Source of the DNA: Streptomyces tsukubensis
Lineage (GTDB): Bacteria; Actinomycetota; Actinomycetes; Streptomycetales; Streptomycetaceae
Direction: 5' to 3'
NCBI RefSeq assembly: GCF_003932715.1
Contig: NZ_CP020700.1
Location: 930,001 to 994,000, forward strand
DNA: 64,000 nt
The notes beneath the pieces were generated by a model. It was not told where the DNA came from. It searched no databases and was given only the letters and a program-made list of their open reading frames with translations. Position numbers and translations under genes: made by a program. How positions within the stretch are numbered: the stretch's first letter is position 1; each line of letters opens with the position of its first letter. This document shows, in pieces, positions 1 through 64,000 of this stretch.

Positions 1-1064
1 CCTATACGAAGCCGCTGGCGTTCGCGAGTGGCGAAGTGCGCACCGCCGACCACGTCCTGGTGCGGATCCACACCGACGACGGGCTGACCGGGACCGCCGA
101 GGCCCCGCCCCGTCCCTATACCTACGGCGAGACCCAGGAGTCCATCGTCGCGGTGATCGGCAAGGTGTTCGCCCCGCAGCTGCTGGGCCTCACCGCGCTG
201 GACCGCGAGGCCGTCCACGCCGTACTGGAGCGGACCGTCGGCAATCCGACCGCCAAGGCCGCGCTGGACATGGCGCTGTGGGACATCCTCGGCCAGGCCG
301 CCGGGATGCCGGTGTCCGGGCTGCTCGGCGGCTATACGGACCGGATGCGGGTCGGCCATATGGTCGGCTTCGCACCCGCCGCCGAGATGGTCGCGGAGGC
401 CGAGCGGATCCGGGACACGTACGGCATCACCACCTTCAAGGTGAAGGTCGGGCGGGTGCCCTACGCCCAGGACGTGGCCGCCTGCCGGGCACTGCGCGAG
501 GCCCTCGGCCCCGGTGTCGAGCTGTACATCGACGGCAACCGCGGCTGGACGGCTTCGGACGCGGCGCGCGTCCTCGCGGAGACGGCCGATCTCGGGCTGC
601 TCTTCGCGGAGGAGCTGTGCCCCGCCGACGACGTACTGGGCCGCCGCCGGCTGGTCGCCGGCAGTCCGCTGCCGTTCATCGCCGACGAGAGCGCCACCCG
701 CCCGGCGGAGGTGACCCGTGAGCTGCTGGGCGGCTCCGCCACGGCGATCAGCATCAAAACGGCGCGGACCGGGTTCACCGGCTCGCAGCGGGTGCTGCAC
801 CTCTGCGAGGGCCTGGGCACCGAGGTGGTGATGGGCAATCAGATCGACGGCCAGATCGGCACCCTGTGCTCGGTGGCCTTCGGTGCCGCCCACCGCTCCT
901 CGTCCCGCTACGCGGGCGAACTCTCCAACTTCCTCGACATGGCCGACGACCTCCTCGCCGAGCCGCTCACCATCGAGTCCGGCACGCTGCACGTCCGCGA
1001 GGGCGCCGGGCTCGGCATCGACATCGACCCCGGGAAGCTGGCCCGCTACCGGCAGGACCGCTGA
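1..1064 (+). CDS. catB: Muconate cycloisomerase (partial, 5' end outside window)
   Basis: Converts cis,cis-muconate to (+)-muconolactone in catechol degradation. It belongs to the mandelate racemase/muconate-lactonizing branch of the enolase superfamily. The frame is open to the window edge, with in-frame residues YTKPLAFASGE before the GTG at 36, so the true start lies upstream. The capping domain comes first, then the barrel with the KVKVG motif (Lys-x-Lys catalytic pair, about residues 135-137 counted from position 36), the metal-ligand region IDGNRGW, EELC and the ADESA motif. catA follows after 57 bp, and the catechol-pathway context supports muconate rather than mandelate or dipeptide as substrate. 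A chloromuconate-type substrate cannot be excluded from sequence alone. Confidence 0.9.
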   Translation, partial: YTKPLAFASGEVRTADHVLVRIHTDDGLTGTAEAPPRPYTYGETQESIVAVIGKVFAPQLLGLTALDREAVHAVLERTVGNPTAKAALDMALWDILGQAAGMPVSGLLGGYTDRMRVGHMVGFAPAAEMVAEAERIRDTYGITTFKVKVGRVPYAQDVAACRALREALGPGVELYIDGNRGWTASDAARVLAETADLGLLFAEELCPADDVLGRRRLVAGSPLPFIADESATRPAEVTRELLGGSATAISIKTARTGFTGSQRVLHLCEGLGTEVVMGNQIDGQIGTLCSVAFGAAHRSSSRYAGELSNFLDMADDLLAEPLTIESGTLHVREGAGLGIDIDPGKLARYRQDR

Positions 1065-2000
<936 letters not shown>

Positions 2001-2005
2001 CGGCG

Positions 2006-2290
2006 GTGCTGTTCGCGGTACGGATGGACGTGACGATCCCGCCCGGTCTCGACCCCGGGGTCCGCGCGGATCTGGTGGCCCGGGAGAAGGAGTACTGCCG
2101 GGAGCTCCAGCGGTCGGGCATCTGGGTGCACATCTGGCGCTGCGCCGGGCAGTACGCCAACATCAGCATCTTCGACGCAGCCGACAACGAGGCCCTGCAC
2201 CGGATCCTGTGGGAGCTGCCGCTCTTCCCCTATCTGGACATCGAGATCACCCCGCTGGCACAGCATCCGTCCGATCTGGCGGCGGGCTGA
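2006..2290 (+). CDS. catC: Muconolactone delta-isomerase
   Basis: Isomerises (+)-muconolactone to 3-oxoadipate enol-lactone. The 94-residue protein begins MLFAVRMDV, which matches the family start (MLFxVRMDV), so the GTG at 2006 is preferred over the in-frame GTG at 1997 that overlaps the catA stop as GTGA. The residues SGIWVHIWRCAGQYANISIFDAAD and the ending ALHRILWELPLFPYLDIEITPLAQHPSD are typical of this small ferredoxin-like-fold decameric enzyme. Its stop overlaps the pcaI start as ATGA, so it is translationally coupled. Confidence 0.93.
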   Translation: MLFAVRMDVTIPPGLDPGVRADLVAREKEYCRELQRSGIWVHIWRCAGQYANISIFDAADNEALHRILWELPLFPYLDIEITPLAQHPSDLAAG

Positions 2291-3045
2291 TGGACAAGAC
2301 CGTGGGTTCGGCCGCGGAAGCGGTCGCCGACGTGCCGGACGGTGCGTCACTGGCGGTCGGCGGATTCGGCCTCAGCGGGGTGCCGCAGGCACTGATCTCG
2401 GCCCTGTACGAGCGGGGCACCGGCGGCCTGCACGTGGTCTCCAACAACTGCGGGGCGCTGGACAGCGGACTGGCGGTACTGCTGGCGGCCGGGCGGATCG
2501 CCCGGGTCACCGGCTCCTACATCGGCGCCAACAAGGAGTTCGCCCGGCAGTACCTCGCCGGTGAGCTGGAGGTCGAGCTGATCCCGCAGGGCACCCTCGC
2601 GGAGCGGCTGCGGGCGGGCGGCACCGGAATCCCCGCCTTCTACACCCCCGCCGGGGTCGGCACCCAGATCGCGGACGGCGGGCTGCCCTGGCGGTACGAC
2701 GGCTCCGGCGGGGTGGCCGTGGCCTCGCCCCCGAAGGAGACCCGCACCTTCGACGGCACCGACTACGTCCTGGAGCGCGCCGTCCGCACCGACTTCGCCC
2801 TGGTACGGGCGGCGCGCGGGGACCGTCACGGCAATCTGGTCTTCGCGAAGTCGGCGCGGAACTTCAACCCCCTGGCGGCGATGGCCGGCCGGATCACGGT
2901 CGCCGAGGTCGAGGAGCTGGTGGAGCCCGGCGCCCTGGACCCGGACTCCGTACAGCTGCCCGGGGTCTTCGTCCAGCGGATCGTCGCACTGACCCCCGGT
3001 CAGGCGGCCGACAAAAGGATCGAACGGCGGACGGTGAGCGACTGA
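2290..3045 (+). CDS. pcaI: 3-oxoadipate CoA-transferase, subunit A
   Basis: Alpha subunit of the succinyl-CoA:3-oxoadipate CoA-transferase, which activates 3-oxoadipate for thiolysis. The 251-residue protein has the family I CoA-transferase N-terminus ([16 protein letters not shown]), the glycine-rich [15 protein letters not shown] segment, [12 protein letters not shown] and [14 protein letters not shown]. The start ATG at 2290 overlaps the catC stop, and its own stop overlaps the pcaJ start (TGATG). The symbol catI is also used for this gene in catechol operons. Succinyl-CoA:acetoacetate transferase (scoA) is a close homologue, but the operon settles the substrate. Confidence 0.9.
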
Positions 3046-3734
3046 TGGCCTGGACCCGGCCGGAGACGGCCGCACGGGCCGCGCGCGAACTGCGCGACGG
3101 CCAGTACGTCAACCTCGGCATCGGACTGCCGACGCTGATCCCCAACCACCTCCCGGACGGGGTGGAGGTGGTCCTCCAGAGCGAGAACGGCATTCTGGGC
3201 ACCGGCCCCTACCCCGCCCCCGACCAGGTCGACCCCGATCTGATCAACGCCGGGAAGGAGACCGTCACCGTACTGCCGGGGGCGTCCTTCTTCGACTCGT
3301 CCCTGTCGTTCGGGATGATCCGCGGCGGGCACGTCGACGTCGCCGTCCTGGGCGCGATGCAGGTGTCCGCGCGGGGCGACCTCGCCAACTGGGCCGTCCC
3401 CGGCAAGCTGGTCACCGGCATCGGCGGCGCGATGGACCTGGTCCACGGCGCCCGCAGGGTCGTCGTGGTGATGACCCACACCGCCAAGGACGGCTCCCCG
3501 AAGATCCGTGAGCGGTGCACGCTGCCGCTGACCGGACGGGCGTGCGTCGACCGGATCATCACCGATCTCGGGGTCCTGGACATCACCGAGGAGGGGCTGG
3601 TGCTGGTGGAGACCGCGCCCGGGGTGACCGCGGCCGAGGTCGCGGACCGGACGGGCGCGCCGCTGACCCTGGCGGACGGCGGCGGAGCCCGTACCACCGC
3701 GCCGCGCGGCGCGGACGGGGGGCGGGTGCGATGA
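3045..3734 (+). CDS. pcaJ: 3-oxoadipate CoA-transferase, subunit B
   Basis: Beta subunit, which carries the catalytic glutamate that forms the CoA-thioester intermediate. The family motif SENGILG is present at about residues 56-62, with the Glu being the expected nucleophile. Other family segments are [46 protein letters not shown] and [17 protein letters not shown]. The length of 229 residues is slightly above the usual 210-220 because of an Arg/Gly-rich tail. It overlaps pcaI by one base and pcaF by four bases (ATGA). Confidence 0.92.
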
Positions 3735-4936
3735 GGGACGTGTACGTCGTGGACGCCGTCCGCACCCCGGTCGGGAAGTACAACGGCGCGCTCGCCGCCG
3801 TCCGCCCCGACGATCTGGCCGCGCACGTCCTGCGGGAGCTGCTCGCCCGGACGCCCGCTCTCGACCCGGCGCGGATCGACGACGTCGTCCTCGGCAACGC
3901 CAACGGCGCGGGCGAGGAGAACCGCAACGTCGCCCGGATGGCCGTCCTCCTCGCCGGGCTGCCGACGTCCGTCCCGGGCGTCACCGTCAACCGGCTGTGC
4001 GCCTCCGGTCTGGAGGCCGTCGTCCAGGGGGCGCGCGCCATCGCCTGCGGGGACGCGTCCGTGGTCCTGGCGGGCGGGGTCGAGTCCATGACCCGGGCGC
4101 CGTGGGTGCTGCCCAAGAGCGACCGGCCGTTCCCGGCGGGCCACACCGAGCTGCACTCGACCACCCTCGGCTGGCGCATGGTCAATCCGGGCCTCGACCC
4201 GCGGTGGACGGTACCCCTCGGGGAGTCCGCCGAGCTGATTGCCGAGCGGTACGGCATCGGCCGCGCCGAACAGGACGCGTTCGCCCTCGACAGCCACCGC
4301 AAGGCCGCGCGGGCCCGGGCGGCCGGACTGTTCGACGCCGAAATCGTCCCGGTGCCGGTGCCGGGCCGCCGGGGCGAGGGGCGCACCGTGACCGAGGACG
4401 AGTCCGTACGGCCGGACGCCTCCGCCGAGGCCCTGGCCGCGCTCCGGCCGGTGTTCCGGACCGGCGGCGACGGCACGGTCACCGCGGGGAACGCCTCACC
4501 GCTCAACGACGGGGCGGCGGCGCTGCTCCTCACCGACGAGGAGGGTCTGCGGAGCACCGGCCGCGAACCGCTCGCCCGGATCGCCGCCCGCGGTGTCTCC
4601 GGGATCGACCCCGACTACTTCGGGCTCGGCCCGGTCGAGGCCGTCGACCGGGCCCTCGGCCGGGCGGGCCGGACCTTCCCCGATGTGGACGTACTGGAGC
4701 TGAACGAGGCGTTCGCGGCGCAGGTCCTCGGCTGTCTGGCGGCCTGGCCGGAGGCCGATCCGGCGGTGCTCAACCCCCAGGGGGGCGCCGTCGCGCTGGG
4801 CCATCCGCTCGGCGCGTCCGGGGCCCGGCTCGCCGGGACCGTCGCCCATCAGCTCGCCCGCAGGGGCTCCGGCGTCGGGGTCGCGACCCTGTGCGTCGGC
4901 GTCGGCCAGGGGCTGGCACTCGTCCTGGAGCGCTGA
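3731..4936 (+). CDS. pcaF: 3-oxoadipyl-CoA thiolase
   Basis: Thiolase that cleaves 3-oxoadipyl-CoA to succinyl-CoA and acetyl-CoA, the last step of the beta-ketoadipate pathway. The 401-residue protein carries the acylatable Cys in [12 protein letters not shown] (about residue 90), the His of [16 protein letters not shown] and the second catalytic Cys in LCVGVGQG near the C-terminus. The ATG at 3731 overlaps the pcaJ stop. An upstream in-frame extension exists inside pcaJ but lacks thiolase sequence. Other degradative acetyl-CoA acyltransferases are similar, so the name rests on operon context. Confidence 0.9.
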
Positions 4937-4973
4937 ACCGGGGTCCCGGACCGGTGCCGGGCCGTGGCCCCCG

Positions 4974-4998
4974 TGTGTACGAGAGAACCTCGTCCACA
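4974..4998. promoter_or_regulatory. Inverted repeat between pcaF and pcaD
   Basis: TGTGTACGAG and CTCGTCCACA form 10-bp arms with one mismatch around a 5-base spacer (AGAAC). It lies in the only sizeable gap of the cat/pca operon. It could be an operator, an internal promoter region or a weak RNA hairpin. The sequence does not decide. Confidence 0.3.
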
Positions 4999-5081
4999 GC
5001 CCCGCGGCCGGGCCGGGGGAAGCCGCCGGGCCCACCCCCGTACCGCCGCACCCCCCGTCCCGACCACCCCGCAGGAGCACC

Positions 5082-5924
5082 GTGCTGCACCACCACCTCA
5101 GCGGTCCCGCCGATGCGCCGCCGCTGGTCCTCGGCCCGTCCCTCGGCACCTCCACCGCGGTCTGGGCCGCCGCACTGCCCGAACTGAGCCGCCGGTTCCG
5201 GGTGCTCCGGTACGACCTGCCCGGCCACGGCGGCTCCCCGGCGGGGCTGCTGCCCTCCCCCGAACCCGGCCGGACCACGGTCGCCGACCTCACCGACCTG
5301 GTACTCGACCTCGCCGACCACCACGGCTGGGACCGGTTCCACTACGCGGGGATCTCTCTCGGCGGGGCCGTCGGCGCCCGGCTCGCGGCCCACCGGCCGG
5401 AGCGGATCGCCTCCCTGGCCCTGGTCTGCTCGTCCGCGCACTTCGGACCCCCGGAGCCGTGGCACGAACGCGCCGCACTGGTCCGTACCGAAGGCACCGC
5501 TCCCCTGCTGACGACCGCCCCCGGCCGCTGGTTCGCCTCCCCCGACACCACCGTCACCGCCGGCACCCCCTTCGCCCGGCGGCTGCTGGCCGATCTCGCC
5601 GCGGCCGATCCGACCGGATACGCGGCCTGCTGCGACGCCCTCGCCGGTTACGACCTCCGGTCCGAGCTGCACCGGATCACCGCCCCCGCGCTCGTCGTCG
5701 GCGGCTCCCGGGACACCGCCACCCCGCCCGCACACGCCCGGGAACTCGCCGCGGGCATCGCGAGCAGCCGACTCCTGCTCCTCGACTGCGGCCATCTCGC
5801 GGCCGAACGCCCCCGGGAGCTGGCGGCCGCCCTCCTCCCCCACGCGTCCGTCGAGCCCGCGGCCCGGGACCGGAAGCGGAACCCGGGTTCCGCCGGTGGG
5901 GCGGGCCGTTCTACCCTGCGCTGA
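5082..5924 (+). CDS. pcaD: 3-oxoadipate enol-lactonase
   Basis: Alpha/beta hydrolase that opens 3-oxoadipate enol-lactone to 3-oxoadipate, filling the step between catC and pcaIJ. The 280-residue protein shows the strand and oxyanion segment LVLGPSLGTS, the turn YDLPGHGGSP, the nucleophile elbow GISLGG (Ser about 92), the acid in VGGSRDTATPP and the catalytic His in LLLDCGHLAAE. The GTG start at 5082 has AGGAG upstream and gives MLHHHLSGP. The C-terminus carries a basic tail of about 20 residues beyond the hydrolase fold. It is separated from pcaF by 145 bp, so it may be read from the operon or from an internal promoter. Confidence 0.85.
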   Translation: MLHHHLSGPADAPPLVLGPSLGTSTAVWAAALPELSRRFRVLRYDLPGHGGSPAGLLPSPEPGRTTVADLTDLVLDLADHHGWDRFHYAGISLGGAVGARLAAHRPERIASLALVCSSAHFGPPEPWHERAALVRTEGTAPLLTTAPGRWFASPDTTVTAGTPFARRLLADLAAADPTGYAACCDALAGYDLRSELHRITAPALVVGGSRDTATPPAHARELAAGIASSRLLLLDCGHLAAERPRELAAALLPHASVEPAARDRKRNPGSAGGAGRSTLR

Positions 5925-5956
5925 CGGACGACCGGCACACCCGTTCGGAGGTTGCT

Positions 5957-7576
5957 GTGCCCGCAGGTGACACCACGCTCCGCCCCGAGATCGCCCACTC
6001 CTGGTGGCGCTCCGAGCGGAGCGGACTGACGCCCGCAGCGCCCCAGCCCCGGGTGGAGCCCGACGCCGTGGACCGGCGCGGCAGACTGCGCACGGCCGCC
6101 GGACCGGTCCTGGCCGAGCTGGCCCGGCAGCTCGGCGAGACGGACTTCTGCGTCGTGCTCGCCGACCGGGCGGCACGCATCACGGAACTGTCCGGCGGCG
6201 GCCGCGCCCTCCGCGACCGCCTGGAGTCCCTGGGCGTGGTGTCGGGCGGGGTGTTCCTGGAGGAGACGACCGGCACCAACTCGCTGGCGACCGCGTACGA
6301 GCTGCGCCGGGGCGTCGCCGTCCACGGCGAGGAACACTATCTGGAGCCGTTCAAACGGTTCAGCTGCTACGGCCATCCGATCACCCACCCGGTGACCCGC
6401 CGCCTCGTCGGCGTCCTGGACATCACCTGCCCCAGCGCGGCCGGCTCCCCGCTGCTGGCCCCGCTCGTCGCCCGCGCCGCCCGGGACGTCGAAGAGGGGC
6501 TGCTGCGCACCGAGCGCGCCGCCGAACGCCGCATGCTGGCCGCCTTCCGGGCGGCGACCGCCGGACGGCAGCGGCCGGTCCTGGTGCTGGGCGACGGGGT
6601 GGTGCTGGCCGGCCCGGCGGCCGTGGCGCTCCTCGACCCCGTCGACCATCTGACGCTGCGCGAACTGGCCGCCGGTTCCGGGGGCGGCGAGGGCACGCTG
6701 TCCGCCGTCACGCTCGCATCGGGCCGTACGGTCTCCGTGCGGTGGCGTCCCGTCGAAGGCTCGGACGGTGTCCTCTTCGAGCTCGCGGAGCTTCCGGAGA
6801 CCGGTGCTCCGGCCCGGCGGCCCGGCGCCCCGGTGCCGGGCAGCGCCGTGTACATCGGCGGCGCGCCGGGAACGGGGCGGACCACGGCGGCCCGGGCCCT
6901 GGCGGACGCGGCAGGCGTTGCCGTACGGACCCTGGACGCGTCGGAAGCGCTGGTACGGGGCGACGCCGACTGGCTGGCCCGGCTGGAGCGGGCGGCCGCC
7001 GACCGCCCCGGGCTGCTGCTCGTCGAGGACGCCCATCTGCTCTCCGAGACCTGCGCGGTACGGCTGCACCGGATCATGGCACGGCGCTCGGGACCGTGGA
7101 CGGTCCTGACCGGCGCCCCGCTCGCCGGGCTCACCGGCGCGCACGCGGTCCTGGCCGCCGACTGCCCCGTCCAAGTCGAGCTGCCCGCGCTGCGGGAGCG
7201 CACCGCGGAGCTGCCGGGGCTGGTCAGGACCATGATCGACGGTCTGGGCCTGGGCGGCCGGCTGCACTTCACGCCCGCCGCGCTGGCCGCCCTGGGCGCC
7301 CAGCCGTTCCCCGGTGAGCTGCGGGAACTCCACGCGGTCGTCCGGGACGTCGCGGCCCGGCGGTCCGCGGGCGGGGTCACGGTCCAGGATCTGCCCGAGC
7401 GGTACCGGTTCGGTCCTGGCAGCCCCGCGATGACCCCGCTGGAGCGGGCCGAGCACGAGACGATCACCGCCGCCCTGCTGGACTGCGGCGGCAACAAGCT
7501 GCGGGCCGCGCGGCAGCTGGGCATCAGCCGGACCACCCTCTACAGCCGGATGCGCGCGCTCCGGATCACCGGCTGA
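5957..7576 (+). CDS. GAF-AAA-Fis transcriptional regulator (AcoR-like, degenerate activator core)
   Basis: Predicted cytoplasmic regulator of the cat/pca genes and/or the adjacent aldehyde dehydrogenase. The 539-residue protein has an AcoR-type N-terminus (EIAHSWWRSERSGL), a GAF-like sensor (FCVVLADRAARITELSGGG, then EETTGTNSLATAYELRRGVAVHGEEHYLEPFKRF is family-typical), a reduced AAA core with Walker A-like GAPGTGRTTAAR and Walker B-like LLLVEDAH, and a C-terminal Fis helix-turn-helix (NKLRAARQLGISRTTLYSRM). The GAFTGA loop used to contact sigma-54 is absent, consistent with actinobacteria generally lacking sigma-54. The GTG at 5957 is chosen because GGAGG ends 5 bases before it and the protein then begins at the family start. 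The gene lies 32 bp after pcaD. Confidence 0.82.
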   Translation: MPAGDTTLRPEIAHSWWRSERSGLTPAAPQPRVEPDAVDRRGRLRTAAGPVLAELARQLGETDFCVVLADRAARITELSGGGRALRDRLESLGVVSGGVFLEETTGTNSLATAYELRRGVAVHGEEHYLEPFKRFSCYGHPITHPVTRRLVGVLDITCPSAAGSPLLAPLVARAARDVEEGLLRTERAAERRMLAAFRAATAGRQRPVLVLGDGVVLAGPAAVALLDPVDHLTLRELAAGSGGGEGTLSAVTLASGRTVSVRWRPVEGSDGVLFELAELPETGAPARRPGAPVPGSAVYIGGAPGTGRTTAARALADAAGVAVRTLDASEALVRGDADWLARLERAAADRPGLLLVEDAHLLSETCAVRLHRIMARRSGPWTVLTGAPLAGLTGAHAVLAADCPVQVELPALRERTAELPGLVRTMIDGLGLGGRLHFTPAALAALGAQPFPGELRELHAVVRDVAARRSAGGVTVQDLPERYRFGPGSPAMTPLERAEHETITAALLDCGGNKLRAARQLGISRTTLYSRMRALRITG

Positions 7577-7656
7577 ACGCTCGGCAGGGGCGGACCGGAA
7601 GCGTCCGGACCCACCGGGCCGGGCACCCAGGGGGCCCGAGACAGCCGGGCAGGAAG

Positions 7657-7673
7657 TGTCCAGAAATCGAACA
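7657..7673. promoter_or_regulatory. Imperfect palindrome upstream of the aldehyde dehydrogenase
   Basis: TGTCCAGAAATCGAACA has matching outer arms (TGT-C and G-ACA) around a 7-base centre. It lies 124 bp upstream of the dehydrogenase ATG, just after the regulator gene. It is a plausible binding site for that regulator, but this is inference only. Confidence 0.25.
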
Positions 7674-7796
7674 GTCCCCGCCCCCGCGGCGGCCCTACGG
7701 TGCCGGAACACCCCCTGGCAAAGGAGCCGGGCCGTCGACGCGCACCCCCGTGCCCCCGTCCGGCTCCGCCGGGTCCCACGACCGAGGAGTCCCGCG

Positions 7797-9242
7797 ATGA
7801 ACCTGCGTTACGGCACCTTCTACATCGGCGGCGCATGGGTCGACCCCGCCACGGACCGCACGATCACCCCCGTCGACGCGAGCACGGAGCAGCCGCTCGG
7901 CGAGGTACCGGAGGGCACCGAAGCGGATATCGACCGTGCGGTCGCCGCGGCCCGTACCGCCTTCGACGCCCCGGCGGGCTGGGCGTCCTGGGAGCCCGCC
8001 CGGCGGGCCGAGGCGATGGACCGGCTCGCGGACGCGATCGACCGGCGGGCCGACGAGTTCGTGACCCGGGTCAGCGCCCAGAACGGTATGCCGGTGTCCG
8101 TCGCCCGCCAGTTGGAGACCGGCTATCCGAGCGCGATCCTGCGCTACTACGCGGGGCTGGCCCGCGGTCTGTCGACGGCGGAGATCAGGCCCGGCCTGTT
8201 CGGCGGCGATATCGAGGTCCGGCGGGAACCGGTGGGGGTCGTTGCGGCGATCGTGCCCTGGAACTTCCCCCAGGCCCTGGCCATGTTCAAGATCGCCCCC
8301 GCGCTGGCGACCGGCTGCACGCTGGTCGTGAAGCCGTCCCCGGAGACCGTACTCGACGCCTATCTGCTGGCGGAGGCCGTCGAGGAGGCGGGCCTGCCCG
8401 CGGGAGTGGTCAACATCGTGCCGGGCGGCCGGGACGCCGGGGCTCATCTGGTGGCCCATCCCGCGGTCGACAAGGTGGCCTTCACCGGCTCCACCGCCGC
8501 GGGCCGCGCCATCGCGGAGACCTGCGGCAGGCTGCTGCGCCCGGTCACCCTGGAACTCGGCGGCAAATCGGCGGCGATCGTCCTCGACGACGCCGATCTG
8601 GACCTGGCGGAGATCGGCGAGGGGCTGTTCGGCGCCACGCTCCTCAACAACGGGCAGACCTGTTTCCTCGGCACCCGGATCCTGGCCCCGCGCAGCCGCT
8701 ACGCCGAGGTGGTCGACGCGTTCACCGCGTTCGCCGGATCGCTCACCGTGGGCGCGGCGAGCGACCCGGCGACGCAGATCGGTCCGATGGCCACCGCGCG
8801 GCAGCGCGAGCGGGTGGAGTCGTACATCGCGAAGGGGATCGGTGAGGGCGCCCGGCTGACGACGGGCGGTGGCCGGCCGGAGGGTCTGGAGCGGGGCTGG
8901 TTCGTCCGGCCGACCGTCTTCGCCGACGTCGACAACTCCTCCGCCATCGCCCAGGAGGAGATCTTCGGGCCGGTGCTCTCGATCATCGCGTACGAGGACG
9001 ACGACGACGCCGTCCGGATCGCCGACGACTCCGACTTCGGGCTCGGCGGCACCGTGTGGACCGCCGATCCGGAGCGCGGTGCGGCCGTCGCCCGCCGGGT
9101 CCGTACCGGAACCATCGGCGTCAACCGCTATATACCGGACCCCGCGGCCCCGTTCGGCGGTGTCAAGGCCAGCGGCCTCGGACGCGAGCTGGGCCCCGAG
9201 GGCCTGACGGCGTACCAGCGGTTCCAGACGATCTACCGCTAG
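7797..9242 (+). CDS. Aldehyde dehydrogenase (NAD(P)+-dependent)
   Basis: Oxidises an aldehyde to its carboxylic acid. The 481-residue protein is full length for the ALDH superfamily. It has the cofactor-binding segments PWNFPQALAMFKIAPALATG and VVKPSPETVL, the FTGSTAAGRAI turn, the general-base Glu in LELGGKSAAIV, the nucleophile Cys in NNGQTCFLGTR, the EEIFGPVLSII motif and PFGGVKASGLGRE. The ATG at 7797 has a GAGGAG ribosome site. Its position behind an AcoR-like regulator and a catechol operon suggests an aromatic or side-chain aldehyde substrate, for example feeding benzoate or salicylate to catechol, but the sequence does not identify it. Its TAG stop overlaps the stop of the convergent polyketide synthase gene. 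Confidence 0.92.
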   Translation: MNLRYGTFYIGGAWVDPATDRTITPVDASTEQPLGEVPEGTEADIDRAVAAARTAFDAPAGWASWEPARRAEAMDRLADAIDRRADEFVTRVSAQNGMPVSVARQLETGYPSAILRYYAGLARGLSTAEIRPGLFGGDIEVRREPVGVVAAIVPWNFPQALAMFKIAPALATGCTLVVKPSPETVLDAYLLAEAVEEAGLPAGVVNIVPGGRDAGAHLVAHPAVDKVAFTGSTAAGRAIAETCGRLLRPVTLELGGKSAAIVLDDADLDLAEIGEGLFGATLLNNGQTCFLGTRILAPRSRYAEVVDAFTAFAGSLTVGAASDPATQIGPMATARQRERVESYIAKGIGEGARLTTGGGRPEGLERGWFVRPTVFADVDNSSAIAQEEIFGPVLSIIAYEDDDDAVRIADDSDFGLGGTVWTADPERGAAVARRVRTGTIGVNRYIPDPAAPFGGVKASGLGRELGPEGLTAYQRFQTIYR

Positions 9243-10354
9243 GTCCTGTCCGGGCGAGCGGCGGCGCCCCCGTCGTACCAGGAGCCCGCGAGGACCTCGG
9301 TGGTGAAACCGGGGCCGAAGGCGAGGATCAGGCCCCGGGAGCCGTGCTCAGGGGAGCCGTTGTCGTGGTGGCGCCGGAGGACGTCGAAGACGGAGACGCT
9401 GGAGGTGTTCCCCACCCGGGCCATGCTCTCCCGGCTGTGCCGCAGGGTGCCGGGGGGCAGTTCCAGCCCCGCTTCGACGCCGTCCATGATGACCGGCCCG
9501 CCCGTATGGGAGACGCAGAAGCCCAGGTCGGACGGGGTCCAGCCGAGTTCGGCGAGGAAGGCCGCGATCTCGGGCACCACCCGGGGGACCGTGGAGCGGA
9601 CCCTCGGGTCGGTGCGGAAGTGGAAGCCGTGCTCCGAGGTGCTGCCCGCGATCACCGACTGGGTGGCGGGGAGCAGATGCTGCCGTACGGCGCGGATCCG
9701 GAAGCCCGTGGTCCCCGGGGACGCGCGGCGCAGTACGGCGGCGGCCGCGCCGTCGCCGAAGACGCCGTTGGAGATGAAGTCGCTGAGGGAGTGCTGTTCG
9801 GGCTGGAAGGAGAGGGAGCTGATCTCCGCGGCGACGACGAGGACCGTCGCTTCGGGGTACCCCTGGAGGAAGTGGAAGGCCTCCGCGAGCGCGGAGGCCC
9901 CGGCGGCGCAGCCCAACTGCTGGATGGGGGTGCGCCGTACCGTCGGCCGGCAGCCGATCTCCTGGGCGATCCAGGCGTCGGGGCCCGGCAGGGCGTAGCC
10001 GGTGCAGGAGACGAAGACGAAGGCGTCGACATCGGCGGCGTCGGCACCGGCGTACTCCAGTGCCTGCTGCGCGGCCGCGGCACCGAGCCGGACGGCCTCC
10101 GTGCGGTAGTGGGCGTTGCGCCGGCCGAAGGAGCGGGGTGCCAGCATGGCGGGGAGTCCGGCGACCAGGCTGCGGGTCCGCACGGTGGTGCTGCGCATCA
10201 GGTCGAGTCCGCGCTCGACGTGGGGTATCCGGGCGAAGTGGTCGCCGAGGGCGCTGATGATCTCCTCCTGGGTCACCACGTGCTCGGGGAGGACGACCGC
10301 GGGGCGGTGGACGGCGACGTGGGTCCGGGGTTGGCGCGCAGGTGTGATCGTCAC
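9239..10354 (-). CDS. Type III polyketide synthase
   Basis: Chalcone/stilbene-synthase-fold enzyme that condenses malonyl-type extender units on an acyl-CoA starter. The 371-residue protein has the catalytic Cys in QQLGCAAGAS (about 149), His in CVSHTGGP (about 283) and Asn in RVGNTSSVSVFD (about 316), plus the C-terminal GLILAFGPGFTTEVLAGSW. The motifs resemble streptomycete enzymes of the germicidin-synthase/RppA group, though I cannot assign the product. The GTG at 10354 is chosen because GAAGGAAG lies 5 bases before it and the family starts near there. An upstream in-frame ATG exists. The gene is divergent from the cysteine desulfurase across 394 bp. No tailoring enzyme is adjacent. Confidence 0.9.
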   Translation of the reverse strand: MTITPARQPRTHVAVHRPAVVLPEHVVTQEEIISALGDHFARIPHVERGLDLMRSTTVRTRSLVAGLPAMLAPRSFGRRNAHYRTEAVRLGAAAAQQALEYAGADAADVDAFVFVSCTGYALPGPDAWIAQEIGCRPTVRRTPIQQLGCAAGASALAEAFHFLQGYPEATVLVVAAEISSLSFQPEQHSLSDFISNGVFGDGAAAAVLRRASPGTTGFRIRAVRQHLLPATQSVIAGSTSEHGFHFRTDPRVRSTVPRVVPEIAAFLAELGWTPSDLGFCVSHTGGPVIMDGVEAGLELPPGTLRHSRESMARVGNTSSVSVFDVLRRHHDNGSPEHGSRGLILAFGPGFTTEVLAGSWYDGGAAARPDRT

Positions 10355-10748
10355 GGCTGCTTCCTTCGGGTGGGGGGAGTGCGCGGGACACATGAGGTGT
10401 GTGTGGGGGGTCCGTGCGTGAGGAAGCATGCGGCGCCGGATATCGCACGGCAAGATCGTCTTTCGGACAGCGCGGCCGGTCCGCCGGAGTACGCGGCCGG
10501 GGGCGGGTGCGGGTGCTCCGCGGTGGGGCCGGGCCGGGTGCGGGCGGCCGGTGGTGGGGCCGGGCCGGGTGGCCCGGGAGGGCCGCTCGGGCGGAGCAGG
10601 TTCCGGGCGGAGCGCAACGAGCCTCCCCCGCAGAGAACTTCATATCCTTGTCATCAGCTGGGATGATCTTCACGGCCGGGTGGAACGCGGTCGGCACCAG
10701 AGACGGACCGCCCGGGACCGGCGTGGTCCACGGAGCCCCGGAGGACGT
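10355..10748. other. Intergenic region, divergent promoters expected
   Basis: This 394-bp gap separates the divergent polyketide synthase and desulfurase genes. Open frames here are short, Arg/Gly/Pro-rich and lack ribosome sites, so I see no gene. The stretch around 10632-10670 is relatively AT-rich and could hold the plus-strand promoter. I cannot name hexamers with confidence. Confidence 0.5.
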
Positions 10749-11999
10749 GTGCAGGACACCACCCCGGGCGGCCCGGACGCCGCCCCCGCAGTGTTGAGCC
10801 CCCTGGCCGCCGGGCCGCTGCCGCCCCCTCCGGGGTTCGCGGACGGGCCGGTGTATCTCGACTTCAACGCCACCACCCCGGTGGACCCCCGGGTCGCGGA
10901 GGCGATGCTGCCGTATCTCACCGGCCACTTCGGGAATCCGTCCAGCGGTCATCCGTATGCGGAGGCGCCCCGGCGGGCACTGGCCGGGGCCCGGGCGCTG
11001 GTCGCCGGACTGATCGGCGCCCGCCCCGGCGAGGTGGTGTTCACCGGGTCCGGTTCGGAGGCCGATCTGCTGGCCCTGCGCGGTGCGGTCCTGGCCTCCG
11101 GCCGGCCGCGTCCGCATATCGTCACGCAGGCCACGGAGCATCCCGCGGTGCTGGAGACCTGCCGGGCGCTGGAGCGGCTGCACGGCGCGCGGGTGACGGT
11201 GCTGCCGGTCGACGGCCGGGGTCTCGTCGATCCGGCCGTGCTGGCCGCCGCGCTCACCGACGACACGGCCCTGGTGTCCGTGATGGCGGCCAACAACGAG
11301 ACCGGCGCGCTCCAGCCGGTCGCCGCGCTCGCCGCGGCGGCGCATGCGCGCGGGGCGCTGTTCCACTGCGACGCGGCCCAGGCGGTGGGGAAGGTCCCGG
11401 TCGACGTCGGTGCGCTGGGGGTGGATCTGCTGACCGTGGTGGGGCACAAGATGTACGCGCCGAAGGGGTCGGCCGCCCTGTACGTCCGCGACGGGGTGGC
11501 GCTGGAGCCCGTTGTGTACGGGGGTGCCCAGGAACGCGGACTGCGCGCCGGTACGGAGAACGTGGCCCTGGCCGTCGCCCTCGGCGCCGCCGCGGAGATC
11601 GCGGCCGGGGAGCTGGCCGGGGGCGGCCCGGACCGGACCACGGCCCTGCGCGACCGGCTGCACGACCGGCTGGCGGCGGAGCTGTCGGGCCGGGTCCGGC
11701 TCAACGGACCGGAGCGGGAACGGCTGCCGAACACGCTGAACATCAGTGTCGAGGGGGCGCTCGGCCATGAACTCCTCGCCGCGGCGGGCGGGATCGCCGC
11801 ATCGACCGGCTCGGCCTGCCACAGCGGCACCCGTTCCCCCTCCCCCACGCTGACCGCCATGGGGTTCGCGCCCGCCCGGGCCCTGGGGGCGCTGCGGCTG
11901 TCCCTGGGCCGCTGGACCACGGCGGAGGACGTCGAGACGGCCGCGGCGGCCCTGACGGCTGCCGCCCGGCGGACGGGGCAGGACGGGCTGCAGGACTGA
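10749..11999 (+). CDS. Cysteine desulfurase (NifS/IscS family)
   Basis: PLP enzyme that moves sulfur from L-cysteine to an active-site cysteine. The 416-residue protein has the family start VYLDFNATTPVDPRV, the ATEHPAVLE His motif, NNETGALQPV, the HCDAAQAVGKVPVDV segment, the PLP Lys in VGHKMYAPKG (about 234) and the persulfide Cys in STGSACHSGT (about 357). The GTG at 10749 has GGAGGA close upstream (short spacing), so a start at a GTG about 14 codons further in is possible. The first about 33 residues are Pro/Ala/Gly-rich and not family sequence. No IscU/SufU or thiolation partner lies next to it, so the acceptor (Fe-S, tRNA, or a natural product) is unknown. Confidence 0.88.
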   Translation: MQDTTPGGPDAAPAVLSPLAAGPLPPPPGFADGPVYLDFNATTPVDPRVAEAMLPYLTGHFGNPSSGHPYAEAPRRALAGARALVAGLIGARPGEVVFTGSGSEADLLALRGAVLASGRPRPHIVTQATEHPAVLETCRALERLHGARVTVLPVDGRGLVDPAVLAAALTDDTALVSVMAANNETGALQPVAALAAAAHARGALFHCDAAQAVGKVPVDVGALGVDLLTVVGHKMYAPKGSAALYVRDGVALEPVVYGGAQERGLRAGTENVALAVALGAAAEIAAGELAGGGPDRTTALRDRLHDRLAAELSGRVRLNGPERERLPNTLNISVEGALGHELLAAAGGIAASTGSACHSGTRSPSPTLTAMGFAPARALGALRLSLGRWTTAEDVETAAAALTAAARRTGQDGLQD

Positions 12000-12063
12000 A
12001 CGGAATTGCCGGGCCGGGCGTTTCCGCGCCCGGCCCGGCAGCTGCGGCAGCCGCCCGATGCTG

Positions 12064-12690
12064 CTACAGCCCCGCGGGAGTGTCGCAGCCCGCGTCGCGG
12101 TGGCTCTGGCGTGCCACCGCGAGCGCCAGGTCCCGTACCGTGTCCCGGGCCGCCGCCGTATCGTCGGTCCGCCCGCCCTCCGGCAGCCGTACGGTCACGC
12201 TCAGACTGCGGGCCCCCTCGGGCGACTGGCCCGCGGGGGCGCACGGCACCAGGACCGCCGCGGCGCGCGCGGACGCCCGGCCGCTGTCGCCCGGTCCGAA
12301 GGGGCGGGTCTCGCCGTCCGGGTAGTCCCGTCCCCGTACGGAGTCGAACCAGCCGGCCACGGGTTCGGTGGCCAGCATCTCGGTGTCCGCGACGAAGAGG
12401 ACCTTCTTGTCGTCGCCGCGGATCCGGCAGGCGGTGGCGTACCCGTCCGCCTTCTGCACCCGGCGTTCGGCGGTCTCGGCGTCGACCGTGTACGAACCGG
12501 CGGTGGGCAGCACCGTGTTCAGTGCCTTCGCGGCCGCCTCGGCGGGCCCGAGCTGCGAGCAGAGCCGGCCCGCCGTGATCTCGGCGTCGTCGTCGCCGGG
12601 CCCGGGTGCGACGAGGGCGAAGTACACGGTGCCCGCCGCGACCAGGGAGGCCGCGGTCACTCCGGTGATGAAAAGGTTCTTCCTGCGCAT
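12064..12690 (-). CDS. Secreted or membrane-anchored protein of unknown function
   Basis: I do not recognise a family. The 208-residue protein starts MRRKNLFITG and has one N-terminal hydrophobic segment (about residues 8-28, ending AAGTVYFALVAPGPG), then an extracytoplasmic Ala/Gly-rich domain with four cysteines that could form disulfides. The ATG at 12690 is preferred because GGAGAA lies about 9 bases upstream. The GTG at 12699 overlaps the stop of the preceding gene (GTGA) and is the alternative. It is the last gene of a three-gene operon with two WXG100-like proteins, so it may be a partner or a sensor of the same system. Confidence 0.7.
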   Translation of the reverse strand: MRRKNLFITGVTAASLVAAGTVYFALVAPGPGDDDAEITAGRLCSQLGPAEAAAKALNTVLPTAGSYTVDAETAERRVQKADGYATACRIRGDDKKVLFVADTEMLATEPVAGWFDSVRGRDYPDGETRPFGPGDSGRASARAAAVLVPCAPAGQSPEGARSLSVTVRLPEGGRTDDTAAARDTVRDLALAVARQSHRDAGCDTPAGL

Positions 12691-12695
12691 GCCCG

Positions 12696-14981
12696 TCACT
12701 TCTCCGAGTCCAGGGTCCGGGGGATGGCCTCACCGTCGATGTGGTTCTTCACGTTCGTCGTCGCGTGGTCGAAACCCCGCTCCGCGGCGGAGGCGATGGT
12801 CCGCTCCAGGGCGGGGTTCGGCGCCTTCGCGGCCTCGCCCGCGGCGGCGGCCTCGCGCTCCAGCAGCCGGTAGGTGTCGTCGTGGGTGGAGTCCCACTTC
12901 GTCCCGTTCCGGTAGAGCACGTCGTCCGTGCTGTCCTTCTTCATGCCGTCGGTGATGGAGCCGATCGCCGCCTCGGCGAAGGTGCCCGCGAGTTCGCCCG
13001 CGACGATGGCGCCGGGACCTGCGGTCGGCGCCACCAGCAGACCGATACCGGTACCGGCGAGCGCACCGCCCCAGGTCCCGGCGGCGTCCAGGGCGCCGTT
13101 GTACTTGGCGTCGTGCGCGGCGCCCTGCACTTCGGCCTCGTAGGCCCGGCCGCCGCCCAGGATGCCCTGCACCTCGCCCATGGCCTCCGCGGCCCGCATC
13201 GACGCCGTGACCCCCTTGTCGTCCTTGATGAAGGCGTCCGGGTTGGCGGCATGGTATTCGAGGAGGTTCGAGGTGTAGTTGTGCTGGCCCAGGGTGACCG
13301 CGGCATAGCCCTCGGGGTTGCGGCCCAGGGTGTACAGGAAGCGGGTCGCATCGCCCTGGTCGATGTCGGCGGTCGCGCCGGGCGCGATGAAGACGTCCGC
13401 CTCACCCTTCTCACCGGCGCTGAAGGCCCGGTTGATATCGGGCATGTACTCGGCGGTCATCTGGCCGAAGCTGTCCGACATATAGCCGTTCTTGAGGAGC
13501 CGGTCGGGGTTGTCCGACACGGATTCCACGACGTTCTTGTAGAGCGACGCCTGCTCGGGCGAGTGGGCCACGGTCTCCGAGGTCGGCAGCTCGCCCGCCG
13601 GGTGCCCGGTCGTCGCCGCTTCCAGGGCCGCGGCGAGGTAGTTCTTGCCCGAGATGCTCTGCTCGCCCTCGGAGTCCTCTTCCTGCATCCAGTCCCGCTC
13701 CTCGAAGAGGTACTGGAAGTTGCTGAGGTCGACATGGCCCTTCTTGCCGTCGTCGTCCGTATCCCGCTTGAACGGATTGCCCTCGGCGTCCTTGTCGATG
13801 AACTCGGCGTTGAAGAACGCCGTCGCCGCGTCGGGGCTGTTGGAGAGGGCCTTCATATAGCCGGTCATCGGGTCGAAGCCGAAGTCCGTGCCCGTGGCGT
13901 TCAGATGCGGCCAGAGACCGCCGCCGTGGTAGCCCCAGATCTGCTCGGGACGCTGCCCGTTGCGGATGCCCTCCTGCTCCCGGGCCAGCATCCCGGTGCC
14001 GTAGCTGTTCAGGAAGTCGTCGTCGTAGTCGCCCCACCGCATCAGATTGGACATCACGACATAGCCGGAGAGTCCATTGAGGGCCCCGACCGGCTTGTCG
14101 GCCGCCTGGAGCATGTCCGACTTCCAGACCGACATCTCCGGTGAGCCGCTCTGGGTGGCGTTGGCCAGGGTCAGGCTCAGGTTCTTCTGCAGCTCCGCGT
14201 ACTGGTCGAGCCGTTTTCCGTCGGCCGCGTGGTCGCGGGCGTTCGGGTCGTTGAGCTTCGCCCAGAAGTCGAGGGTGCCCTGCGCGCCGAGCTGCTGGGC
14301 GAAGGTCGAGGCGAAGAGGTCGTCGCCGTGGTGTGCCGCGAGCCCGGCGTTGAGCCGGTCGAACTCCTCGGCCGTGAGCTTGCCCGGGTCCTTCTTGGCG
14401 AGGGCCGCCAGCTCCTCGGCCTTCTTGACGGCGTTCGCCGCCTGGTCGCGGTCCTGGTACGAGGCGTCCCCGAAGCCCTTGTCGGCCTGGGCGACCAGGG
14501 CGCGCAGCACCCGGGAAGCGGTGCTGTCGCTCTCGGTGGCCTTGGCGAGGATGCCCTGGATCCGGTCGCGCACCCCGTCGACGTCGCCCTGCTTCACGTC
14601 CTTCCCGGCGTCGCCGTCGGCGGCCCGGACGACGAAGCCCGATCCGTCGGGACGTACCGAGATATTGCGGGCCTGCGCGGTGGATATCGCCTCGTCCAGC
14701 TCTCCTTTGAACCCCCGCAGTTCGCCCGCGGTGTCCTTGAGGATGTTCCGGATGGACTCGGCCTGGGTGTGGGCGTCCGCGAACTCTCCGACCGTCTTGC
14801 CGATGAACTTCCGGGAGACGTCCGAGTTCACCCCCCGCCAGTCGGCACCGTAGGCGGTGGCCTTGAGGCCCTCGTTGGCGGCCGTGTCCAGGCTCTTCAG
14901 ATTCTTGACCAGGGTGCTCCAGTCGGTGACCGCGGCGTCGAGCTTGCCGAAGTTGGCATGGAGAAGAGTGTCGAAGTCCAC
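12696..14981 (-). CDS. Large WXG100-like protein (possibly DUF6571 type)
   Basis: The 761-residue protein begins with a helical domain that looks like an ESX/WXG substrate: MDFDTLLHANFGKLDAAVTD, then an ADWRG turn near residue 48 (the WxG position) and a second amphipathic helix. A long helical middle follows, with an Asp/Gly-rich insertion (KDAEGNPFKRDTDDDGKKGH) that resembles a calcium-binding loop, and near the C-terminus a glycine-zipper-like hydrophobic segment (GALAGTGIGLLVAPTAG). I recall similar uncharacterised streptomycete proteins being called DUF6571. The GTG start at 14981 directly abuts the TAA of the preceding gene. No known toxin domain is visible at the C-terminus. Confidence 0.75.
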   Translation of the reverse strand: MDFDTLLHANFGKLDAAVTDWSTLVKNLKSLDTAANEGLKATAYGADWRGVNSDVSRKFIGKTVGEFADAHTQAESIRNILKDTAGELRGFKGELDEAISTAQARNISVRPDGSGFVVRAADGDAGKDVKQGDVDGVRDRIQGILAKATESDSTASRVLRALVAQADKGFGDASYQDRDQAANAVKKAEELAALAKKDPGKLTAEEFDRLNAGLAAHHGDDLFASTFAQQLGAQGTLDFWAKLNDPNARDHAADGKRLDQYAELQKNLSLTLANATQSGSPEMSVWKSDMLQAADKPVGALNGLSGYVVMSNLMRWGDYDDDFLNSYGTGMLAREQEGIRNGQRPEQIWGYHGGGLWPHLNATGTDFGFDPMTGYMKALSNSPDAATAFFNAEFIDKDAEGNPFKRDTDDDGKKGHVDLSNFQYLFEERDWMQEEDSEGEQSISGKNYLAAALEAATTGHPAGELPTSETVAHSPEQASLYKNVVESVSDNPDRLLKNGYMSDSFGQMTAEYMPDINRAFSAGEKGEADVFIAPGATADIDQGDATRFLYTLGRNPEGYAAVTLGQHNYTSNLLEYHAANPDAFIKDDKGVTASMRAAEAMGEVQGILGGGRAYEAEVQGAAHDAKYNGALDAAGTWGGALAGTGIGLLVAPTAGPGAIVAGELAGTFAEAAIGSITDGMKKDSTDDVLYRNGTKWDSTHDDTYRLLEREAAAAGEAAKAPNPALERTIASAAERGFDHATTNVKNHIDGEAIPRTLDSEK

Positions 14982-15500
14982 TTACTTGTCGTCCTTCTTC
15001 TTCTCGTCGCCGTCGCCGTACGCCTCGTTGCGCTTCCCGGGCGGGCCGACCCGCTCGTCGAATCCGGATGCGAGGGCGGCGATGCTGCTCATCTCGCGCT
15101 CGATGAAGACCTCGTCACCGGCGTGGGCGTTCTTGGTGAAGTCCATATGGTTCGAGATATGGGCGCAGGCGTCCATCAGATCCGAGAGGGAGGACATCCA
15201 CTTGATGCTCACCTGGGTGAGCGCGCCGCCCAGATCGAAGCCCTGGCCGGCGAGATCGGTGCCCGCGGAGTCGGTGGTCTTCTCGGCCACCCGTCCCTCG
15301 TTCCACAGCCGGTTGTAGAGCTCGAACGCCTGGTCGCCGACCTTGGCCAGATGCTGCTGGTCGACCTTGAGGTCGCCCTGGCTGTTCGTGGACAGCGTCT
15401 TGCCGTCGCCGGGCTCGTCGGGCACCCGGTTCAACTGCATCTGTGTCGACTGCCGCTCGACGGCCGCCGTTTTCAACTGCTCCCACTCGTCCCACGCCAT
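14982..15500 (-). CDS. Small helical partner of the WXG100-like protein
   Basis: The 172-residue protein starts MAWDEWEQLK with GGGAGGGG upstream of the ATG at 15500. It is alpha-helical, hydrophilic and has no signal peptide, and it ends in a charged KKKDDK tail. The core (LAKVGDQAFELYNRLWNEGRV, then SLSDLMDACAHISNHMDFTK) has the heptad pattern of WXG100/EsxA-like or LXG-chaperone helices. The trio with the large WXG-like protein and a membrane-anchored protein suggests a type VII-secretion-like substrate pair. No ESX ATPase gene is in the window, so secretion is inferred. Confidence 0.75.
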   Translation of the reverse strand: MAWDEWEQLKTAAVERQSTQMQLNRVPDEPGDGKTLSTNSQGDLKVDQQHLAKVGDQAFELYNRLWNEGRVAEKTTDSAGTDLAGQGFDLGGALTQVSIKWMSSLSDLMDACAHISNHMDFTKNAHAGDEVFIEREMSSIAALASGFDERVGPPGKRNEAYGDGDEKKKDDK

Positions 15501-15786
15501 GGCGGGATCCCCTCCCCGTTGGTTGCGCACTGTGCAGCGGACGGGTCCGCGCCACGAACCCCGCCCTGCCGCCCGCGCCCCAGGGCGTCAGGATCCGGCC
15601 GGATCGGGGGCTCTCGGCCATCGAGCCCGTCGACGCGGCCCATTCTGCTACGCGCCGTAGGAGTCGATTCTCAGCCGTGTGCAGGAAGTGGGGAGGTTAC
15701 ATGACGACTCCGCCGGATGGCCGGAATGAATCGTACGCGAGACCCGAATACGGGCGTCCGCACGGCTCACCGGCGCCCGGCCGCGG
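15501..15786. other. Intergenic region upstream of the WXG-like operon
   Basis: This gap is expected to hold the minus-strand promoter of the WXG-like operon. A plus-strand reading frame starts at 15701 (MTTPPDGRNESYARPEYG) with a good GGGGAGG ribosome site, but it runs about 60 codons antisense into the sigma-factor gene as Arg-rich sequence, so I do not call it a gene. Confidence 0.4.
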
Positions 15787-15829
15787 CCTGACGTCCCTAC
15801 GGCCCGGACCGGACCGTACGGGCGTCAGG
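15787..15829 (-). terminator. Hairpin at the 3' end of the sigma-factor gene
   Basis: CCTGACGTCCCTACGG (15787-15802) pairs with CCGTACGGGCGTCAGG (15814-15829), 16-base arms with one mismatch and one G-T pair and an 11-base loop. One arm contains the TGA stop of the sigma gene. There is no T-tract, which is common in high-GC actinobacteria. Confidence 0.6.
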
Positions 15830-16607
15830 CGGCGCCGGACAGGGTCCGGTGCCGCAGTTCCGAACAGGTGTCGCTCAGCAGACGGGAGACGTGCATCTGC
15901 GAGATCCCGCACTCCTCGGCGATCCGGCTCTGGGTCATGCCCCGGAAGAAACGGAGATAGAGGATGCGCTGCTCGCGTTCCGGCAGTTCCGCGATCAGCG
16001 GGGTGACCGCCACCCGGTCGACCACGGTGTCCAGCTCGGGATCGGGCGCGCCGAGGGTGTCCGCGAGGGTCGACCCCTCACCGGGCGCACCGGGCGCGAG
16101 CTCGGCGTCGAGGGAGAGCGCCGCGTAGGCGTGCAGTGCGGAGAGGCCCTCCAGGACGTCCTCCGGGTCCAGACCGGCGCGGGCGGCGATATCGGCGGGG
16201 GTCGGTTCCCGGCCGGAGCCTGCGAGGTCCCGGTGGGCCGTACGGACCAGGCCGCGCAGTTCCTGGGTACGGCGCGGGACCCGCAGCAGCCAGGTGTGGT
16301 CCCGGAAGTGCCGGCGGACCTCGCCGGTGATCGTCGGGACCGCATAGCTCTCGAAGGCCGGCCCGCGGTCGGGGTCGTATCCGTCCACGGCCTTGACCAG
16401 CCCGAGCGCGGCGACCTGGCACAGATCGTCGAGTGGTTCGCCGCGGTTGCGGTAGCGGGCGGCGATCCGGTGGGCCATCGGCAGCCAGTCGCGGACCAGT
16501 CCGTCCCGCAGGGCGTCGTGCTCCACCCCGGGGGGCAGGGCGGCGAGCCGCCGGAAGTCGGCCGCGGTGTCGGGGGCGTCGTCGTGAGAGTGCCGTCGGC
16601 GGGCCAC
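15825..16607 (-). CDS. RNA polymerase sigma factor, SigB/SigF/SigG-type
   Basis: Group 3 stress or developmental sigma factor. The 260-residue protein has region 2 (LVRDWLPMAHRIAARYRNRGEPLDDLCQVAALGLVKAVDGYDPDRG, FESYAVPTITGEVRRHFRD, WLLRVPRRTQEL), region 3 (PTPADIAARAGLDPEDVLEGL) and region 4 with the -35-binding HTH (MTQSRIAEECGISQMHVSRLLS). The start is GTG at 16607 (MARRRHS) with AGGTGA upstream, or GTG at 16616, three codons earlier. No anti-sigma factor or anti-anti-sigma gene is next to it, so control by a distant RsbW/RsbV-like pair is likely. Confidence 0.9.
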   Translation of the reverse strand: MARRRHSHDDAPDTAADFRRLAALPPGVEHDALRDGLVRDWLPMAHRIAARYRNRGEPLDDLCQVAALGLVKAVDGYDPDRGPAFESYAVPTITGEVRRHFRDHTWLLRVPRRTQELRGLVRTAHRDLAGSGREPTPADIAARAGLDPEDVLEGLSALHAYAALSLDAELAPGAPGEGSTLADTLGAPDPELDTVVDRVAVTPLIAELPEREQRILYLRFFRGMTQSRIAEECGISQMHVSRLLSDTCSELRHRTLSGAA

Positions 16608-16795
16608 GCTGATCACCTGTTCCGGGGAAGGGGGATCGTCACATACCACCGGCCGGGGCGGCGCCTGCGCCGCCGTACGGTCGTCGGCGGGGGCGCGGGG
16701 CCCTCGGGCCGGGCAGCTGCGCACCTGCCCCGCTTCCACCCTGCCAAACCGGTCGCCGTCCCGCACCCCGTACTCCGTTCGGCCCGTCCGGGGCC

Positions 16796-17293
16796 TCAGC
16801 GCCCGTTCCGCAGCCGGATCCACAGCGGCAGGACGAACCAGCACAGCACGAACCAGAGCGCCATCGGGACGACCAGCCAGACGGCGAGGGGGTTGTGGAG
16901 GGCGACGCGCAGGACGAGCAGCAGGGCGGCGGCCATCGTGCAGAGCAGGAGCACCAGGCCGATGACGGTGAGCCGGGAGGCCAGGTCCACCGTTCTCGGC
17001 TTCATCCGGTGTCCGGTGAGCATCCGGTGCAGCGCCACCGGTCCGACCAGGGCGCCGGTGGCGGCCGCGCCGAGGAGGACGGTGATCACATAGATGTTCC
17101 GGTCGACGGGCCCCAGTTCGGTGAACCGGGGCTGGAAGACCACGGTCAGCAGGAAGCCGAAGAGGATCTGGACGCCCGTCTGGGCGACCCTGACCTCCTG
17201 GAGCAGTTCGGCCCAGAGGCGGTCCGCCCGCTCGTCCTCCGATTCGTCCCGTCCTCGTCTGCGGTGGGCGTCTTCCCGTACCGGTTCCGTCAT
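16796..17293 (-). CDS. Four-helix integral membrane protein (DUF6328-like)
   Basis: The 165-residue protein has a charged cytoplasmic N-terminus (MTEPVREDAHRRRGRDESED) and four predicted membrane segments: VQILFGFLLTVVFQPRF, NIYVITVLLGAAATGALVG, RLTVIGLVLLLCTMAAALLLVL and LAVWLVVPMALWFVLCWFVL. The phrase ELLQEVRVAQTGVQILFGFLL is typical of an actinobacterial family that I recall as DUF6328, often near stress sigma factors. Function is unknown. The ATG at 17293 has GGAGAGGAG upstream. Confidence 0.8.
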   Translation of the reverse strand: MTEPVREDAHRRRGRDESEDERADRLWAELLQEVRVAQTGVQILFGFLLTVVFQPRFTELGPVDRNIYVITVLLGAAATGALVGPVALHRMLTGHRMKPRTVDLASRLTVIGLVLLLCTMAAALLLVLRVALHNPLAVWLVVPMALWFVLCWFVLPLWIRLRNGR

Positions 17294-17353
17294 GGGCTCT
17301 CCTCTCCGGCGGCGGCATAGGCGTAGGCGAAGGCGTCGTGCGGCCGGCCCGGG

Positions 17354-19198
17354 TCAGCGCACCACGGCCGCACCGACCAGCAGCCGGACGGCGGCGGCGA
17401 TCGAATCGGCGTCGATTCCGGCGTGGGCGAGCTGCTCTGCGGGGGTGGCCGAGCCCGGCATGGTGCGGACGGCGAGCCGGACCAGCCGCGGCAGCGGCCT
17501 GCCGTCGGCGAAGGCGGAGGCGACCGCGTCGCCGATACCGCCCTCGGGCCGGTGGTCCTCGACGGTCATCAGACAGCCCGTCGCGTCGGCGGCCGCCTCC
17601 AGGGCCTCCGTGTCCACCGGCTTGACCGAGTAGAGGTCGAGCACCCGGACCCCGATACCGGCGCCCGCCAGCAGGTCGGCGGCCTTCAGCGCCTCGTGGA
17701 CCGTGACCCCGGCGGCGACGACGGTGACCCGGTCGCCGTCCCCGGACCGCAGCAGCCGGGACCCGCCGACGGGGAACGCCTCGTCCGGTCCGTAGAGAAC
17801 CGGCCCGGCGCCCCGGCTGGTGCGCAGATAGCCGATTCCGGGCAGCTGTGCCATGCGCCGCACCAGATCGGCGGTCTGGTTGGCGTCGCAGGGGTAGAGC
17901 ACGGTGGAACCGTGGACGGCCCGCATCATGGCGAGGTCTTCGAGGCCCATCTGGGAAGGCCCGTCGGGTCCGATGGCGACTCCGGCGTGGGAGCCGCAGA
18001 GCTGGATTCCGGCCTCGCTGACCGCGGCCATCCTGATCATGTCGTGGGCGCGGGTGAGGAAGGCGGCGAAGGTGGTCGCGAAGGGCAGGTATCCGCGGGC
18101 CCGCATGCCCACGGCGGCGGCGACGAGCTGCTGTTCCGCGATGTAGAACTCGAAGGCGCGGTCCGGGTGGGCCCGGGCGAACGCCTCGGTACGGGTGGAG
18201 TCCCCGACCTCTCCGTCGAGGGCGACGACGTCGCCGCGCACCGATCCGAGGGCCGCCAGCGCCTCGCCGAAGGCGTCCCGGGTCGCCACCTCGTCCCCGA
18301 TCCGGTAGCGCGGCGGTTCGGCCGGCCTGAGCGGTGTCGCGGGACGGGCCGTCACCGGTGGCGGGAGGGCGACGTCCACCCGGATGTCGCGGACCCCGCC
18401 CAGCTCCTCGACGGCCTGTTCGGGGTGCGGCAGGGGCTTTCCGTGGAAGCCCTCCCGGTCCTCGACCTCGGCGACGCCCCGCCCCTTGCGGGTGCGGGCG
18501 AGGACGGCCGTGGGGCGCCCGGCGGTGGCGGCGGCCTCAGCGAAGGCCGCGTCGACCGCTTCGACGTCGTGTCCGTCCACCTCGACCGTGTGCCATCCGA
18601 AGGCGTCCAGTCTCCGCGCGTAGGCGTCGAGGTCCCAGCCTTCCCGGGTCGGGCCGCGCTGGCCGAGCCGGTTGACGTCCACGATCAGGGTCAGGTGGTC
18701 GAGCTTCTCGTACGCGGCCGCCTCGACGGCCTCCCAGACCGAGCCCTCGGCCATCTCGCTGTCCCCGCAGAGCACCCAGATCCGGTACGGAACCCGGTCC
18801 AGGCGCTGTCCCGCCAGCGCCATTCCGACACCGATCGGCAGCCCCTGCCCCAGCGATCCGGTGGCCACGTCCACCCAGGGCAGCCGGGGCGTGGGGTGGC
18901 CCTCCAGCGGACTGCCGTCGTGGCGGAAGGTGAGCAGTTCGGCACCGTCGATGACGCCCGCCGCCCGGTAGAGCGCATACAGCAGGGGCGAGGCATGCCC
19001 CTTCGACAGGATCAGCCGGTCGTTCCCGGGGTGGTCGGGCCGGTCGAAGTCGTAGCGCAGCTGATGGGCCAGGAGTACGGCGGCGAGATCGGCGGCGGAC
19101 ATCGCGGACGTCGGATGCCCCGATCCGGCGGCCGCGGCGGCCCGGACCGCGTCCACCCTGAGCTGCTGTCCCAGCTCCGCCAGTTCCTCGGTGCGCAT
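17354..19198 (-). CDS. tkt: Transketolase
   Basis: Thiamine-diphosphate enzyme of the pentose phosphate pathway that transfers two-carbon units between sugar phosphates. At 614 residues it resembles the shorter, mammalian-like transketolases. It shows SGHPTSAMSAADLAAVL, the SKGHASPLLYAL motif, TGSLGQGLPIGVGMAL, the ThDP/metal motif CGDSEMAEGSVWEA ... VDVNRLGQRG, the catalytic Glu in EFYIAEQQLVAAAVG, and a C-terminal regulatory domain. The ATG at 19198 has GAGAGGGAG upstream. It is preceded by a ferredoxin-like gene on the same strand. A main-pathway transketolase with transaldolase and G6PDH is usually elsewhere, so this may be a second, stress-linked copy. Confidence 0.9.
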   Translation of the reverse strand: MRTEELAELGQQLRVDAVRAAAAAGSGHPTSAMSAADLAAVLLAHQLRYDFDRPDHPGNDRLILSKGHASPLLYALYRAAGVIDGAELLTFRHDGSPLEGHPTPRLPWVDVATGSLGQGLPIGVGMALAGQRLDRVPYRIWVLCGDSEMAEGSVWEAVEAAAYEKLDHLTLIVDVNRLGQRGPTREGWDLDAYARRLDAFGWHTVEVDGHDVEAVDAAFAEAAATAGRPTAVLARTRKGRGVAEVEDREGFHGKPLPHPEQAVEELGGVRDIRVDVALPPPVTARPATPLRPAEPPRYRIGDEVATRDAFGEALAALGSVRGDVVALDGEVGDSTRTEAFARAHPDRAFEFYIAEQQLVAAAVGMRARGYLPFATTFAAFLTRAHDMIRMAAVSEAGIQLCGSHAGVAIGPDGPSQMGLEDLAMMRAVHGSTVLYPCDANQTADLVRRMAQLPGIGYLRTSRGAGPVLYGPDEAFPVGGSRLLRSGDGDRVTVVAAGVTVHEALKAADLLAGAGIGVRVLDLYSVKPVDTEALEAAADATGCLMTVEDHRPEGGIGDAVASAFADGRPLPRLVRLAVRTMPGSATPAEQLAHAGIDADSIAAAVRLLVGAAVVR

Positions 19199-19398
19199 GG
19201 TCGGCTCCCTCTCGTCGGCAGCTGCCGTGCCGCGACCGCCGTCCCCGCGGGGGCTCCCGGCACGACCGAGCGGGAAGACCGCCTCGGGGCGCCTTCCCGA
19301 TACGCCCCGGGTGCCCATGCGCCCGGGGCCGAAACCCGCCGGGGAACGCGCACCGTACGGAAACACCCGGAACCGTACGGAACCAGCGCCCGGAGCCG

Positions 19399-19806
19399 TC
19401 AGCCGTCGCCCAGCTCGGCCCGGACGCGACGGGAGGGGCTGAAGGTGTAGAGGTCGAGCACCTCGGGCGGATCGGCCTTCCCGGGCCCACCGGCGTCGAC
19501 CCAGGCGGCTATGTCGGCGCTGGCGTCCGGATCGTTGACCAGGCCCAGCCACACCGGGCGGCCCCCTGCCCTGCGCCCCTCGGCGGAGGGCTGTACGACG
19601 ACGACGTTGGCCTGCTCGCAGACGTCCAGACAGTCGGTGACCCGGACGGTCGCCTTGTCCGCCAGAGCCGTCCGCAGCTCCCGGAGCTGCGCGGCATGAT
19701 CGACCCCGGGGATCTTGGCAGTGCCGCAGCAACAGCCCCGGCACACGGTGACGGTGGGCCGGACGGCACCCGGTGCGGACGCGGTGCGGCTGGAACGTCT
19801 GCTCAT
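19399..19806 (-). CDS. Thioredoxin-like [2Fe-2S] ferredoxin
   Basis: The 135-residue protein has cysteines in VCRGCCCGT (about residues 22-27) and TDCLDVCEQANVVVV, the pattern of thioredoxin-fold 2Fe-2S ferredoxins. The segment WLGLVNDPDASADIAAWVDAGGP fits the same family. An electron-carrier role is inferred and its partner is unknown. The ATG at 19806 has GAGGAG upstream. The gene is divergent from the cupin gene across 141 bp and 200 bp upstream of transketolase. Confidence 0.8.
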   Translation of the reverse strand: MSRRSSRTASAPGAVRPTVTVCRGCCCGTAKIPGVDHAAQLRELRTALADKATVRVTDCLDVCEQANVVVVQPSAEGRRAGGRPVWLGLVNDPDASADIAAWVDAGGPGKADPPEVLDLYTFSPSRRVRAELGDG

Positions 19807-19947
19807 ACGATCTCCTCGGCAGGGCCGGTCACGGGCCGTCGATTCCGACGATGATCCGACGATGATCGTAAAGCCTGCGGCACCACCCCTCCGAGGCTAG
19901 GCTGGGAGGAGTACTCGGGGCTGCTTCTCGCCGGGAGGCGAAGGACG

Positions 19948-20313
19948 ATGACCGGTCTGGTGATCCGGAACTTCGACACAGCGGACGAGACACGCCCCTT
20001 CGAGGACGGCAAGGGGAGACTGGAAGTCCTCAACACCTCGGGCGGACCCGTCGGCCGTGCCGTCTTCGAACCCGGCTGGCGCTGGTCGGACCATGTGAAG
20101 CCGCTGGCGGGCACGGACAGCTGTCTGGCGGCCCACACGGGCTATGTCGTGAGCGGCCGCGTGACGATCGTCATGGACGACGGGGAGCGCGCCGATGCCG
20201 GCCCCGGCGACTTCATCGAGATCCCTCCGGGACACGACGCCTGGGTGGTCGGGGACGAACCCTGCGTGACGATCGACTGGACCGGGTACGGCGACTACGC
20301 GAAGCCCGCGTGA
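19948..20313 (+). CDS. Cupin-domain protein
   Basis: The 121-residue single-cupin protein has the two conserved motifs: VFEPGWRWSDHVKPLAGTDSCLAAHTGYVVSGRVTI (motif 1, metal His and Glu partly replaced) and PGDFIEIPPGHDAWVVGDEP (motif 2). The enzyme or sensor activity cannot be read from sequence. The ATG at 19948 is preceded by GAAGGACG. A hairpin follows the stop. Confidence 0.82.
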   Translation: MTGLVIRNFDTADETRPFEDGKGRLEVLNTSGGPVGRAVFEPGWRWSDHVKPLAGTDSCLAAHTGYVVSGRVTIVMDDGERADAGPGDFIEIPPGHDAWVVGDEPCVTIDWTGYGDYAKPA

Positions 20314-20329
20314 CCCCTCGGGAGCAGGG

Positions 20330-20358
20330 CGGAAGGCGAAGCCGGGCCCGGCCTTCCG
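20330..20358 (+). terminator. Hairpin after the cupin gene
   Basis: CGGAAGGC (20330-20337) pairs with GCCTTCCG (20351-20358) around a 13-base GC-rich loop that itself contains GCCGGGCCCG. No T-tract follows directly. Confidence 0.45.
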
Positions 20359-20423
20359 GTGTTTCACCGCCGCGGTGCACAACTCGGGCATTTCAGGATC
20401 GACCATCCGGCGCACCACTGGTG

Positions 20424-20432
20424 TGCTAGAAT
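20424..20432 (+). promoter_or_regulatory. Extended -10 promoter element of the cold-shock gene
   Basis: TGCTAGAAT is an extended -10 (TGn plus TAGAAT) in a locally AT-rich stretch. It would start transcription near 20439 and give a 5' leader of about 115 bases. No convincing -35 hexamer at 17 bp is visible, which is acceptable for extended -10 promoters. Confidence 0.5.
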
Positions 20433-20467
20433 TTCCACGTTGCAGTTTTGGTACCCATGAACTATGT

Positions 20468-20509
20468 GCGCCTGACGGGAATGTTTCTCCTTCGGGCGCG
20501 TTTTTGTTT
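20468..20509 (+). promoter_or_regulatory. Attenuator-like hairpin plus T-run in the cold-shock 5' leader
   Basis: GCGCCTGACGG (20468-20478) pairs with CCTTCGGGCGC (20489-20499), 11-base arms with one mismatch and a 10-base loop, and is followed at once by GTTTTTGTTT (to 20509). This has the shape of an intrinsic terminator, 45 bases before the cold-shock ATG and downstream of its likely promoter, so it can act as an attenuator or RNA thermometer. No reading frame explains the structure. Confidence 0.6.
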
Positions 20510-20553
20510 CCGGCATCTCCGGATGGGGCCTCTGCCTACAGAAGGAGAGCACC

Positions 20554-20757
20554 ATGGCACAGGGAACCGTGAAGTGGTTCAACGCCGAAAAGGGTTTCGG
20601 CTTCATCGAGCAGGACGGCGGCGGCCCGGACGTCTTCGCCCACTACTCGAACATCGCGACGCAGGGCTTCCGCGAGCTCCGTGAGGGCCAGCGGGTCAGC
20701 TTCGACGTCACGCAGGGCCAGAAGGGCCCGCAGGCCGAGAACATCGTCCCCGCCTGA
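20554..20757 (+). CDS. Cold-shock protein (CspA family)
   Basis: Single-domain OB-fold RNA/DNA chaperone that melts RNA structure, usually abundant in streptomycetes. The 67-residue protein carries RNP1 (KGFGFIEQ) and RNP2 (VFAHYSNI), starts [18 protein letters not shown] and ends ENIVPA, all family-standard. The ATG at 20554 has GAAGGAGAG upstream. The long structured leader suggests post-transcriptional control, as in many csp genes. Confidence 0.96.
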
Positions 20758-20776
20758 TCGCCGGACGCTGATCGAC

Positions 20777-20815
20777 CCGCCGGGGTCCGCACCGTGACGG
20801 TGCGGACCCCGGCGG
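20777..20815 (+). terminator. Perfect 18-bp terminator hairpin after the cold-shock gene
   Basis: CCGCCGGGGTCCGCACCG (20777-20794) is followed by a 3-base loop TGA and its exact reverse complement (20798-20815). It lies 20 bp after the cold-shock stop. Confidence 0.85.
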
Positions 20816-20820
20816 TGTAT

Positions 20821-20862
20821 CCGGGCCGGGCGCCGTTGCGGCGCCCGGCCCGGTTCTGTTTT
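20821..20862. terminator. Second perfect hairpin with T-rich tail, probably bidirectional
   Basis: CCGGGCCGGGCGCCG (20821-20835), loop TTG, exact complement to 20853, then TTCTGTTTT to 20862 on the plus strand. It lies between the convergent cold-shock and subtilase genes and can end transcription from both. Confidence 0.85.
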
Positions 20863-20873
20863 CCCGGTGCGGC

Positions 20874-23800
20874 TCAGCGCCCGAAGAAGGCGTTGTGGAC
20901 CGTGACCGCCGACTGATTGTCCTGCTGGTCGGTGACGACGGCCTTCAGGGACACCGCCTTGCCCTTCTCCGGCGCGCGGACCGTCGCCTTGCCCCCGACG
21001 ACCGGGGCGGGCAGCCACTTCTTGCCGTCGTACGACACCGCGACCCGCAGGGCCTTCAGTCCGGCCCCGGCCGCCGCACCCTGGACGACCACGGGGACGG
21101 TCTGCTTGCCGCCCGCCGGGACGGTGGAGTCGGGTGCCGTGGCCGGCCGGAACCGGACCGTGGAGACCGGGAGCATCGTCGCCGCGTCGGTACGCGCCGA
21201 GGTGAAGGTCCACGAGGCGTCGATGCGGGTTCCGGCCCGGTTGAACGCCGGGTCCCGGTGGACCGTGGTCGCCACCGTGTAGCGGGCGGACTCGGGCGGC
21301 AGCGTGAAGTTCAGCGCGTCGAGAGCCGCGTTCTCCTGTGCGTACAGCACACCGTTGCGGTGGATCGTGGTGTTCGCCGCCGCGTACCGTGCGTTGCCGT
21401 CGTGGCCCGCGTCGTCACTGATCAGGGGCAGTGAGGCAGAGAGGTCGTTGCCGGTACGGGCGATGCCCGCCCGGGCGTCGACCCGCGGCCCCGGGACTCC
21501 GGTGTTGAAGTTCTCCGTGTACGTGGCGCCCGCCGTGTACTGCCGCGGCTCGGTTCCGTACAGCACGTCGAAGCGGAGGTATCCCTCCGGGTCCGGCACG
21601 CCGGGGATGCCCGCGGCCAGCTGCCAGGTGGCCCCGTCGTCCGTGGAGAGATGGACGTTACGGGTCTGCGGCGCCGGCCTGACGGAGAAGAACGTCTCCA
21701 CTCCGGAGCCGCTGGGCAGGGCGCCGAACAGCGCCAGGGCACCCCGGGCACCCGGGGCGGACGCCCCGATGGCCGTCTTCACCAGGGCCAGGTCCTTGGC
21801 CGCGTAGGCCTTGGTGTAGCCGGTGGCCAGTTGGGCGACCGGTCCGCCGGCGAGGGTGTGGTACTCGTCGGTGCCGCGCTCCCAGTCCGTGGACCACGTC
21901 TGTGCGAGTTCGCCTTCGAGCTGCCGGGGGCCCTGGTAGGCGGTGCGGACGTTGTCGAAGCTCGTGAACTCGCCGCCCTGGAGGAAGAACGACCCGCCTG
22001 CCAGGTAGGTGTACAGCACGCCCGCGCGTATCGAGCGGGCGGCCGGGTCCGGCACCGTGACCGTCACCGGCCGGGTGGTCCGGGCGTCGAGGGTGACGGT
22101 GGTGGGGCCGTCCACGGAGAACTGCGGATTGTCGATCAGGTCGGCGCCCTTCCGCGGCGCCGCGGGGTCGACGAGCATATCGGCCGAGAGGAAGTAGGTG
22201 CCGCGCGGCATCCGGACCGTGGCGGAGCCCGCCGTCAGATCCGGAAGGATGCGCCGGTTGGTGGCGGCGCCGCTGTATCCGCGCAGTTCGGCCTGCCAGT
22301 CGGTGCCCGGCGCGCCGTCCCGTCCGAAGGTGTTGAAGGTGACCTCGTACGATTCGACCTCCCGGTCGACCGAGGCCGCGGTCCGTACGGTCCGGCCGCC
22401 TCCCGACGCGACGACGGTGACCGAGTACAGGCCGTCGACGGTCCCGCCGAGCCGGGTGTCGGCCGTCAGATCCACCGCGGCGGTACCGCCCGCGGGGACC
22501 GTGATCCGCTGCGCCCCGAGCGTGAAGAACCCGGCCGGTGCGGGCTGTCCGTCGGCGCCGGTGGCCGCCGTCGCCGCCAGGTCGAGGGTCACGTCCGCGG
22601 TGCCGTAATTGCGGTACGTGAGCTTCTTGGTGACGGGGGTGTCGTCCTGGTGCGGCCACAACTGGGTGCCCAGGTTGAGCGATACGGGTTCGGCGACGAC
22701 CGTCTGGTCGATCGCCCGGTCGATCTGGATCCGCCCGGCGCCCTGCCGGAACACCGAATGGGCGCCGTCCTTCGCCGAGGCGACCAGCACCGACTTGAGC
22801 TGGGCGCCCGTCCAGGTGGGGTTCTTCTGCTTCAGGATCGCCGCGGCGCCCGCGACATGCGGGGACGCCATGGACGTACCGTTCTGGGCGACGTACCCGG
22901 GCGGGTTCTGGCCCCCGGTACCCGCGGCCGCGGCGGCCGTGATCGCCACACCGGGTGCGGTGACGTCCGGTTTGACGGCGCCGTCCCCGGTACGGGGCCC
23001 GGCCGAGGAGAAGTCGGCCATCAGGTCGTTGTCGTCGACCGCGCCGACGGTGAGGGCCGCGTCGGCGGTGCCCGGTGTGCCGAGGGTGCCCGCGTCCGGC
23101 CCCTCGTTGCCCGCGGCGACGGCGAACAGGACGCCCTTCTCCGCGGACAGCTTGTTGATCTGCGCTTCCAGCGGGTCGATCCCGGGGGTGTCGGGCGCGC
23201 CGAGGCTCATATTGACGACATCGGCGCCTTGGGCGACGGCCCAGTCGACCCCGGCGAGGATGCCGGAGTCCAGCCCTTCGCCCCGGTCGTCCAGCACCTT
23301 GGCGTTGATCAGCTGCGCCCCGGGCGCCACACCTTTGAACCGGCTGTCCTTGGCCCCGGTACCGGCCGCGATGGAAGCGACGTGCGTTCCGTGCCCCGAC
23401 CGGTCGGTGGCGTCCGGTGAACCGCTGAAGTTCTTCTCCGCGACCACGCGGCCGGCCAGATCCGGGTGGGTGGAGTCGATACCGGTGTCGACCACGGCGA
23501 TCTTGACGCCGGTGCCGTCGTACGAGCGGGACCAGGCGGCCGGGGTGCCGATCTGTGCGGTGCTGCGGTCGAGCGTCGCCTTCCGCACCCCGTCCAGCCA
23601 GACCCGCGCGACGCCGGAGGTCAGTGCCGCCGACCCGTCGCCCTGCGGCCGGCTCAGGGCCTCCCACAGTGCGTCCGCACTGCCTTCGGCGCTGGTCACG
23701 GCGTCGGCGTTGAGCATCGACAGGGTCCGGTGGACGGTTGTGCCGCCGGACGTGCGCACCCCGTCCCTGGCCGCCTTCGCCGCGGTACCCCGGTAGCCGA

Positions 23801-24206
23801 CGATCACCTTGAGCCCGGTCCCGTGGGCCTTCCGGAGCTCCGGCTTGGCGAGCGCGGTGACGTCGAACAGCTGTCGGTCCAGGGTGCCGTCGGCGATCAG
23901 CCGCCGGGCGTCGCGCGGCACCACATAGGTGCGGCCCTGGTGGATCTGGGTGAAGAAGGGGATGTGCTCCCGCCCCTTCGCCCGCTCGATACCACCGACA
24001 CGGCCCCGGGCGTCCACCGTGACCCGGTCACCGGTGATCAGGGTGACGGTCTGCCCGGTCCCGGCACCGCCCTTGGACTTCGCGACGGCCGACGGGGACA
24101 CCGTGTCCCGGCCACCGCTCTCCGCCGACGCCGGGCCGGTCGTGCCCGCCGCCAGAGCCACGGCACACGCGGCTGCCGCGTACGCCCTCTTTGCTGGTTT
24201 GCGCAA
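20874..24206 (-). CDS. Secreted subtilisin-like serine protease (S8, kexin/subtilase superfamily)
   Basis: Large extracellular peptidase. Start: TTG at 24206, because AAGGGGG lies about 4-5 bases upstream and the product then begins with a Sec signal peptide (MRKPAKRAYAAAACAVALAAGTTGPASA); longer frames from upstream ATGs lack a ribosome site. The 1110-residue protein has an inhibitor_I9-like propeptide region (about 40-190) and the catalytic domain with Asp in AVVDTGID, His in GHGTHVASIAAG, the oxyanion Asn in AVAAGNEGPD and Ser in NGTSMASPHVAGAAA. About 600 residues of C-terminal beta-rich domains with Fn3-like and Ig-like character follow. Such proteases are common in streptomycete secretomes. 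The substrate is unknown. Confidence 0.93.
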   Translation of the reverse strand: MRKPAKRAYAAAACAVALAAGTTGPASAESGGRDTVSPSAVAKSKGGAGTGQTVTLITGDRVTVDARGRVGGIERAKGREHIPFFTQIHQGRTYVVPRDARRLIADGTLDRQLFDVTALAKPELRKAHGTGLKVIVGYRGTAAKAARDGVRTSGGTTVHRTLSMLNADAVTSAEGSADALWEALSRPQGDGSAALTSGVARVWLDGVRKATLDRSTAQIGTPAAWSRSYDGTGVKIAVVDTGIDSTHPDLAGRVVAEKNFSGSPDATDRSGHGTHVASIAAGTGAKDSRFKGVAPGAQLINAKVLDDRGEGLDSGILAGVDWAVAQGADVVNMSLGAPDTPGIDPLEAQINKLSAEKGVLFAVAAGNEGPDAGTLGTPGTADAALTVGAVDDNDLMADFSSAGPRTGDGAVKPDVTAPGVAITAAAAAGTGGQNPPGYVAQNGTSMASPHVAGAAAILKQKNPTWTGAQLKSVLVASAKDGAHSVFRQGAGRIQIDRAIDQTVVAEPVSLNLGTQLWPHQDDTPVTKKLTYRNYGTADVTLDLAATAATGADGQPAPAGFFTLGAQRITVPAGGTAAVDLTADTRLGGTVDGLYSVTVVASGGGRTVRTAASVDREVESYEVTFNTFGRDGAPGTDWQAELRGYSGAATNRRILPDLTAGSATVRMPRGTYFLSADMLVDPAAPRKGADLIDNPQFSVDGPTTVTLDARTTRPVTVTVPDPAARSIRAGVLYTYLAGGSFFLQGGEFTSFDNVRTAYQGPRQLEGELAQTWSTDWERGTDEYHTLAGGPVAQLATGYTKAYAAKDLALVKTAIGASAPGARGALALFGALPSGSGVETFFSVRPAPQTRNVHLSTDDGATWQLAAGIPGVPDPEGYLRFDVLYGTEPRQYTAGATYTENFNTGVPGPRVDARAGIARTGNDLSASLPLISDDAGHDGNARYAAANTTIHRNGVLYAQENAALDALNFTLPPESARYTVATTVHRDPAFNRAGTRIDASWTFTSARTDAATMLPVSTVRFRPATAPDSTVPAGGKQTVPVVVQGAAAGAGLKALRVAVSYDGKKWLPAPVVGGKATVRAPEKGKAVSLKAVVTDQQDNQSAVTVHNAFFGR

Positions 24207-24496
24207 GATTCCCCCTTGCTCAGGAGTACGGACCGGGCGGGGGCCCGGTCCCTTCCGGGGGCGCATTCGGAAAAGGCGAACGGCCCCGGGATCCCGAAGT
24301 ATGCCGAGGCCGTTCCGGAGCACTCAATGATCGTTCTGTAACAGGCTTACGCTGGTGGAACGTTGTCGGAAGCACTGCTTCACGGGCGGTAAGCTCGCTG
24401 TCGACCGTCGGAAACCGCTGAGAAAGACCGACGGACCCGGGCCGGACAGCAGTAGCCGACCGGGACCCCAGGGCTGCCCCGACATCTTTTGCAGCG
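24207..24496 (-). promoter_or_regulatory. Subtilase promoter region with a 13-bp palindrome
   Basis: This 290-bp gap separates the double-GTPase 2 gene stop and the subtilase start. GAAGCACTGCTTC (24369-24381) is a perfect 6-1-6 palindrome about 165 bp upstream of the TTG and could be an operator. The flanking stretch 24318-24360 is relatively AT-rich. No hexamers are assigned. Confidence 0.35.
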
Positions 24497-26041
24497 TTAC
24501 TCCTGCAAACACCAGTCGACGAAGGACGCGATGCTGGGGTCCACCCGGCCCTCCCCGTCGGCCACCGCGGCCGTACAGAAGAACCGCACCTCGTCGAACT
24601 CCAGGTCCATCGTCTTCACCAGATTCCGCAGCCCCAGCCCCTCGCACAGCCACTCCCGGGCCGTATCGCTGTGGTCCAGCCGCTCCGGCAGCAGCGCGGG
24701 CTGCCCGGCGAGCAGATCGGTCTTGCTGACGGCGACGGCCAGCCGCGCCCGGTCCAGCCGGGTGCCCATCGTGCGTACGGTCTGCACCGACCGTGCAAAG
24801 ACGTCCTCCGGATCGACCGTCGAGGCCAGGGTGCGGTCCACCTTCGGACCCTGCGGGTCCAGCCGGGTCCAGAAGGCGCCGACGGCCATCGGGTCGAGGA
24901 CGAAGACGAAGGTGCGGGCGGCCCGGGCATAGCGCAGCGCATCCGTCTCGTCCCGGTTGACGAACCGCTCGCCCGCGGTGTCGAAGACATGCACCAGCCG
25001 TTCGGCACGGCCGCTGCCCAGGACGAACGAATGGGCCCGGGGCAGCGTCTTCTGGGTGGGGCGGGTACGGCCCTGAATCGCCAGCACCTCGCGCAGGACC
25101 CGGTAGTTGCCGTCGGATTCGGCGTCCGCGAGCCGGATCGCCGGACCGCCGTTCCCGGCGGCGTTCTCCAGCGCCATCAGCATCGCCGCCATCAGCTGCG
25201 TCTTCCCCGCGGCCCGGCCGCCGATCAACGGCAGGATCAGCTCGGGCATATGCCCGGCGTCGGGGTTCATGGGCTTGCGGCAGTGGTCGTGCACGCAGTG
25301 GCCGCTCAGCCGGGCGTCCCTGCTCATCAGCATCAGCAGCGTCGGCAGGCGCTCCCCGCAGGCACAGCGGCGTCTGAAGAGCCCGAAGGTGCCCGGCCGG
25401 ATATCGGTGTGCCGGCGCCGGCAGGTCGCGCGGGGGCAGTCGTACTCCGGATACGGCACCCGCTCGAAGCAGCTCGGGCACAGCATGCCCCGGGGCAGCC
25501 CGCGGAGCACCATCATCGTCCGGTCGGCGGTGCGGAGCGCGCCCGCGGTCAGCCGGGCACCGCCCATCAGCAGGAAAACGCCGAGGGCGTGCAGCCCGAA
25601 CAGCAGCCCCAGCAGCGGGACCGCGAGGGCCGCACCGGCGGCGAGACCCAGGTGGAGGGTGAGGCCGTACGGCACCGAAACCGCCGGGTGGACGGAGGGC
25701 GCGGTGAACTGTTCCGCGGTGACCCGGCGGAAGGAGTCGGTGACCGTACGGACGTACATCCGGGCGCCCAGGGTGCGGAGTTGCCGCAGATCGCGGACCG
25801 CGGGGCCGTAGAAGTAGTTGCGGTGGGCCGATTCGTCGGCGGGGCGGTACGGCGGCACCGTCACGTACTCGGGGGTCCGCAGCCGCAGGACGCCGTTGAG
25901 GACCCGGGAGTACCGCCAGTGGACTTCACTGACGAAGGCGAGTCCGCGCAGGCCCGCGATCAGGGGGACGACGGACAGATAGAACATCAGCAGGCCCAGA
26001 TAGAGGGCGGGCACGACGACGAACATCACCACGGCTCCCAT
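24497..26041 (-). CDS. Double-GTPase 2-type TRAFAC GTPase with zinc ribbon and membrane segments
   Basis: Last gene of the conflict operon. The 514-residue protein has an N-terminal membrane segment (VVMFVVVPALYLGLLMFYLSVV), a hydrophobic pair around residues 130-165 (LTLHLGLAAGAALAVPLLGLLFG), a cysteine-rich ribbon (LCPSCFERVPYPEYDCPRATC, then RRRCACGE, HCVHDHC), and a GTPase domain: Walker A GGRAAGKTQLM, DTAGERF (G3) and SKTDLL (G4). The layout matches the family I know as DO-GTPase 2 in NTP-dependent conflict systems. GTP binding is well supported by motifs. Membrane location is predicted. It starts 6 bp after the GAP1 stop. Confidence 0.85.
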   Translation of the reverse strand: MGAVVMFVVVPALYLGLLMFYLSVVPLIAGLRGLAFVSEVHWRYSRVLNGVLRLRTPEYVTVPPYRPADESAHRNYFYGPAVRDLRQLRTLGARMYVRTVTDSFRRVTAEQFTAPSVHPAVSVPYGLTLHLGLAAGAALAVPLLGLLFGLHALGVFLLMGGARLTAGALRTADRTMMVLRGLPRGMLCPSCFERVPYPEYDCPRATCRRRHTDIRPGTFGLFRRRCACGERLPTLLMLMSRDARLSGHCVHDHCRKPMNPDAGHMPELILPLIGGRAAGKTQLMAAMLMALENAAGNGGPAIRLADAESDGNYRVLREVLAIQGRTRPTQKTLPRAHSFVLGSGRAERLVHVFDTAGERFVNRDETDALRYARAARTFVFVLDPMAVGAFWTRLDPQGPKVDRTLASTVDPEDVFARSVQTVRTMGTRLDRARLAVAVSKTDLLAGQPALLPERLDHSDTAREWLCEGLGLRNLVKTMDLEFDEVRFFCTAAVADGEGRVDPSIASFVDWCLQE

Positions 26042-26047
26042 GGCCGC

Positions 26048-28486
26048 TCACCTCTCTTCCCGGCCCGGATCGTCCGGTGTCCGTCGCCGGGTGATCCTGC
26101 GGACCAGCTTCTTCCCGGCGCCCAGGCGGCGCTCGGCGCACTTCAGATAGGCATCGGCGAGCGCGGAGTCGTAGGGGCGGACGGCACCGGCCAGCCGGTT
26201 CAGGTCGTCCGGCCGCCAACGGCCGGCGATATCGTGGCGCAGGGCCGTGATCAGCTCGAAGTGGGCCTGCGGCAGCGGGCACCGGGAGTCCATCGCGACG
26301 ACCCCGGTGACATGGCTGAACAGCACCTCGTCGACGGGTCCGCTGTCGGCCGCGGCCTCGCGCAGCGCGCGGAGATAGCCGTCCGTGAGGGAGAACCCGA
26401 ACTCCCCGATGTCGGTGCGCAGCCGGGCGTGGTCGGCGGGCAGCGCGAGGAGGGCGGGGATCAGCCGGTGGCGTTTCAGGGCGCGCGGCGCCGCCCAGGC
26501 GTCGGCCTGCGGGATCCGGAACGCGCGGGCGAGCGCGGTCGCCTCGGGTGCCTCGTGCAGGGCCCGGTCCAGGCCGAGGGTGGTTGCCACGCACTCCCGG
26601 GTGACCGGGCGCAGCCAGGCGGAGCGGCCCGGTGCGGCCAGTGCCTCGTAGAGCAGCAGACAGGACCGCAGGGCCTCTTCGTCGTGGATCTCCTGTTTGA
26701 CGGCGCGGTCGAACCACTCGCCGATCGCGTCGTCGGCCTGCTGTTCCGGGGGAAGCCGGCGGGCGATCTCGGTGGCTTCCTCGTAGGTCCAGGCCGGTGA
26801 GGCCTGCCGCCACAGGGCCCTGAGCAGTTCCCCGTCCGGCGAGGTCAGGCCGCGTACTGCCAGGATCCGGAAGAGCAGTTCGACCGTGCGGGCGGGTTCG
26901 CGCTCGGCCTGGGCCCGCCAGTAGTGCTCCAGGAGCCGGGGGCGCTCCCCGAGGTCGGATTCGCGCAGCAGGCTCGCGGGGAACTGGGCGAAGAGCTGCT
27001 CCTGGCCGTTCCGCCGGGCCAGCACCTCGTGGACGGCGGTCGCCAGTGCGGCTCTGAACTCCGGGAGGGTGTGGACGAGCTGTGCCGTTTCGGCGCGGAG
27101 CTCGGGGCCCGCGGCGGAGGAGCCGAGGAGGGTACGGGCCAGGTCCAGGCTCTGTGCGGCGAGCGGTTCGGGCGGCGGGGTGAGCCGGGCGCCCAGGGCC
27201 CACAGCAACAGCCGGACCCGGACGCGGGTGGTGGTGGCCTCGTCGAGCAGCCGCTGCCACAGGGCGGTGGCCCGTTCGCGTTCGGCGGGGTGGGTGATCG
27301 GTACGGGGCCGGCCGCGTTCTCCGCTCCGGTCGCGTAGGCGCGGATCCGGGACCGGTGGAGCCTGCCTTCGAGTTCCTGGTGGAGTGCGCTGTCTCCGCC
27401 CGCTTCGGCGGCTGCGCTCAGTGTCGCCAGTTGCCCGTCGTCCAGGTCCCGGTGGCGGTGGTGGATGTCGGCCGCCACCGCCGCCCGGCGCGTCCCGAGG
27501 TGGCCCGCGCCCGGCAGCCAGTCGATCACGGCCCGGACGTCGGTACCGGTCAGTTCGATGCCGCCCGCGGCCGCTGCCGCCGCCACGGGGGCGTGCCAGT
27601 CCCCGGGGTCCCGCTCCCGGCCGTCCGCGTACTCGGCGGTCCAGGACCAGACCGAGCGGACGGAGCCGACGCCGATCCCGGTCAGCAGCCGTACCAGATC
27701 GTGGACGGGTGCCGGTTCGGGGAAGCGGCCTGCGGAGAAGTCGAAGACGGTGTACGTCTCCTCGCCGTCGGGTCCGAAGTCGGGGTGCGCCTCGGGCACG
27801 GTGCCGATGAGGTGGAGCCGGCTGCGGGCGGGGCGCAGCAGGTAGGTGGCGAAGGACAGGGTGCGGGCCAGCGGGGGCGGCAGCAGGTAGGAGACGGCGG
27901 CGAACCAGTGGGCGATCCGGTCCGTCGTATCGTCGATCACCACCACCGAGCCGTCGTCCGCGAGTGCCGTGAACACGGCCGCCAGCAGGGCCGGGAGCTG
28001 TCCGGCGTCCGGGCGGCCGCGCAGGAAGTCGCGTACGGCGCGGGGGCTGAGCGGGCCGCGCGGCAGGGGTGCGGAGAGTTCGGGGAGTTCGGTGGAGTCG
28101 GCCACCCGGGCCGTCCACAGCGGCGAGTTCCACAGTTCGACGGCGAGCAGCCCGCCGCTGTCGGGGGTGAACTCGCCTTCCGTGTGCAGGGCGTGGGCGA
28201 AGTAGTTGCCGAATCTGCGGGCCGAGTCGCGGCCCGCGTACCGGACGCACAGCGTTGTCGTCCCCTGTCCGCCGGGGCTGTGGCAGAGGTTGACCGGGCA
28301 GCGGGCCAGTGTTTCCGGGGTGTCCGATTCGATCAGGGAGCGCGGGGGTTCGTATCCGGCGAGGCCCTCCACCCGGTGCCGGGTCTCCGCGGAGACCTGC
28401 TCGCTGACCGCGTTGAACTGGAAGCCGGAGGAGCCGCTGAGCCCTTGTTCGCAGGAGGTGTAGTACAGCTGCTGGAAGCTCCTCAT
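26048..28486 (-). CDS. GTPase-associated protein 1 (GAP1-N2 plus M/C domains)
   Basis: Predicted partner of the two GTPases. The 812-residue protein opens with MRSFQQLYYTSCEQGLSGSSGFQFNAVS-type sequence, the hallmark of GTPase-associated protein 1 (N-terminal type 2): LYYTSCEQGLSGSSGFQF. It continues with CHSPGGQG and NYFAHAL (about 85-105), the middle segment VVVIDDTTDRIAHWFAAVSYLLPP, then a long helical-repeat region (about 380-790) rich in Leu/Ala/Arg and a basic C-terminus (KKLVRRITRRRT). No enzyme motif is obvious. A scaffold or GTPase-regulator role is the literature inference. It overlaps the double-GTPase 1 stop as ATGA. Confidence 0.82.
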   Translation of the reverse strand: MRSFQQLYYTSCEQGLSGSSGFQFNAVSEQVSAETRHRVEGLAGYEPPRSLIESDTPETLARCPVNLCHSPGGQGTTTLCVRYAGRDSARRFGNYFAHALHTEGEFTPDSGGLLAVELWNSPLWTARVADSTELPELSAPLPRGPLSPRAVRDFLRGRPDAGQLPALLAAVFTALADDGSVVVIDDTTDRIAHWFAAVSYLLPPPLARTLSFATYLLRPARSRLHLIGTVPEAHPDFGPDGEETYTVFDFSAGRFPEPAPVHDLVRLLTGIGVGSVRSVWSWTAEYADGRERDPGDWHAPVAAAAAAGGIELTGTDVRAVIDWLPGAGHLGTRRAAVAADIHHRHRDLDDGQLATLSAAAEAGGDSALHQELEGRLHRSRIRAYATGAENAAGPVPITHPAERERATALWQRLLDEATTTRVRVRLLLWALGARLTPPPEPLAAQSLDLARTLLGSSAAGPELRAETAQLVHTLPEFRAALATAVHEVLARRNGQEQLFAQFPASLLRESDLGERPRLLEHYWRAQAEREPARTVELLFRILAVRGLTSPDGELLRALWRQASPAWTYEEATEIARRLPPEQQADDAIGEWFDRAVKQEIHDEEALRSCLLLYEALAAPGRSAWLRPVTRECVATTLGLDRALHEAPEATALARAFRIPQADAWAAPRALKRHRLIPALLALPADHARLRTDIGEFGFSLTDGYLRALREAAADSGPVDEVLFSHVTGVVAMDSRCPLPQAHFELITALRHDIAGRWRPDDLNRLAGAVRPYDSALADAYLKCAERRLGAGKKLVRRITRRRTPDDPGREER

Positions 28487-29670
28487 CCGCGGCCCGCCTT
28501 GGGCACCGAGCCGAATTCGGTGAGCAGCCACAGCAGGGGGTCCGCCACCCGGTAGGGCTGGATGCCGGTCGGGGCGACCCGGGAGTCGGGCGTGGCGCTG
28601 CGGCCGAGTGCGGAGACCCCGAAGTAGCGGTAGCGGGCGAAGGTGTTCTCCAGGGCCTGGTCGATGGGGACGCCGTCCCACTCCTTCAGCAGCCGGCGGA
28701 CCTCCTCGTGCACGCTGAGGCTGTCGCCGACGTCGAACCGGCCGCGGGCGGGGGCGTGGGCGCGCAGCGGGCTGCCGTTCTCCAGCAGATGCCAGAAGGC
28801 GTCCGTCTTGGAGAAGACCACCGCGAGCGGGGTGTCGACCTTCGCCGCCCGGCCGCCGTTCGCGGCCAGCAGCAGTCCGCTGACCCGGCTCAGTACGTTG
28901 ATCGGCGGGTCGATGCCGTCCATCCGGGGCAGCGCGGTGCCGGGGGCGGCGTGTTCCCGGGCGCCCGGCATCTGCAGGGGGTCCAGCAGCAGGACGATGC
29001 CGTCCGCGTTGGCCAGGTAGCGGGTGTTGAGTTCGACGCTCTCCCGGCTGTTGAAGTCCTCGCCCGCCGTGTCGAAGAACGACAGCACGGTGTGCTGCGG
29101 CCGCTCGCCGAACAGCCCTCTGCGGCGCAGCCCGAAGCGGAACACCAGCGGCTCGACCCGGTTGGCGTTGGTCGTCGCGGTCTGGGTGGGCGGGAACATC
29201 TGCCGGTCGCGGTAGAGCCGGTCCTCGTACTCCGAGCTGTAGCGGCGCATGGTGGTGTCGTCGAGGCCCATCATGGAGGCGCCGTACGCCTCGCCGACCC
29301 GGTTGCGCATCTCGTGCAGCAGTACGGTCATGTAGATCGTCTTGCCGGAGGACCGGGCACCGACCATGGCGATCAGCCGGTTGTCCACCATGCCGAACTG
29401 GACGGGCAGTTCGACGTGGCAGACGGGGCAGATGCGGTACGTGGTCTCGCCGTCGCAGTCCGGGCACGGGGCGGTCGGTCTGCGGCCGTCGGCGGTGAAG
29501 TCCGGGCCGACGTCGTGGGCGGGGCGGCGGCCGAACCGTTCGTCGAGGACCGGGTCCCGGCGCCGTCGGCACTGTTTGCGGGTGCGGCTGAGCCGGCTGT
29601 TGCAGCGGAAGCGGATCTCGCGCGCGGCGAAGGTCTCGTAGCAGTAGGGGCAGGTGAGGCGTTTGGCCAT
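28483..29670 (-). CDS. Double-GTPase 1-type TRAFAC GTPase with zinc ribbons
   Basis: The 395-residue protein begins MAKRLTCPYCYETF, a CxxC ribbon, with further cysteine pairs (CPDCDGETTYRICPVCHVEL). The GTPase domain follows: Walker A GARSSGKTIYM (about 105), DTAGEDF (G3) and FSKTDAF (G4). A proline- and glycine-containing insertion (PGAREHAAPGTALPRMDG) sits before the G4 strand. Soluble, unlike double-GTPase 2. The start at 29670 shares one base with the stop of the Hsp70-like gene (TGATG). Its pairing with a second GTPase and GAP1 is the defining triad of this class of conflict system. Confidence 0.85.
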   Translation of the reverse strand: MAKRLTCPYCYETFAAREIRFRCNSRLSRTRKQCRRRRDPVLDERFGRRPAHDVGPDFTADGRRPTAPCPDCDGETTYRICPVCHVELPVQFGMVDNRLIAMVGARSSGKTIYMTVLLHEMRNRVGEAYGASMMGLDDTTMRRYSSEYEDRLYRDRQMFPPTQTATTNANRVEPLVFRFGLRRRGLFGERPQHTVLSFFDTAGEDFNSRESVELNTRYLANADGIVLLLDPLQMPGAREHAAPGTALPRMDGIDPPINVLSRVSGLLLAANGGRAAKVDTPLAVVFSKTDAFWHLLENGSPLRAHAPARGRFDVGDSLSVHEEVRRLLKEWDGVPIDQALENTFARYRYFGVSALGRSATPDSRVAPTGIQPYRVADPLLWLLTEFGSVPKAGRG

Positions 29671-31340
29671 CAGGTCACTCGCAGCTTGTGCAGGGCCGTG
29701 GGGCGGATATCGGGATCGGAGTCGGCGGGCCGGGCCGGGAAGCAGACCAGCCAGGAGGGGCCTCGGCCGGCGGGGAGCGGGAATTGGACGGTGAGAGGGG
29801 TGCCGGCGGGAAGTCGCTGGGCGGGGACCTCGTGCAGGACGGTGCCGTCGGCCGTACTGGTGGGGCGGTAGCGGCCGACGCCGTGCACGATGCGGAGGTC
29901 GGGGAGGTCGCATCCGGTCCGGGCGGTGAAGGTGACGGTGGCGACCCGGGCGCCGGTGAGGCGGCGGCGGGCCGTGGGTTCGTAGTCGACGACGGGGGGT
30001 TCGGCCGGTACCCGGAGTCCGGCGGCGCCCTCGGTGTCGGCGGCGGGATCGGGGACGAGTGCCTCCACGGTGAGGGTGACGGCGCCCCGGCCGACGGGGA
30101 GGTCGAGGCCGCCGTCGTGTTCGTAGACGCGGCGGCGGCAGAGGATGTCGCCGTCGCGGGGCCCGCTGCCGGTTCCCGTGGTGTCCTCGCGGCGCCAGCG
30201 GACCCGGGCGGTGAGCGCGGACTCCGGCCAGGCCCAGAGGACGAGGAGGTGGTCGTCGCGGCGGACGGCCTGGAGCTGGGTCACGGGGACGGAGTACAGG
30301 GCGAACGGGGGCGCGGGCTCGGGTCCGGATCCGGCCTCCGCTTCAGGCCCGGTTTCGGCTTCGGGCCGGGGTCCGGGGGCGGTGGCGCCTTCGGGCCGGG
30401 GTCCGGGTCCGGGTTCGGGGGTGGCGGCGGGATCCGGGGCCGGTGCGGGGGTCGGCTCGGGGGGCGGTTCCGGTACGGGGGTCGGTGCGGGCCCGGGGGT
30501 CGGTGGGGCCGTTACGGGGTCGGGCCGCGGTTCCGCGCGCCGTTCCGGGGGCTCCTCCGCGGCGCCCGGTGGTTCGGGATCCGCCGGAGGAGGCGGCCAC
30601 GGGGCCGGTTCCGGGTCGTCGGCGAGTGCGGGGGGTGCGAAGTACGCCGTCGCGGGGGCGGTGCCCGTGGCGATACGGAGAAGGCCGAAGTCCGGCAGGG
30701 CGAGCAGGCCGTTGACGACGGCGAGTTCGGGTGCGGTGCAGCGGACCGTCAGGCCCTGTGCCGCAGGCAGGTTCTCGATGTCGGTACGGCGGGCGGGGTC
30801 GGTGTAGGGGGCGCCGGAGAGGAGAACGGCGTCCGGGGACGCCTCGGTCAGCTCCCCGGCGATCGCCGCCAGGCCCCGGTCGGCGCCCGGCCGCCCGGTG
30901 CGGGTGGAGACGATGCGTACGGTCAGATCGGGGGTGACGGCGAGAACCGTCAGTTCCAGGGTGTCCGGGTCCAGGTCGGCCACCAGGACCGTACGGTGGA
31001 CGCCTTCGTCGATCGCGCCGTAGTGCAGGGCCACCGCGACCGGGACCGGGACGATCCTGCTGACGCGCAGGCCCGCGTCCTCGGCGGCACGGCGCAGCCG
31101 GTCCTCGTCCTCGCGACCGGCGGACGCGGGGAGACCGAGCACCGCCTCCCGCTCCTGCCCGCTCTCCGGCTCCTGCTCCTGCTCCTGCTGCGTCTGCGCG
31201 GCGAGGATCAGGGCGAGGGCGTCCTCGGGACGGGCGATGCCGTCGGTCCGGTCCAGCTCCACGACCGTGACGGCGGTGCGGCCGTCCGGTCCGGGCCGGC
31301 CGACCCGGGCGGAGTGGTGGCCGATGCTGATGCCGAGCAT
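29670..31340 (-). CDS. Reduced Hsp70/actin-like ATPase with Pro-rich linker and beta-sandwich C-terminus
   Basis: The 556-residue protein has a compact actin/Hsp70-fold module (about 1-240): LGISIGHHSARVG (phosphate-1-like), LRRAAEDAGLRVSRIVPVPVAVALHYG (compare the Hsp70 EPTAAALAYG segment), LVADLDPDTLELTVLAV (phosphate-2-like) and DAVLLSGAPYTDP (adenosine-like). An approximately 120-residue Pro/Glu/Ala/Gly linker follows (about 255-375), then two beta-rich domains (PFALYSVPVTQLQAVRR to the end) like Fn3 or Ig modules. The canonical Hsp70 substrate-binding domain is missing. Start ATG 31340 lies 4 bases after the stop of the ClpB-like gene. A chaperone-like threshold sensor is inferred. Confidence 0.72.
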   Translation of the reverse strand: MLGISIGHHSARVGRPGPDGRTAVTVVELDRTDGIARPEDALALILAAQTQQEQEQEPESGQEREAVLGLPASAGREDEDRLRRAAEDAGLRVSRIVPVPVAVALHYGAIDEGVHRTVLVADLDPDTLELTVLAVTPDLTVRIVSTRTGRPGADRGLAAIAGELTEASPDAVLLSGAPYTDPARRTDIENLPAAQGLTVRCTAPELAVVNGLLALPDFGLLRIATGTAPATAYFAPPALADDPEPAPWPPPPADPEPPGAAEEPPERRAEPRPDPVTAPPTPGPAPTPVPEPPPEPTPAPAPDPAATPEPGPGPRPEGATAPGPRPEAETGPEAEAGSGPEPAPPFALYSVPVTQLQAVRRDDHLLVLWAWPESALTARVRWRREDTTGTGSGPRDGDILCRRRVYEHDGGLDLPVGRGAVTLTVEALVPDPAADTEGAAGLRVPAEPPVVDYEPTARRRLTGARVATVTFTARTGCDLPDLRIVHGVGRYRPTSTADGTVLHEVPAQRLPAGTPLTVQFPLPAGRGPSWLVCFPARPADSDPDIRPTALHKLRVT

Positions 31341-31344
31341 GTCT

Positions 31345-33537
31345 TCAGCCGTTCCCTTCATCGGCCCTGACCCAGGGCCTGCCGTCGGTACCGGTGCCGA
31401 GCCGGACCCTGCTGCCCGGGGGCGGGCGGTGGGCCAGGAAGTGGGCGACCACGGCCGCCCGCAGCCGCTCCAGTTCATTGCGGATCTGCCGGCCGCCGTA
31501 CGCCCGGCGCTCCGGGTCGTCCATCCGCCCGGTGATCCACGGGTGCAGGGTGTCCGCATCCGGGACCAGCTCGACCTGGTGCCGTTCCCGGACCGATTCG
31601 GTGAGCTGGCCCAGCAGCCGGTCCGCGATCCTCACGATGTGCTCGCGGCGCAGCATGTCGAAGACGACCACGCCCGGTTTGAGGCGGCCGTAGATCTCGG
31701 GCCGGCCGATGGTCCGGAACTTCTCCTCGACGGCCCGGGTGAAATGCGCTTCCAGGGCGGAGTACGGCACCTCGTCGCCGTCCTCGGCCAGCAGGTCCTG
31801 GACCGCTTCGGCGCCCGTGTTGGAGGTGAAGATGATCAGGCACTGGGAGAAGTAGGCGGTCTGGCCGCGGCCGTCGGTCAGCCTGCCGTCCTCCAGGATC
31901 TGGAGGAATTTGTCGAGGACCCGGGGGTGGGCCTTTTCGATCTCGTCGAAGAGGAGGACGCTGAACGGCCGCTCCTGGACCCGGCGGGTCAGCTCGCCGC
32001 CCTGCTCGTGGCCGATGAACCCGGGTGGGGCGCCCGCGAGCCGTTCGGCCGCGTGCTCCTGCTGGTATTCGCTCATGTCGAAGCGGGCGTACGCGCTCTG
32101 GTCACCGAACATCAGCTCCGCGACGGCCTTGGCGAGTTCGGTCTTGCCGACGCCCGTGGGGCCGACGAAGAAGAACGCGCCCCGGGGGCGGGCGTTGCCC
32201 GAGCCCCCGAAGTCGACGCCGACGTACGCGGCCTGGAGGGCGGCGGCCACCGCGTCGACCGCCCGGGACTGGCCGACCACCCGGGTGCCCAGGACGCCCG
32301 CCGCACGGGCGACGGTCTCCCGGTCCAGCTGGGTCCACGGGTCGACGCTGACATTGAGCCGGTGCAGCTCCAGGAGCTTGTCCGGTTTGCGGAGGGGTGC
32401 GTCGCGCAGCCAGGAGGTCCGGGCGAGCGCTTCGATGTCCCAGCCGGACATGCCGTCGGTGGCGCCGACCAGGGCTTCGACCTCGTGGCGGCCGGCCTCC
32501 TGGGAGCCGTTGAACTCACCGAGCAGCCAGGTCAGCCACAGACGGCGCTCACCGGGGTCGGGCGGGCCGATGTGGAGGGTGGCGATCCGGGGGTCCTCCA
32601 GAGGGAACCAGCCGGGCAGCCGCCCGACGTCACCGACGGCGCAGAGGACCGCGTTACGGGCGTGCGGGGGTCTGCCGGAGCGGGCCGAGTGCGGGGTCAC
32701 GGCGTCCGTCATGGCCTCGCGCAGCCGGAGATAGCCCGCGTTCGACTCCGGTCGGCCGGGCGGGAGTTGGTGGTCGACGTCCTGGAAGACGAAGGCGGTC
32801 GCCGCTTCGGGGGAGGCGGCCAGCCGGTGCACGGTCGCGACCACGTCGTCGAAGGCGCGCGGCGGGCCTGCGGGGCGGGGGGAGAGCAGACCGGCGCGCT
32901 CCCGGTCCCGGCCGGTCCCGCTCCGGGGGCGCGGCCGGTCCCGGTCCTCCCGGCTCTCACCGCCCTCCCGGCGCACCGGGTCCGCCGAACTCCGAGTGTT
33001 CGCCGAGTGCGCCGCGTTCGCTGCATGCGGCGGGGGTCCCCCGCTCTCGTGGCTCTCCCGGTCCTGCCGGGCCCCGCGGCCGGCCCGGTCCGCCCAGGGG
33101 CGCGGCTCGCGCCGGTCGCCGTCGGCGGTCCCGGTGGTGGTGCGCGGCCGGTTCGCCTCCAGTGCGGCGAAGCGTTCCGCGTGGCCGGGCAGTGGGAAGG
33201 TGAGCCCGGCCACCGGATCCCACCAGCCCACCACATCGGCACCGCGTGCTTCGAGGACTCCGGCGACCAACTGCCGGAAGGACGCGGGCCGGTCGTCGAA
33301 CCACCAGCGGTCCCGGATCTGACCGTCGAGGATCACCTGGCGGCCGCGCCGCAGCTCCCAGCCGAGCGACACCGCCCAGAGGGGCATCATTCCGTCGGCC
33401 GTGACCGGTCCCGTCCCGTCACCGTCCGGGGAGCCGTCCGGGGAGCCGCCCCGGGACCCGCCCGGCGGTCCGCCCTCGCCCGCGTACCGGCCGGACCCCT
33501 CCCCGGGCCCGTCCTTGGCGAATCCGGGCGTACTCAT
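31345..33537 (-). CDS. ClpB-like AAA+ ATPase
   Basis: The 730-residue protein has a low-complexity Gly/Pro/Asp N-terminus (about 1-45), an ordered region, an Arg/Glu/Ser-rich linker (about 130-215), a AAA-like module without a clear Walker A (FVFQDVDHQLPPGR, then IATLHIGPPDPGERRLWL), and a full C-terminal AAA_2 domain: Walker A GPTGVGKTELAKAVAELMFG, Walker B LLFDEIEKAH, sensor IIFTSNTGAE, and the ClpB-type small domain (YGGRQIRNELERLRA). So only the second ring is expected to hydrolyse ATP. It overlaps the coiled-coil gene stop as ATGA. Confidence 0.87.
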   Translation of the reverse strand: MSTPGFAKDGPGEGSGRYAGEGGPPGGSRGGSPDGSPDGDGTGPVTADGMMPLWAVSLGWELRRGRQVILDGQIRDRWWFDDRPASFRQLVAGVLEARGADVVGWWDPVAGLTFPLPGHAERFAALEANRPRTTTGTADGDRREPRPWADRAGRGARQDRESHESGGPPPHAANAAHSANTRSSADPVRREGGESREDRDRPRPRSGTGRDRERAGLLSPRPAGPPRAFDDVVATVHRLAASPEAATAFVFQDVDHQLPPGRPESNAGYLRLREAMTDAVTPHSARSGRPPHARNAVLCAVGDVGRLPGWFPLEDPRIATLHIGPPDPGERRLWLTWLLGEFNGSQEAGRHEVEALVGATDGMSGWDIEALARTSWLRDAPLRKPDKLLELHRLNVSVDPWTQLDRETVARAAGVLGTRVVGQSRAVDAVAAALQAAYVGVDFGGSGNARPRGAFFFVGPTGVGKTELAKAVAELMFGDQSAYARFDMSEYQQEHAAERLAGAPPGFIGHEQGGELTRRVQERPFSVLLFDEIEKAHPRVLDKFLQILEDGRLTDGRGQTAYFSQCLIIFTSNTGAEAVQDLLAEDGDEVPYSALEAHFTRAVEEKFRTIGRPEIYGRLKPGVVVFDMLRREHIVRIADRLLGQLTESVRERHQVELVPDADTLHPWITGRMDDPERRAYGGRQIRNELERLRAAVVAHFLAHRPPPGSRVRLGTGTDGRPWVRADEGNG

Positions 33538-34955
33538 GGGCTCGTCCACCATCGGACGGTCCCGCCGGGCAGCGGCTCGGCACGCCGGTCCGGGGGTTTG
33601 CCGTCCCAGGTCAGCTCACCGGCCACAAAGCCGTCGTCACCGCCCAGCGCCAGGTGCACCCGCTCCAGCAGCGCCTCCGTGGTGTCGCACACGGCCTCGC
33701 CCCGCTCGGCAGTGAGCGTCGTGTCCGGTTCGCCGTCGACGTGGTAGACGAGTACGGGCGCCCCGTCGTCCCCGGTGGCGACCGTCGTCTCGTACATCGC
33801 ACCGGTCGGCCGGGAGAAGTGCAGCCGGAAGCTGCCGCCGTCGTCCTCGCCGCCCTCGAAGGCGAACCCCTCCCCGGTCATGGCGTCCCGGAGGGCCTCC
33901 ACCAGGTCCCGCCGCCGCTCGTACGCCAGTTCCAGTTCGTCGAGCCGGCCCTCGGCGTCGGGGAGCCTGCGTTCGAGGTCGGCAACTGCGGTACGGGCCT
34001 CGGCGGGCGAGCGTGCGGCCAGGGCACCGGTCACGGCGCGCAGGGCGTCCCCGATCTCCCCGGCGAGGCCGGGGTCACCGAGTTCGGCGGCGGCAGCCAC
34101 CACGGCCTCGGCCGCCTCGCGTACCACGTCGAGACGTTCGGCGGCCTCCGCGAGGGCGGTCTCGACGGCTTTCTCCGCGGCCGCCTCCCGTTCGGCGGCG
34201 GCCGTCTCGTTCCGTACGCGCTCCGCCTCGTCGGCCGCCGCGCGCTCCCGTGCGGTCCGGGCTGCCCGCTCCGCGGCCGCGAGCGCCTCCGTGACCGTCA
34301 CCGTATGCCGGGTGAGGGCGTGTTCGACCGTACCGAGCAGGGCTTCGAAGCGGACCTCCCGGCCCGGTGCGGTGGCCTCCCGCAACTGTTCCAGCAGGTC
34401 GGTGCAGGCGCGATGGCCGTCCGCGTCGAGTGCGGGTCCGTCCCGGCCGGTCGCCGCGAGCCGTCGGTCCAGCGCGGCCAGGGTCGCGGCGCGGTCCTCC
34501 GTACGTGCTCCGGTCGCCGCCGGGCCCCGGTCGACGATCCGGCCGCGCAGCTCCTCCACCGCGCCGCCGAGGGATTCGCCGCGGGCCGCCCTGAGCCGGA
34601 GCCCGGTCAACTCCCCCTCCAGAGTGCCGAGATCGGCCCGTTCGCCGGAGCGCCGGGCCTCGGCGAGCAGTCCGCGCAGCTCGTCCAGGGCCCGTTCGTC
34701 GGCGCGGGCCTGCCCGGCGCGGACCCGGGCTTCTTGGGCGGTGCGTTCGGCCGCGCGCCGGGCCGCCACCTCGGCTTCTCTACGGGCGGCCGCGGCCCGC
34801 CTGCGCTCCGCATCCCGGGCGAGTCTCTCCCGCTCGGCCGCCCGCCGGCGCTCCCGGGCCCGGCGTTCCTCCGCCCGCCGCCTGCGCTCGGCCGCCTCCC
34901 GCTGCGCATAGAGCGCGCCGACGCCGACACTGCTGTACTTGGGTGATCCGCTCAT
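33534..34955 (-). CDS. Long coiled-coil protein
   Basis: The 473-residue protein begins MSGSPKYSSVGVGALYAQREAAERRRRAEERR and is almost entirely Ala/Arg/Glu helix: a basic coiled coil (about 20-95), a helical middle, a second Ala/Glu coiled coil (about 200-330), and a globular C-terminal domain of about 120 residues with beta character (FRLHFSRPTGAMYETTVATGDDGAPVLVYHVDGE). No enzymatic motif. A GGAGGGG ribosome site precedes the ATG at 34955, which overlaps the radical SAM stop. It is likely a scaffold for the neighbouring ATPases, which is inference. Confidence 0.8.
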   Translation of the reverse strand: MSGSPKYSSVGVGALYAQREAAERRRRAEERRARERRRAAERERLARDAERRRAAAARREAEVAARRAAERTAQEARVRAGQARADERALDELRGLLAEARRSGERADLGTLEGELTGLRLRAARGESLGGAVEELRGRIVDRGPAATGARTEDRAATLAALDRRLAATGRDGPALDADGHRACTDLLEQLREATAPGREVRFEALLGTVEHALTRHTVTVTEALAAAERAARTARERAAADEAERVRNETAAAEREAAAEKAVETALAEAAERLDVVREAAEAVVAAAAELGDPGLAGEIGDALRAVTGALAARSPAEARTAVADLERRLPDAEGRLDELELAYERRRDLVEALRDAMTGEGFAFEGGEDDGGSFRLHFSRPTGAMYETTVATGDDGAPVLVYHVDGEPDTTLTAERGEAVCDTTEALLERVHLALGGDDGFVAGELTWDGKPPDRRAEPLPGGTVRWWTSP

Positions 34956-35596
34956 CGTCCCCTCCGTGCCTCGGTGCGCAGCACGAACCCGCGCGCCGCG
35001 AGCTGTTCCTCCAGCCCCTGCCGGAATCCGGGGACCGGCGGCACCCCGGCCCAGGAGAGGGAGGTGTCGGCGTTCACCGACAGTTCGATTCCGGCGGTCG
35101 TGTCCGGTTCTGCCAGGACCCTGCGGTAGCGGTCGGAGAGCGGGATCAGCCGCTGGTTGTCCGAGCCGCGCCAGCGCAGACTGCCGTGCCGGGCGGCGAT
35201 GTAGGGCCCGTCGACGAGCAGGTCCAGCCGCTCCAGGAGGGCGTGGTGGTCCGGTCCGCCGCGCCGGAGTGCCTCGTGGCGGAAGCCGGAGTACGCCATC
35301 GCCCCGAAGTCCGGGCGCCGTTCCCGTACCGCGTCGAGCAGTGCGGCCAGCGCTCCGGCCTGGCTGAACGGCTCGCCGCCGGAGAACGTCACGCCTTCGA
35401 TTCCGTCCAGACCGGCCAGCCAGTCGGCGAGTTCGGGGATGTCGCGGGCGGTGCCGCCGTCGAAGGGGAGGGTTTCGGCGGCCACACAGCCCGTGCAGCG
35501 CAGCGGGCAGCCCTGGACCCAGACGACGGCGCGGCTGCCGGGGCCGAGGACCGTGCAGTGGTCGAGGGTCCGGGCGACGGAGAGCCGGGGCGTCAT
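34952..35596 (-). CDS. Radical SAM protein (NrdG-like 4Fe-4S activase)
   Basis: The 214-residue protein has the radical SAM cluster motif in WVQGCPLRCTGCVAAET (spacing Cx3Cx2C), the SAM-binding GGEPF (VTFSGGEPFSQAGALAAL) and strand YSGF. Length and order match the short activases of the NrdG type. There is no anaerobic ribonucleotide reductase gene beside it, so the target is not NrdD. A modification of another operon product or of a small molecule is possible. It overlaps both neighbours by ATGA. Confidence 0.85.
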   Translation of the reverse strand: MTPRLSVARTLDHCTVLGPGSRAVVWVQGCPLRCTGCVAAETLPFDGGTARDIPELADWLAGLDGIEGVTFSGGEPFSQAGALAALLDAVRERRPDFGAMAYSGFRHEALRRGGPDHHALLERLDLLVDGPYIAARHGSLRWRGSDNQRLIPLSDRYRRVLAEPDTTAGIELSVNADTSLSWAGVPPVPGFRQGLEEQLAARGFVLRTEARRGR

Positions 35597-36645
35597 CGGG
35601 CCTCCCCCGGGCGGCGGGGGCCGCTGTCGGCGGCCCGTTCGGCCTGGTCGCACCAGGGGCACCAGGGCCGCTCGACGGTGTGGACATGGCGGCTGTCCAC
35701 CGCGCAGGCCTTCAGCCGGCCGGGGGCCAGCTCCGCGGTCAGCGCCCGTTCCCACTCGACCGCCGCCGGTCGTCGCAGCGAGCCCGTGAACGCCGCCCGG
35801 AACAGCTCCGCGAGCCGTCTCGGCAGCAGATCGGCCGGGGGTGCGGTGCGGGGCAGCAGCACCGACGTGCGGTCGACGATGCGGCAGCGGCCGTGCAGCA
35901 CGTTGTCGTCGTACGACAGATAGTCGCCGCCGTCCGCCGGATGACCGGCGAAGGGGTGCAGGCCCGCCATGAGGAGCTGATGGACCAGGACGGCCAGGGC
36001 GAAATCGTCCGATGCCGGGTCCGGGGGGCGGGCCGTGGGCGTGCCGATGCGTTCGGGTGCCGTGTAGCCGGGGGTGCGCATCCGGCCGGGGAAGACCTCG
36101 CGGCCGTCCGTGAACTGCCAGGAGTCGACGTCCGCCATGCCGACCCGGCCGGTCGCGTCGACCCAGAGGTTGTCGGGTTTGAGGTCGCCCACCGCATAGC
36201 CCTCGGAGTGGAGCTCCCCCAGCAGCCGGGCGAGGGAGGCGGCCGCGCGCAGGGCGGTCTCCCAGGTCGCCCCCGGCAGCCGGTCACGGCGGGCGGATGC
36301 GGTGAGGAGGTGCGGGAACGGCTCGTAGGCGTACCGCATATCGGTCATCACATAGCCGTCGACCCGGTCCGCTTCCGTACCGCCCGCGGTACGGACCACG
36401 ACCATCGGCCAGGCCAGCCGGACCGGGGTACCGGAGAGGAGGCCGACGGTGCGGGGTTCCCGGCGCTGGCGCACCAGACGGGCCACGCGCCGCCGGTAGG
36501 CCTCGGGGTCGGGCGGGTCGGGGACGAGCTTCGCGACGAGGGGGCGGGCGTCGTCGACGCCGTACACGAATCCCTCCGAGCCGCTGCCGATCTGCCCGGT
36601 GAGCCGCCATGTGCGTCCGCTGCCGGACGTCACCGTCAGTCCCAT
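35593..36645 (-). CDS. Atypical protein kinase with C-terminal CxxC
   Basis: The 350-residue protein has a glycine loop (GQIGSGSEGFVYGV), beta-3 Lys in LVAKLVPD, a catalytic loop VGDLKPDNLWVD in place of HRDxxxxN (HRD is VGD, while the Lys, Asn and second Asp are kept), DVDSW in place of DFG (metal Asp kept) and YTAPERIG for APE. A CPWC pair lies near the C-terminus. Activity is plausible because the phosphate-transfer residues remain, but it may be a pseudokinase. It lies between the PP2C and radical SAM genes, 4 bp after the PP2C stop. Together with vWA and PP2C it matches the vWA-phosphatase-kinase triad seen in stress operons (TerY-P type). Confidence 0.82.
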   Translation of the reverse strand: MGLTVTSGSGRTWRLTGQIGSGSEGFVYGVDDARPLVAKLVPDPPDPEAYRRRVARLVRQRREPRTVGLLSGTPVRLAWPMVVVRTAGGTEADRVDGYVMTDMRYAYEPFPHLLTASARRDRLPGATWETALRAAASLARLLGELHSEGYAVGDLKPDNLWVDATGRVGMADVDSWQFTDGREVFPGRMRTPGYTAPERIGTPTARPPDPASDDFALAVLVHQLLMAGLHPFAGHPADGGDYLSYDDNVLHGRCRIVDRTSVLLPRTAPPADLLPRRLAELFRAAFTGSLRRPAAVEWERALTAELAPGRLKACAVDSRHVHTVERPWCPWCDQAERAADSGPRRPGEAR

Positions 36646-36649
36646 CCGG

Positions 36650-37432
36650 TCACCCCGCTTCGGCGAGGGCGCACAGGACGGTCAGATCGTCTCCGGTCCG
36701 GGCGGCCTCCGGCCCGGAGAGCAGCCGTCGCAGGGGTTCGGCGTCCCCGTGGTTCGCGCGGAGCGCGGCGGCGACGCCCTGGAAGAAGTGTTCGGCCGGT
36801 AAGGGGCCCGCTTCCGGCGGGAGTTGCCGGATCCGGGGGTGGTCGAGGGTGAGGGCGGCGCAGCCGTCGGTGGCGAGGAACACTCCGCCGAACTCCGGTT
36901 CCCAGACGGTGAAGGTACGGATGCGGAGGGCTGCTCCGGGAGAGGAGAGGAACGACACCGGGCCCGGGGGCTGCGGAAGCACCAGATGGCAGCGGCCGTC
37001 GCCGGTCAGAAGGGTGGCGAAGCCGTCGCCCGTCGACACGAAGGCGGTCCAGGGCGGGCAGACGACGGCCGCGGTGAGGGTGGCGGCGAGGGCGCCGGGG
37101 TCCTGTTCCGTTTCTGGTCCACACCGGCCGCCGCCCAGCAGCCCTGCCACGGCCCGCAGATAGTGGGCGACGATCCGCTGCCCCCGCTCCGCGGTCCACC
37201 GGGTCCAGGTCTCCGGCGCGGCGTCCGGGTCCGGTAAGTCCTCGGCCAGCAGCCGGCAGGCGGTGTCGACCGCGAGATGGGCGCCCAGGGCGCTGCGGTC
37301 GCGGCTGCTCGCGCCGTCGGACACCGCGAGTACGGCGGCTTCGCCCAGGTCGACCGCTTTGAACGCGTCCTGGCAGCCGCGCGCGCCGGCGAGATGGGCG
37401 GTGCCCTGGACGGAGGCGCCGGCGATGATCAC
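36650..37432 (-). CDS. PP2C-family protein phosphatase (contains two TTA codons)
   Basis: Predicted metal-dependent Ser/Thr phosphatase opposing the adjacent kinase. The 260-residue protein has ASVQGTAHLAGARGCQDAF, the metal Asp in VLAVSDGASSRDRSALGA, FVSTGDGFATLL, FLATDG (second metal Asp) and TGDDLTVLCAL at the end. The GTG start at 37432 overlaps the vWA stop (GTGA). Two in-frame TTA leucine codons occur (codons 66 and 211, at 37235-37237 and 36800-36802). TTA is rare in these genomes and read by the bldA tRNA, so production is probably developmentally timed. Confidence 0.87.
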   Translation of the reverse strand: MIIAGASVQGTAHLAGARGCQDAFKAVDLGEAAVLAVSDGASSRDRSALGAHLAVDTACRLLAEDLPDPDAAPETWTRWTAERGQRIVAHYLRAVAGLLGGGRCGPETEQDPGALAATLTAAVVCPPWTAFVSTGDGFATLLTGDGRCHLVLPQPPGPVSFLSSPGAALRIRTFTVWEPEFGGVFLATDGCAALTLDHPRIRQLPPEAGPLPAEHFFQGVAAALRANHGDAEPLRRLLSGPEAARTGDDLTVLCALAEAG

Positions 37433-38199
37433 CTGTGGTCCCTCTCCAGTCTGTCCATGCGCGCGAGCCGGGCGGCACGGTCGTTGACCTGCTGGTGGAT
37501 GAGGTCCGCCGCCTGGTCCGGGCTGCTGTCGTCGGTGCTCTGGAAGAGCAGGTCGAGGATCCGGCCGAAGTCCAGGCTCTCCAGGGGGGAGGTGGCCTTC
37601 GGTGCGATGACCCGCAGCATCGGCAGGTCGGCGCCGCGCACTCCGATGACCTGGAAGACCCACTCCCCCGCGGCCTCGCCCCGGCGGACCCGTTCCGCGG
37701 TCTCCGCCAGGGCCGCCGGGTCGAGGGGGCGGCCCCGGTCGTCGCTGGGGGCGCCGTCCGTGAGGACCCAGAGGAAGGGGCGCCGGACCGGTACCCGTTG
37801 CCGTTGCAGCGTGCGGCGGCGGGCGCGGGCCAGTTCGAGGGCCGCTTCCACGGCCTCCGTCAGCCGGGTCAGGCCCCCGGCGCGGAGCGTGGGCGGGCGC
37901 ATACCGTCGACGGGGACGAAGAGCCCGCCGGGGTCGGCGGACTCGACGGGGACCAGCCGGCCCGCCGCGGGGTCGTGGACGCGGACCGCCGAGTCGAAGG
38001 TGATGAGGCAGACCTCGACCCGGGTGCGGAGCCTCTCCTGGGCCCGGACTCCGTCGAACCACCCGGCGAGCGCGGCGTTCAGCTCGTCGATCCGCGGGTT
38101 CTCCTCGGGGCGGCCCATGGACGCCGAGGTGTCGAGGAGGAGGACGACGGGCTGCCGTTCGTCGTATCCCGTACCGAATCCGATACCGTCCGCCGTCAT
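37429..38199 (-). CDS. von Willebrand factor A domain protein (TerY-like)
   Basis: The 256-residue protein has a full MIDAS set: DTSASM (DxSxS, about residue 23), the Thr in GLTRLTEAV and the Asp in TDGAPSDD. ITFDSAVRV and FQVIGVRGADLPML belong to the same fold. No transmembrane or signal segment is present, so it is cytoplasmic. The ATG at 38199 overlaps the stop of the small upstream gene (ATGA). Genes of this kind pair with PP2C and kinase genes in TerY-P triads. Confidence 0.88.
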   Translation of the reverse strand: MTADGIGFGTGYDERQPVVLLLDTSASMGRPEENPRIDELNAALAGWFDGVRAQERLRTRVEVCLITFDSAVRVHDPAAGRLVPVESADPGGLFVPVDGMRPPTLRAGGLTRLTEAVEAALELARARRRTLQRQRVPVRRPFLWVLTDGAPSDDRGRPLDPAALAETAERVRRGEAAGEWVFQVIGVRGADLPMLRVIAPKATSPLESLDFGRILDLLFQSTDDSSPDQAADLIHQQVNDRAARLARMDRLERDHR

Positions 38200-38411
38200 C
38201 CGGCCGCCGCCCCGGTGTCGTCGGCGCGGGCCACCGGCCCGTGCCGTCCCGGGTCGTGCCCCACGGTGACGGCCGTGCCCGGCGGCAGGCCGGGCGGCTC
38301 GGTCTCCATGCGCAGCAGGACCCCGTCGACGAGTACGTACGCATCCGGAGCGGGCCAGGTCACCGTGCGACCGGAGCAGCCGTGCGCCCACTCAACCATC
38401 CCCCGGGTCAT
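38196..38411 (-). CDS. Small protein of unknown function, first gene of the conflict operon
   Basis: The 71-residue protein (MTRGMVEWAHGCSGRTVTWP at the start) is probably beta-rich, with VTWPAPDAYVLVDGVLLRMETEPPGLPPGTAVTV and an Ala/Asp-rich tail. I do not recognise a family. It is supported as real by the ATGA overlap with the vWA gene and by an apparent leaderless promoter that places transcription at its ATG (38411). An internal ATG at 38399 (MVEWAH) is possible. Confidence 0.62.
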   Translation of the reverse strand: MTRGMVEWAHGCSGRTVTWPAPDAYVLVDGVLLRMETEPPGLPPGTAVTVGHDPGRHGPVARADDTGAAAG

Positions 38412-38417
38412 GGGGCC

Positions 38418-38423
38418 ACGTTA
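38418..38423 (-). promoter_or_regulatory. Candidate -10 element of a leaderless 11-gene operon
   Basis: TAACGT on the minus strand ends 6 bases before the ATG at 38411, so transcription would start at or next to the ATG, as in leaderless actinobacterial messages. No Shine-Dalgarno sequence precedes this ATG. A -35 element is not clear. Confidence 0.4.
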
Positions 38424-38523
38424 GGTGAATCAGGCACTGTCATTCAGGGTCCTTGCAGAAATCGGTACTCCGCTGCGCGGCTGATCGCCGTGCGCGGGTC
38501 ACCCGGAGGGCATACACCCCCGA

Positions 38524-38541
38524 GTCGCCCGTCCGGGCGAC
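38524..38541 (-). terminator. Hairpin between the CHAT-macro operon and the GTPase operon
   Basis: GTCGCCCG and CGGGCGAC are exact complements with a 2-base centre (effectively a 7-bp stem with a 4-base loop), 12 bp after the macro gene stop. It probably separates the two transcription units. Confidence 0.5.
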
Positions 38542-38553
38542 CCGCCCCTTCAG

Positions 38554-39720
38554 TCAAGCGGACCGGCCGGTCGCCGACCGGTCGCGGGCCGGGCGGGTCC
38601 TGGCCGGGACGTCCTCGACCGCACGGGCCGCCGCCTGGGTGCGGACGGCGAAGTGCACGTCCCAGCGGGCGCCGCGGGCCAGTTCGGCCTCGACGGCGCT
38701 CCAGACGGCGGCCGCGCTGACCCGGTAGGGAAGTCCGCCGCGGCCGGAGCCGAGGAGGGTGAAGCAGACGGAGCGCAGCGGCGGGGCGTACCGGTCGTGC
38801 TCCTCGGCCAGCAGCGCGAGGGCGCGCGAGGTGACCCGGGTGATGTCGGCGGGCAGCACGTCGTAGTCGTTGGTGCCGGCCCGGGGTACGGCGACGGCCG
38901 CATGGTAGATACGCCGTACGCCGTAGGCGGCGAGGGCGCCCGAGCCGGTGGGCGCCACGGTGCCGGGGAGCACCGGGCGTCCCGCGGTGGCGTGCCGCTC
39001 CGTCCAGGTGCGGAGTTCGTCGTGGACCGGGTCGTCCAGCAGATCGCCGGTGACCCCGCGGACGGAGGCGGCCCGGCGCAGGGATGCGGAGACCGAGGAC
39101 TTGAACGGTTCGGGGAGGGCGAAGTAGGTGTTGGCGGGGGCGACCACCACGTCCACGTCCCGCAGCAGGTCGACGGGGTGGACATGGAGGGTGAGGCGCA
39201 CGGTGCGGTCGCCGGCCAGGACGTCCACGGACCGGTGGCTGTCCCCCGGCGGTCCGGTTCCGTCGGATCCGTCGGGCCGGTCGGGGCCGTCGGAGTCCGC
39301 CAACTCCACGATGTGCTCGGCGACCTGCTCCAGGACCATCACTTCATGGTGCTTGCGGAAGCGTTCCTCGCTGACCCGGTAGACCTCGGCGGCACGGGCC
39401 CGGCGGGAGGAGGCGGGCCAGTCCCGGGTGCCCTGGGAGAGCCCGAGGGTGTATTCGGCGGCGGTCCGCAGGGTGCCCGCGTCGAGCCGTTCGACCGCGC
39501 GCCGGAGCAGTGCTTCCACGGCGCCTTCGCGGGTGCGCGCGGGGGCCAGCGAGGCGGCTGCCGATTCCAGGGCGGGCAGCTCCCGGCCGCGTAACCTCAG
39601 CAGTCCCGCCCGCCGGACCGCCTGGAGCTCTATCAGGACCGACGCGAGGTCGAGGGAAGGTGGCGCCATGCGGCCCACGATGGCACCGCGGGCGGGCCGC
39701 CAGCAAGCGCGCGGGGTCAT
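38554..39720 (-). CDS. Macro-domain protein (contains a TTA codon)
   Basis: Predicted ADP-ribose or nucleotide-derivative binding protein. The 388-residue protein has an N-terminal helical domain (about 19-150; LIELQAVRRAGLLRLRGREL), then a macro-domain-like module: LHVHPVDLLRDVDVVVAPANTYF (the PAN motif), VRGVTGDLLDD, GTVAPTGSGALAAYGVRRIYHAAVAVPRAG (the glycine-rich loop and Hxx motif), CFTLLGSGRGGLPYRVS. The usual catalytic or binding Asn is in PANTYF. Start uncertain: ATG 39720, 4 bp after the CHAT stop, or ATG 39669. A TTA codon lies at 39592-39594, in frame (codon 43 from 39720). Hydrolase activity is not proven. Confidence 0.78.
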   Translation of the reverse strand: MTPRACWRPARGAIVGRMAPPSLDLASVLIELQAVRRAGLLRLRGRELPALESAAASLAPARTREGAVEALLRRAVERLDAGTLRTAAEYTLGLSQGTRDWPASSRRARAAEVYRVSEERFRKHHEVMVLEQVAEHIVELADSDGPDRPDGSDGTGPPGDSHRSVDVLAGDRTVRLTLHVHPVDLLRDVDVVVAPANTYFALPEPFKSSVSASLRRAASVRGVTGDLLDDPVHDELRTWTERHATAGRPVLPGTVAPTGSGALAAYGVRRIYHAAVAVPRAGTNDYDVLPADITRVTSRALALLAEEHDRYAPPLRSVCFTLLGSGRGGLPYRVSAAAVWSAVEAELARGARWDVHFAVRTQAAARAVEDVPARTRPARDRSATGRSA

Positions 39721-39724
39721 GCGG

Positions 39725-42700
39725 TCATGCGGTCGTCCTGCCCGGGCCGGGGTGGCCCTGGTGGATGAACGCGGCCCAGTGGACGGGCCGTGAGAGGTCG
39801 GGGCGGGAGCTGTCCCTCCTCAGGTCGGCGTCGAGCAGACCGGGGTCCTCGCGGTCGGGGTCGAGCATCCACAGTTGGGCGGCCCGCAGGGCGTCGACGG
39901 GGGCGAGCCCGGCCCGCACCTGCCGGTGGAAGACCGCCATCAGCAGGGAAGCTGCGGAGTCGTAGGTGGTCCATCGCGACCCGACGACATCGCGTGCGCC
40001 GCCCGAGACGAACGCCGTCGTCAGGGTGAGGGCCTCGTCGTGGTCGCGGTTGCTCAGATCGGTCTGGCAGCCGCTCAGGACGATCAGCGGGCCGTCGGAG
40101 GCGCCGTGTCCGGCGGGCTGGGGGCGGTCGAGGAGTCCGGTCACGGTGAGCAGTCCGGGGTCAGCTCCGGAGGCGTCGGACGCGAGGTGCAGCGCGGATT
40201 CCGTCGGCTGGGTGCCCGCCATGCCGTGGGTGGCGAGATGGACCACGGAGTGGTCCTGGGCGAGCAGCGACAGGAGTTCCCCGGGGGTTCCGGCGGGCAC
40301 CGAGTCCTTGGGGAGCCGGTAGAACTCGCCGTACAGCCGCGCCCCCGGATAGCAGGCGTTGCGCAGCTCCAGGACCTCCAACTCGGCGTAGGTCAGCGTC
40401 ATTCCGGGGTCGGCCACCAGGGCCGGGGCGGAGACGGGGTTGCGCGGTGCGCGTTTCACCGTGCTCAGGAACTGGCTGCCGGAGGCGGCGTAGCTGATCA
40501 CCAGGGACTGGCAGACATAAGCGTGGGGCGCGCCTGCGGGGAAGCGGGCGGCGTGCCAGGGCACGATCCCGAGGCGGCCGCAGGGGACCAGGACGATCCG
40601 GGGGGTACGGCGGTCCGCCGCGTCGCCCGGGAGGTAGGTGTCCAGCCCGGCCAGGACCTGGACGAAGGCCTCGTACGCCCAGTCGCACAGCTCGGACAGG
40701 GCGTCCTCCCAGGCCTGTTCGGCCGCGGGGCCGCCCGTGGGGCGTTCTCTGACGGCGTCCAGATAGCGTTCCAGGGGGCCGCTCGCGGTCCGGGCGAGCA
40801 TGGGCAGGGCGGCCAGGCCGATGCCGATCTCGGGGCCGATGGCCAGCAGCATCCCCGGGGCGTCGCCGTCGCTGCCGGGGACCAGATAGATCAGGGCGTC
40901 GGCACCGGCTTCGGCCACACCGGCGGCGATCTCGCCCGGGGTGGGGGTGTTCAGCAGGCCGCCCCGCTCGCGGTAGCCGAGGGCCTCCAGGGCCTGGCGG
41001 CGCAGGGTGCTGGGGAGTTCGGCGGGCAGCTCCCCGGCGTCGGTGGCGCCGGACTCCCGCCAGGCGGCGGCGAGCCGGGGGTGGCCGCGCTCCTCCAGCA
41101 GATCGGGTACGGCCCGGGAGGTGGCCGCCGTCTGGAGCACCAGTGCCCGGCCCAGCTCCAGGGCGGCGACGGCGTCGTCCACCCTGTGGTGGAAGGCCGC
41201 CCACAGCGCGGCCCGGATTCCCAGGGAGGCTCCCTGGCGGGCGGTCGTCAGGCGGTGTTCGGCGCCCTGCTGGAGGAGGACGTCGGCGGCGAGGGTGGTC
41301 AGGGCTTCGCCCGCCGCGTCGCAGACGGCGCCCGCGTCGGATTCACTGGATTCACCGGACTCACCGGACTCACCGGACTCACGGTGCCAGCGGACGCGGT
41401 AGCTCTCGGCGAGGGTCCACAGGGACCGGGCGGCGACGCGCGGTGCGCGGCCCTGCCGAATGTGCTCGCGGAGCCGTTCCAGCACGGTGATGACGGCGTC
41501 CAGGTCCTCGGGGTCCTTGGTGAGGTCGTAGCGGATGCCGAGGCTGTTTGCGGCGGTGTGCAGTTCGGCGGCGGAGGCGTCCGGCGGCGGTACCTCACGC
41601 TCCGGGATCCGCTCCGTGTCCTCGGTGAGCAGGGCGCGCAGGGCGGTGAGGCCGGGGACCATGGCCTCCAGTTCGCCGGCCCCGATCGGGAGGCCGCTGC
41701 TCGCGGCGGCCGTCCTCGCCTCGTCCAGGTCTGCGAGGCCGCTCAGGATCAGCTCCTTGTCCTGGGTGAAGCGGCCGACCGCGAGCCGGGCCATGGCCCG
41801 GCCGGCCCGGACGAAGGAGAGGAAGTCGTGGTCGTCGGGCACGGTGGCGGCCAGCTCCTCGGCCCGGCGCAGCAGGGCGCCGAGCCGCGCCGTGTCCTCG
41901 GCCTGGAGGGCCGTGCGGACCTCGGTGACCAGGCCCATCATGTCCGCCATCACTTCCACACCGCCGGCCATGGGGAACGAACTCCCCGACAGGCTCCGCA
42001 GATAGTCGGTGACGACCCGGCTGTGCGCGGACCCGAGTGCTTGGTCCTGGAGGGTGCCGCCGGCGCCTTCGCTCAGGTCGAGCAGCAGGGCCATGTTCCC
42101 CCGGAGGGCGTCCCTGCCGGGCATGCCCTCCGGCAGCCCGTCCAGCGCTTCGCGCAACCGCCTCAGCTGCTGGTTGAGTGCGGCCGGATCGCCGCCGCCG
42201 GCATGGTCGACGAAGTCGACGGACGTGGTGTTGACGGCCTGTACGGCGGCGAGGAGCCGGCGGAAGTCGTCGGCGTTCAGGGGCGGGGCGGGGGTGTCGC
42301 CGGGGGCCGCGGAGCCGGTACCGGCCGTCGTCGAGGGGCCCGGGGCACCGGCCCCCGGCCGGTCGGCGGCGTCCGGGGCCGGGCGCTTGCCACCGGTGTC
42401 AGGGCCCGGACCGTTCTCCGGCTTCGGCCCGCCGGTGACCGTCGACAGCCAGTCGCCCATCATCGACCGCATCCGTTCGGTGCCGGGCAGCCCGTCGTCG
42501 GGGACGAGGCTCAGGAACATGTCGTTGAGCGTCGCAGCCGAGGGGTCGGTGTAGACGTCGCGCACCCGGCGCAGATGCGCCAGGGTCTCCGGCGGCAGCG
42601 GCAAATCGGCCGCCTCGGCCATCAGCTCCTGCATCTCGGCGGCGAAGGCGGTCATCCCCGCCGGCCCCTCCCGCATGATCATGTCGAAGAGGGCCGTCGC

Positions 42701-43117
42701 GTCCGGCTCCGGCGCCAACCCGCCCAGCGACTCCTGCAGCGGCATCGCGTGCGTCAGCAGGAACAGCGCGGCCCACCGCCGGTCCTCGGCGGAGGCCGTG
42801 GCCCCGGCCTCCGTGGCCGGGTCCCGGACTTCCCGCAGCAGGCCGTGCGCCCGCTTCCGGTCCTCGGGCGTACCGCCCCCGGCGGCGTGCCGCAGCGTCA
42901 GCGCACCGGCCAGCCACAAGGTCACCGAGCTGCGCAGCTCCGGTGCCTGGTCCAGCAGTCGGGACAGCTCGTCGAGTTCGGCGACGGATGCGTCGTGGGC
43001 ACGGGTGGCCGTGGCGACCAGCCCCGCCTCCGGCAGCAGCGCCCTCGCCCGGCCTACGGCCTCGACGGCCCAGGCCCGTACCGCCAGGACACCACCGCTC
43101 TCCGCTTCGTCCCCCAT
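39725..43117 (-). CDS. CHAT-domain caspase-like protease with helical-repeat N-terminus
   Basis: The 1130-residue protein has a long Ala/Leu-rich helical region (about 1-800, TPR-like repeats such as AARSLWTLAESYR and ALELGRALVLQTAATSR) broken by a Pro/Gly/Ala linker (about 235-275), and a C-terminal CHAT protease domain: His in VVHLATHGMAGTQPTESALHL and Cys in PLIVLSGCQTDLSNRDHDEALTL, then AFVSGGARDVVGSRWTTYDSAASLLMAVFHR. Both catalytic residues are present, so an active protease is expected. The ATG at 43117 has GAGGAG upstream. The SGESGESGESSESD tract around residue 590 is a short repeat. It is the likely effector or signalling arm of the island, which is inference from CHAT use in conflict systems. 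Confidence 0.87.
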   Translation of the reverse strand: MGDEAESGGVLAVRAWAVEAVGRARALLPEAGLVATATRAHDASVAELDELSRLLDQAPELRSSVTLWLAGALTLRHAAGGGTPEDRKRAHGLLREVRDPATEAGATASAEDRRWAALFLLTHAMPLQESLGGLAPEPDATALFDMIMREGPAGMTAFAAEMQELMAEAADLPLPPETLAHLRRVRDVYTDPSAATLNDMFLSLVPDDGLPGTERMRSMMGDWLSTVTGGPKPENGPGPDTGGKRPAPDAADRPGAGAPGPSTTAGTGSAAPGDTPAPPLNADDFRRLLAAVQAVNTTSVDFVDHAGGGDPAALNQQLRRLREALDGLPEGMPGRDALRGNMALLLDLSEGAGGTLQDQALGSAHSRVVTDYLRSLSGSSFPMAGGVEVMADMMGLVTEVRTALQAEDTARLGALLRRAEELAATVPDDHDFLSFVRAGRAMARLAVGRFTQDKELILSGLADLDEARTAAASSGLPIGAGELEAMVPGLTALRALLTEDTERIPEREVPPPDASAAELHTAANSLGIRYDLTKDPEDLDAVITVLERLREHIRQGRAPRVAARSLWTLAESYRVRWHRESGESGESGESSESDAGAVCDAAGEALTTLAADVLLQQGAEHRLTTARQGASLGIRAALWAAFHHRVDDAVAALELGRALVLQTAATSRAVPDLLEERGHPRLAAAWRESGATDAGELPAELPSTLRRQALEALGYRERGGLLNTPTPGEIAAGVAEAGADALIYLVPGSDGDAPGMLLAIGPEIGIGLAALPMLARTASGPLERYLDAVRERPTGGPAAEQAWEDALSELCDWAYEAFVQVLAGLDTYLPGDAADRRTPRIVLVPCGRLGIVPWHAARFPAGAPHAYVCQSLVISYAASGSQFLSTVKRAPRNPVSAPALVADPGMTLTYAELEVLELRNACYPGARLYGEFYRLPKDSVPAGTPGELLSLLAQDHSVVHLATHGMAGTQPTESALHLASDASGADPGLLTVTGLLDRPQPAGHGASDGPLIVLSGCQTDLSNRDHDEALTLTTAFVSGGARDVVGSRWTTYDSAASLLMAVFHRQVRAGLAPVDALRAAQLWMLDPDREDPGLLDADLRRDSSRPDLSRPVHWAAFIHQGHPGPGRTTA

Positions 43118-43254
43118 CAGCGCTCCTCGTCCGCCGCGAACGTCAACAACCCCTCACGATCTCCATCATGGCGAGCCGTCCGGCCCGGGGAGGCCGGAAC
43201 ACCGAGGTTCTCCGATGTTCTCGGGGGTCTTCGAGTTCTGCGGGTTTCGCCCGG

Positions 43255-43887
43255 TCAACAACCGGAGTTCGCCCGGGAAACGCCCGAACGGAGCCGGGGT
43301 CGGGGGCGGAGCCGGGGGCGAGGGCGGTGCGGGCCGGGGCCGGACGGGTCCGGCGGGTCCGGTCCGGAGTTCTCCAGATCGGCCCGCATCCCGTAGCGCA
43401 GTTCGCGCAGGAGTCCCCAGAGGGCGTCGATCTCCTTCCGGGCCGCGTCGAGGGTGTCGTCCGGCCGCGGGGCGCCGTCGTCGAGACGCCGGAGCCTGCC
43501 GTAGACGGCGCCGAGCGCCCGGGCGACCTCGCCGACCGGGGCGAGTACGGGGTCGGGCAGCCGCATCTGGGCCCCCGCGTACACGTCCCGGTGCAGATCC
43601 CGGGCCTCGGTCAGACGCTGCCGTACGGTGCCCGGATCCTCCGCGCGGATCAGGGCGTGCAACTGGTCGGTGAGGGCCGCCAGATACTGCCGTGAGGCAC
43701 TGTTGAGCGCGGTGTAACAGGCCCTCCGCTCCTCGGCGTCCCTGGCCAGGGCCTGCGTGCGTTCGGCCCGTTCCTGCTCGCGCCTGCGGCCGCGGTCGGC
43801 GGCGCACTGGGTGAGCAGGGCCGACAGCAGGGTCCCCAGCACCCCGACGACGGCCACGATCAGCGTGCCCGCACTGTTGACGTCCAT
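43255..43887 (-). CDS. Membrane-anchored coiled-coil protein of unknown function
   Basis: The 210-residue protein has one N-terminal membrane segment (TLIVAVVGVLGTLLSALLTQ), a charged Arg/Glu coiled coil (RGRRREQERAERTQALARDAEERR), helices, and a Pro/Arg-rich tail (PDPPDPSGPGPHRPRPRLRP). No known family. The ATG at 43887 has GGGGGAGGG upstream. It is divergent from a TetR gene across a palindromic operator, so the repressor may control it. Confidence 0.7.
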   Translation of the reverse strand: MDVNSAGTLIVAVVGVLGTLLSALLTQCAADRGRRREQERAERTQALARDAEERRACYTALNSASRQYLAALTDQLHALIRAEDPGTVRQRLTEARDLHRDVYAGAQMRLPDPVLAPVGEVARALGAVYGRLRRLDDGAPRPDDTLDAARKEIDALWGLLRELRYGMRADLENSGPDPPDPSGPGPHRPRPRLRPRPRLRSGVSRANSGC

Positions 43888-44005
43888 CGCCCTCCCCCGG
43901 GTAGCCCAGCCCGCCCACCAGCGAAGCGGCGCCGTACCCGGTGGGGGAACCCCGTGCCCGCGGACCGACCGGCCTTCGACCGGCCTCCGCCCTGCCCACC
44001 CCCGA

Positions 44006-44040
44006 ACCAGTGGGGTGTACTGGCAGTACACCCCACTGGT
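44006..44040. promoter_or_regulatory. Perfect 16-bp inverted repeat, TetR operator
   Basis: ACCAGTGGGGTGTACT (44006-44021), spacer GGC, exact complement AGTACACCCCACTGGT (44025-44040). A third GTGTACT half-site follows at 44041-44047. The site ends 16 bp before the TetR ATG (44057), overlapping the TACTCT (44044-44049) candidate -10. It is the likely operator for autoregulation and for the divergent 43887 gene. Confidence 0.75.
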
Positions 44041-44056
44041 GTGTACTCTCGGTCCC

Positions 44057-44656
44057 ATGAACCCACCCCTCCCCCGCTTCGAACGTCTGGCACCGGAACG
44101 GCGGGCCGAGATCCTGGCCGTCTCCCGGAGCCGGTTCGCCGAGCACGGGCCGCAGAACGCCTCGTACAACAAGATCATCGAAGCGGCGGGCATCTCGAAG
44201 ACCGCCGCCTACCACTACTTCGACGGCAGGGACGACCTCCTCGCGGCCGTACTGGAGGACGTACGGGAACGGCTGCTCCGGGCCCTGGGGCCATGGACCC
44301 CGGCCGAGGACGCCGCCGCCTTCTGGGCCCGGCTGGAGACCGGTACCGACACACTCACCTCGCATCTGCTCGGGCATCCCGACGATCTGGCCCTCGCGGA
44401 GGCCGCCGCCGCCCTGGACGGAGGTGCGGCATGGCAGGGCTGGTTCGCCGCCCTGGTCGCCGACGGACAGCGGCTCGGCGCCATCCGGACCGACCTGGAC
44501 CAGGAGTTGCTGGTCTCCGCGACGGTCGCCGTCATCGGAGCCGCCGACCTCTGGGCGCTCACCGCCCTGGCCGGCGGCCGGCGGCCCGATCGCGCGCAGG
44601 TCTGGTCCCTGCTCCGCGGACTGTGGGGCCGGGAAGGGGACCCGCATGCGCACTGA
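44057..44656 (+). CDS. TetR-family transcriptional regulator
   Basis: Predicted repressor of itself and its neighbours. The 199-residue protein has the N-terminal HTH (ILAVSRSRFAEHGPQNASYNKIIEAAGISKTAAYHYFDGRDDLL) and a helical ligand domain. The ATG at 44057 has no Shine-Dalgarno sequence but a TACTCT -10 ending 7 bp upstream, so it is probably leaderless. It is followed by a membrane protein gene that overlaps its stop. Confidence 0.9.
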   Translation: MNPPLPRFERLAPERRAEILAVSRSRFAEHGPQNASYNKIIEAAGISKTAAYHYFDGRDDLLAAVLEDVRERLLRALGPWTPAEDAAAFWARLETGTDTLTSHLLGHPDDLALAEAAAALDGGAAWQGWFAALVADGQRLGAIRTDLDQELLVSATVAVIGAADLWALTALAGGRRPDRAQVWSLLRGLWGREGDPHAH

Positions 44657-45269
44657 CCTCGCCGTGGACTGGGAGATTCCGTCCACCCCGGACGGCCCCG
44701 GCGGTCTGCTGGAGCGGTTCATGGGGCCGGGCAAGTCCCGCTCCGAGTCGGCCGTGGAGGTGGCCGGCGGAGCCCTGTGCGCCGGTCTGCTCGCCGCCGG
44801 CCTCTGGTCCCCCGCCGCGTCCGGGATACGGGAGTCCTGGTCCACCCTCCAGCTCGTGGTCGTGGCCGCCGCCGGACTCGACCTCGTCGGCGGCATCCTC
44901 ACCAACGCGACGAACGCGGCGAAGCGCTGGTACCACCGGCAGGCCGCGACCGCCCGCAGGACCCGGCTCGTGTTCGTCGCGGCGCACCTGCTGCACCTGG
45001 CCGTGGTCGGCGCGGTCGTCCTGGAAGGCGATGCGGTGTGGGCGTCCGGCAACGCCGCGCTGCTTCTGGGCGGCGCCGTGGCGGTGGAGTTCGCGCCCGT
45101 CCAGCTCAAGCGGCCGGTGGCGATGGGGCTGTGGACCGCGGCCGTGCTCGTCAATCTGTTCTGGCTGACGGTCCCCGCGGCCCTGGTGTGGTTCGCCCCG
45201 CTGTTCTTCCTCAAGCTGCTGGTGTGCCACCTCGTCCCCGAGGCGCCGCTGAGGCACCGCGATGGCTGA
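44646..45269 (+). CDS. Integral membrane protein of unknown function
   Basis: The 207-residue protein has five or six membrane segments (AGGALCAGLLAAGLW, LQLVVVAAAGLDLVGGIL, LVFVAAHLLHLAVVGAVVL, AALLLGGAVAVEFAPV, MGLWTAAVLVNLFWLTVPAALVWFAPLFFLKLLV). Family not recognised. It overlaps the TetR gene by 11 bp, so it is translationally coupled and a plausible target or effector of that regulator, such as a transporter-like or transmembrane enzyme. Confidence 0.75.
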   Translation: MRTDLAVDWEIPSTPDGPGGLLERFMGPGKSRSESAVEVAGGALCAGLLAAGLWSPAASGIRESWSTLQLVVVAAAGLDLVGGILTNATNAAKRWYHRQAATARRTRLVFVAAHLLHLAVVGAVVLEGDAVWASGNAALLLGGAVAVEFAPVQLKRPVAMGLWTAAVLVNLFWLTVPAALVWFAPLFFLKLLVCHLVPEAPLRHRDG

Positions 45270-45882
45270 GTCCGGCGGACCGCCGGTCCTCGACGATACG
45301 GCCTCCGTGGCGGCCTGCCGCACCGTCCTGAGCGCGGCCTTCGCCGCGGAGCCCGCGACCCGGTGGATCTGCGGCGGCTCCGCGACGACGGTCCGGGAGC
45401 GCTGGTTCGCCACCACGCTGGCCGCCCATGCCACACTGCCCGGCGGACGCCGGCTGAGCCTCGCCGAGGACGGGGAGCCGGTCGCCGCCGCGGTCCTGAC
45501 ACCTCCGGGCAGCACCCCGGCCGGGCGCGCCCGGGCCGCCTGGGCGGTCCGCACCGCGGTCGGCTGCGGACCGGCGGCCCTGACCCGGACCCTGCGCTAT
45601 CTGGACGCCACCGAGTCCACGGCCCCGGCGGGCGCCTGGACCCTGGAGTTCCTGGGCGTCGTCCCGGCCCGGCGGGGCCGGGGCGCGGGCAGCCGCCTGC
45701 TGGCCCGCGCCCTGGCGGGACTGCACCCCCCGGGCGGTGTCTTCCTCACCACCGCGGACCCCGCCAACGAGCCGCTGTACCGGCGGTTCGGGTTCCTGAC
45801 GCTGCGCAGCATCCCCGTCGGGCCGCTGACCACCACCGCGATGTGGCGGCCTGCAGGGCAGGGGGACGCCACGGTCCGGTGA
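45262..45882 (+). CDS. GNAT-family N-acetyltransferase
   Basis: Transfers an acetyl group from acetyl-CoA to an amine; the acceptor is unknown. The 206-residue protein has the acetyl-CoA motif A in [24 protein letters not shown] (the RxxGxG/A signature is RRGRGAG) and motif B in FLTTADPANEPLYRRFGF. The ATG at 45262 overlaps the preceding gene by 8 bp, so it belongs to the TetR-led operon. Confidence 0.88.
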   Translation: MAESGGPPVLDDTASVAACRTVLSAAFAAEPATRWICGGSATTVRERWFATTLAAHATLPGGRRLSLAEDGEPVAAAVLTPPGSTPAGRARAAWAVRTAVGCGPAALTRTLRYLDATESTAPAGAWTLEFLGVVPARRGRGAGSRLLARALAGLHPPGGVFLTTADPANEPLYRRFGFLTLRSIPVGPLTTTAMWRPAGQGDATVR

Positions 45883-45933
45883 TCCGGCCCCGGACCACGA
45901 GCCGTCCACGGAGAGCGGTCAACGGAGGGACCG

Positions 45934-46590
45934 TCAGCGGAGGGGCCGGGCGCTGACCATCGCGTCGTGGAGTTCCCCGGGAGTGACCGCCGGAGGCAGC
46001 GGCACCCCGCCCCGCTCCCCGTCCGCGCGGCAGGCCTCGACAAGCAGCGCCACCAGCCGCTTCCAGGCGCCGGGCGCCGCGTCCCGGGTGGCCCTCAGCA
46101 CCCCCGCGTTGGCCATCAGGAAGAGCATGACGTCCCCGCTGGTCACTCCGGGCCGCAGCCGCCCCTGCTCGCACGCCCGCCCGATCAGGGTGTCCAGGGC
46201 CGTGAGGGCACGCGTCCTGGGCTCCTCCATGCCAGGGGAGCCCGGGAAGCAGGCGGTGAAGGCCTCGGTCACGCCCCGGTCCGCCGCCTGCATCGCGCAG
46301 GCCCGCTCCACGAACCACTGGAAGCCGTCCCAGGGATCGCTGCGCCGCAGCGCCTGTTCGGCCAGTTCGGCGAGGTCGTCGAGGCGGTCCGCCAGCACCG
46401 CCTCGACCAGGGAATCCCGGTCGGGAAAGCGGCGGTAGAGGGTGGCGATGTTCACTCCGGCGCGGCGCGCGATGTCGTCCAGCGGCGCGCCCAGCCCGCG
46501 CTCGGCGAAGACCTCGCGCGCCGCCGCCACCAGCCGCTCCCGGTTGGCCTCCGCGTCCCGCCGCAGTCCTCTGCCCCGACCCGATGTCAT
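45934..46590 (-). CDS. TetR-family transcriptional regulator
   Basis: The 218-residue protein has HTH sequence REVFAERGLGAPLDDIARRAGVNIATLYRRFPDRDSLVEAVL and a helical C-terminal domain of the AcrR/TetR_C type. It is divergent from the DoxX-like gene and probably represses it. The ATG at 46590 has no Shine-Dalgarno sequence and looks leaderless. Confidence 0.9.
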   Translation of the reverse strand: MTSGRGRGLRRDAEANRERLVAAAREVFAERGLGAPLDDIARRAGVNIATLYRRFPDRDSLVEAVLADRLDDLAELAEQALRRSDPWDGFQWFVERACAMQAADRGVTEAFTACFPGSPGMEEPRTRALTALDTLIGRACEQGRLRPGVTSGDVMLFLMANAGVLRATRDAAPGAWKRLVALLVEACRADGERGGVPLPPAVTPGELHDAMVSARPLR

Positions 46591-46596
46591 GCCCCG

Positions 46597-46602
46597 AGTC
46601 TA
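46597..46602 (-). promoter_or_regulatory. Candidate -10 of the leaderless TetR gene
   Basis: TAGACT on the minus strand ends 6 bases before the ATG at 46590, placing transcription start at the ATG. No ribosome site precedes it. The -35 is not obvious. Confidence 0.4.
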
Positions 46603-46720
46603 CGGAGCGGGCCCGGCGCCCGGCCGGGACCCCGCCCAGGAAAGCGCAGGATGCACTGCACTTCTGTTACGGTGACGCCACAAAAACGCAGTCACCCCTT
46701 CACTTAATGGAGTGCATGTC

Positions 46721-47143
46721 GTGAACACCGTTCTCCGAGGCGCCCGGGTGGTGCTGGTGCTGCTCTTCACCGCGGCGGGCACCATGAAACTGACCCTCTC
46801 CCAGGAGGCCCTGCTTCCCCTGATGCCGTGGGTGGACGCCGTCCCGATGGGAGCGGTGCGCGGCATCGGCGCCCTCGAAGTCCTGGGCGCGGCGGGGCTG
46901 GTGCTGCCCTCCCTCGTTCCGGCCGCCGCGCTGTTGCTGCCGCTCGCCGCGGGTGGGCTCGCCCTGCTGATCGCGGGCGGCGGAGCCCTTCACATCAGCC
47001 GGGGCGAGTACCCCCAGAGCGCCGGGAACGCGGTGGTGCTGGCGCTCGCGATCCTGGTCGCCCGCTGCGGCCCGGCGCCCCTGCCCGGCCGGACCGGCCG
47101 GACCGGCCGGACCGCGCGGCTGTGCGGCGAACGCGCCGGGTGA
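46721..47143 (+). CDS. DoxX-like membrane protein
   Basis: The 140-residue protein has four membrane segments (VVLVLLFTAAGTMKL, IGALEVLGAAGLVLPSL, PAAALLLPLAAGGLALLIAGGGAL, GNAVVLALAILVARCG), as in the DoxX/DoxD family, members of which have been linked to redox stress in actinobacteria. The GTG at 46721 is chosen because GGAG lies 8 bases upstream; GTG 46712 is less likely. The C-terminus has a GRTGRTGRT repeat from tandem 9-bp DNA units. TetR control is inferred from divergence. Confidence 0.82.
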   Translation: MNTVLRGARVVLVLLFTAAGTMKLTLSQEALLPLMPWVDAVPMGAVRGIGALEVLGAAGLVLPSLVPAAALLLPLAAGGLALLIAGGGALHISRGEYPQSAGNAVVLALAILVARCGPAPLPGRTGRTGRTARLCGERAG

Positions 47144-47182
47144 CACACCCCGTCCGGGAGCGGACTTCCGGACGCCCGGCGG

Positions 47183-47214
47183 CCCGGTAAGGGGCGGGGG
47201 CTCCCGGTAAGGGG
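47183..47214. repeat. Tandem 12-bp direct repeat, two turns apart
   Basis: CCCGGTAAGGGG occurs exactly at 47183-47194 and 47203-47214, 20 bp centre to centre. It lies 68 bp upstream of the secreted-protein ATG (47282). It could be a tandem activator site. No regulator is assigned. Confidence 0.4.
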
Positions 47215-47281
47215 GCTGCCGTACGGCTCCGGCACATGGCAGGGTGCCTTCTGCTCGTACGACGATCCGGAGGGGACGAGA

Positions 47282-48316
47282 ATGCGCAGAAGGGCACTGC
47301 TCCAGGGCGTGTTGGCGGTCGGGGCCGCCGCGGCGGGCGGTACGGTCACGGGCCGGCCCGCGGCCGCCGCCACGAACTATCTGATCGTCACCGTCGAGCA
47401 GTCCGCCAACCAGATCCAGCGTTTCAGCAACGGCACCACCAACTGGAACGGCACCCCGGACTGGTACTGGTCCGCCCCGGCCGCGGACAACTCCTCACCG
47501 TGGTACCGCCTGTCCGACGTCAAACGCCGTCTCACCGCGCACTGGGGCGCTGTGCTCGTGTGCACGTCGTCCGGCACCTCCGACCTCGGCGGTCGCGCGG
47601 CGATGATCCGCGAAAGCGACAAAGAGATCGTCTGGTCCACGATCGTTCCCGGGAATCCGCACTCCATCGAGCGGATCGACGGATACGGGGCGATCGTCAC
47701 CGCCTCCTCCCGGGCCAGGGTCTTCGGCACCACCAAGAACGACTGGCAGAACGGCGGCGGGATCAACGTCTTCGTACCGGCCACTCCGGGCGGAACCCCG
47801 TCCACCTCGTTCGCCGACAGCATCAGCGTCGGCTTCCCCGGAGCCCACGGCGTGTGGTGGGACGACGTGCACGAACTGCTGGTGGCGACCGGCAAGAACG
47901 AACTGCGCGCCTACCGGCTGGTGACGAACGCCGGAGGTGTCATCACCGGTCTGTCCCTGGAGACGTCGCTGGCGCTGATCGGCGTGGGTCACGACGTCCT
48001 GCCCGACTACTTCTCGGACAAGATCTTCTACACGGTGGGCGGCGACAGCAGCAATCCCGGCCGGGGCATCTGGGAGACCACGCTCGTCCGGGACGCCTCG
48101 GCCGGAACCTGGAGCTTCGCCGCACCCACCAGGATCCACGACTGGCTGTTCACCAAGTCCTACAGCAGACTCCCCGACGGAACGGGGTTCTGGCAGGACG
48201 CTCCGAACGCGAACGAGTGGTGGAGCGACACGATCGGCTTCTCCGGCCGGGCCGATTCGGTCCGCACCGGCGCCCGCTTCTACAAGGCCAGATTCTGGTC
48301 CCACACCCTCAGCTGA
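47282..48316 (+). CDS. Secreted protein, beta-propeller-like (DUF6528-like)
   Basis: The 344-residue protein has an N-terminal signal MRRRALLQGVLAVGAAAAGG with a twin-arginine-like RRxLLQ motif, so Tat export is possible. The mature part repeats short WD-like beta segments (LIVTVEQSANQIQRFS, AVLVCTSSGTSDLGGRAAMI, GAIVTASSRARVFGTTKNDW, ELLVATGKNELRAYRLV), like a strictosidine-synthase-like or pyrrolo-type propeller. I recall the family as DUF6528. It ends one base before the convergent kinase stop. Confidence 0.72.
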   Translation: MRRRALLQGVLAVGAAAAGGTVTGRPAAAATNYLIVTVEQSANQIQRFSNGTTNWNGTPDWYWSAPAADNSSPWYRLSDVKRRLTAHWGAVLVCTSSGTSDLGGRAAMIRESDKEIVWSTIVPGNPHSIERIDGYGAIVTASSRARVFGTTKNDWQNGGGINVFVPATPGGTPSTSFADSISVGFPGAHGVWWDDVHELLVATGKNELRAYRLVTNAGGVITGLSLETSLALIGVGHDVLPDYFSDKIFYTVGGDSSNPGRGIWETTLVRDASAGTWSFAAPTRIHDWLFTKSYSRLPDGTGFWQDAPNANEWWSDTIGFSGRADSVRTGARFYKARFWSHTLS

Positions 48317-48317
48317 C

Positions 48318-50510
48318 TCACTTCACCTGGTCGAAGCGGCCGAGATACCGGAACGCCCCCTTCTGGACCCGGTACAGGAACGCCGACGACTCCATCCGGA
48401 GCGCATGGGTGCCGTCCTGGGCGAAGCGGAGCGGTTTGGCCACTCCCGCGTAGGAGGAGCGGAAGATCCGTTCGGCGACATCACCCGCTTCGACGGAGGT
48501 CCGCGATCCGAACGCGACGAGGGCGGCGGCGATCAGTCCCACCGCGTCATGGGCTTCGGCGGACCAGCGGGCCGGGGCCGTACCGTACTTCTCCCGGTAG
48601 GCGGTGGTGAACGCCCGGGCGGCCTTCGTACCGGCCGACTGCGGCTCGGTGTAGGGCGCTTCGAACACCCAGCCCTCGGCAGCGCTCCCGGCCGCTTTCA
48701 GGAACTCCGGCCGCATCGCGGGCTCGAAGCCCGCGCACGTCCCCCTGAATCCGGCCGCGGCGAGCGCGCGGGCACAGGCCGCGGCGCGGACCGCGGAGGT
48801 ACCGGCGAAGACCACGGCCTGCGGCCGGGTCTCCAGCGCCTCGCGGACCACCGCCGTGAAAGCATCCCGGTCCGCGGGCTGCGGATGTACGGACACCGCG
48901 CCGCCGCTGTCCGAGTTCGGCGGCGCCTCCTTCAGTTCCCGGCTCAAGGACCGGGCCGCCGCGCCCGCGGCGGTGTCCTCGACGACGGCCGTACGGCGGC
49001 TGTCGGCCACCCAGGTCAGATAGGAGATCACCGGTCCGACGCGGAACGAGGAGGACGCCCGGACGGCGGCCAGGGTACGGGCGTCCGCCAGGCCCAGCCC
49101 CACCTCGTCCGGGTCCGGCGAGACGAGGAGGAACGGCATCGACGCCTCGGTGTACCGGCCTGCGGCGGCGCGGACGGCGGCGACGCTGCTGGGACCGATC
49201 ACCGCGCAGACGGCAGGGTTCGCGACCAGGCTCCGGGCGACCGCATCGGCACGTCCGGCTTCGCCCCGGTCGTCCCGGACGGTGAGGGCGAGCCGGAAGG
49301 GCACGTCCTTGCGGGCGTTGTGACCGGCGATCGCGATCCGCGCCCCGCGCTCCTGCGCCGTACCGATGTCCCGGGTACTGCCGGACAGATCCGCCTGGAG
49401 TGCGATCGTACGGGTCGGCACCGGGCGGTCGGTCCCCTGGCCGCCCCGGTCGCGGAGCACCGGCCACAGGGCCGCGGTGGCGCCGGAGGCGGCGACGGCC
49501 AGGACCGAGCCGCCGATCGTCAGGGCCCTGCGCCGGGTGGGCCGCGGCAGCGCACCGACCGTCGGCGGCTCGGTGGCGGACACCTCGGCGGGCGCCGGGG
49601 CCGGGCGGGGCGGCGGGTCCAGCGCCCGCGCCGAGCGGTCGGCCACCAGGCGCAGCACCTCGGGCGGCAGCCAGTCCTCGCCGCCCGCTCCCCCGGCGGC
49701 CTCGCAGATCGCCCGGAGTCCGGCAGCGGTGGGCCGCCGCGCGGGCTCCTTGGCCAGACATCCGGCGATCGCCCCCGCCAGTTCCGGCGGCACCCGCGCG
49801 TCGAGCCCTTCGAGATCGGGCTCCTCGTGGACCGTACGGTAGAGGACCGCGCCGGGGTCCCCGGTTCCGAACGGCCGCCGCCCGGTCGCGGCATAGGCCA
49901 GCACGCAGCCGAGTGCGAAGAGGTCACCGGGCGGGGCCGGTTCGCCGCCCGCGGTCCGGGTCTGCTCGGGGGCGAGATACCCGGGTGTGCCGACCACCGC
50001 GTCCGGGGCGGTGAGCACCGCCGCCCCCGCGCCCCGGGCGATCCCGAAGTCGATCAGCCGGGGGCCGTCGAGGGCGAGCAGGATATTGCCGGGTTTGACG
50101 TCCCGGTGCACCAGCCCCGCCGCGTGCACCTCGGCGAGTGCGTGCGCCAGCCGGGCCCCGAGCACGGCGACCGTCCGGAGCGGCAGCGCCCCGAGCAGGG
50201 CCACCGCCTCGGCGACGGACGGGCCCGGCACAAAGGCACCGGCCAGCCAGGGCGCGGCGGCCTCGGTGTCGGCCGCCGTCACCGGAACCGTCCACGGTCC
50301 CCTCAGCCCCGCCGCCAGCTGAACCTCGCGGCGGAAGCGGGCCCGGAACGCCGGATCGGCGGCGTATTCGGCGCGGATCACCTTCAGGGCGACGGGCGTC
50401 CCGTCGGCGGCCCGGGCCAGATAGACCGTGCCCATTCCGCCCGAGCCGAGGCGGGCGAGCAGCCGGTGCCCGCCGAGCGACTCGGGGTCCTCGGGACGCA
50501 GTGCGTGCAT
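48318..50510 (-). CDS. Receptor Ser/Thr kinase with periplasmic-binding-protein sensor (copy 1)
   Basis: Membrane receptor kinase. The 730-residue protein has a cytoplasmic PknB-type kinase domain (about 12-275; LGSGGMGTVYLAR, ALKVI with Lys about 43, LVHRDVKPGNILL, DFGIARG, GYLAPEQ), a Pro-rich linker, one membrane segment (ALTIGGSVLAVAASGATAAL, about 330-350) and an extracellular type I periplasmic-binding domain of the amino-acid (LivK-like) class (IALQADLSGSTRDIGTAQERGARIAI, AVIGPSSVAAVRAAA, AVVFAGTSAVRA, KYGTAPARWSAEAHDAVGLIA). All kinase catalytic residues are intact. Ligand unknown. It is paralogous to the next gene. Confidence 0.9.
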   Translation of the reverse strand: MHALRPEDPESLGGHRLLARLGSGGMGTVYLARAADGTPVALKVIRAEYAADPAFRARFRREVQLAAGLRGPWTVPVTAADTEAAAPWLAGAFVPGPSVAEAVALLGALPLRTVAVLGARLAHALAEVHAAGLVHRDVKPGNILLALDGPRLIDFGIARGAGAAVLTAPDAVVGTPGYLAPEQTRTAGGEPAPPGDLFALGCVLAYAATGRRPFGTGDPGAVLYRTVHEEPDLEGLDARVPPELAGAIAGCLAKEPARRPTAAGLRAICEAAGGAGGEDWLPPEVLRLVADRSARALDPPPRPAPAPAEVSATEPPTVGALPRPTRRRALTIGGSVLAVAASGATAALWPVLRDRGGQGTDRPVPTRTIALQADLSGSTRDIGTAQERGARIAIAGHNARKDVPFRLALTVRDDRGEAGRADAVARSLVANPAVCAVIGPSSVAAVRAAAGRYTEASMPFLLVSPDPDEVGLGLADARTLAAVRASSSFRVGPVISYLTWVADSRRTAVVEDTAAGAAARSLSRELKEAPPNSDSGGAVSVHPQPADRDAFTAVVREALETRPQAVVFAGTSAVRAAACARALAAAGFRGTCAGFEPAMRPEFLKAAGSAAEGWVFEAPYTEPQSAGTKAARAFTTAYREKYGTAPARWSAEAHDAVGLIAAALVAFGSRTSVEAGDVAERIFRSSYAGVAKPLRFAQDGTHALRMESSAFLYRVQKGAFRYLGRFDQVK

Positions 50511-50579
50511 GGGTCCTTCCCTTGTTGTCCTGGGGCGTGTCCCGGCCGGGCGGCCCGCTGTCCGTGCCGTGCCGTGCCG

Positions 50580-52705
50580 TCAGGTGGGCAGCTTCACCGG
50601 TCCGACGTAGTCGAACCGGCCCTTCCGGACCGCGTAGTGGTGGACGTTCTCGGTCTTCAGATGGCGGCTGTCGTTGTATTCGAAGGTCTGGGTCAGCCCC
50701 TCGAACCGGACCTTGAGCAGGGCGTCGCCCAGTTCCCGGCGGCCGGTGCCGGGCCGGAGCGCGGTGATCCGGCCGGCCAGCATCCGGATCGCGTCGTACG
50801 TCTCCGCCGCCCCGACGGCGGGAGCGGTGCCGTAGCGCTCGCGGTAGGCGCGGGCGAAGTCCCGTACCGGCTCGGCGTCCGGGCCGATGTACGGGGTGAC
50901 GGCCTGCCAGCCCTCGCCCCGGGCGCCCGCGGCCGCGGTGAAGTCCGGTGTCGCCGAGGACGCGTCGAGGAACCGGGGGCCGGTGAATCCTCGTCCGGCC
51001 AGGGCGCGGGCCACCACGGCGGCCCGTTCGGGGGTGCCGGTGTAGTAGAGGGCGTCGATGCCCTTGCCGAGCATGTCGGCGAGCACGGCGTCGGGCCGCG
51101 CCCGTTCCGGAACCACCCGTACGTACAGGTTCAGCGAGAGGCCGAGCGCCGACATCCTCGCCAGGTACGTCAGCTCCCAGCGGGTGATGCCGCCCACCCG
51201 GTCGATCAGCATTCCCGGCCGCCGGGCGCCCTGCGCGGAGATCGCCGTCATCGTCGCGTAGGCGGTGTAGGGGCGGATCGGGGCGGCCCGGTAGTACCAC
51301 TTCGGGGACCCGAGCAGTGAGGTGTTGCCGGCGGCCAGCGACACTTCGGAGACCGAGACCAGCGGCAGCCGGGCCCGCTCGTACACCTCGACGGCGGCCA
51401 CGGCCGACGCGTACCCGGTCGGGCCGACGACGGCGAGGACGTCCGGATTCCCGGTCAGCCGGCGCGCCGCCGCCACGGCACGGGCCGACTCGCCCTTGTC
51501 GTCCACCACGTCGAGGGCAAGCGTGAACGGGCGGCCGGGTACGGCGTTGAACTCGTCGACGGCCAGTACCGCGGCCCGCTGCTGCGCCGTGCCGTCGGCC
51601 TTCTGCGGACCGCTGAGGTCCGCGTGCAGGCCGATGACCCGCTTCGGAGGGCCCGGGGCCGCCTTCTCGTCGCCGCGCAGACCGGCCCACAGGGCCGCCC
51701 CGCCACCCGCCGCCAGCAGTACGGCGCCACCCGCGGCCACCGTGAGGAACCGGCGCCGCCCCGGCGGGCGCTGCTGCTGTACGACGGTCTCCGGGACGAA
51801 CGTCGGTTCGATGCCCGGCAGCGCCAGCATCGCCTCCGACCGGCGGGCGATCACCAGCACCACCGGATCCGGCAGCCAGTCGATCGTGCCCTCCGGCGCG
51901 TCCCCGGCCAGGGACTCGTCCACCGCGGCGGCCGTGGGCCGCTCGGCCGGGTCCTTGGCGAGACAGCGGCCGAGCAGCTCCCGCAGCCCCTCGTCGTCGA
52001 TGCCGGTCAGATCCGGTGCGTCGTGGACCGTGCGGTACAGCAGCGCGTCCACCGCGCCGGAACCGAACGGCGGCCGGCCGGTGGCGGCGTAGGCCAGTAC
52101 GCAGGCCAGGGAGAAGACATCACTCGCGGATCCGACCGCACCGGCCCTCGCCTGCTCCGGGGAGAGGAAGCCCGGCGAACCCACCACCATCCCCGCCGAC
52201 GTCAGTTCGGTCGCCTCGGCGGCCGTGGAGCGTGCGATACCGAAGTCGATCAGCCGGGGGCCGTCCATCGCCAGCAGGACATTGCCGGGCTTGACGTCCC
52301 GGTGCACCAGGCCCGCCGCGTGCACCGCGGCCAGCGCCCGGGCCAGCACCTTCCCCAGGACCCGTACCGCCCGCGGGGGCAGCGCCCCGCACTCCGCGAC
52401 CGCGTCGGCCAGCGAAGGGCCCGGGACGAACGCCGTGGCGAGCCACGGCGATCCGGCCTCCGTGTCAGCGCCGAGCACCGGCACCACCCAGGGGCTCCGC
52501 ACCCGGCGGGCCGTGGCCACCTCGCGCCGGAACCGGTCCCGGAACGCGTCCTCCGCCGCGAACTCGGGCTGGATGACCTTCACCGCGGCCGGATCGCCGT
52601 TCTCGGCGCGGGCCAGGTAGACCACACCCATGCCGCCCGCGCCCAGGCGGCCCAGCAGCCGGTAGGCACCGAGGCGCGAGGGATCGGACGGAAGGAGCCG
52701 TTCCA

Positions 52706-52706
<1 letters not shown>
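50580..52706 (-). CDS. Receptor Ser/Thr kinase with periplasmic-binding-protein sensor (copy 2)
   Basis: The 708-residue paralogue has LGAGGMGVVYLAR, AVKVIQ, LVHRDVKPGNVLL and DFGIARS in an active PknB-type kinase domain, one membrane segment (RRFLTVAAGGAVLLAAGGGAALWAG) and a LivK-like sensor domain (VIGLHADLSGPQKADGTAQQRA, AVVGPTGYASAVAAV, ALYYTGTPERAA, GTAPAVGAAETYDAI). The start ATG at 52706 has AAGGAGGGCG upstream and shares one base with the lipoprotein stop. The lipoprotein may be its ligand or partner. Confidence 0.9.
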
Positions 52707-55341
<2,635 letters not shown>

Positions 55342-55348
55342 CCCGCCC

Positions 55349-55384
55349 CTCGCGGTCCCCGGTGATTTCGCCGGGGACCGCGAG
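55349..55384 (+). terminator. Perfect 14-bp terminator hairpin after gdhA
   Basis: CTCGCGGTCCCCGG (55349-55362), loop TGATTTCG, exact complement (55371-55384), 7 bp after the gdhA stop, followed by a purine-rich GGAAGAGG stretch and no T-tract. Confidence 0.85.
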
Positions 55385-55419
55385 GGAAGAGGGACCGGCC
55401 CGCCGGGGTTGGTAGAAAC

Positions 55420-56511
55420 ATGAACGACTCTGAGGCGCGGAACGTGGACGTGGTCGTCGTCGGTGCCGGACAGGCCGGGCTGTCCGCCGCCTACCATCTG
55501 CGGCGCATCGGGCTGGAGCCGGACCGTGATGTCGTGGTGCTCGACCATTCCCCGGGGCCGGGCGGCGCCTGGCAGTTCCGCTGGCCCTCCCTCACGTACG
55601 GGAGGGTCCACGGCATGCACGCGCTGCCGGGTATGGAGCTGACCGGGGCGGATCCGGACCGGCCTTCGTCCGAGGTGATCGGCGGCTACTTCCGGGAGTA
55701 CGAGGAGCGGTTCGGGCTGCGGGTGCGGCGGCCGGTGGATGTGACGGCGGTCCGGGAGGGGGACGGCGGGCGGCTGCTCGTGGAGTCGTCGGCGGGGAAC
55801 TGGTCGGCCCGGGCGCTGATCAACGCCACCGGGACCTGGGACCGGCCCTTCTGGCCGCACTATCCGGGGCAGGAGACCTTCCGGGGGCGGCAGCTGCACA
55901 CGGCGGGGTATCCGGGTCCCGTGGAGTTCGCGGGGCAGCGGGTCGTGGTGGTCGGGGGCGGGGCCTCGGGGACGCAGCATCTGATGGAGCTGGCGGAGCA
56001 CGCCGCCGCGACCACATGGGTGACCCGGCGGCCGCCGGTCTTCCGGGAGGGGCCCTTCGACGAGAACGTGGGCCGCTCGGTGGTGGCCCTGGTCGAGGAG
56101 CGGGTACGGAACGGGCTGCCGCCGCGGAGCGTGGTGTCCGTGACCGGGCTTCCGCTGACGGACGCGATCCGCGAGGCCCGGGCGAACGGGGTACTCGACC
56201 GGCTGCCGATGTTCGACCGGATCACCCCCACCGGGGTGGCCTGGGACGACGGCCGGACGGTCGACGCGGACGCGATCGTCTGGGCAACCGGCTTCCGGGC
56301 GGCCCTGGACCATCTGGCGCCGCTGCGGCTGCGGGAGCCGGGCGGCGGGATCCGGATGGACGGCACCCGCGCGGTCCGGGACGAGCGGGTCCATCTGATC
56401 GGCTACGGGCCGTCCGCCTCGACGGTCGGCGCCAACCGGGCCGGGCGGGCCGCGGTCACGGAGATCCGGAAGCTCCTGGAGCGCGAGCCCGCGCTCGTAC
56501 CGTCGGGCTGA
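55420..56511 (+). CDS. FAD/NAD(P)-dependent oxidoreductase, FMO-like
   Basis: The 363-residue flavoprotein has two Rossmann motifs: VVVVGAGQAGLSAAYHL (FAD, residues 11-27) and VVVVGGGASGTQHLMEL (NAD(P), about 175), plus ATGTWDRPFWPHYPGQETF and WATGFRAALDHL, all of flavin monooxygenase or Baeyer-Villiger type. Substrate unknown. It is convergent with the ABC exporter. Confidence 0.87.
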   Translation: MNDSEARNVDVVVVGAGQAGLSAAYHLRRIGLEPDRDVVVLDHSPGPGGAWQFRWPSLTYGRVHGMHALPGMELTGADPDRPSSEVIGGYFREYEERFGLRVRRPVDVTAVREGDGGRLLVESSAGNWSARALINATGTWDRPFWPHYPGQETFRGRQLHTAGYPGPVEFAGQRVVVVGGGASGTQHLMELAEHAAATTWVTRRPPVFREGPFDENVGRSVVALVEERVRNGLPPRSVVSVTGLPLTDAIREARANGVLDRLPMFDRITPTGVAWDDGRTVDADAIVWATGFRAALDHLAPLRLREPGGGIRMDGTRAVRDERVHLIGYGPSASTVGANRAGRAAVTEIRKLLEREPALVPSG

Positions 56512-56543
56512 CCGGCCGGGGCCGGTCCTCGGCGGGCCCGTCT

Positions 56544-56589
56544 CGCCCCCGGCACGCGCCGGAGCCCGCGGCGTGCCTCGCCGGGGGCG
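56544..56589. terminator. Bipartite hairpin between convergent genes
   Basis: CGCCCCCGG and CCGGGGGCG are exact 9-bp outer arms (56544-56552 and 56581-56589), with an inner CACGC/GCGTG stem (56553-56557 and 56571-56575) and a 5-base bulge. It is likely bidirectional. Confidence 0.55.
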
Positions 56590-56600
56590 GCCTCGCATGG

Positions 56601-58409
56601 TCACGGCACCGCCGGTACAGCCTCCCGGGCATGGCCGCGGATCAGTTCGGCGTAACGGCCCTCCAGCGCGAGCAGTTCGTCGTGCGTGCCCCGTTCGGCG
56701 ATCCGGCCGCCGTCGAGGACCACGATCTCGTCCGCGTCCCGGACGGTCGACAGCCGATGGGCGATGGTGATCGTGGTGCGCCCCGCCGAGAGCGCGTCGA
56801 TGGCCTGCTGCACGGCGTGCTCGGTACGGGTGTCGAGGGCGCTGGTCGCTTCGTCGAGGACGAGCACGGGCGGGTCCCGCAGAATCGTGCGGGCCAGGGC
56901 CAGCCGCTGCTTCTCACCGCCCGAGAAGCGGTAGCCGCGCTCCCCCACCAAGGTGTCGTAACCATCGGGGAGACCGGCGATGTGCTCGTGTATCTGCGCG
57001 GCCCGGGCCGCCGTCTCCAGTTCGGCGTCGGTGGCGTCGGGTTTGGCGAAGCGCAGATTCTCGGCGACGGAGGCATGGAAGAGGTACGTCTCCTGGGAGA
57101 CGACTCCGACGGACCGGGCGATGCTGTCGAAGTCGAGATCGCGGACGTCGACGCCGTCGAGGGTGACCCGGCCGTCGGTCACGTCGTACAACCGGGGTAC
57201 GAGATAGCTCAGGGTCGACTTGCCGGAGCCGGTCGGGCCCACCACCGCGAGGCTGCGGCCCGCCGGAACGGTGATGTCGATACCGTCGAGCGTCGGGGGC
57301 TGCCCGGCCTCGTATCCGAAGCGGACCCCTTCGAAGCGGACCTCGCCCCGGGCCTTCTCCAGTCTGACGGGGCGCTCGGGCTCGGTGATGTCCACCGGCA
57401 GGTCGAGGTATTCGAAGATGCGCTGGAACAGGGCGAGCGACGTCTGCATGTCCACACCCGTGGAGAGCAGGCTGACCGCGGGCCGGAACAACCCCTGCTG
57501 GAGGGAGACGAAGGCGACCAGGGTCCCGATGGAGATCGCCGCCCCGCCATGGGTCAGGGCCAGACCGGCGGCCCAGTAGATGACGGCGGGCATCGCCGCC
57601 ATGACGATGCCGATCACGGACATCCGCCAGCGCCCGGCCATGCTGGACCGGACTTCCAGATCGACGAGCTGCTCCGACTCCCGTGCGAAGGAGCGGGTCA
57701 GCGAATCGGCCCGCCCCATCGTGCGCCCCAGGAGGATGCCGCTGACGGAGAGGGACTCCGTCACCGTGGCGGCCATCGCCGCCATCTGCTTCTGCCGGTG
57801 CGTGGTGATCTTCTTGCGCTCGCGGCCGACCCGCCGGCTGATCCAGACGAACACCGGCAGCAGAAGCAGCGAGACCACCGTGAGCCGCCATTCGAGCGCG
57901 AGCATGGCGACGACGGTCGCGACCACAGCAGTGAGGTTGGAGACCAGGGAGGTGGCGGTGGAGGTGACGGTCGCCTGCATCCCGCCGATGTCGTTGGCGA
58001 TCCGGGACTGGACCTCGCCGGTGCGCGTCCGCGTGAAGAAGGCCAGGGGCATCTGCTGGAGCCGGGCATAGACAGCGGTCCGCAGATCGTGCATCACACG
58101 CTGGCCGACCGTGGTCGAGATCAGCGTCTGGAGCACACCGAAGACGCTGTTGAGCACGGCGGCGAGGATCATCCCGAGGGCCAGCAGACCGAGGAGCCCC
58201 GTGCGGCCCTGCGGAATCGCGGTGTCGAGAACGGCCTTCAGCAGGAACGGGGAGGCGACGGAGACGAGCGCCGACGCACCGACGAGCAGCCCGACGAGGG
58301 CGAGACGGCCCCGGTAGGGACGGAAGAGCCGGAGGATCCGCCGCACCTGCGCGGGCGGCTGCTCCGGCGTCCGGGCCGGGGGTGTCCAGGTGGACGTTTC
58401 TTGGCGCAT
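56601..58409 (-). CDS. ABC exporter, fused membrane and ATPase domains
   Basis: Half-transporter of the type IV exporter class. The 602-residue protein has six membrane helices (from LFRPYRGRLALVGLLVGASAL) and an intact nucleotide-binding domain: Walker A VVGPTGSGKSTLSYLVPRLYD, Q loop SQETYLF, signature FSGGEKQRLALARTIL, Walker B VLVLDEATSALD and switch His ITIAHRLS. It is divergent from a MarR gene, which probably represses it in response to an exported compound. ATG 58409 has GGAGGGAG upstream. Substrate unknown. Confidence 0.93.
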   Translation of the reverse strand: MRQETSTWTPPARTPEQPPAQVRRILRLFRPYRGRLALVGLLVGASALVSVASPFLLKAVLDTAIPQGRTGLLGLLALGMILAAVLNSVFGVLQTLISTTVGQRVMHDLRTAVYARLQQMPLAFFTRTRTGEVQSRIANDIGGMQATVTSTATSLVSNLTAVVATVVAMLALEWRLTVVSLLLLPVFVWISRRVGRERKKITTHRQKQMAAMAATVTESLSVSGILLGRTMGRADSLTRSFARESEQLVDLEVRSSMAGRWRMSVIGIVMAAMPAVIYWAAGLALTHGGAAISIGTLVAFVSLQQGLFRPAVSLLSTGVDMQTSLALFQRIFEYLDLPVDITEPERPVRLEKARGEVRFEGVRFGYEAGQPPTLDGIDITVPAGRSLAVVGPTGSGKSTLSYLVPRLYDVTDGRVTLDGVDVRDLDFDSIARSVGVVSQETYLFHASVAENLRFAKPDATDAELETAARAAQIHEHIAGLPDGYDTLVGERGYRFSGGEKQRLALARTILRDPPVLVLDEATSALDTRTEHAVQQAIDALSAGRTTITIAHRLSTVRDADEIVVLDGGRIAERGTHDELLALEGRYAELIRGHAREAVPAVP

Positions 58410-58479
58410 GGTCTCCCTCCGCGGCCCGGCACCGGGCCCGCCCGGGTCGCCGTCCGGCACGACGACAAAGCGAGCATAG

Positions 58480-58523
58480 TTCATAGTTACCTATATGCAC
58501 AATGAATAACGTCCTGATATTGT
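58480..58523. promoter_or_regulatory. AT-rich divergent promoter/operator of exporter and MarR genes
   Basis: This is the most AT-rich stretch of the window. It holds TTCAT (58480-58484) and ATGAA (58502-58506) as inverted arms, the small palindrome ATAG-N4-CTAT (58483-58494), and TATTGT (58518-58523) preceded by TGA as an extended -10 ending 6 bp before the MarR ATG. Autorepression by MarR is inferred. Confidence 0.5.
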
Positions 58524-58529
58524 TCCCGT

Positions 58530-58976
58530 ATGACCACACCCGAGCCCGACGGCCTGCTGGCCGAGCAGTTGCTGCGGCTGACCCGGCGGATCCACCGCAG
58601 TCAGCAGCGCAGGCTGGAGTCGGCCGGAGTGGCGATCACCCCCGCGCAGTCACGGCTGCTGCGCGCCCTCGCCCAGGAGGAGCGGCCGCCGCGGATGGCC
58701 GACCTCGCGGCCCGTCTGGAGGTGGTGCCGCGTGCGGTGACCACCCTGGTGGACGGTCTGGAGGCGGCGGGCCGGGTCCGCCGCGCCCCCGACGCGGAGA
58801 ACCGCCGGGTGATACGGGTCGAGCTGACCGACACCGGCCGCGCCACCCTCCGCGCCCTGCGGGAGGCCCGCCGCGAGGCCGCGGAGGACATCCTGTCCCC
58901 GCTCACCCCCCGCCAGCGCGCGGACTTCGGCGCCCTGCTGTCGACCCTGGTGGACTCGGGCCCGCACACCTGCTGA
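58530..58976 (+). CDS. MarR-family transcriptional regulator
   Basis: The 148-residue protein has the winged HTH (TPAQSRLLRALAQEERPPRMADLAARLEVVPRAVTTLVDGLEAAGRVRRAPDAENRRVIRVELTDTG) with the DxRxxR-like DAENRRV wing. It is divergent from an ABC exporter, whose promoter it probably controls. ATG 58530 has no ribosome site and a -10 ending 6 bp before it, so it is probably leaderless. Confidence 0.92.
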   Translation: MTTPEPDGLLAEQLLRLTRRIHRSQQRRLESAGVAITPAQSRLLRALAQEERPPRMADLAARLEVVPRAVTTLVDGLEAAGRVRRAPDAENRRVIRVELTDTGRATLRALREARREAAEDILSPLTPRQRADFGALLSTLVDSGPHTC

Positions 58977-59035
58977 CGCGAAACCCCGCGGGGCGGGGAG
59001 CGCTGCAACGGCGTCGACTACGGCACGGTGAATCC

Positions 59036-59247
59036 GGGACCATCCCCGCGTCCGTGGGGAGCACAAGGTCAGCGTCGATGTCGACGGCCCGCCCGGGGGG
59101 CCATCCCCGCGCCCACGGGGAGCACAGCGAGTACACCCACTTCCTGCACTCCGGAACCGGGCCATCCCCGCGCCCGCGGGGAGCACTAGGCCGCGGCCGG
59201 GGTACCGCGCCAGAGCCGGGGGCCATCCCCGCACTCGTGGGGAGCAC
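59036..59247 (-). CRISPR. Short type I-E-like CRISPR array, 4 repeats, no cas genes
   Basis: Four copies of a 29-nt unit end at 59064, 59125, 59186 and 59247, exactly 61 bp apart, giving three 32-bp spacers (59065-59096, 59126-59157, 59187-59218). Read on the minus strand the repeat is GTGCTCCCC, a 9-nt variable middle, then GGGGATGGCCC (last bases vary), the usual streptomycete I-E form with a CCCC/GGGG stem. The copies differ from each other in the middle (GCGCCCGCG, GCGCCCACG, GCGTCCGTG, GCACTCGTG on the plus strand), which is unusual decay for so short an array. No cas gene lies in the window. Confidence 0.85.
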
Positions 59248-59528
59248 CTCCGTGACCTGCGACCCTACTCCTCACTCCCTCCCGTTCCCATCCGCTTCGC
59301 CCACTCCGGCATTCCGCTCCGCACATCACCTTCAGGAACATTCCCCCACCGCCGCCGACCGGGAAGCGCATGGCCACCCGGCCCGCAAGGGCGCCCAACC
59401 CGCCATCGGTCCCCGCACCGGCCCACCCGCCCCAGCGGCCCTCTTGCGCATCAGCGATCTCAACCACCATCGTGCTGACCGAGGTTCAGCAACAGCAGCG
59501 CACCATCAGCTCCCCCACTGGAGGGTCG
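59248..59528. other. Region between CRISPR array and GH109-like gene
   Basis: The 281 bp after the last repeat would contain the leader if the array is read leftwards. It is C-rich (CCCTACTCCTCACTCCCTCC around 59264) and shows no further repeat. It also must hold the GH109-like gene promoter. Confidence 0.3.
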
Positions 59529-61004
59529 ATGAACGACGCAGCCACACCTGACCACGGTTCCGACAACGATGTCCCGGACTCCCACCTGCCCTCCGGCGGA
59601 CCCACCCGGCGGTCCGTGCTGCGGACCTCCGCCGGGGTCGCCGGAGCAGGGGTCGCCGCCGGAGCCGCCGGAACCTTCGGCGCCCCGCCGGCCACCGCGG
59701 TGGAAGCCGCCGACGCGGCATCCGCGGCAGACGGATACGCCGCCTCTCCCCCGCGCCGCGGCCGGACCATGGCCGGTGTCCCCTTCGAACGCCGCAGCAC
59801 CGTACGGGTCGGCATCATCGGCCTCGGCAACCGCGGCGGCAGCATGATCGACCTGTTCCTCGCCCTGCCCGGGGTGAGAGTCGTCGCCCTCTGCGACCCG
59901 GTGAAGGCGAAGTGCGAACGCGCCGCCGCCAAGGTCGTGGCGGCCGGGCAGCCCTCCCCCGCCGTCTACGCCAAGGGCGAGGACGACTACCGCGACCTCT
60001 GCGAGCGCGGGGACCTCGACCTGGTCTATGTCGCCACGCCCTGGGAGACCCACTTCGCCATGGCCGAGGCAGCGCTCCTCGGCGGCAAGCACGTCGGCGT
60101 GGAGTGTCCCGTCGCGATGCGGCTCGACGAGCTGTGGGCCCTGGTCGACCTCTCCGAGCGCACCCGCCGCCACTGCATGCAGCTGGAGAACTGCTGCTAC
60201 GGCAGGAACGAGATGCGGGTCCTGCGGATGGCACACGCGGGCCTGTTCGGGGAGCTGCTGCACGGAGCGGGCGCGTACAACCACGATCTGCGCGAGCTGA
60301 TGTTCGACCCGGCTTACTACGAGGGGCCCTGGCGGCGGCTGTGGCACACCAGACTCCGCGGCGATCTCTATCCGAACCACGGATTCGGCCCGGTGGCGAA
60401 CTACATGGACGTCAACCGGGGCGACCGGGTCGTCAGCATCTCCAGCTTCGGCACCCCCGCGCTGGGCCTCGCCGAGTACCGCGAGGCGCACATGGCACCG
60501 GGAGACCCCAGCTTCAAGGAGTCGTACGTCTCCGCGGACCGCACGGTCAGCATGGTGCGGACGGCGAAGGGCCGGATCATCAGGCTGGAGCACGATGTGT
60601 CGACCCCGCACCCGTACAGCAGGATCAACAGCCTCGGCGGCACCAAGGGCGTCTTCGAGGACTATCCGGCACGGATCTACGTCGAGCCCGATCACACCGA
60701 CCACCGCTGGGGCGATTTCGCCCGGTACGCCGACTGGGACCACTGGCTGTGGAAGGAGCACGCCAATCCGCCCGGCGGCCACGGCGGCATGGACTACATC
60801 ATGCTCTTCCGCCTCGTGCAGACCATGCGCCTCGGGCTGGTCCCCGACTTCGACGTGTACGACGCGGCGGTCTGGACGGCGCCGGTGCCGCTGAGCCACC
60901 TGTCGATCAAGGCTCAGGGCGCCCCGCTGCCGATACCCGACTTCACCCGGGGCGAGTGGCGGCGGACCCGGCCGGGTGTGGATTCGGCCAAACCTTCGGA
61001 CTGA
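59529..61004 (+). CDS. Gfo/Idh/MocA-family protein, GH109-like, Tat-exported
   Basis: Predicted secreted NAD-dependent glycosidase or sugar oxidoreductase, resembling alpha-N-acetylgalactosaminidase GH109. The 491-residue protein has a Tat signal ([23 protein letters not shown]), the Rossmann [68 protein letters not shown], and [20 protein letters not shown], the GH109 signature region (xLENCCY). RBS GGAGGG before ATG 59529. Substrate unproven. A small hairpin spans its stop. Confidence 0.85.
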
Positions 61005-61011
61005 TCCGAAG
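60994..61011 (+). terminator. Small hairpin with the stop codon in its loop
   Basis: CTTCGGA (60994-61000), loop CTGA holding the TGA stop, TCCGAAG (61005-61011). No T-tract follows. A weak terminator at most. Confidence 0.35.
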
Positions 61012-61113
61012 AGTCCCTCTTGAACCCGAGTGCGGTGGAGGGCCCGGGGGAGCGGGAGCCCGGCACGGCTGCCGCTCCCCACCCCCTGTGGAGGTACTCA
61101 CAACGCCCGAAAA

Positions 61114-61129
61114 CCGATTGCGCAATCGG
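61114..61129. promoter_or_regulatory. Perfect 16-bp palindrome upstream of the ABC exporter
   Basis: CCGATTGCGCAATCGG is its own reverse complement. It lies 55 bp before the exporter ATG (61184) and is the most AT-balanced site in the gap. It is a likely operator or activator site. The cognate regulator is not in the window. Confidence 0.5.
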
Positions 61130-61183
61130 GTCCGGTGGAGCGAACCTTGCACGGTTTGCACCACCCTCGACCTGTGCTGGGAC

Positions 61184-63016
61184 ATGATGCAGATCCACAA
61201 TCTTCCCTACAGAGATCCCGGTAAACCTGATGTGCGTTCGGGCGCGCGATTTCTGGTCTGGCTCTTCCGGCATCAGCTCGGCGGCCAGGCGAGAGCCCTC
61301 GGCTGGGGTTTGCTCAACCAGCTCTGCATCGCCGGTCTGGCGGTGGGCACCGGGATCGCCGTCCAGGCAGTGGTCGACCGGGACGGCAGAGGGCTGGCCC
61401 TCGCGGGGCTGCTGATCGCCGGGCTGGGCATCGGCATCGCGCTCGGGGACGCGATGCTGCACCGGGCGACCGTCACCAACTGGATCACCGCCGCCGCCCG
61501 TGCCCAGCAGCTGCTGGCCCGCAAGACCGCCGACCTCGGCTCCGTCCTGACCCGCAGGGTCGCGGCGGGCGAGGTCGTCGCCGTCTCGACCGGCGATGTG
61601 GAGAAGATCGGCTGGATCGTCGAGGCGATGTCCCGCTTCGTGGCCGCCGCGACGACGGTGCTCATCGTCTGTACCGCGCTGGTGATCTACCAGCCTGCCC
61701 TCGGCGTCGTCGTCGCCATCGGCTTCCCCGTCGTCGCCCTGGCGGTGCTGCCGCTGCTGCCGCACGCCTCCGCCCGCGCCGACATCCAGCGCGAGAAGGC
61801 CGGATACGCGACCGAGCTGGCCGCCGACACGGTCGCGGGACTGCGCGTGCTGCGCGGTATCGGCGGCGAGGAACTCTTCCTGAACCGCTACCGGGAGGCT
61901 TCGCAGGAGGTGCGCGGCGCCGCCGTACGCGCCGCCCGCACCTGGTCGCTGATCTCCGCCGTGCAGGTGCTGCTGCCCGGCGCACTGATGCTGACAGTGG
62001 TGGCGTACGGTGCCCAGCTGGCCCTCGACGGCCGGATCACCGTCGGCGAGCTGGTCACGGTGTACAGCGCGGTGCTGCTGGCCCAGCACCCGATGCGGAA
62101 CGTCGAAGAGATCGCCCTGGCCTACTCGTACTCGAAGCCGTCCGCCAAGCGGGCGGCCCGGGTGCTGGCGCTGGAGCGGACGGTCACCACGACCGGCCAC
62201 GACCACGGGCGCCCGACCGGTGATCTGTACGACCCGGTGACGGGCCTGCTGGCGCCCGAGGGTCTGCTGACCGCCGTCGTCTGCGGCGACCCGGACGCCG
62301 CCGGAAACCTGGCCGAACGGCTGGGCGGACACCCGGCAGGCGACGTCGTCCCGGCGCGGGACGGTGACGAGCCGGAGTCGGATACGGCGCCGGTCGCCCC
62401 GGCGGCCCCCTCCGTGACGCTCGGAAAGGTCCCGCTGGACGAACTGCCGCTGGAGGAGGCACGGACCGCAGTCCTGGTCCAGGACAAGGAGCCGGTGCTG
62501 CTCTCCGGCACGCTGCGGGAGCTGCTGGACGTGCCTTCGTCCGGCCGGGTCTCCGCCGCGGACGCGCTGGGCGCGGCCCAGTGCGGCGATGTCCTCGACG
62601 CGCTGGCCCGGGCGGCGACGGGCACGGACGGCGCGGCCGACCCCATGGAGACCCCGATCACGGAACGCGGCAGGTCGCTCTCCGGCGGCCAGCGCCAGCG
62701 GCTGGCACTGGCCCGCTCCCTGGTGACCGACCCGGAAGTGCTGGTGCTCGACGAGCCGACCTCGGCCGTGGACTCGCACACCGAGGCCCGGATCGCCGCG
62801 GGCATCCAACAGCTCCGGGACACCCGCACGACCGTGGTCCTCGCCTCCTCGCCGCTGCTGCTCGACCTGGCGGACCGGGTGGTCCTGGTGGACGGCGACA
62901 CGGTCGCCGCCGTCGGCACCCACCGCGAGTTGCTGCGGTCCGAGCCCCGCTACCGGGCCGTCGTCGCCCGTGAGCCCGAGCCCGGCGCCGGACGGACGGC
63001 CGGTGTCCCCGCCTGA
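61184..63016 (+). CDS. ABC exporter subunit with degenerate ATP site
   Basis: First half of a heterodimeric exporter. The 610-residue protein has six membrane helices (from [20 protein letters not shown] to [12 protein letters not shown]) and a nucleotide-binding domain in which the signature [15 protein letters not shown] and Walker [14 protein letters not shown] are intact, but the Walker A position reads [18 protein letters not shown] without GK(S/T) and the switch His is lost ([11 protein letters not shown]). The Q loop also is altered ([14 protein letters not shown]). ATP binding at this site is therefore unlikely. The catalytic site is expected in the partner gene that follows. ATG 61184 (MMQIHN) has no obvious ribosome site; ATG 61187 is the alternative. 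Confidence 0.82.
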
Positions 63017-63069
63017 CCAGCGGGCCCGGCAGTTGCCATGCACACCTTCAGCCTTCAGGAGGAATGACC

Positions 63070-64000
63070 ATGTTCCGGGTGATGCCGCCGGAGTACGATC
63101 CGGCGGCCCCCGAGTCGGCGACGACTCTGCCCGTCGCCGGCGCGGCCACCGTTCGGTCCTACGCGGGGGAACTGATACGCCGGCACCGCCGCGCCTTCAC
63201 CGCTCTGATCACGGTCCAGGCGCTCGCGGTGCTCGCCTCGATGGTGGGTCCGTATCTGCTGGGATCCGTGGTGAACCGGCTCGAAGAGGGCGCGCGCGAG
63301 CTGCCTCTGGGCCGCACGATCGCACTGTTCACGGTCGCGCTGCTGCTCCAGACGTTGTTCGTCCGGATGGTGGCGCTGCGCGGGGTGACGCTCGGCGAGG
63401 AGATGCTCGCCGATCTGCGCGAGGACTTCCTCGTACGGTCGGTGCGGCTGCCTCCGGGGGTGCTGGAGCGCGCGGGGACCGGTGATCTGCTCTCCCGGAT
63501 CACGACCGATATCGACCGGCTCGCCAATGCCATGCGGGAGGCCGTGCCGCAGCTCGCCATCGGGGTGGTGTGGGCGGGGCTGCTGATCGCCGGACTCGCG
63601 GTCACGGCACCGCCGCTGGCCCTGTCCGTCCTGGTCGCCGCTCCCCTGCTGATCGTCGCCTGCCGGTGGTACTTCCGCCGGGCGCCTTCGGCCTACCGCT
63701 CGGAGGCCGCCGGATACGCGGGCGTGGCCGCCGCTCTCGCCGAGACCGTCGACGCGGGCCGCACCGTCGAGTCCCACCGGCTGGGGCGCCGCCGGATCGA
63801 ACTCTCGGACCGGCGGGTCAAGGAGTGGGCCGCCTGGGAGCGGTACACGCTCTATCTGCGCTCCGTGCTCTTCCCCGTGGTCAACACGGCCCACACCGTG
63901 GTCCTCGTCTCCGTGCTGATGATGGGCGGCGTGTTTGTGCTCAAGGGCTGGCTGGACATCGGCCAGCTGACCACGGGCGCCCTGCTGGCACAGATGCTGG
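63070..64000 (+). CDS. ABC exporter partner subunit (partial, cut by window end)
   Basis: The open frame runs off the right edge, so only the membrane domain is visible (about 310 residues): [137 protein letters not shown] 63070 has AGGAGG 8 bases upstream; ATG 63064 is too close to it. With the preceding gene it should form a heterodimer in which this subunit carries the canonical Walker A. That domain is outside the window and not seen. Confidence 0.85.
   Translation, partial: MFRVMPPEYDPAAPESATTLPVAGAATVRSYAGELIRRHRRAFTALITVQALAVLASMVGPYLLGSVVNRLEEGARELPLGRTIALFTVALLLQTLFVRMVALRGVTLGEEMLADLREDFLVRSVRLPPGVLERAGTGDLLSRITTDIDRLANAMREAVPQLAIGVVWAGLLIAGLAVTAPPLALSVLVAAPLLIVACRWYFRRAPSAYRSEAAGYAGVAAALAETVDAGRTVESHRLGRRRIELSDRRVKEWAAWERYTLYLRSVLFPVVNTAHTVVLVSVLMMGGVFVLKGWLDIGQLTTGALLAQML

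What the first reader, a model, noticed from the sequence alone, without database searches (positions are those of the whole stretch)
24497..43117. A 13-gene NTP-dependent conflict island: double GTPases, GAP1, Hsp70-like, ClpB-like, vWA-PP2C-kinase, radical SAM, macro and CHAT protease
Eleven co-oriented genes (38411 to 24497) mostly overlap by ATGA/GTGA, share one base or abut within a few bases, and so are one transcription unit. Two upstream genes (CHAT protease and macro-domain protein) follow the same direction behind a terminator-like hairpin. I know double-GTPases with GAP1, vWA-PP2C-kinase triads and CHAT effectors as parts of described NTP-dependent immunity systems (families worked on by the Aravind group), but this whole set with a radical SAM activase, a macro protein and a reduced Hsp70 is not one I can name. 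It reads as a threshold sensor (chaperones, GTPases) coupled to a proteolytic effector (CHAT).
Basis: partly seen in the sequence, partly recalled or inferred. Interest (0 to 1): 0.88.

Follow-up and report, generated by a model that had tools for sequence, protein, structure and literature searches.

The report
GTPase–radical-SAM–chaperone island with CHAT protease
This Streptomyces stretch carries an unusually constant 11-gene molecular switch (GTPases, kinase and phosphatase, radical-SAM enzyme, chaperone-like ATPase) tied to a protease cassette that in most relatives also carries a predicted NAD-destroying toxin, so it looks like a new variant of a predicted bacterial self-defence system.

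Summary
In detail: all 13 genes are present at the stated places and co-oriented. A 14th, a small membrane protein (43255-43887), belongs to the island. The 11-gene order is kept in 15 of 20 other Streptomyces loci; four others are cut by contig ends or an N run, and the fifth (L068) lacks PP2C and is cut. It is a GAP1-N2 DO-GTPase system with a kinase-PP2C-vWA triad (Kaur et al. 2020). [quoted passage not shown]

The radical-SAM/AAA+/coiled-coil part also occurs in two genomes without GAP1-N2. CHAT lies upstream in 18 of 19 loci. In 16 of 19 a putative antitoxin and a RES-domain gene lie beside it; the window lacks that pair. In 150 Streptomyces genomes, 12 of 14 CHAT-antitoxin-RES cassettes lie within 11 kb of such a radical-SAM gene, of three kinds (0.04 expected).

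Best reading: an NTP-dependent switch controlling a CHAT protease effector. Immunity itself is untested. Verdict: new variant of a known kind.

The parts
43255..43887 (-). TMcc: 210-aa protein, one N-terminal hydrophobic segment then a charged, helix-like region; 14th gene of the island
   Evidence: Gene; tblastn hits upstream of CHAT in 10 other type A loci, two of them (L004, L005) partial at a stretch edge; not found in L060, L068 or L029; not testable in L008, L010, L011, L013 and L067, whose stretch ends in or at CHAT; hydrophobic 3-21; no Pfam
39725..43117 (-). CHAT protease (1130 aa)
   Evidence: PF12770 4.4e-42; catalytic His and Cys columns kept in 21 of 21 sequences
38554..39720 (-). 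Macro-domain-like protein (388 aa) with a helical N-terminal region; conserved start may be 39669
   Evidence: PF01661 0.0089, below cut-off; [AS]PxN, PGTVxxT and LGSGRGGL motifs kept in 15 of 15 sequences
38412..38553 (-). 142-base intergenic stretch with a hairpin, upstream of the 11-gene operon
   Evidence: MFE -72.2 kcal/mol over 38412-38560, z -3.11; no T run
38196..38411 (-). s71: 71-aa small protein, first gene of the operon
   Evidence: 13-sequence alignment, 22 invariant columns; no confident family (NfeD 0.012, below cut-off)
37429..38199 (-). Standalone vWA protein (256 aa), MIDAS DxSxS present
   Evidence: PF13519 2.6e-5 / PF00092 6.4e-5, both just below cut-off; motif in 21 of 21
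36650..37432 (-). PP2C phosphatase (260 aa, GTG start)
   Evidence: PF13672 3.2e-28; five Asp columns kept in 20 of 20
35593..36645 (-). Protein kinase (350 aa) with C-terminal CxxC
   Evidence: PF00069 3.8e-9; Lys, Asp, Asn, Asp and CxxC kept in 21 of 21
34952..35596 (-). NrdG-like radical-SAM enzyme (214 aa), CPLRCTGC
   Evidence: PF13353 1.1e-30; TIGR02491 94.9 bits, below its 126.1 cut-off; CxxxCxxC and GGEP in 21 of 21
33534..34955 (-). Coiled-coil protein (473 aa), N-terminus MSGSPKYS
   Evidence: AF2 mean pLDDT 85.8; of 109 homologues 91 begin MSGSP[KM]YS and 11 a close variant; 7 are fragments or are annotated from a later start
31345..33537 (-). ClpB-D2-like AAA+ ATPase (730 aa) with a distinct N-terminal half without a recognisable Walker A
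   Evidence: PF07724 6e-48; matches the ClpB second ATPase domain only, residues ~397-719; Walker A/B in 19 of 20 sequences, the 20th (L010) cut
29670..31340 (-). Reduced Hsp70 ATPase domain plus C-terminal beta domains (556 aa), candidate FNIII component
28483..29670 (-). DO-GTPase A (395 aa) with N-terminal zinc-ribbon-like CxxC pairs
   Evidence: PF19993 8.2e-10; G1, G3, G4 residues kept in 16 of 16; CxxC at 7, 69, 81
26048..28486 (-). GAP1 (812 aa): N2, M and C domains
   Evidence: PF20013 4e-38, PF20014 1.3e-23, PF20052 8.1e-75 (scanned as the longer open frame 26048-29572)
24497..26041 (-). DO-GTPase B (514 aa) with four N-terminal hydrophobic segments, last gene
   Evidence: PF19993 3.8e-12; segments at 1-38 and 126-164; G motifs kept wherever the stretch covers them (13 of 17 for G1 and G3, 14 of 17 for G4; the rest are cut)

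Best explanation
The island is an NTP-dependent, membrane-linked switch that controls a caspase-like (CHAT) effector protease. Shown: gene content, order, conservation, kept catalytic residues, and the recurrent partnership with CHAT and, in relatives, with an antitoxin-like gene and a RES-domain gene. Inferred, step by step: (1) the Hsp70/beta-domain protein, GAP1 and the two DO-GTPases (one with membrane segments) sense an invader or envelope insult and set a first threshold by GTP hydrolysis. (2) The kinase and PP2C set a reversible phosphorylation state, and vWA binds a peptide of the assembly. (3) The ClpB-like AAA+ remodels the coiled-coil scaffold, which the radical-SAM enzyme modifies, making assembly slow and hard to trigger by accident. 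(4) The assembled state activates CHAT. (5) In most relatives CHAT then removes the putative antitoxin and frees RES, which destroys NAD+; the macro protein handles the ADP-ribose product. In this genome the island lacks the antitoxin/RES pair, so its output is CHAT proteolysis alone or action on the second CHAT-antitoxin-RES cassette about 36 kb from the island.
For: 11-gene order kept in 15 of 20 other type A loci, four of the rest cut. CHAT upstream in 18 of 19 loci, ANT+RES in 16 of 19, macro in 15 of 19 (window). The 19th locus for CHAT, L029, has a convergent CHAT beside DOGB. Catalytic residues kept: CHAT 21 of 21, kinase 21 of 21, PP2C 20 of 20, DOGA 16 of 16, rSAM 21 of 21. Outer flanks of 7 other genomes mostly differ while the unit stays whole. 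CHAT-ANT-RES cassettes lie within 11 kb of an rSAM gene in 12 of 14 cases, 0.04 expected. RES = PF08808 in the three relatives scanned. MbcT (a RES-type toxin, recalled) is an NAD+ phosphorylase giving ADP-ribose-1''-phosphate (PMC8883491, passages). Family precedent for the threshold idea: PMC7159879 (sections 24 and 29).
Against: No PADLOC model matches GAP1, the GTPases, Hsp70-like, rSAM, PP2C, macro or CHAT. ANT has no Pfam match, so 'antitoxin' rests on position and a recalled motif. The window itself lacks ANT and RES, as does L068. L068 also lacks PP2C between vWA and kinase, so not every core gene is indispensable. Half of the 24 rSAM places in 150 genomes have no CHAT-ANT-RES cassette nearby. 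The N-terminal MSGSPKYS of the coiled-coil protein runs into a predicted strand, so it may serve folding and not modification. Type B, C and D loci work without GAP1 beside them, so step (1) cannot be general. CHAT-to-ANT cleavage is pure inference.
Confidence: 0.45

Rival explanations
1. A physiological switch, not immunity: an envelope, proteostasis or development regulator of hyphal growth, in which CHAT makes a limited processing cut and no cell dies.
For: All 11 named loci are Streptomyces, and the CC homologues with a source name that names an organism are Streptomyces or Kitasatospora. One GTPase has four N-terminal hydrophobic segments and TMcc one. A DO-GTPase near psp genes is described as predicted for membrane stress (PMC11237479, passage). 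The window's island lacks the RES gene.
Against: Patchy presence: 15 of 392 genus genomes have an rSAM hit at E<=1e-40, two of them type B. Different chromosomal surroundings and linkage to a RES family gene in 16 of 19 loci fit a conflict role better than housekeeping.
Confidence: 0.25
2. Two unrelated neighbours: the 11-gene operon and a hitch-hiking CHAT/toxin-antitoxin cassette that merely settles beside it.
For: A 142-base gap and hairpin separate them. The cassette also stands alone: L101 (own genome) and L105/L138. L029 has the operon without the upstream cassette. 12 of 24 rSAM places have no CHAT-ANT-RES nearby.
Against: 18 of 19 loci keep CHAT upstream. The cassette is beside three different kinds of rSAM/AAA+ system, 12 of 14 against 0.04 expected. 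Even L029 has a different CHAT beside DOGB.
Confidence: 0.2
3. The radical-SAM enzyme matures the 71-aa protein (s71) into a modified peptide effector, as predicted for radical-SAM enzymes of other conflict systems.
For: Peptide-modifying radical-SAM enzymes are predicted for VMAP and FtsH ternary systems (PMC7159879 section 24). s71 is the first gene and has 22 invariant columns.
Against: s71 shows no obvious leader/core pattern, and its invariant columns lie in its first three quarters. The enzyme here is NrdG-like, with no SPASM domain match in Pfam. In type C and D loci the rSAM sits with coiled-coil genes and the s71 profile gave no hit.
Confidence: 0.1

Closest known systems
GAP1-N2-type DO-GTPase systems, third theme (kinase + PP2C + standalone vWA), Kaur, Burroughs, Iyer, Aravind 2020, PMC7159879 (section 29 read whole)
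   Same: GAP1-N2/M/C, a DO-GTPase with N-terminal zinc ribbons, a second GTPase with N-terminal TM segments, a kinase with a CxxC tail and kept catalytic residues, PP2C with kept ligands, a standalone vWA, actinobacterial host
   Different: Adds an NrdG-like radical-SAM enzyme, a ClpB-D2-like AAA+, a coiled-coil protein, s71, and a near-constant CHAT(-antitoxin-RES-macro) cassette. An Hsp70 domain occurs together with the kinase triad, although the paper calls its themes non-overlapping
GAP1-N2 second theme (Hsp70/GrpE), same paper
   Same: Hsp70-domain gene in the GAP1-N2 neighbourhood
   Different: No GrpE or DnaJ seen in the operon. The Hsp70 is a half-size ATPase domain fused to beta domains. 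L034 and L035 in the same genus, which look like theme 2 (a full-looking DnaK-type gene beside the GTPases; read by eye), differ clearly
FtsH-ternary and VMAP-ternary vWA-MoxR systems with radical-SAM peptide processing, same paper (section 24 read whole; section 21 passage)
   Same: vWA + AAA+ + radical SAM in a threshold design
   Different: The AAA+ is ClpB-D2-like, not MoxR; the radical-SAM enzyme is NrdG-like, not SPASM or Memo-Ammecr1 related; no metallopeptidase in the island
TerY-P triad (vWA, PP2C, kinase) of tellurium-resistance-type systems (recalled; only a search listing seen)
   Same: The three genes vWA, PP2C and kinase side by side
   Different: No Ter gene found in the island; membership was not tested
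MbcTA-type RES toxin-antitoxin systems (PMC8883491 passages; PMC7291234 abstract start in listing)
   Same: RES-domain gene next to a putative antitoxin, in relatives
   Different: A CHAT protease gene directly precedes the pair, and the antitoxin-like protein matches no Pfam model

Membership tests
GAP1-N2 DO-GTPase system (Kaur 2020) | GAP1 protein with N2, M and C domains | tested here: met
   All three Pfam domains far above cut-off
GAP1-N2 DO-GTPase system (Kaur 2020) | DO-GTPase with two N-terminal zinc ribbons | tested here: met
   PF19993 39.2 bits against 27; CxxC at 7, 69, 81 of DOGA; the metal itself is not tested
GAP1-N2 DO-GTPase system (Kaur 2020) | Second GTPase with four N-terminal TM helices and one C-terminal TM | tested here: inconclusive
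   Four N-terminal hydrophobic segments found, no C-terminal one; simple hydropathy only
GAP1-N2 DO-GTPase system (Kaur 2020) | FNIII-repeat component | tested here: inconclusive
   Beta strands predicted through 349-547 of the Hsp70-like protein, two domains by my reading; no Pfam fn3 hit; the structure matches listed cover the Hsp70 part
GAP1-N2 third theme | Active kinase (often with zinc ribbon), active PP2C and standalone vWA in adjacent genes | tested here: met
   only one CxxC in the kinase tail; activity inferred from kept residues; vWA Pfam hits just below cut-off
GAP1-N2 third theme | Does not overlap with the Hsp70 theme | tested here: not met
   An Hsp70-domain gene is in the same operon, without GrpE
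Anaerobic RNR activase NrdG (TIGR02491) | Score over the curated cut-off, and an NrdD partner in the genome | tested here: not met
   94.9 against 126.1 bits; no PF13597 hit in the genome, while the control rings in 6 of 14
Glycyl-radical-enzyme activase | A glycyl-radical domain partner | tested here: not met
   No PF01228 hit in the genome; control rings in 3 of 14
ClpB chaperone (TIGR03346) | Full-length two-ATPase-domain ClpB score | tested here: not met
   243 against 1232 bits; only the second ATPase domain matches
CHAT peptidase | CHAT domain with His/Cys dyad | tested here: met
   PF12770 144.9 bits; dyad columns H and C in 21 of 21
RES/MbcTA-type toxin-antitoxin in the island | RES-domain toxin | tested here: not met
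   Absent from the window's island (CHAT and macro 4 bases apart); the genome's one RES hit is outside the window; present in 16 of 19 loci
RES/MbcTA-type toxin-antitoxin in relatives | Xre/MbcA-type antitoxin | tested here: inconclusive
   No Pfam match for ANT, full or C-terminal part
Catalogued anti-phage systems (PADLOC-DB 2.0.0) | Models match the core proteins | tested here: not met
   10 proteins scanned: 8 without a hit; CLP matches PDC-M37B (3e-30) and DolB, the kinase matches PD-T4-6 and mad6, through the ATPase or kinase domain. CC, vWA, s71 and TMcc were not scanned
Any anti-phage system | Protection from phage | not testable with these tools
   Needs a strain experiment

The most novel reading that the evidence does not exclude
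The radical-SAM enzyme, AAA+ ATPase and coiled-coil protein are the core of an undescribed family of actinobacterial switches with interchangeable front ends: GAP1/GTPase plus kinase-PP2C-vWA (type A), kinase-PP2C-vWA alone (B), FHA-kinase (C), or vWA with a CbxX-like AAA (D). Their shared output is a CHAT protease that removes an antitoxin to release an NAD+-destroying RES toxin, with a macro protein handling the ADP-ribose product. Radical-SAM chemistry would then be part of arming a bacterial cell-death switch.
Probability: 0.4. Interest if true: 0.85.

Novelty: new variant of a known kind. Interest (0 to 1): 0.72.

Why it matters
The GTPase/GAP1 systems of multicellular bacteria were predicted from sequence, and my searches (listings, with two of the papers looked into) turned up no experiment on them. 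This island gives a compact unit with kept active sites and a near-constant partner protease, so the 'threshold then proteolytic effector' idea becomes directly testable. The relatives add a concrete output (a CHAT gene next to a putative antitoxin and a RES gene) that recurs beside three different switch types. If CHAT cuts the antitoxin, this would be a bacterial counterpart of a caspase-like protease releasing a death effector. It would also raise the question of what a radical-SAM enzyme does in such a switch.

Tried and rejected
Rejected: (1) coiled-coil C-terminal domain = DUF1257 (Ycf35-like), suggested by type E neighbours. hhalign gave probability 1.9% for A against DUF1257, and A against the type C coiled coil was also not significant (0.6%). 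A against B was clear (E 1e-20); A against D is weak (53%). So homology of the coiled-coil proteins is shown for A and B only. (2) A glycyl radical on the N-terminal Gly of MSGSPKYS: two homologues have Ser or Asn there (MSSSPKYT, MSNSPKYT). (3) Named promoter or terminator in the macro-s71 gap: none found; the upstream alignment shows no strong shared element. (4) Solved relatives of GAP1, CHAT and macro by sequence: none at the thresholds used. (5) Fold of the coiled-coil protein: no PDB match at E<=1e-3. (6) The VIA-align list for the Hsp70-like model covered mainly residues 7-228, so the beta domains remain barely tested. (7) DefensePredictor paper: none of the five terms searched occurs in its main text.

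Limits: type B to E labels come from 2 type B loci, 12 class loci and the Streptomyces cassette loci, read partly by eye, with Pfam checks on chosen proteins only. A gene in type D that looked Hsp70-like by eye (L126:9164-10567) matched no Pfam family, and the Hsp70 of L069 scored just below cut-off (20.3 against 20.6). L068 is called type A only by its radical-SAM score. The gene caller used on relatives is a home-made GC-frame method, so some starts are wrong (for example CC in L008). The dN/dS values are single-pair Nei-Gojobori estimates. In one search one of the two GAP1-N2 places in G056 was not fetched, and some GAP1-N2 loci are short contigs. My notes are superseded in two points: the second cassette lies about 16 kb past the window end and 36 kb from the island (one search says 37 kb past the window end), and the type A count includes the incomplete L068.
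Full report
WHAT IS THERE. The window lies in an 8.02-Mb genome at contig C1:930001-994000; the named relatives of its coiled-coil protein are Streptomyces. All 13 genes of the finding are real. Frame-specific GC and start lists give, on the minus strand, CHAT (39725-43117), a macro-like protein (38554-39720), and then s71 (38196-38411), vWA (37429-38199), PP2C (36650-37432), kinase (35593-36645), radical SAM (34952-35596), coiled coil or CC (33534-34955), ClpB-like AAA+ or CLP (31345-33537), reduced Hsp70 or HSP (29670-31340), DO-GTPase A (28483-29670), GAP1 (26048-28486) and DO-GTPase B (24497-26041). Inside this 11-gene run six junctions overlap by 4 bases, one shares a base and three have gaps of 4-6 bases.

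CONSERVATION. A scan of species genomes with CC gave 11 named Streptomyces loci, L003-L013. GAP1-N2 was found in 44 of 150 genus genomes; among the neighbourhoods fetched for them, only this genome, G088, G091 and G138 have the window's kind of operon, which agrees with the radical-SAM search of 150 genus genomes. The radical-SAM profile (A1) found 15 of 392 genus genomes at E<=1e-40, two of which (G125, G280) are type B. Counting each locus once, there are 20 type A loci besides the window. Fifteen hold all 11 genes in the same order (L066 has its last gene at the edge of the stretch; the whole gene is in L090). L006, L009, L010 and L012 are cut by contig ends or a run of N. L068 is different: its 8,960-base contig shows CHAT, vWA, kinase and radical SAM, no PP2C between vWA and kinase, and no s71 hit, with the rest unseen. 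Catalytic residues are kept throughout: CHAT His/Cys in 21 of 21, kinase in 21 of 21, PP2C in 20 of 20, DOGA G motifs in 16 of 16, radical-SAM cysteines in 21 of 21 and vWA MIDAS in 21 of 21; these counts include the type B loci where the family was found there. dN/dS of the window against L004 is 0.17 to 0.52 for the 13 genes. The flanks of seven other genomes were compared: the sister pair G088/G138 shares both flanks, the window and G365 share two upstream genes, and the others (G323, G303, G335, G091) share nothing at 50% identity outside the island and its CHAT genes. So the island travels or is kept as a unit.

THE EFFECTOR CASSETTE. Upstream of the operon, relatives carry CHAT, a protein of about 240 aa (ANT), a RES-domain protein and the macro protein. 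RES is PF08808 in the three scanned (6.6e-18 in L004); ANT matches no Pfam model. Among 19 type A loci with that side visible, window included, CHAT is present in 18, ANT+RES in 16 and macro in 15 (window). L003 and L007 lack macro, L068 has CHAT only, and L029 has none of the four upstream but a convergent, different CHAT next to DOGB, with a caspase-domain gene beyond two further genes. The window has CHAT and macro 4 bases apart and neither ANT nor RES between them; since most relatives have the pair there, loss is the simpler reading. The same genome has a second CHAT-ANT-RES cassette at C1:1009918-about 1015000, about 36 kb from the island and 16 kb past the window end; over 810 aligned residues its CHAT is 46% identical to the island's.

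TEST OF THE LINK. I searched 150 genus genomes with the RES profile A7 (built from three type A RES proteins and the own genome's): 25 places in 20 genomes. In 14 of 25 a CHAT gene directly precedes ANT-RES; six others have macro-ANT-RES without CHAT upstream; the remaining five have other or unseen surroundings. The radical-SAM profile gave 24 places in 21 of 150 genus genomes at E<=1e-15. Twelve of the 14 CHAT-ANT-RES cassettes lie within 11 kb of such a radical-SAM gene; 0.04 are expected if cassettes fall at random in the same genomes. The two exceptions are this genome's second cassette (45 kb from the radical-SAM gene) and G033:C10 (L105, L127, L138). Seen the other way, 12 of 24 radical-SAM places have such a cassette, so half do not. 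The radical-SAM neighbours are of three kinds: type A (2), type D with vWA, coiled coil and a CbxX-like AAA (2), and type C with kinase, coiled-coil-like gene, CLP-like AAA+ and FHA (8) (Pfam on chosen examples; the rest by eye).

AN OLDER CORE WITHOUT GTPASES. In L069 and L070 the genes vWA-PP2C-kinase-rSAM-CC-CLP stand without GAP1 or DO-GTPases, and the GAP1-N2 search finds nothing in either genome (0 of 2). Their CC proteins begin MSGSPK[YF]S and are homologous to type A CC (hhalign E 1e-20). Beyond the genus, 13 of 394 class genomes have a hit at E<=1e-25 (two of the 13 are of the own genus, the own genome among them). The 12 loci fetched from the other 11 genomes all have an AAA+ gene in the same gene cluster: CLP-like in seven, CbxX-like in three, and another AAA with DUF2997 (and, in L081, DUF1257) in two; the AAA of L081 is by eye. 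I name these types A to E for this report only. Homology of the coiled-coil proteins across all types is not shown.

COMPARISON WITH WHAT IS KNOWN. Kaur et al. 2020 (PMC7159879; outline, sections 24 and 29 whole, passages) describe GAP1-N2 systems with a kinase-PP2C-vWA theme in about 10% of cases, restricted to actinobacteria, and a separate Hsp70/GrpE theme. The window meets the core definition and theme 3, and breaks their non-overlap of themes. Their section 29 mentions neither radical SAM nor ClpB for this type, and a coiled coil only for firmicute tubulin proteins; 'CHAT' occurs 0 times in the main text, though caspase-superfamily peptidases are named as effectors of other systems. Figures and source data were not seen. 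Searches for DO-GTPase or GAP1 terms gave, besides Kaur et al., PMC11237479 with one passing mention (passage read), PMC8998981 (one occurrence, not opened) and papers on other GAP1 or GTPase topics. A search for radical SAM with vWA, PP2C and AAA+ gave only Kaur et al., and a search for CHAT with RES and antitoxin gave three papers that I did not open. So 'not in print' holds only for those searches in an open-licence library.

MECHANISM AND DOUBTS. The best-supported design is a two-level switch (GTPases with GAP1 and the Hsp70-like sensor; then kinase/PP2C/vWA with the AAA+/coiled-coil/radical-SAM part) that turns on CHAT. Where ANT and RES are present, CHAT cutting ANT would free an NAD+-destroying toxin. 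MbcT, recalled to be of the RES type, makes ADP-ribose-1''-phosphate from NAD+, and macrodomain proteins hydrolyse the related ADP-ribose cyclic phosphate (PMC8883491, passages), which gives the macro gene a sensible place. Shown: content, order, conservation, kept active sites and non-random linkage. Inferred: every functional step. Immunity is unproven, and a physiological switch is the main rival.

SCORES. Interest 0.72: a well-defined variant of a predicted immunity family with an unexpected enzyme and a testable effector. Novelty: new variant of a known kind. The bolder reading, a distinct radical-SAM/AAA+/coiled-coil switch family with a shared CHAT-antitoxin-RES output, is given as the novel case at probability 0.4.

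Noticed in passing
G000:C1:1009918-1015000 (L098, L139), outside the window: Second CHAT-antitoxin-like-RES cassette in the same genome, about 36 kb from the island, with no rSAM hit in the stretches around it; its CHAT is 46% identical to the island's.
   Followed up: partly
L087:1416-4643 and L089:8456-11815: In G303 and G335 a second, oppositely oriented CHAT gene (1148 and 1121 bits) lies beyond the small membrane gene; the two are about 70% identical to each other. L068 also has a second, inverted CHAT-like gene at its contig end.
   Followed up: partly
L094:451-7862: Beside the type A operon of G091, which lacks the upstream cassette, lie a different CHAT gene and a caspase-domain gene (PF00656), as if the effector had been swapped.
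   Followed up: no
L112-L117: Order macro-ANT-RES, in five of the six followed by a gene with a weak CHAT-protein match: the same parts in another order, in other Streptomyces genomes.
   Followed up: no
L068: CHAT-vWA-kinase-rSAM without PP2C (vWA and kinase 64 bases apart) on a short contig: a possible variant of the operon.
   Followed up: no
L072, L073, L075: A DUF4407 membrane protein (checked by Pfam in L072), rSAM, coiled coil starting MSG[RV]K and a CbxX-like AAA form a compact cluster in other actinobacterial families; L072 also has a divergent macro homologue nearby.
   Followed up: partly
L074, L081: rSAM next to DUF2997 and an AAA gene, with DUF1257 in L081: resembles the cyanobacterial/plastid ycf35-ycf46 gene set (names recalled).
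   Followed up: partly
Control genome Corynebacterium glutamicum: The GAP1-N2 family search rings in this non-filamentous control genome.
   Followed up: no
window 20874-24323: Subtilisin-like protease gene (PF00082) directly downstream of the operon, same strand; no counterpart at 50% identity in the flanks of the seven genomes compared.
   Followed up: partly
window 48318-52961: Two further large genes on the minus strand; the first is a Ser/Thr kinase with a periplasmic-binding-type domain, the second looks like a kinase by eye.
   Followed up: no
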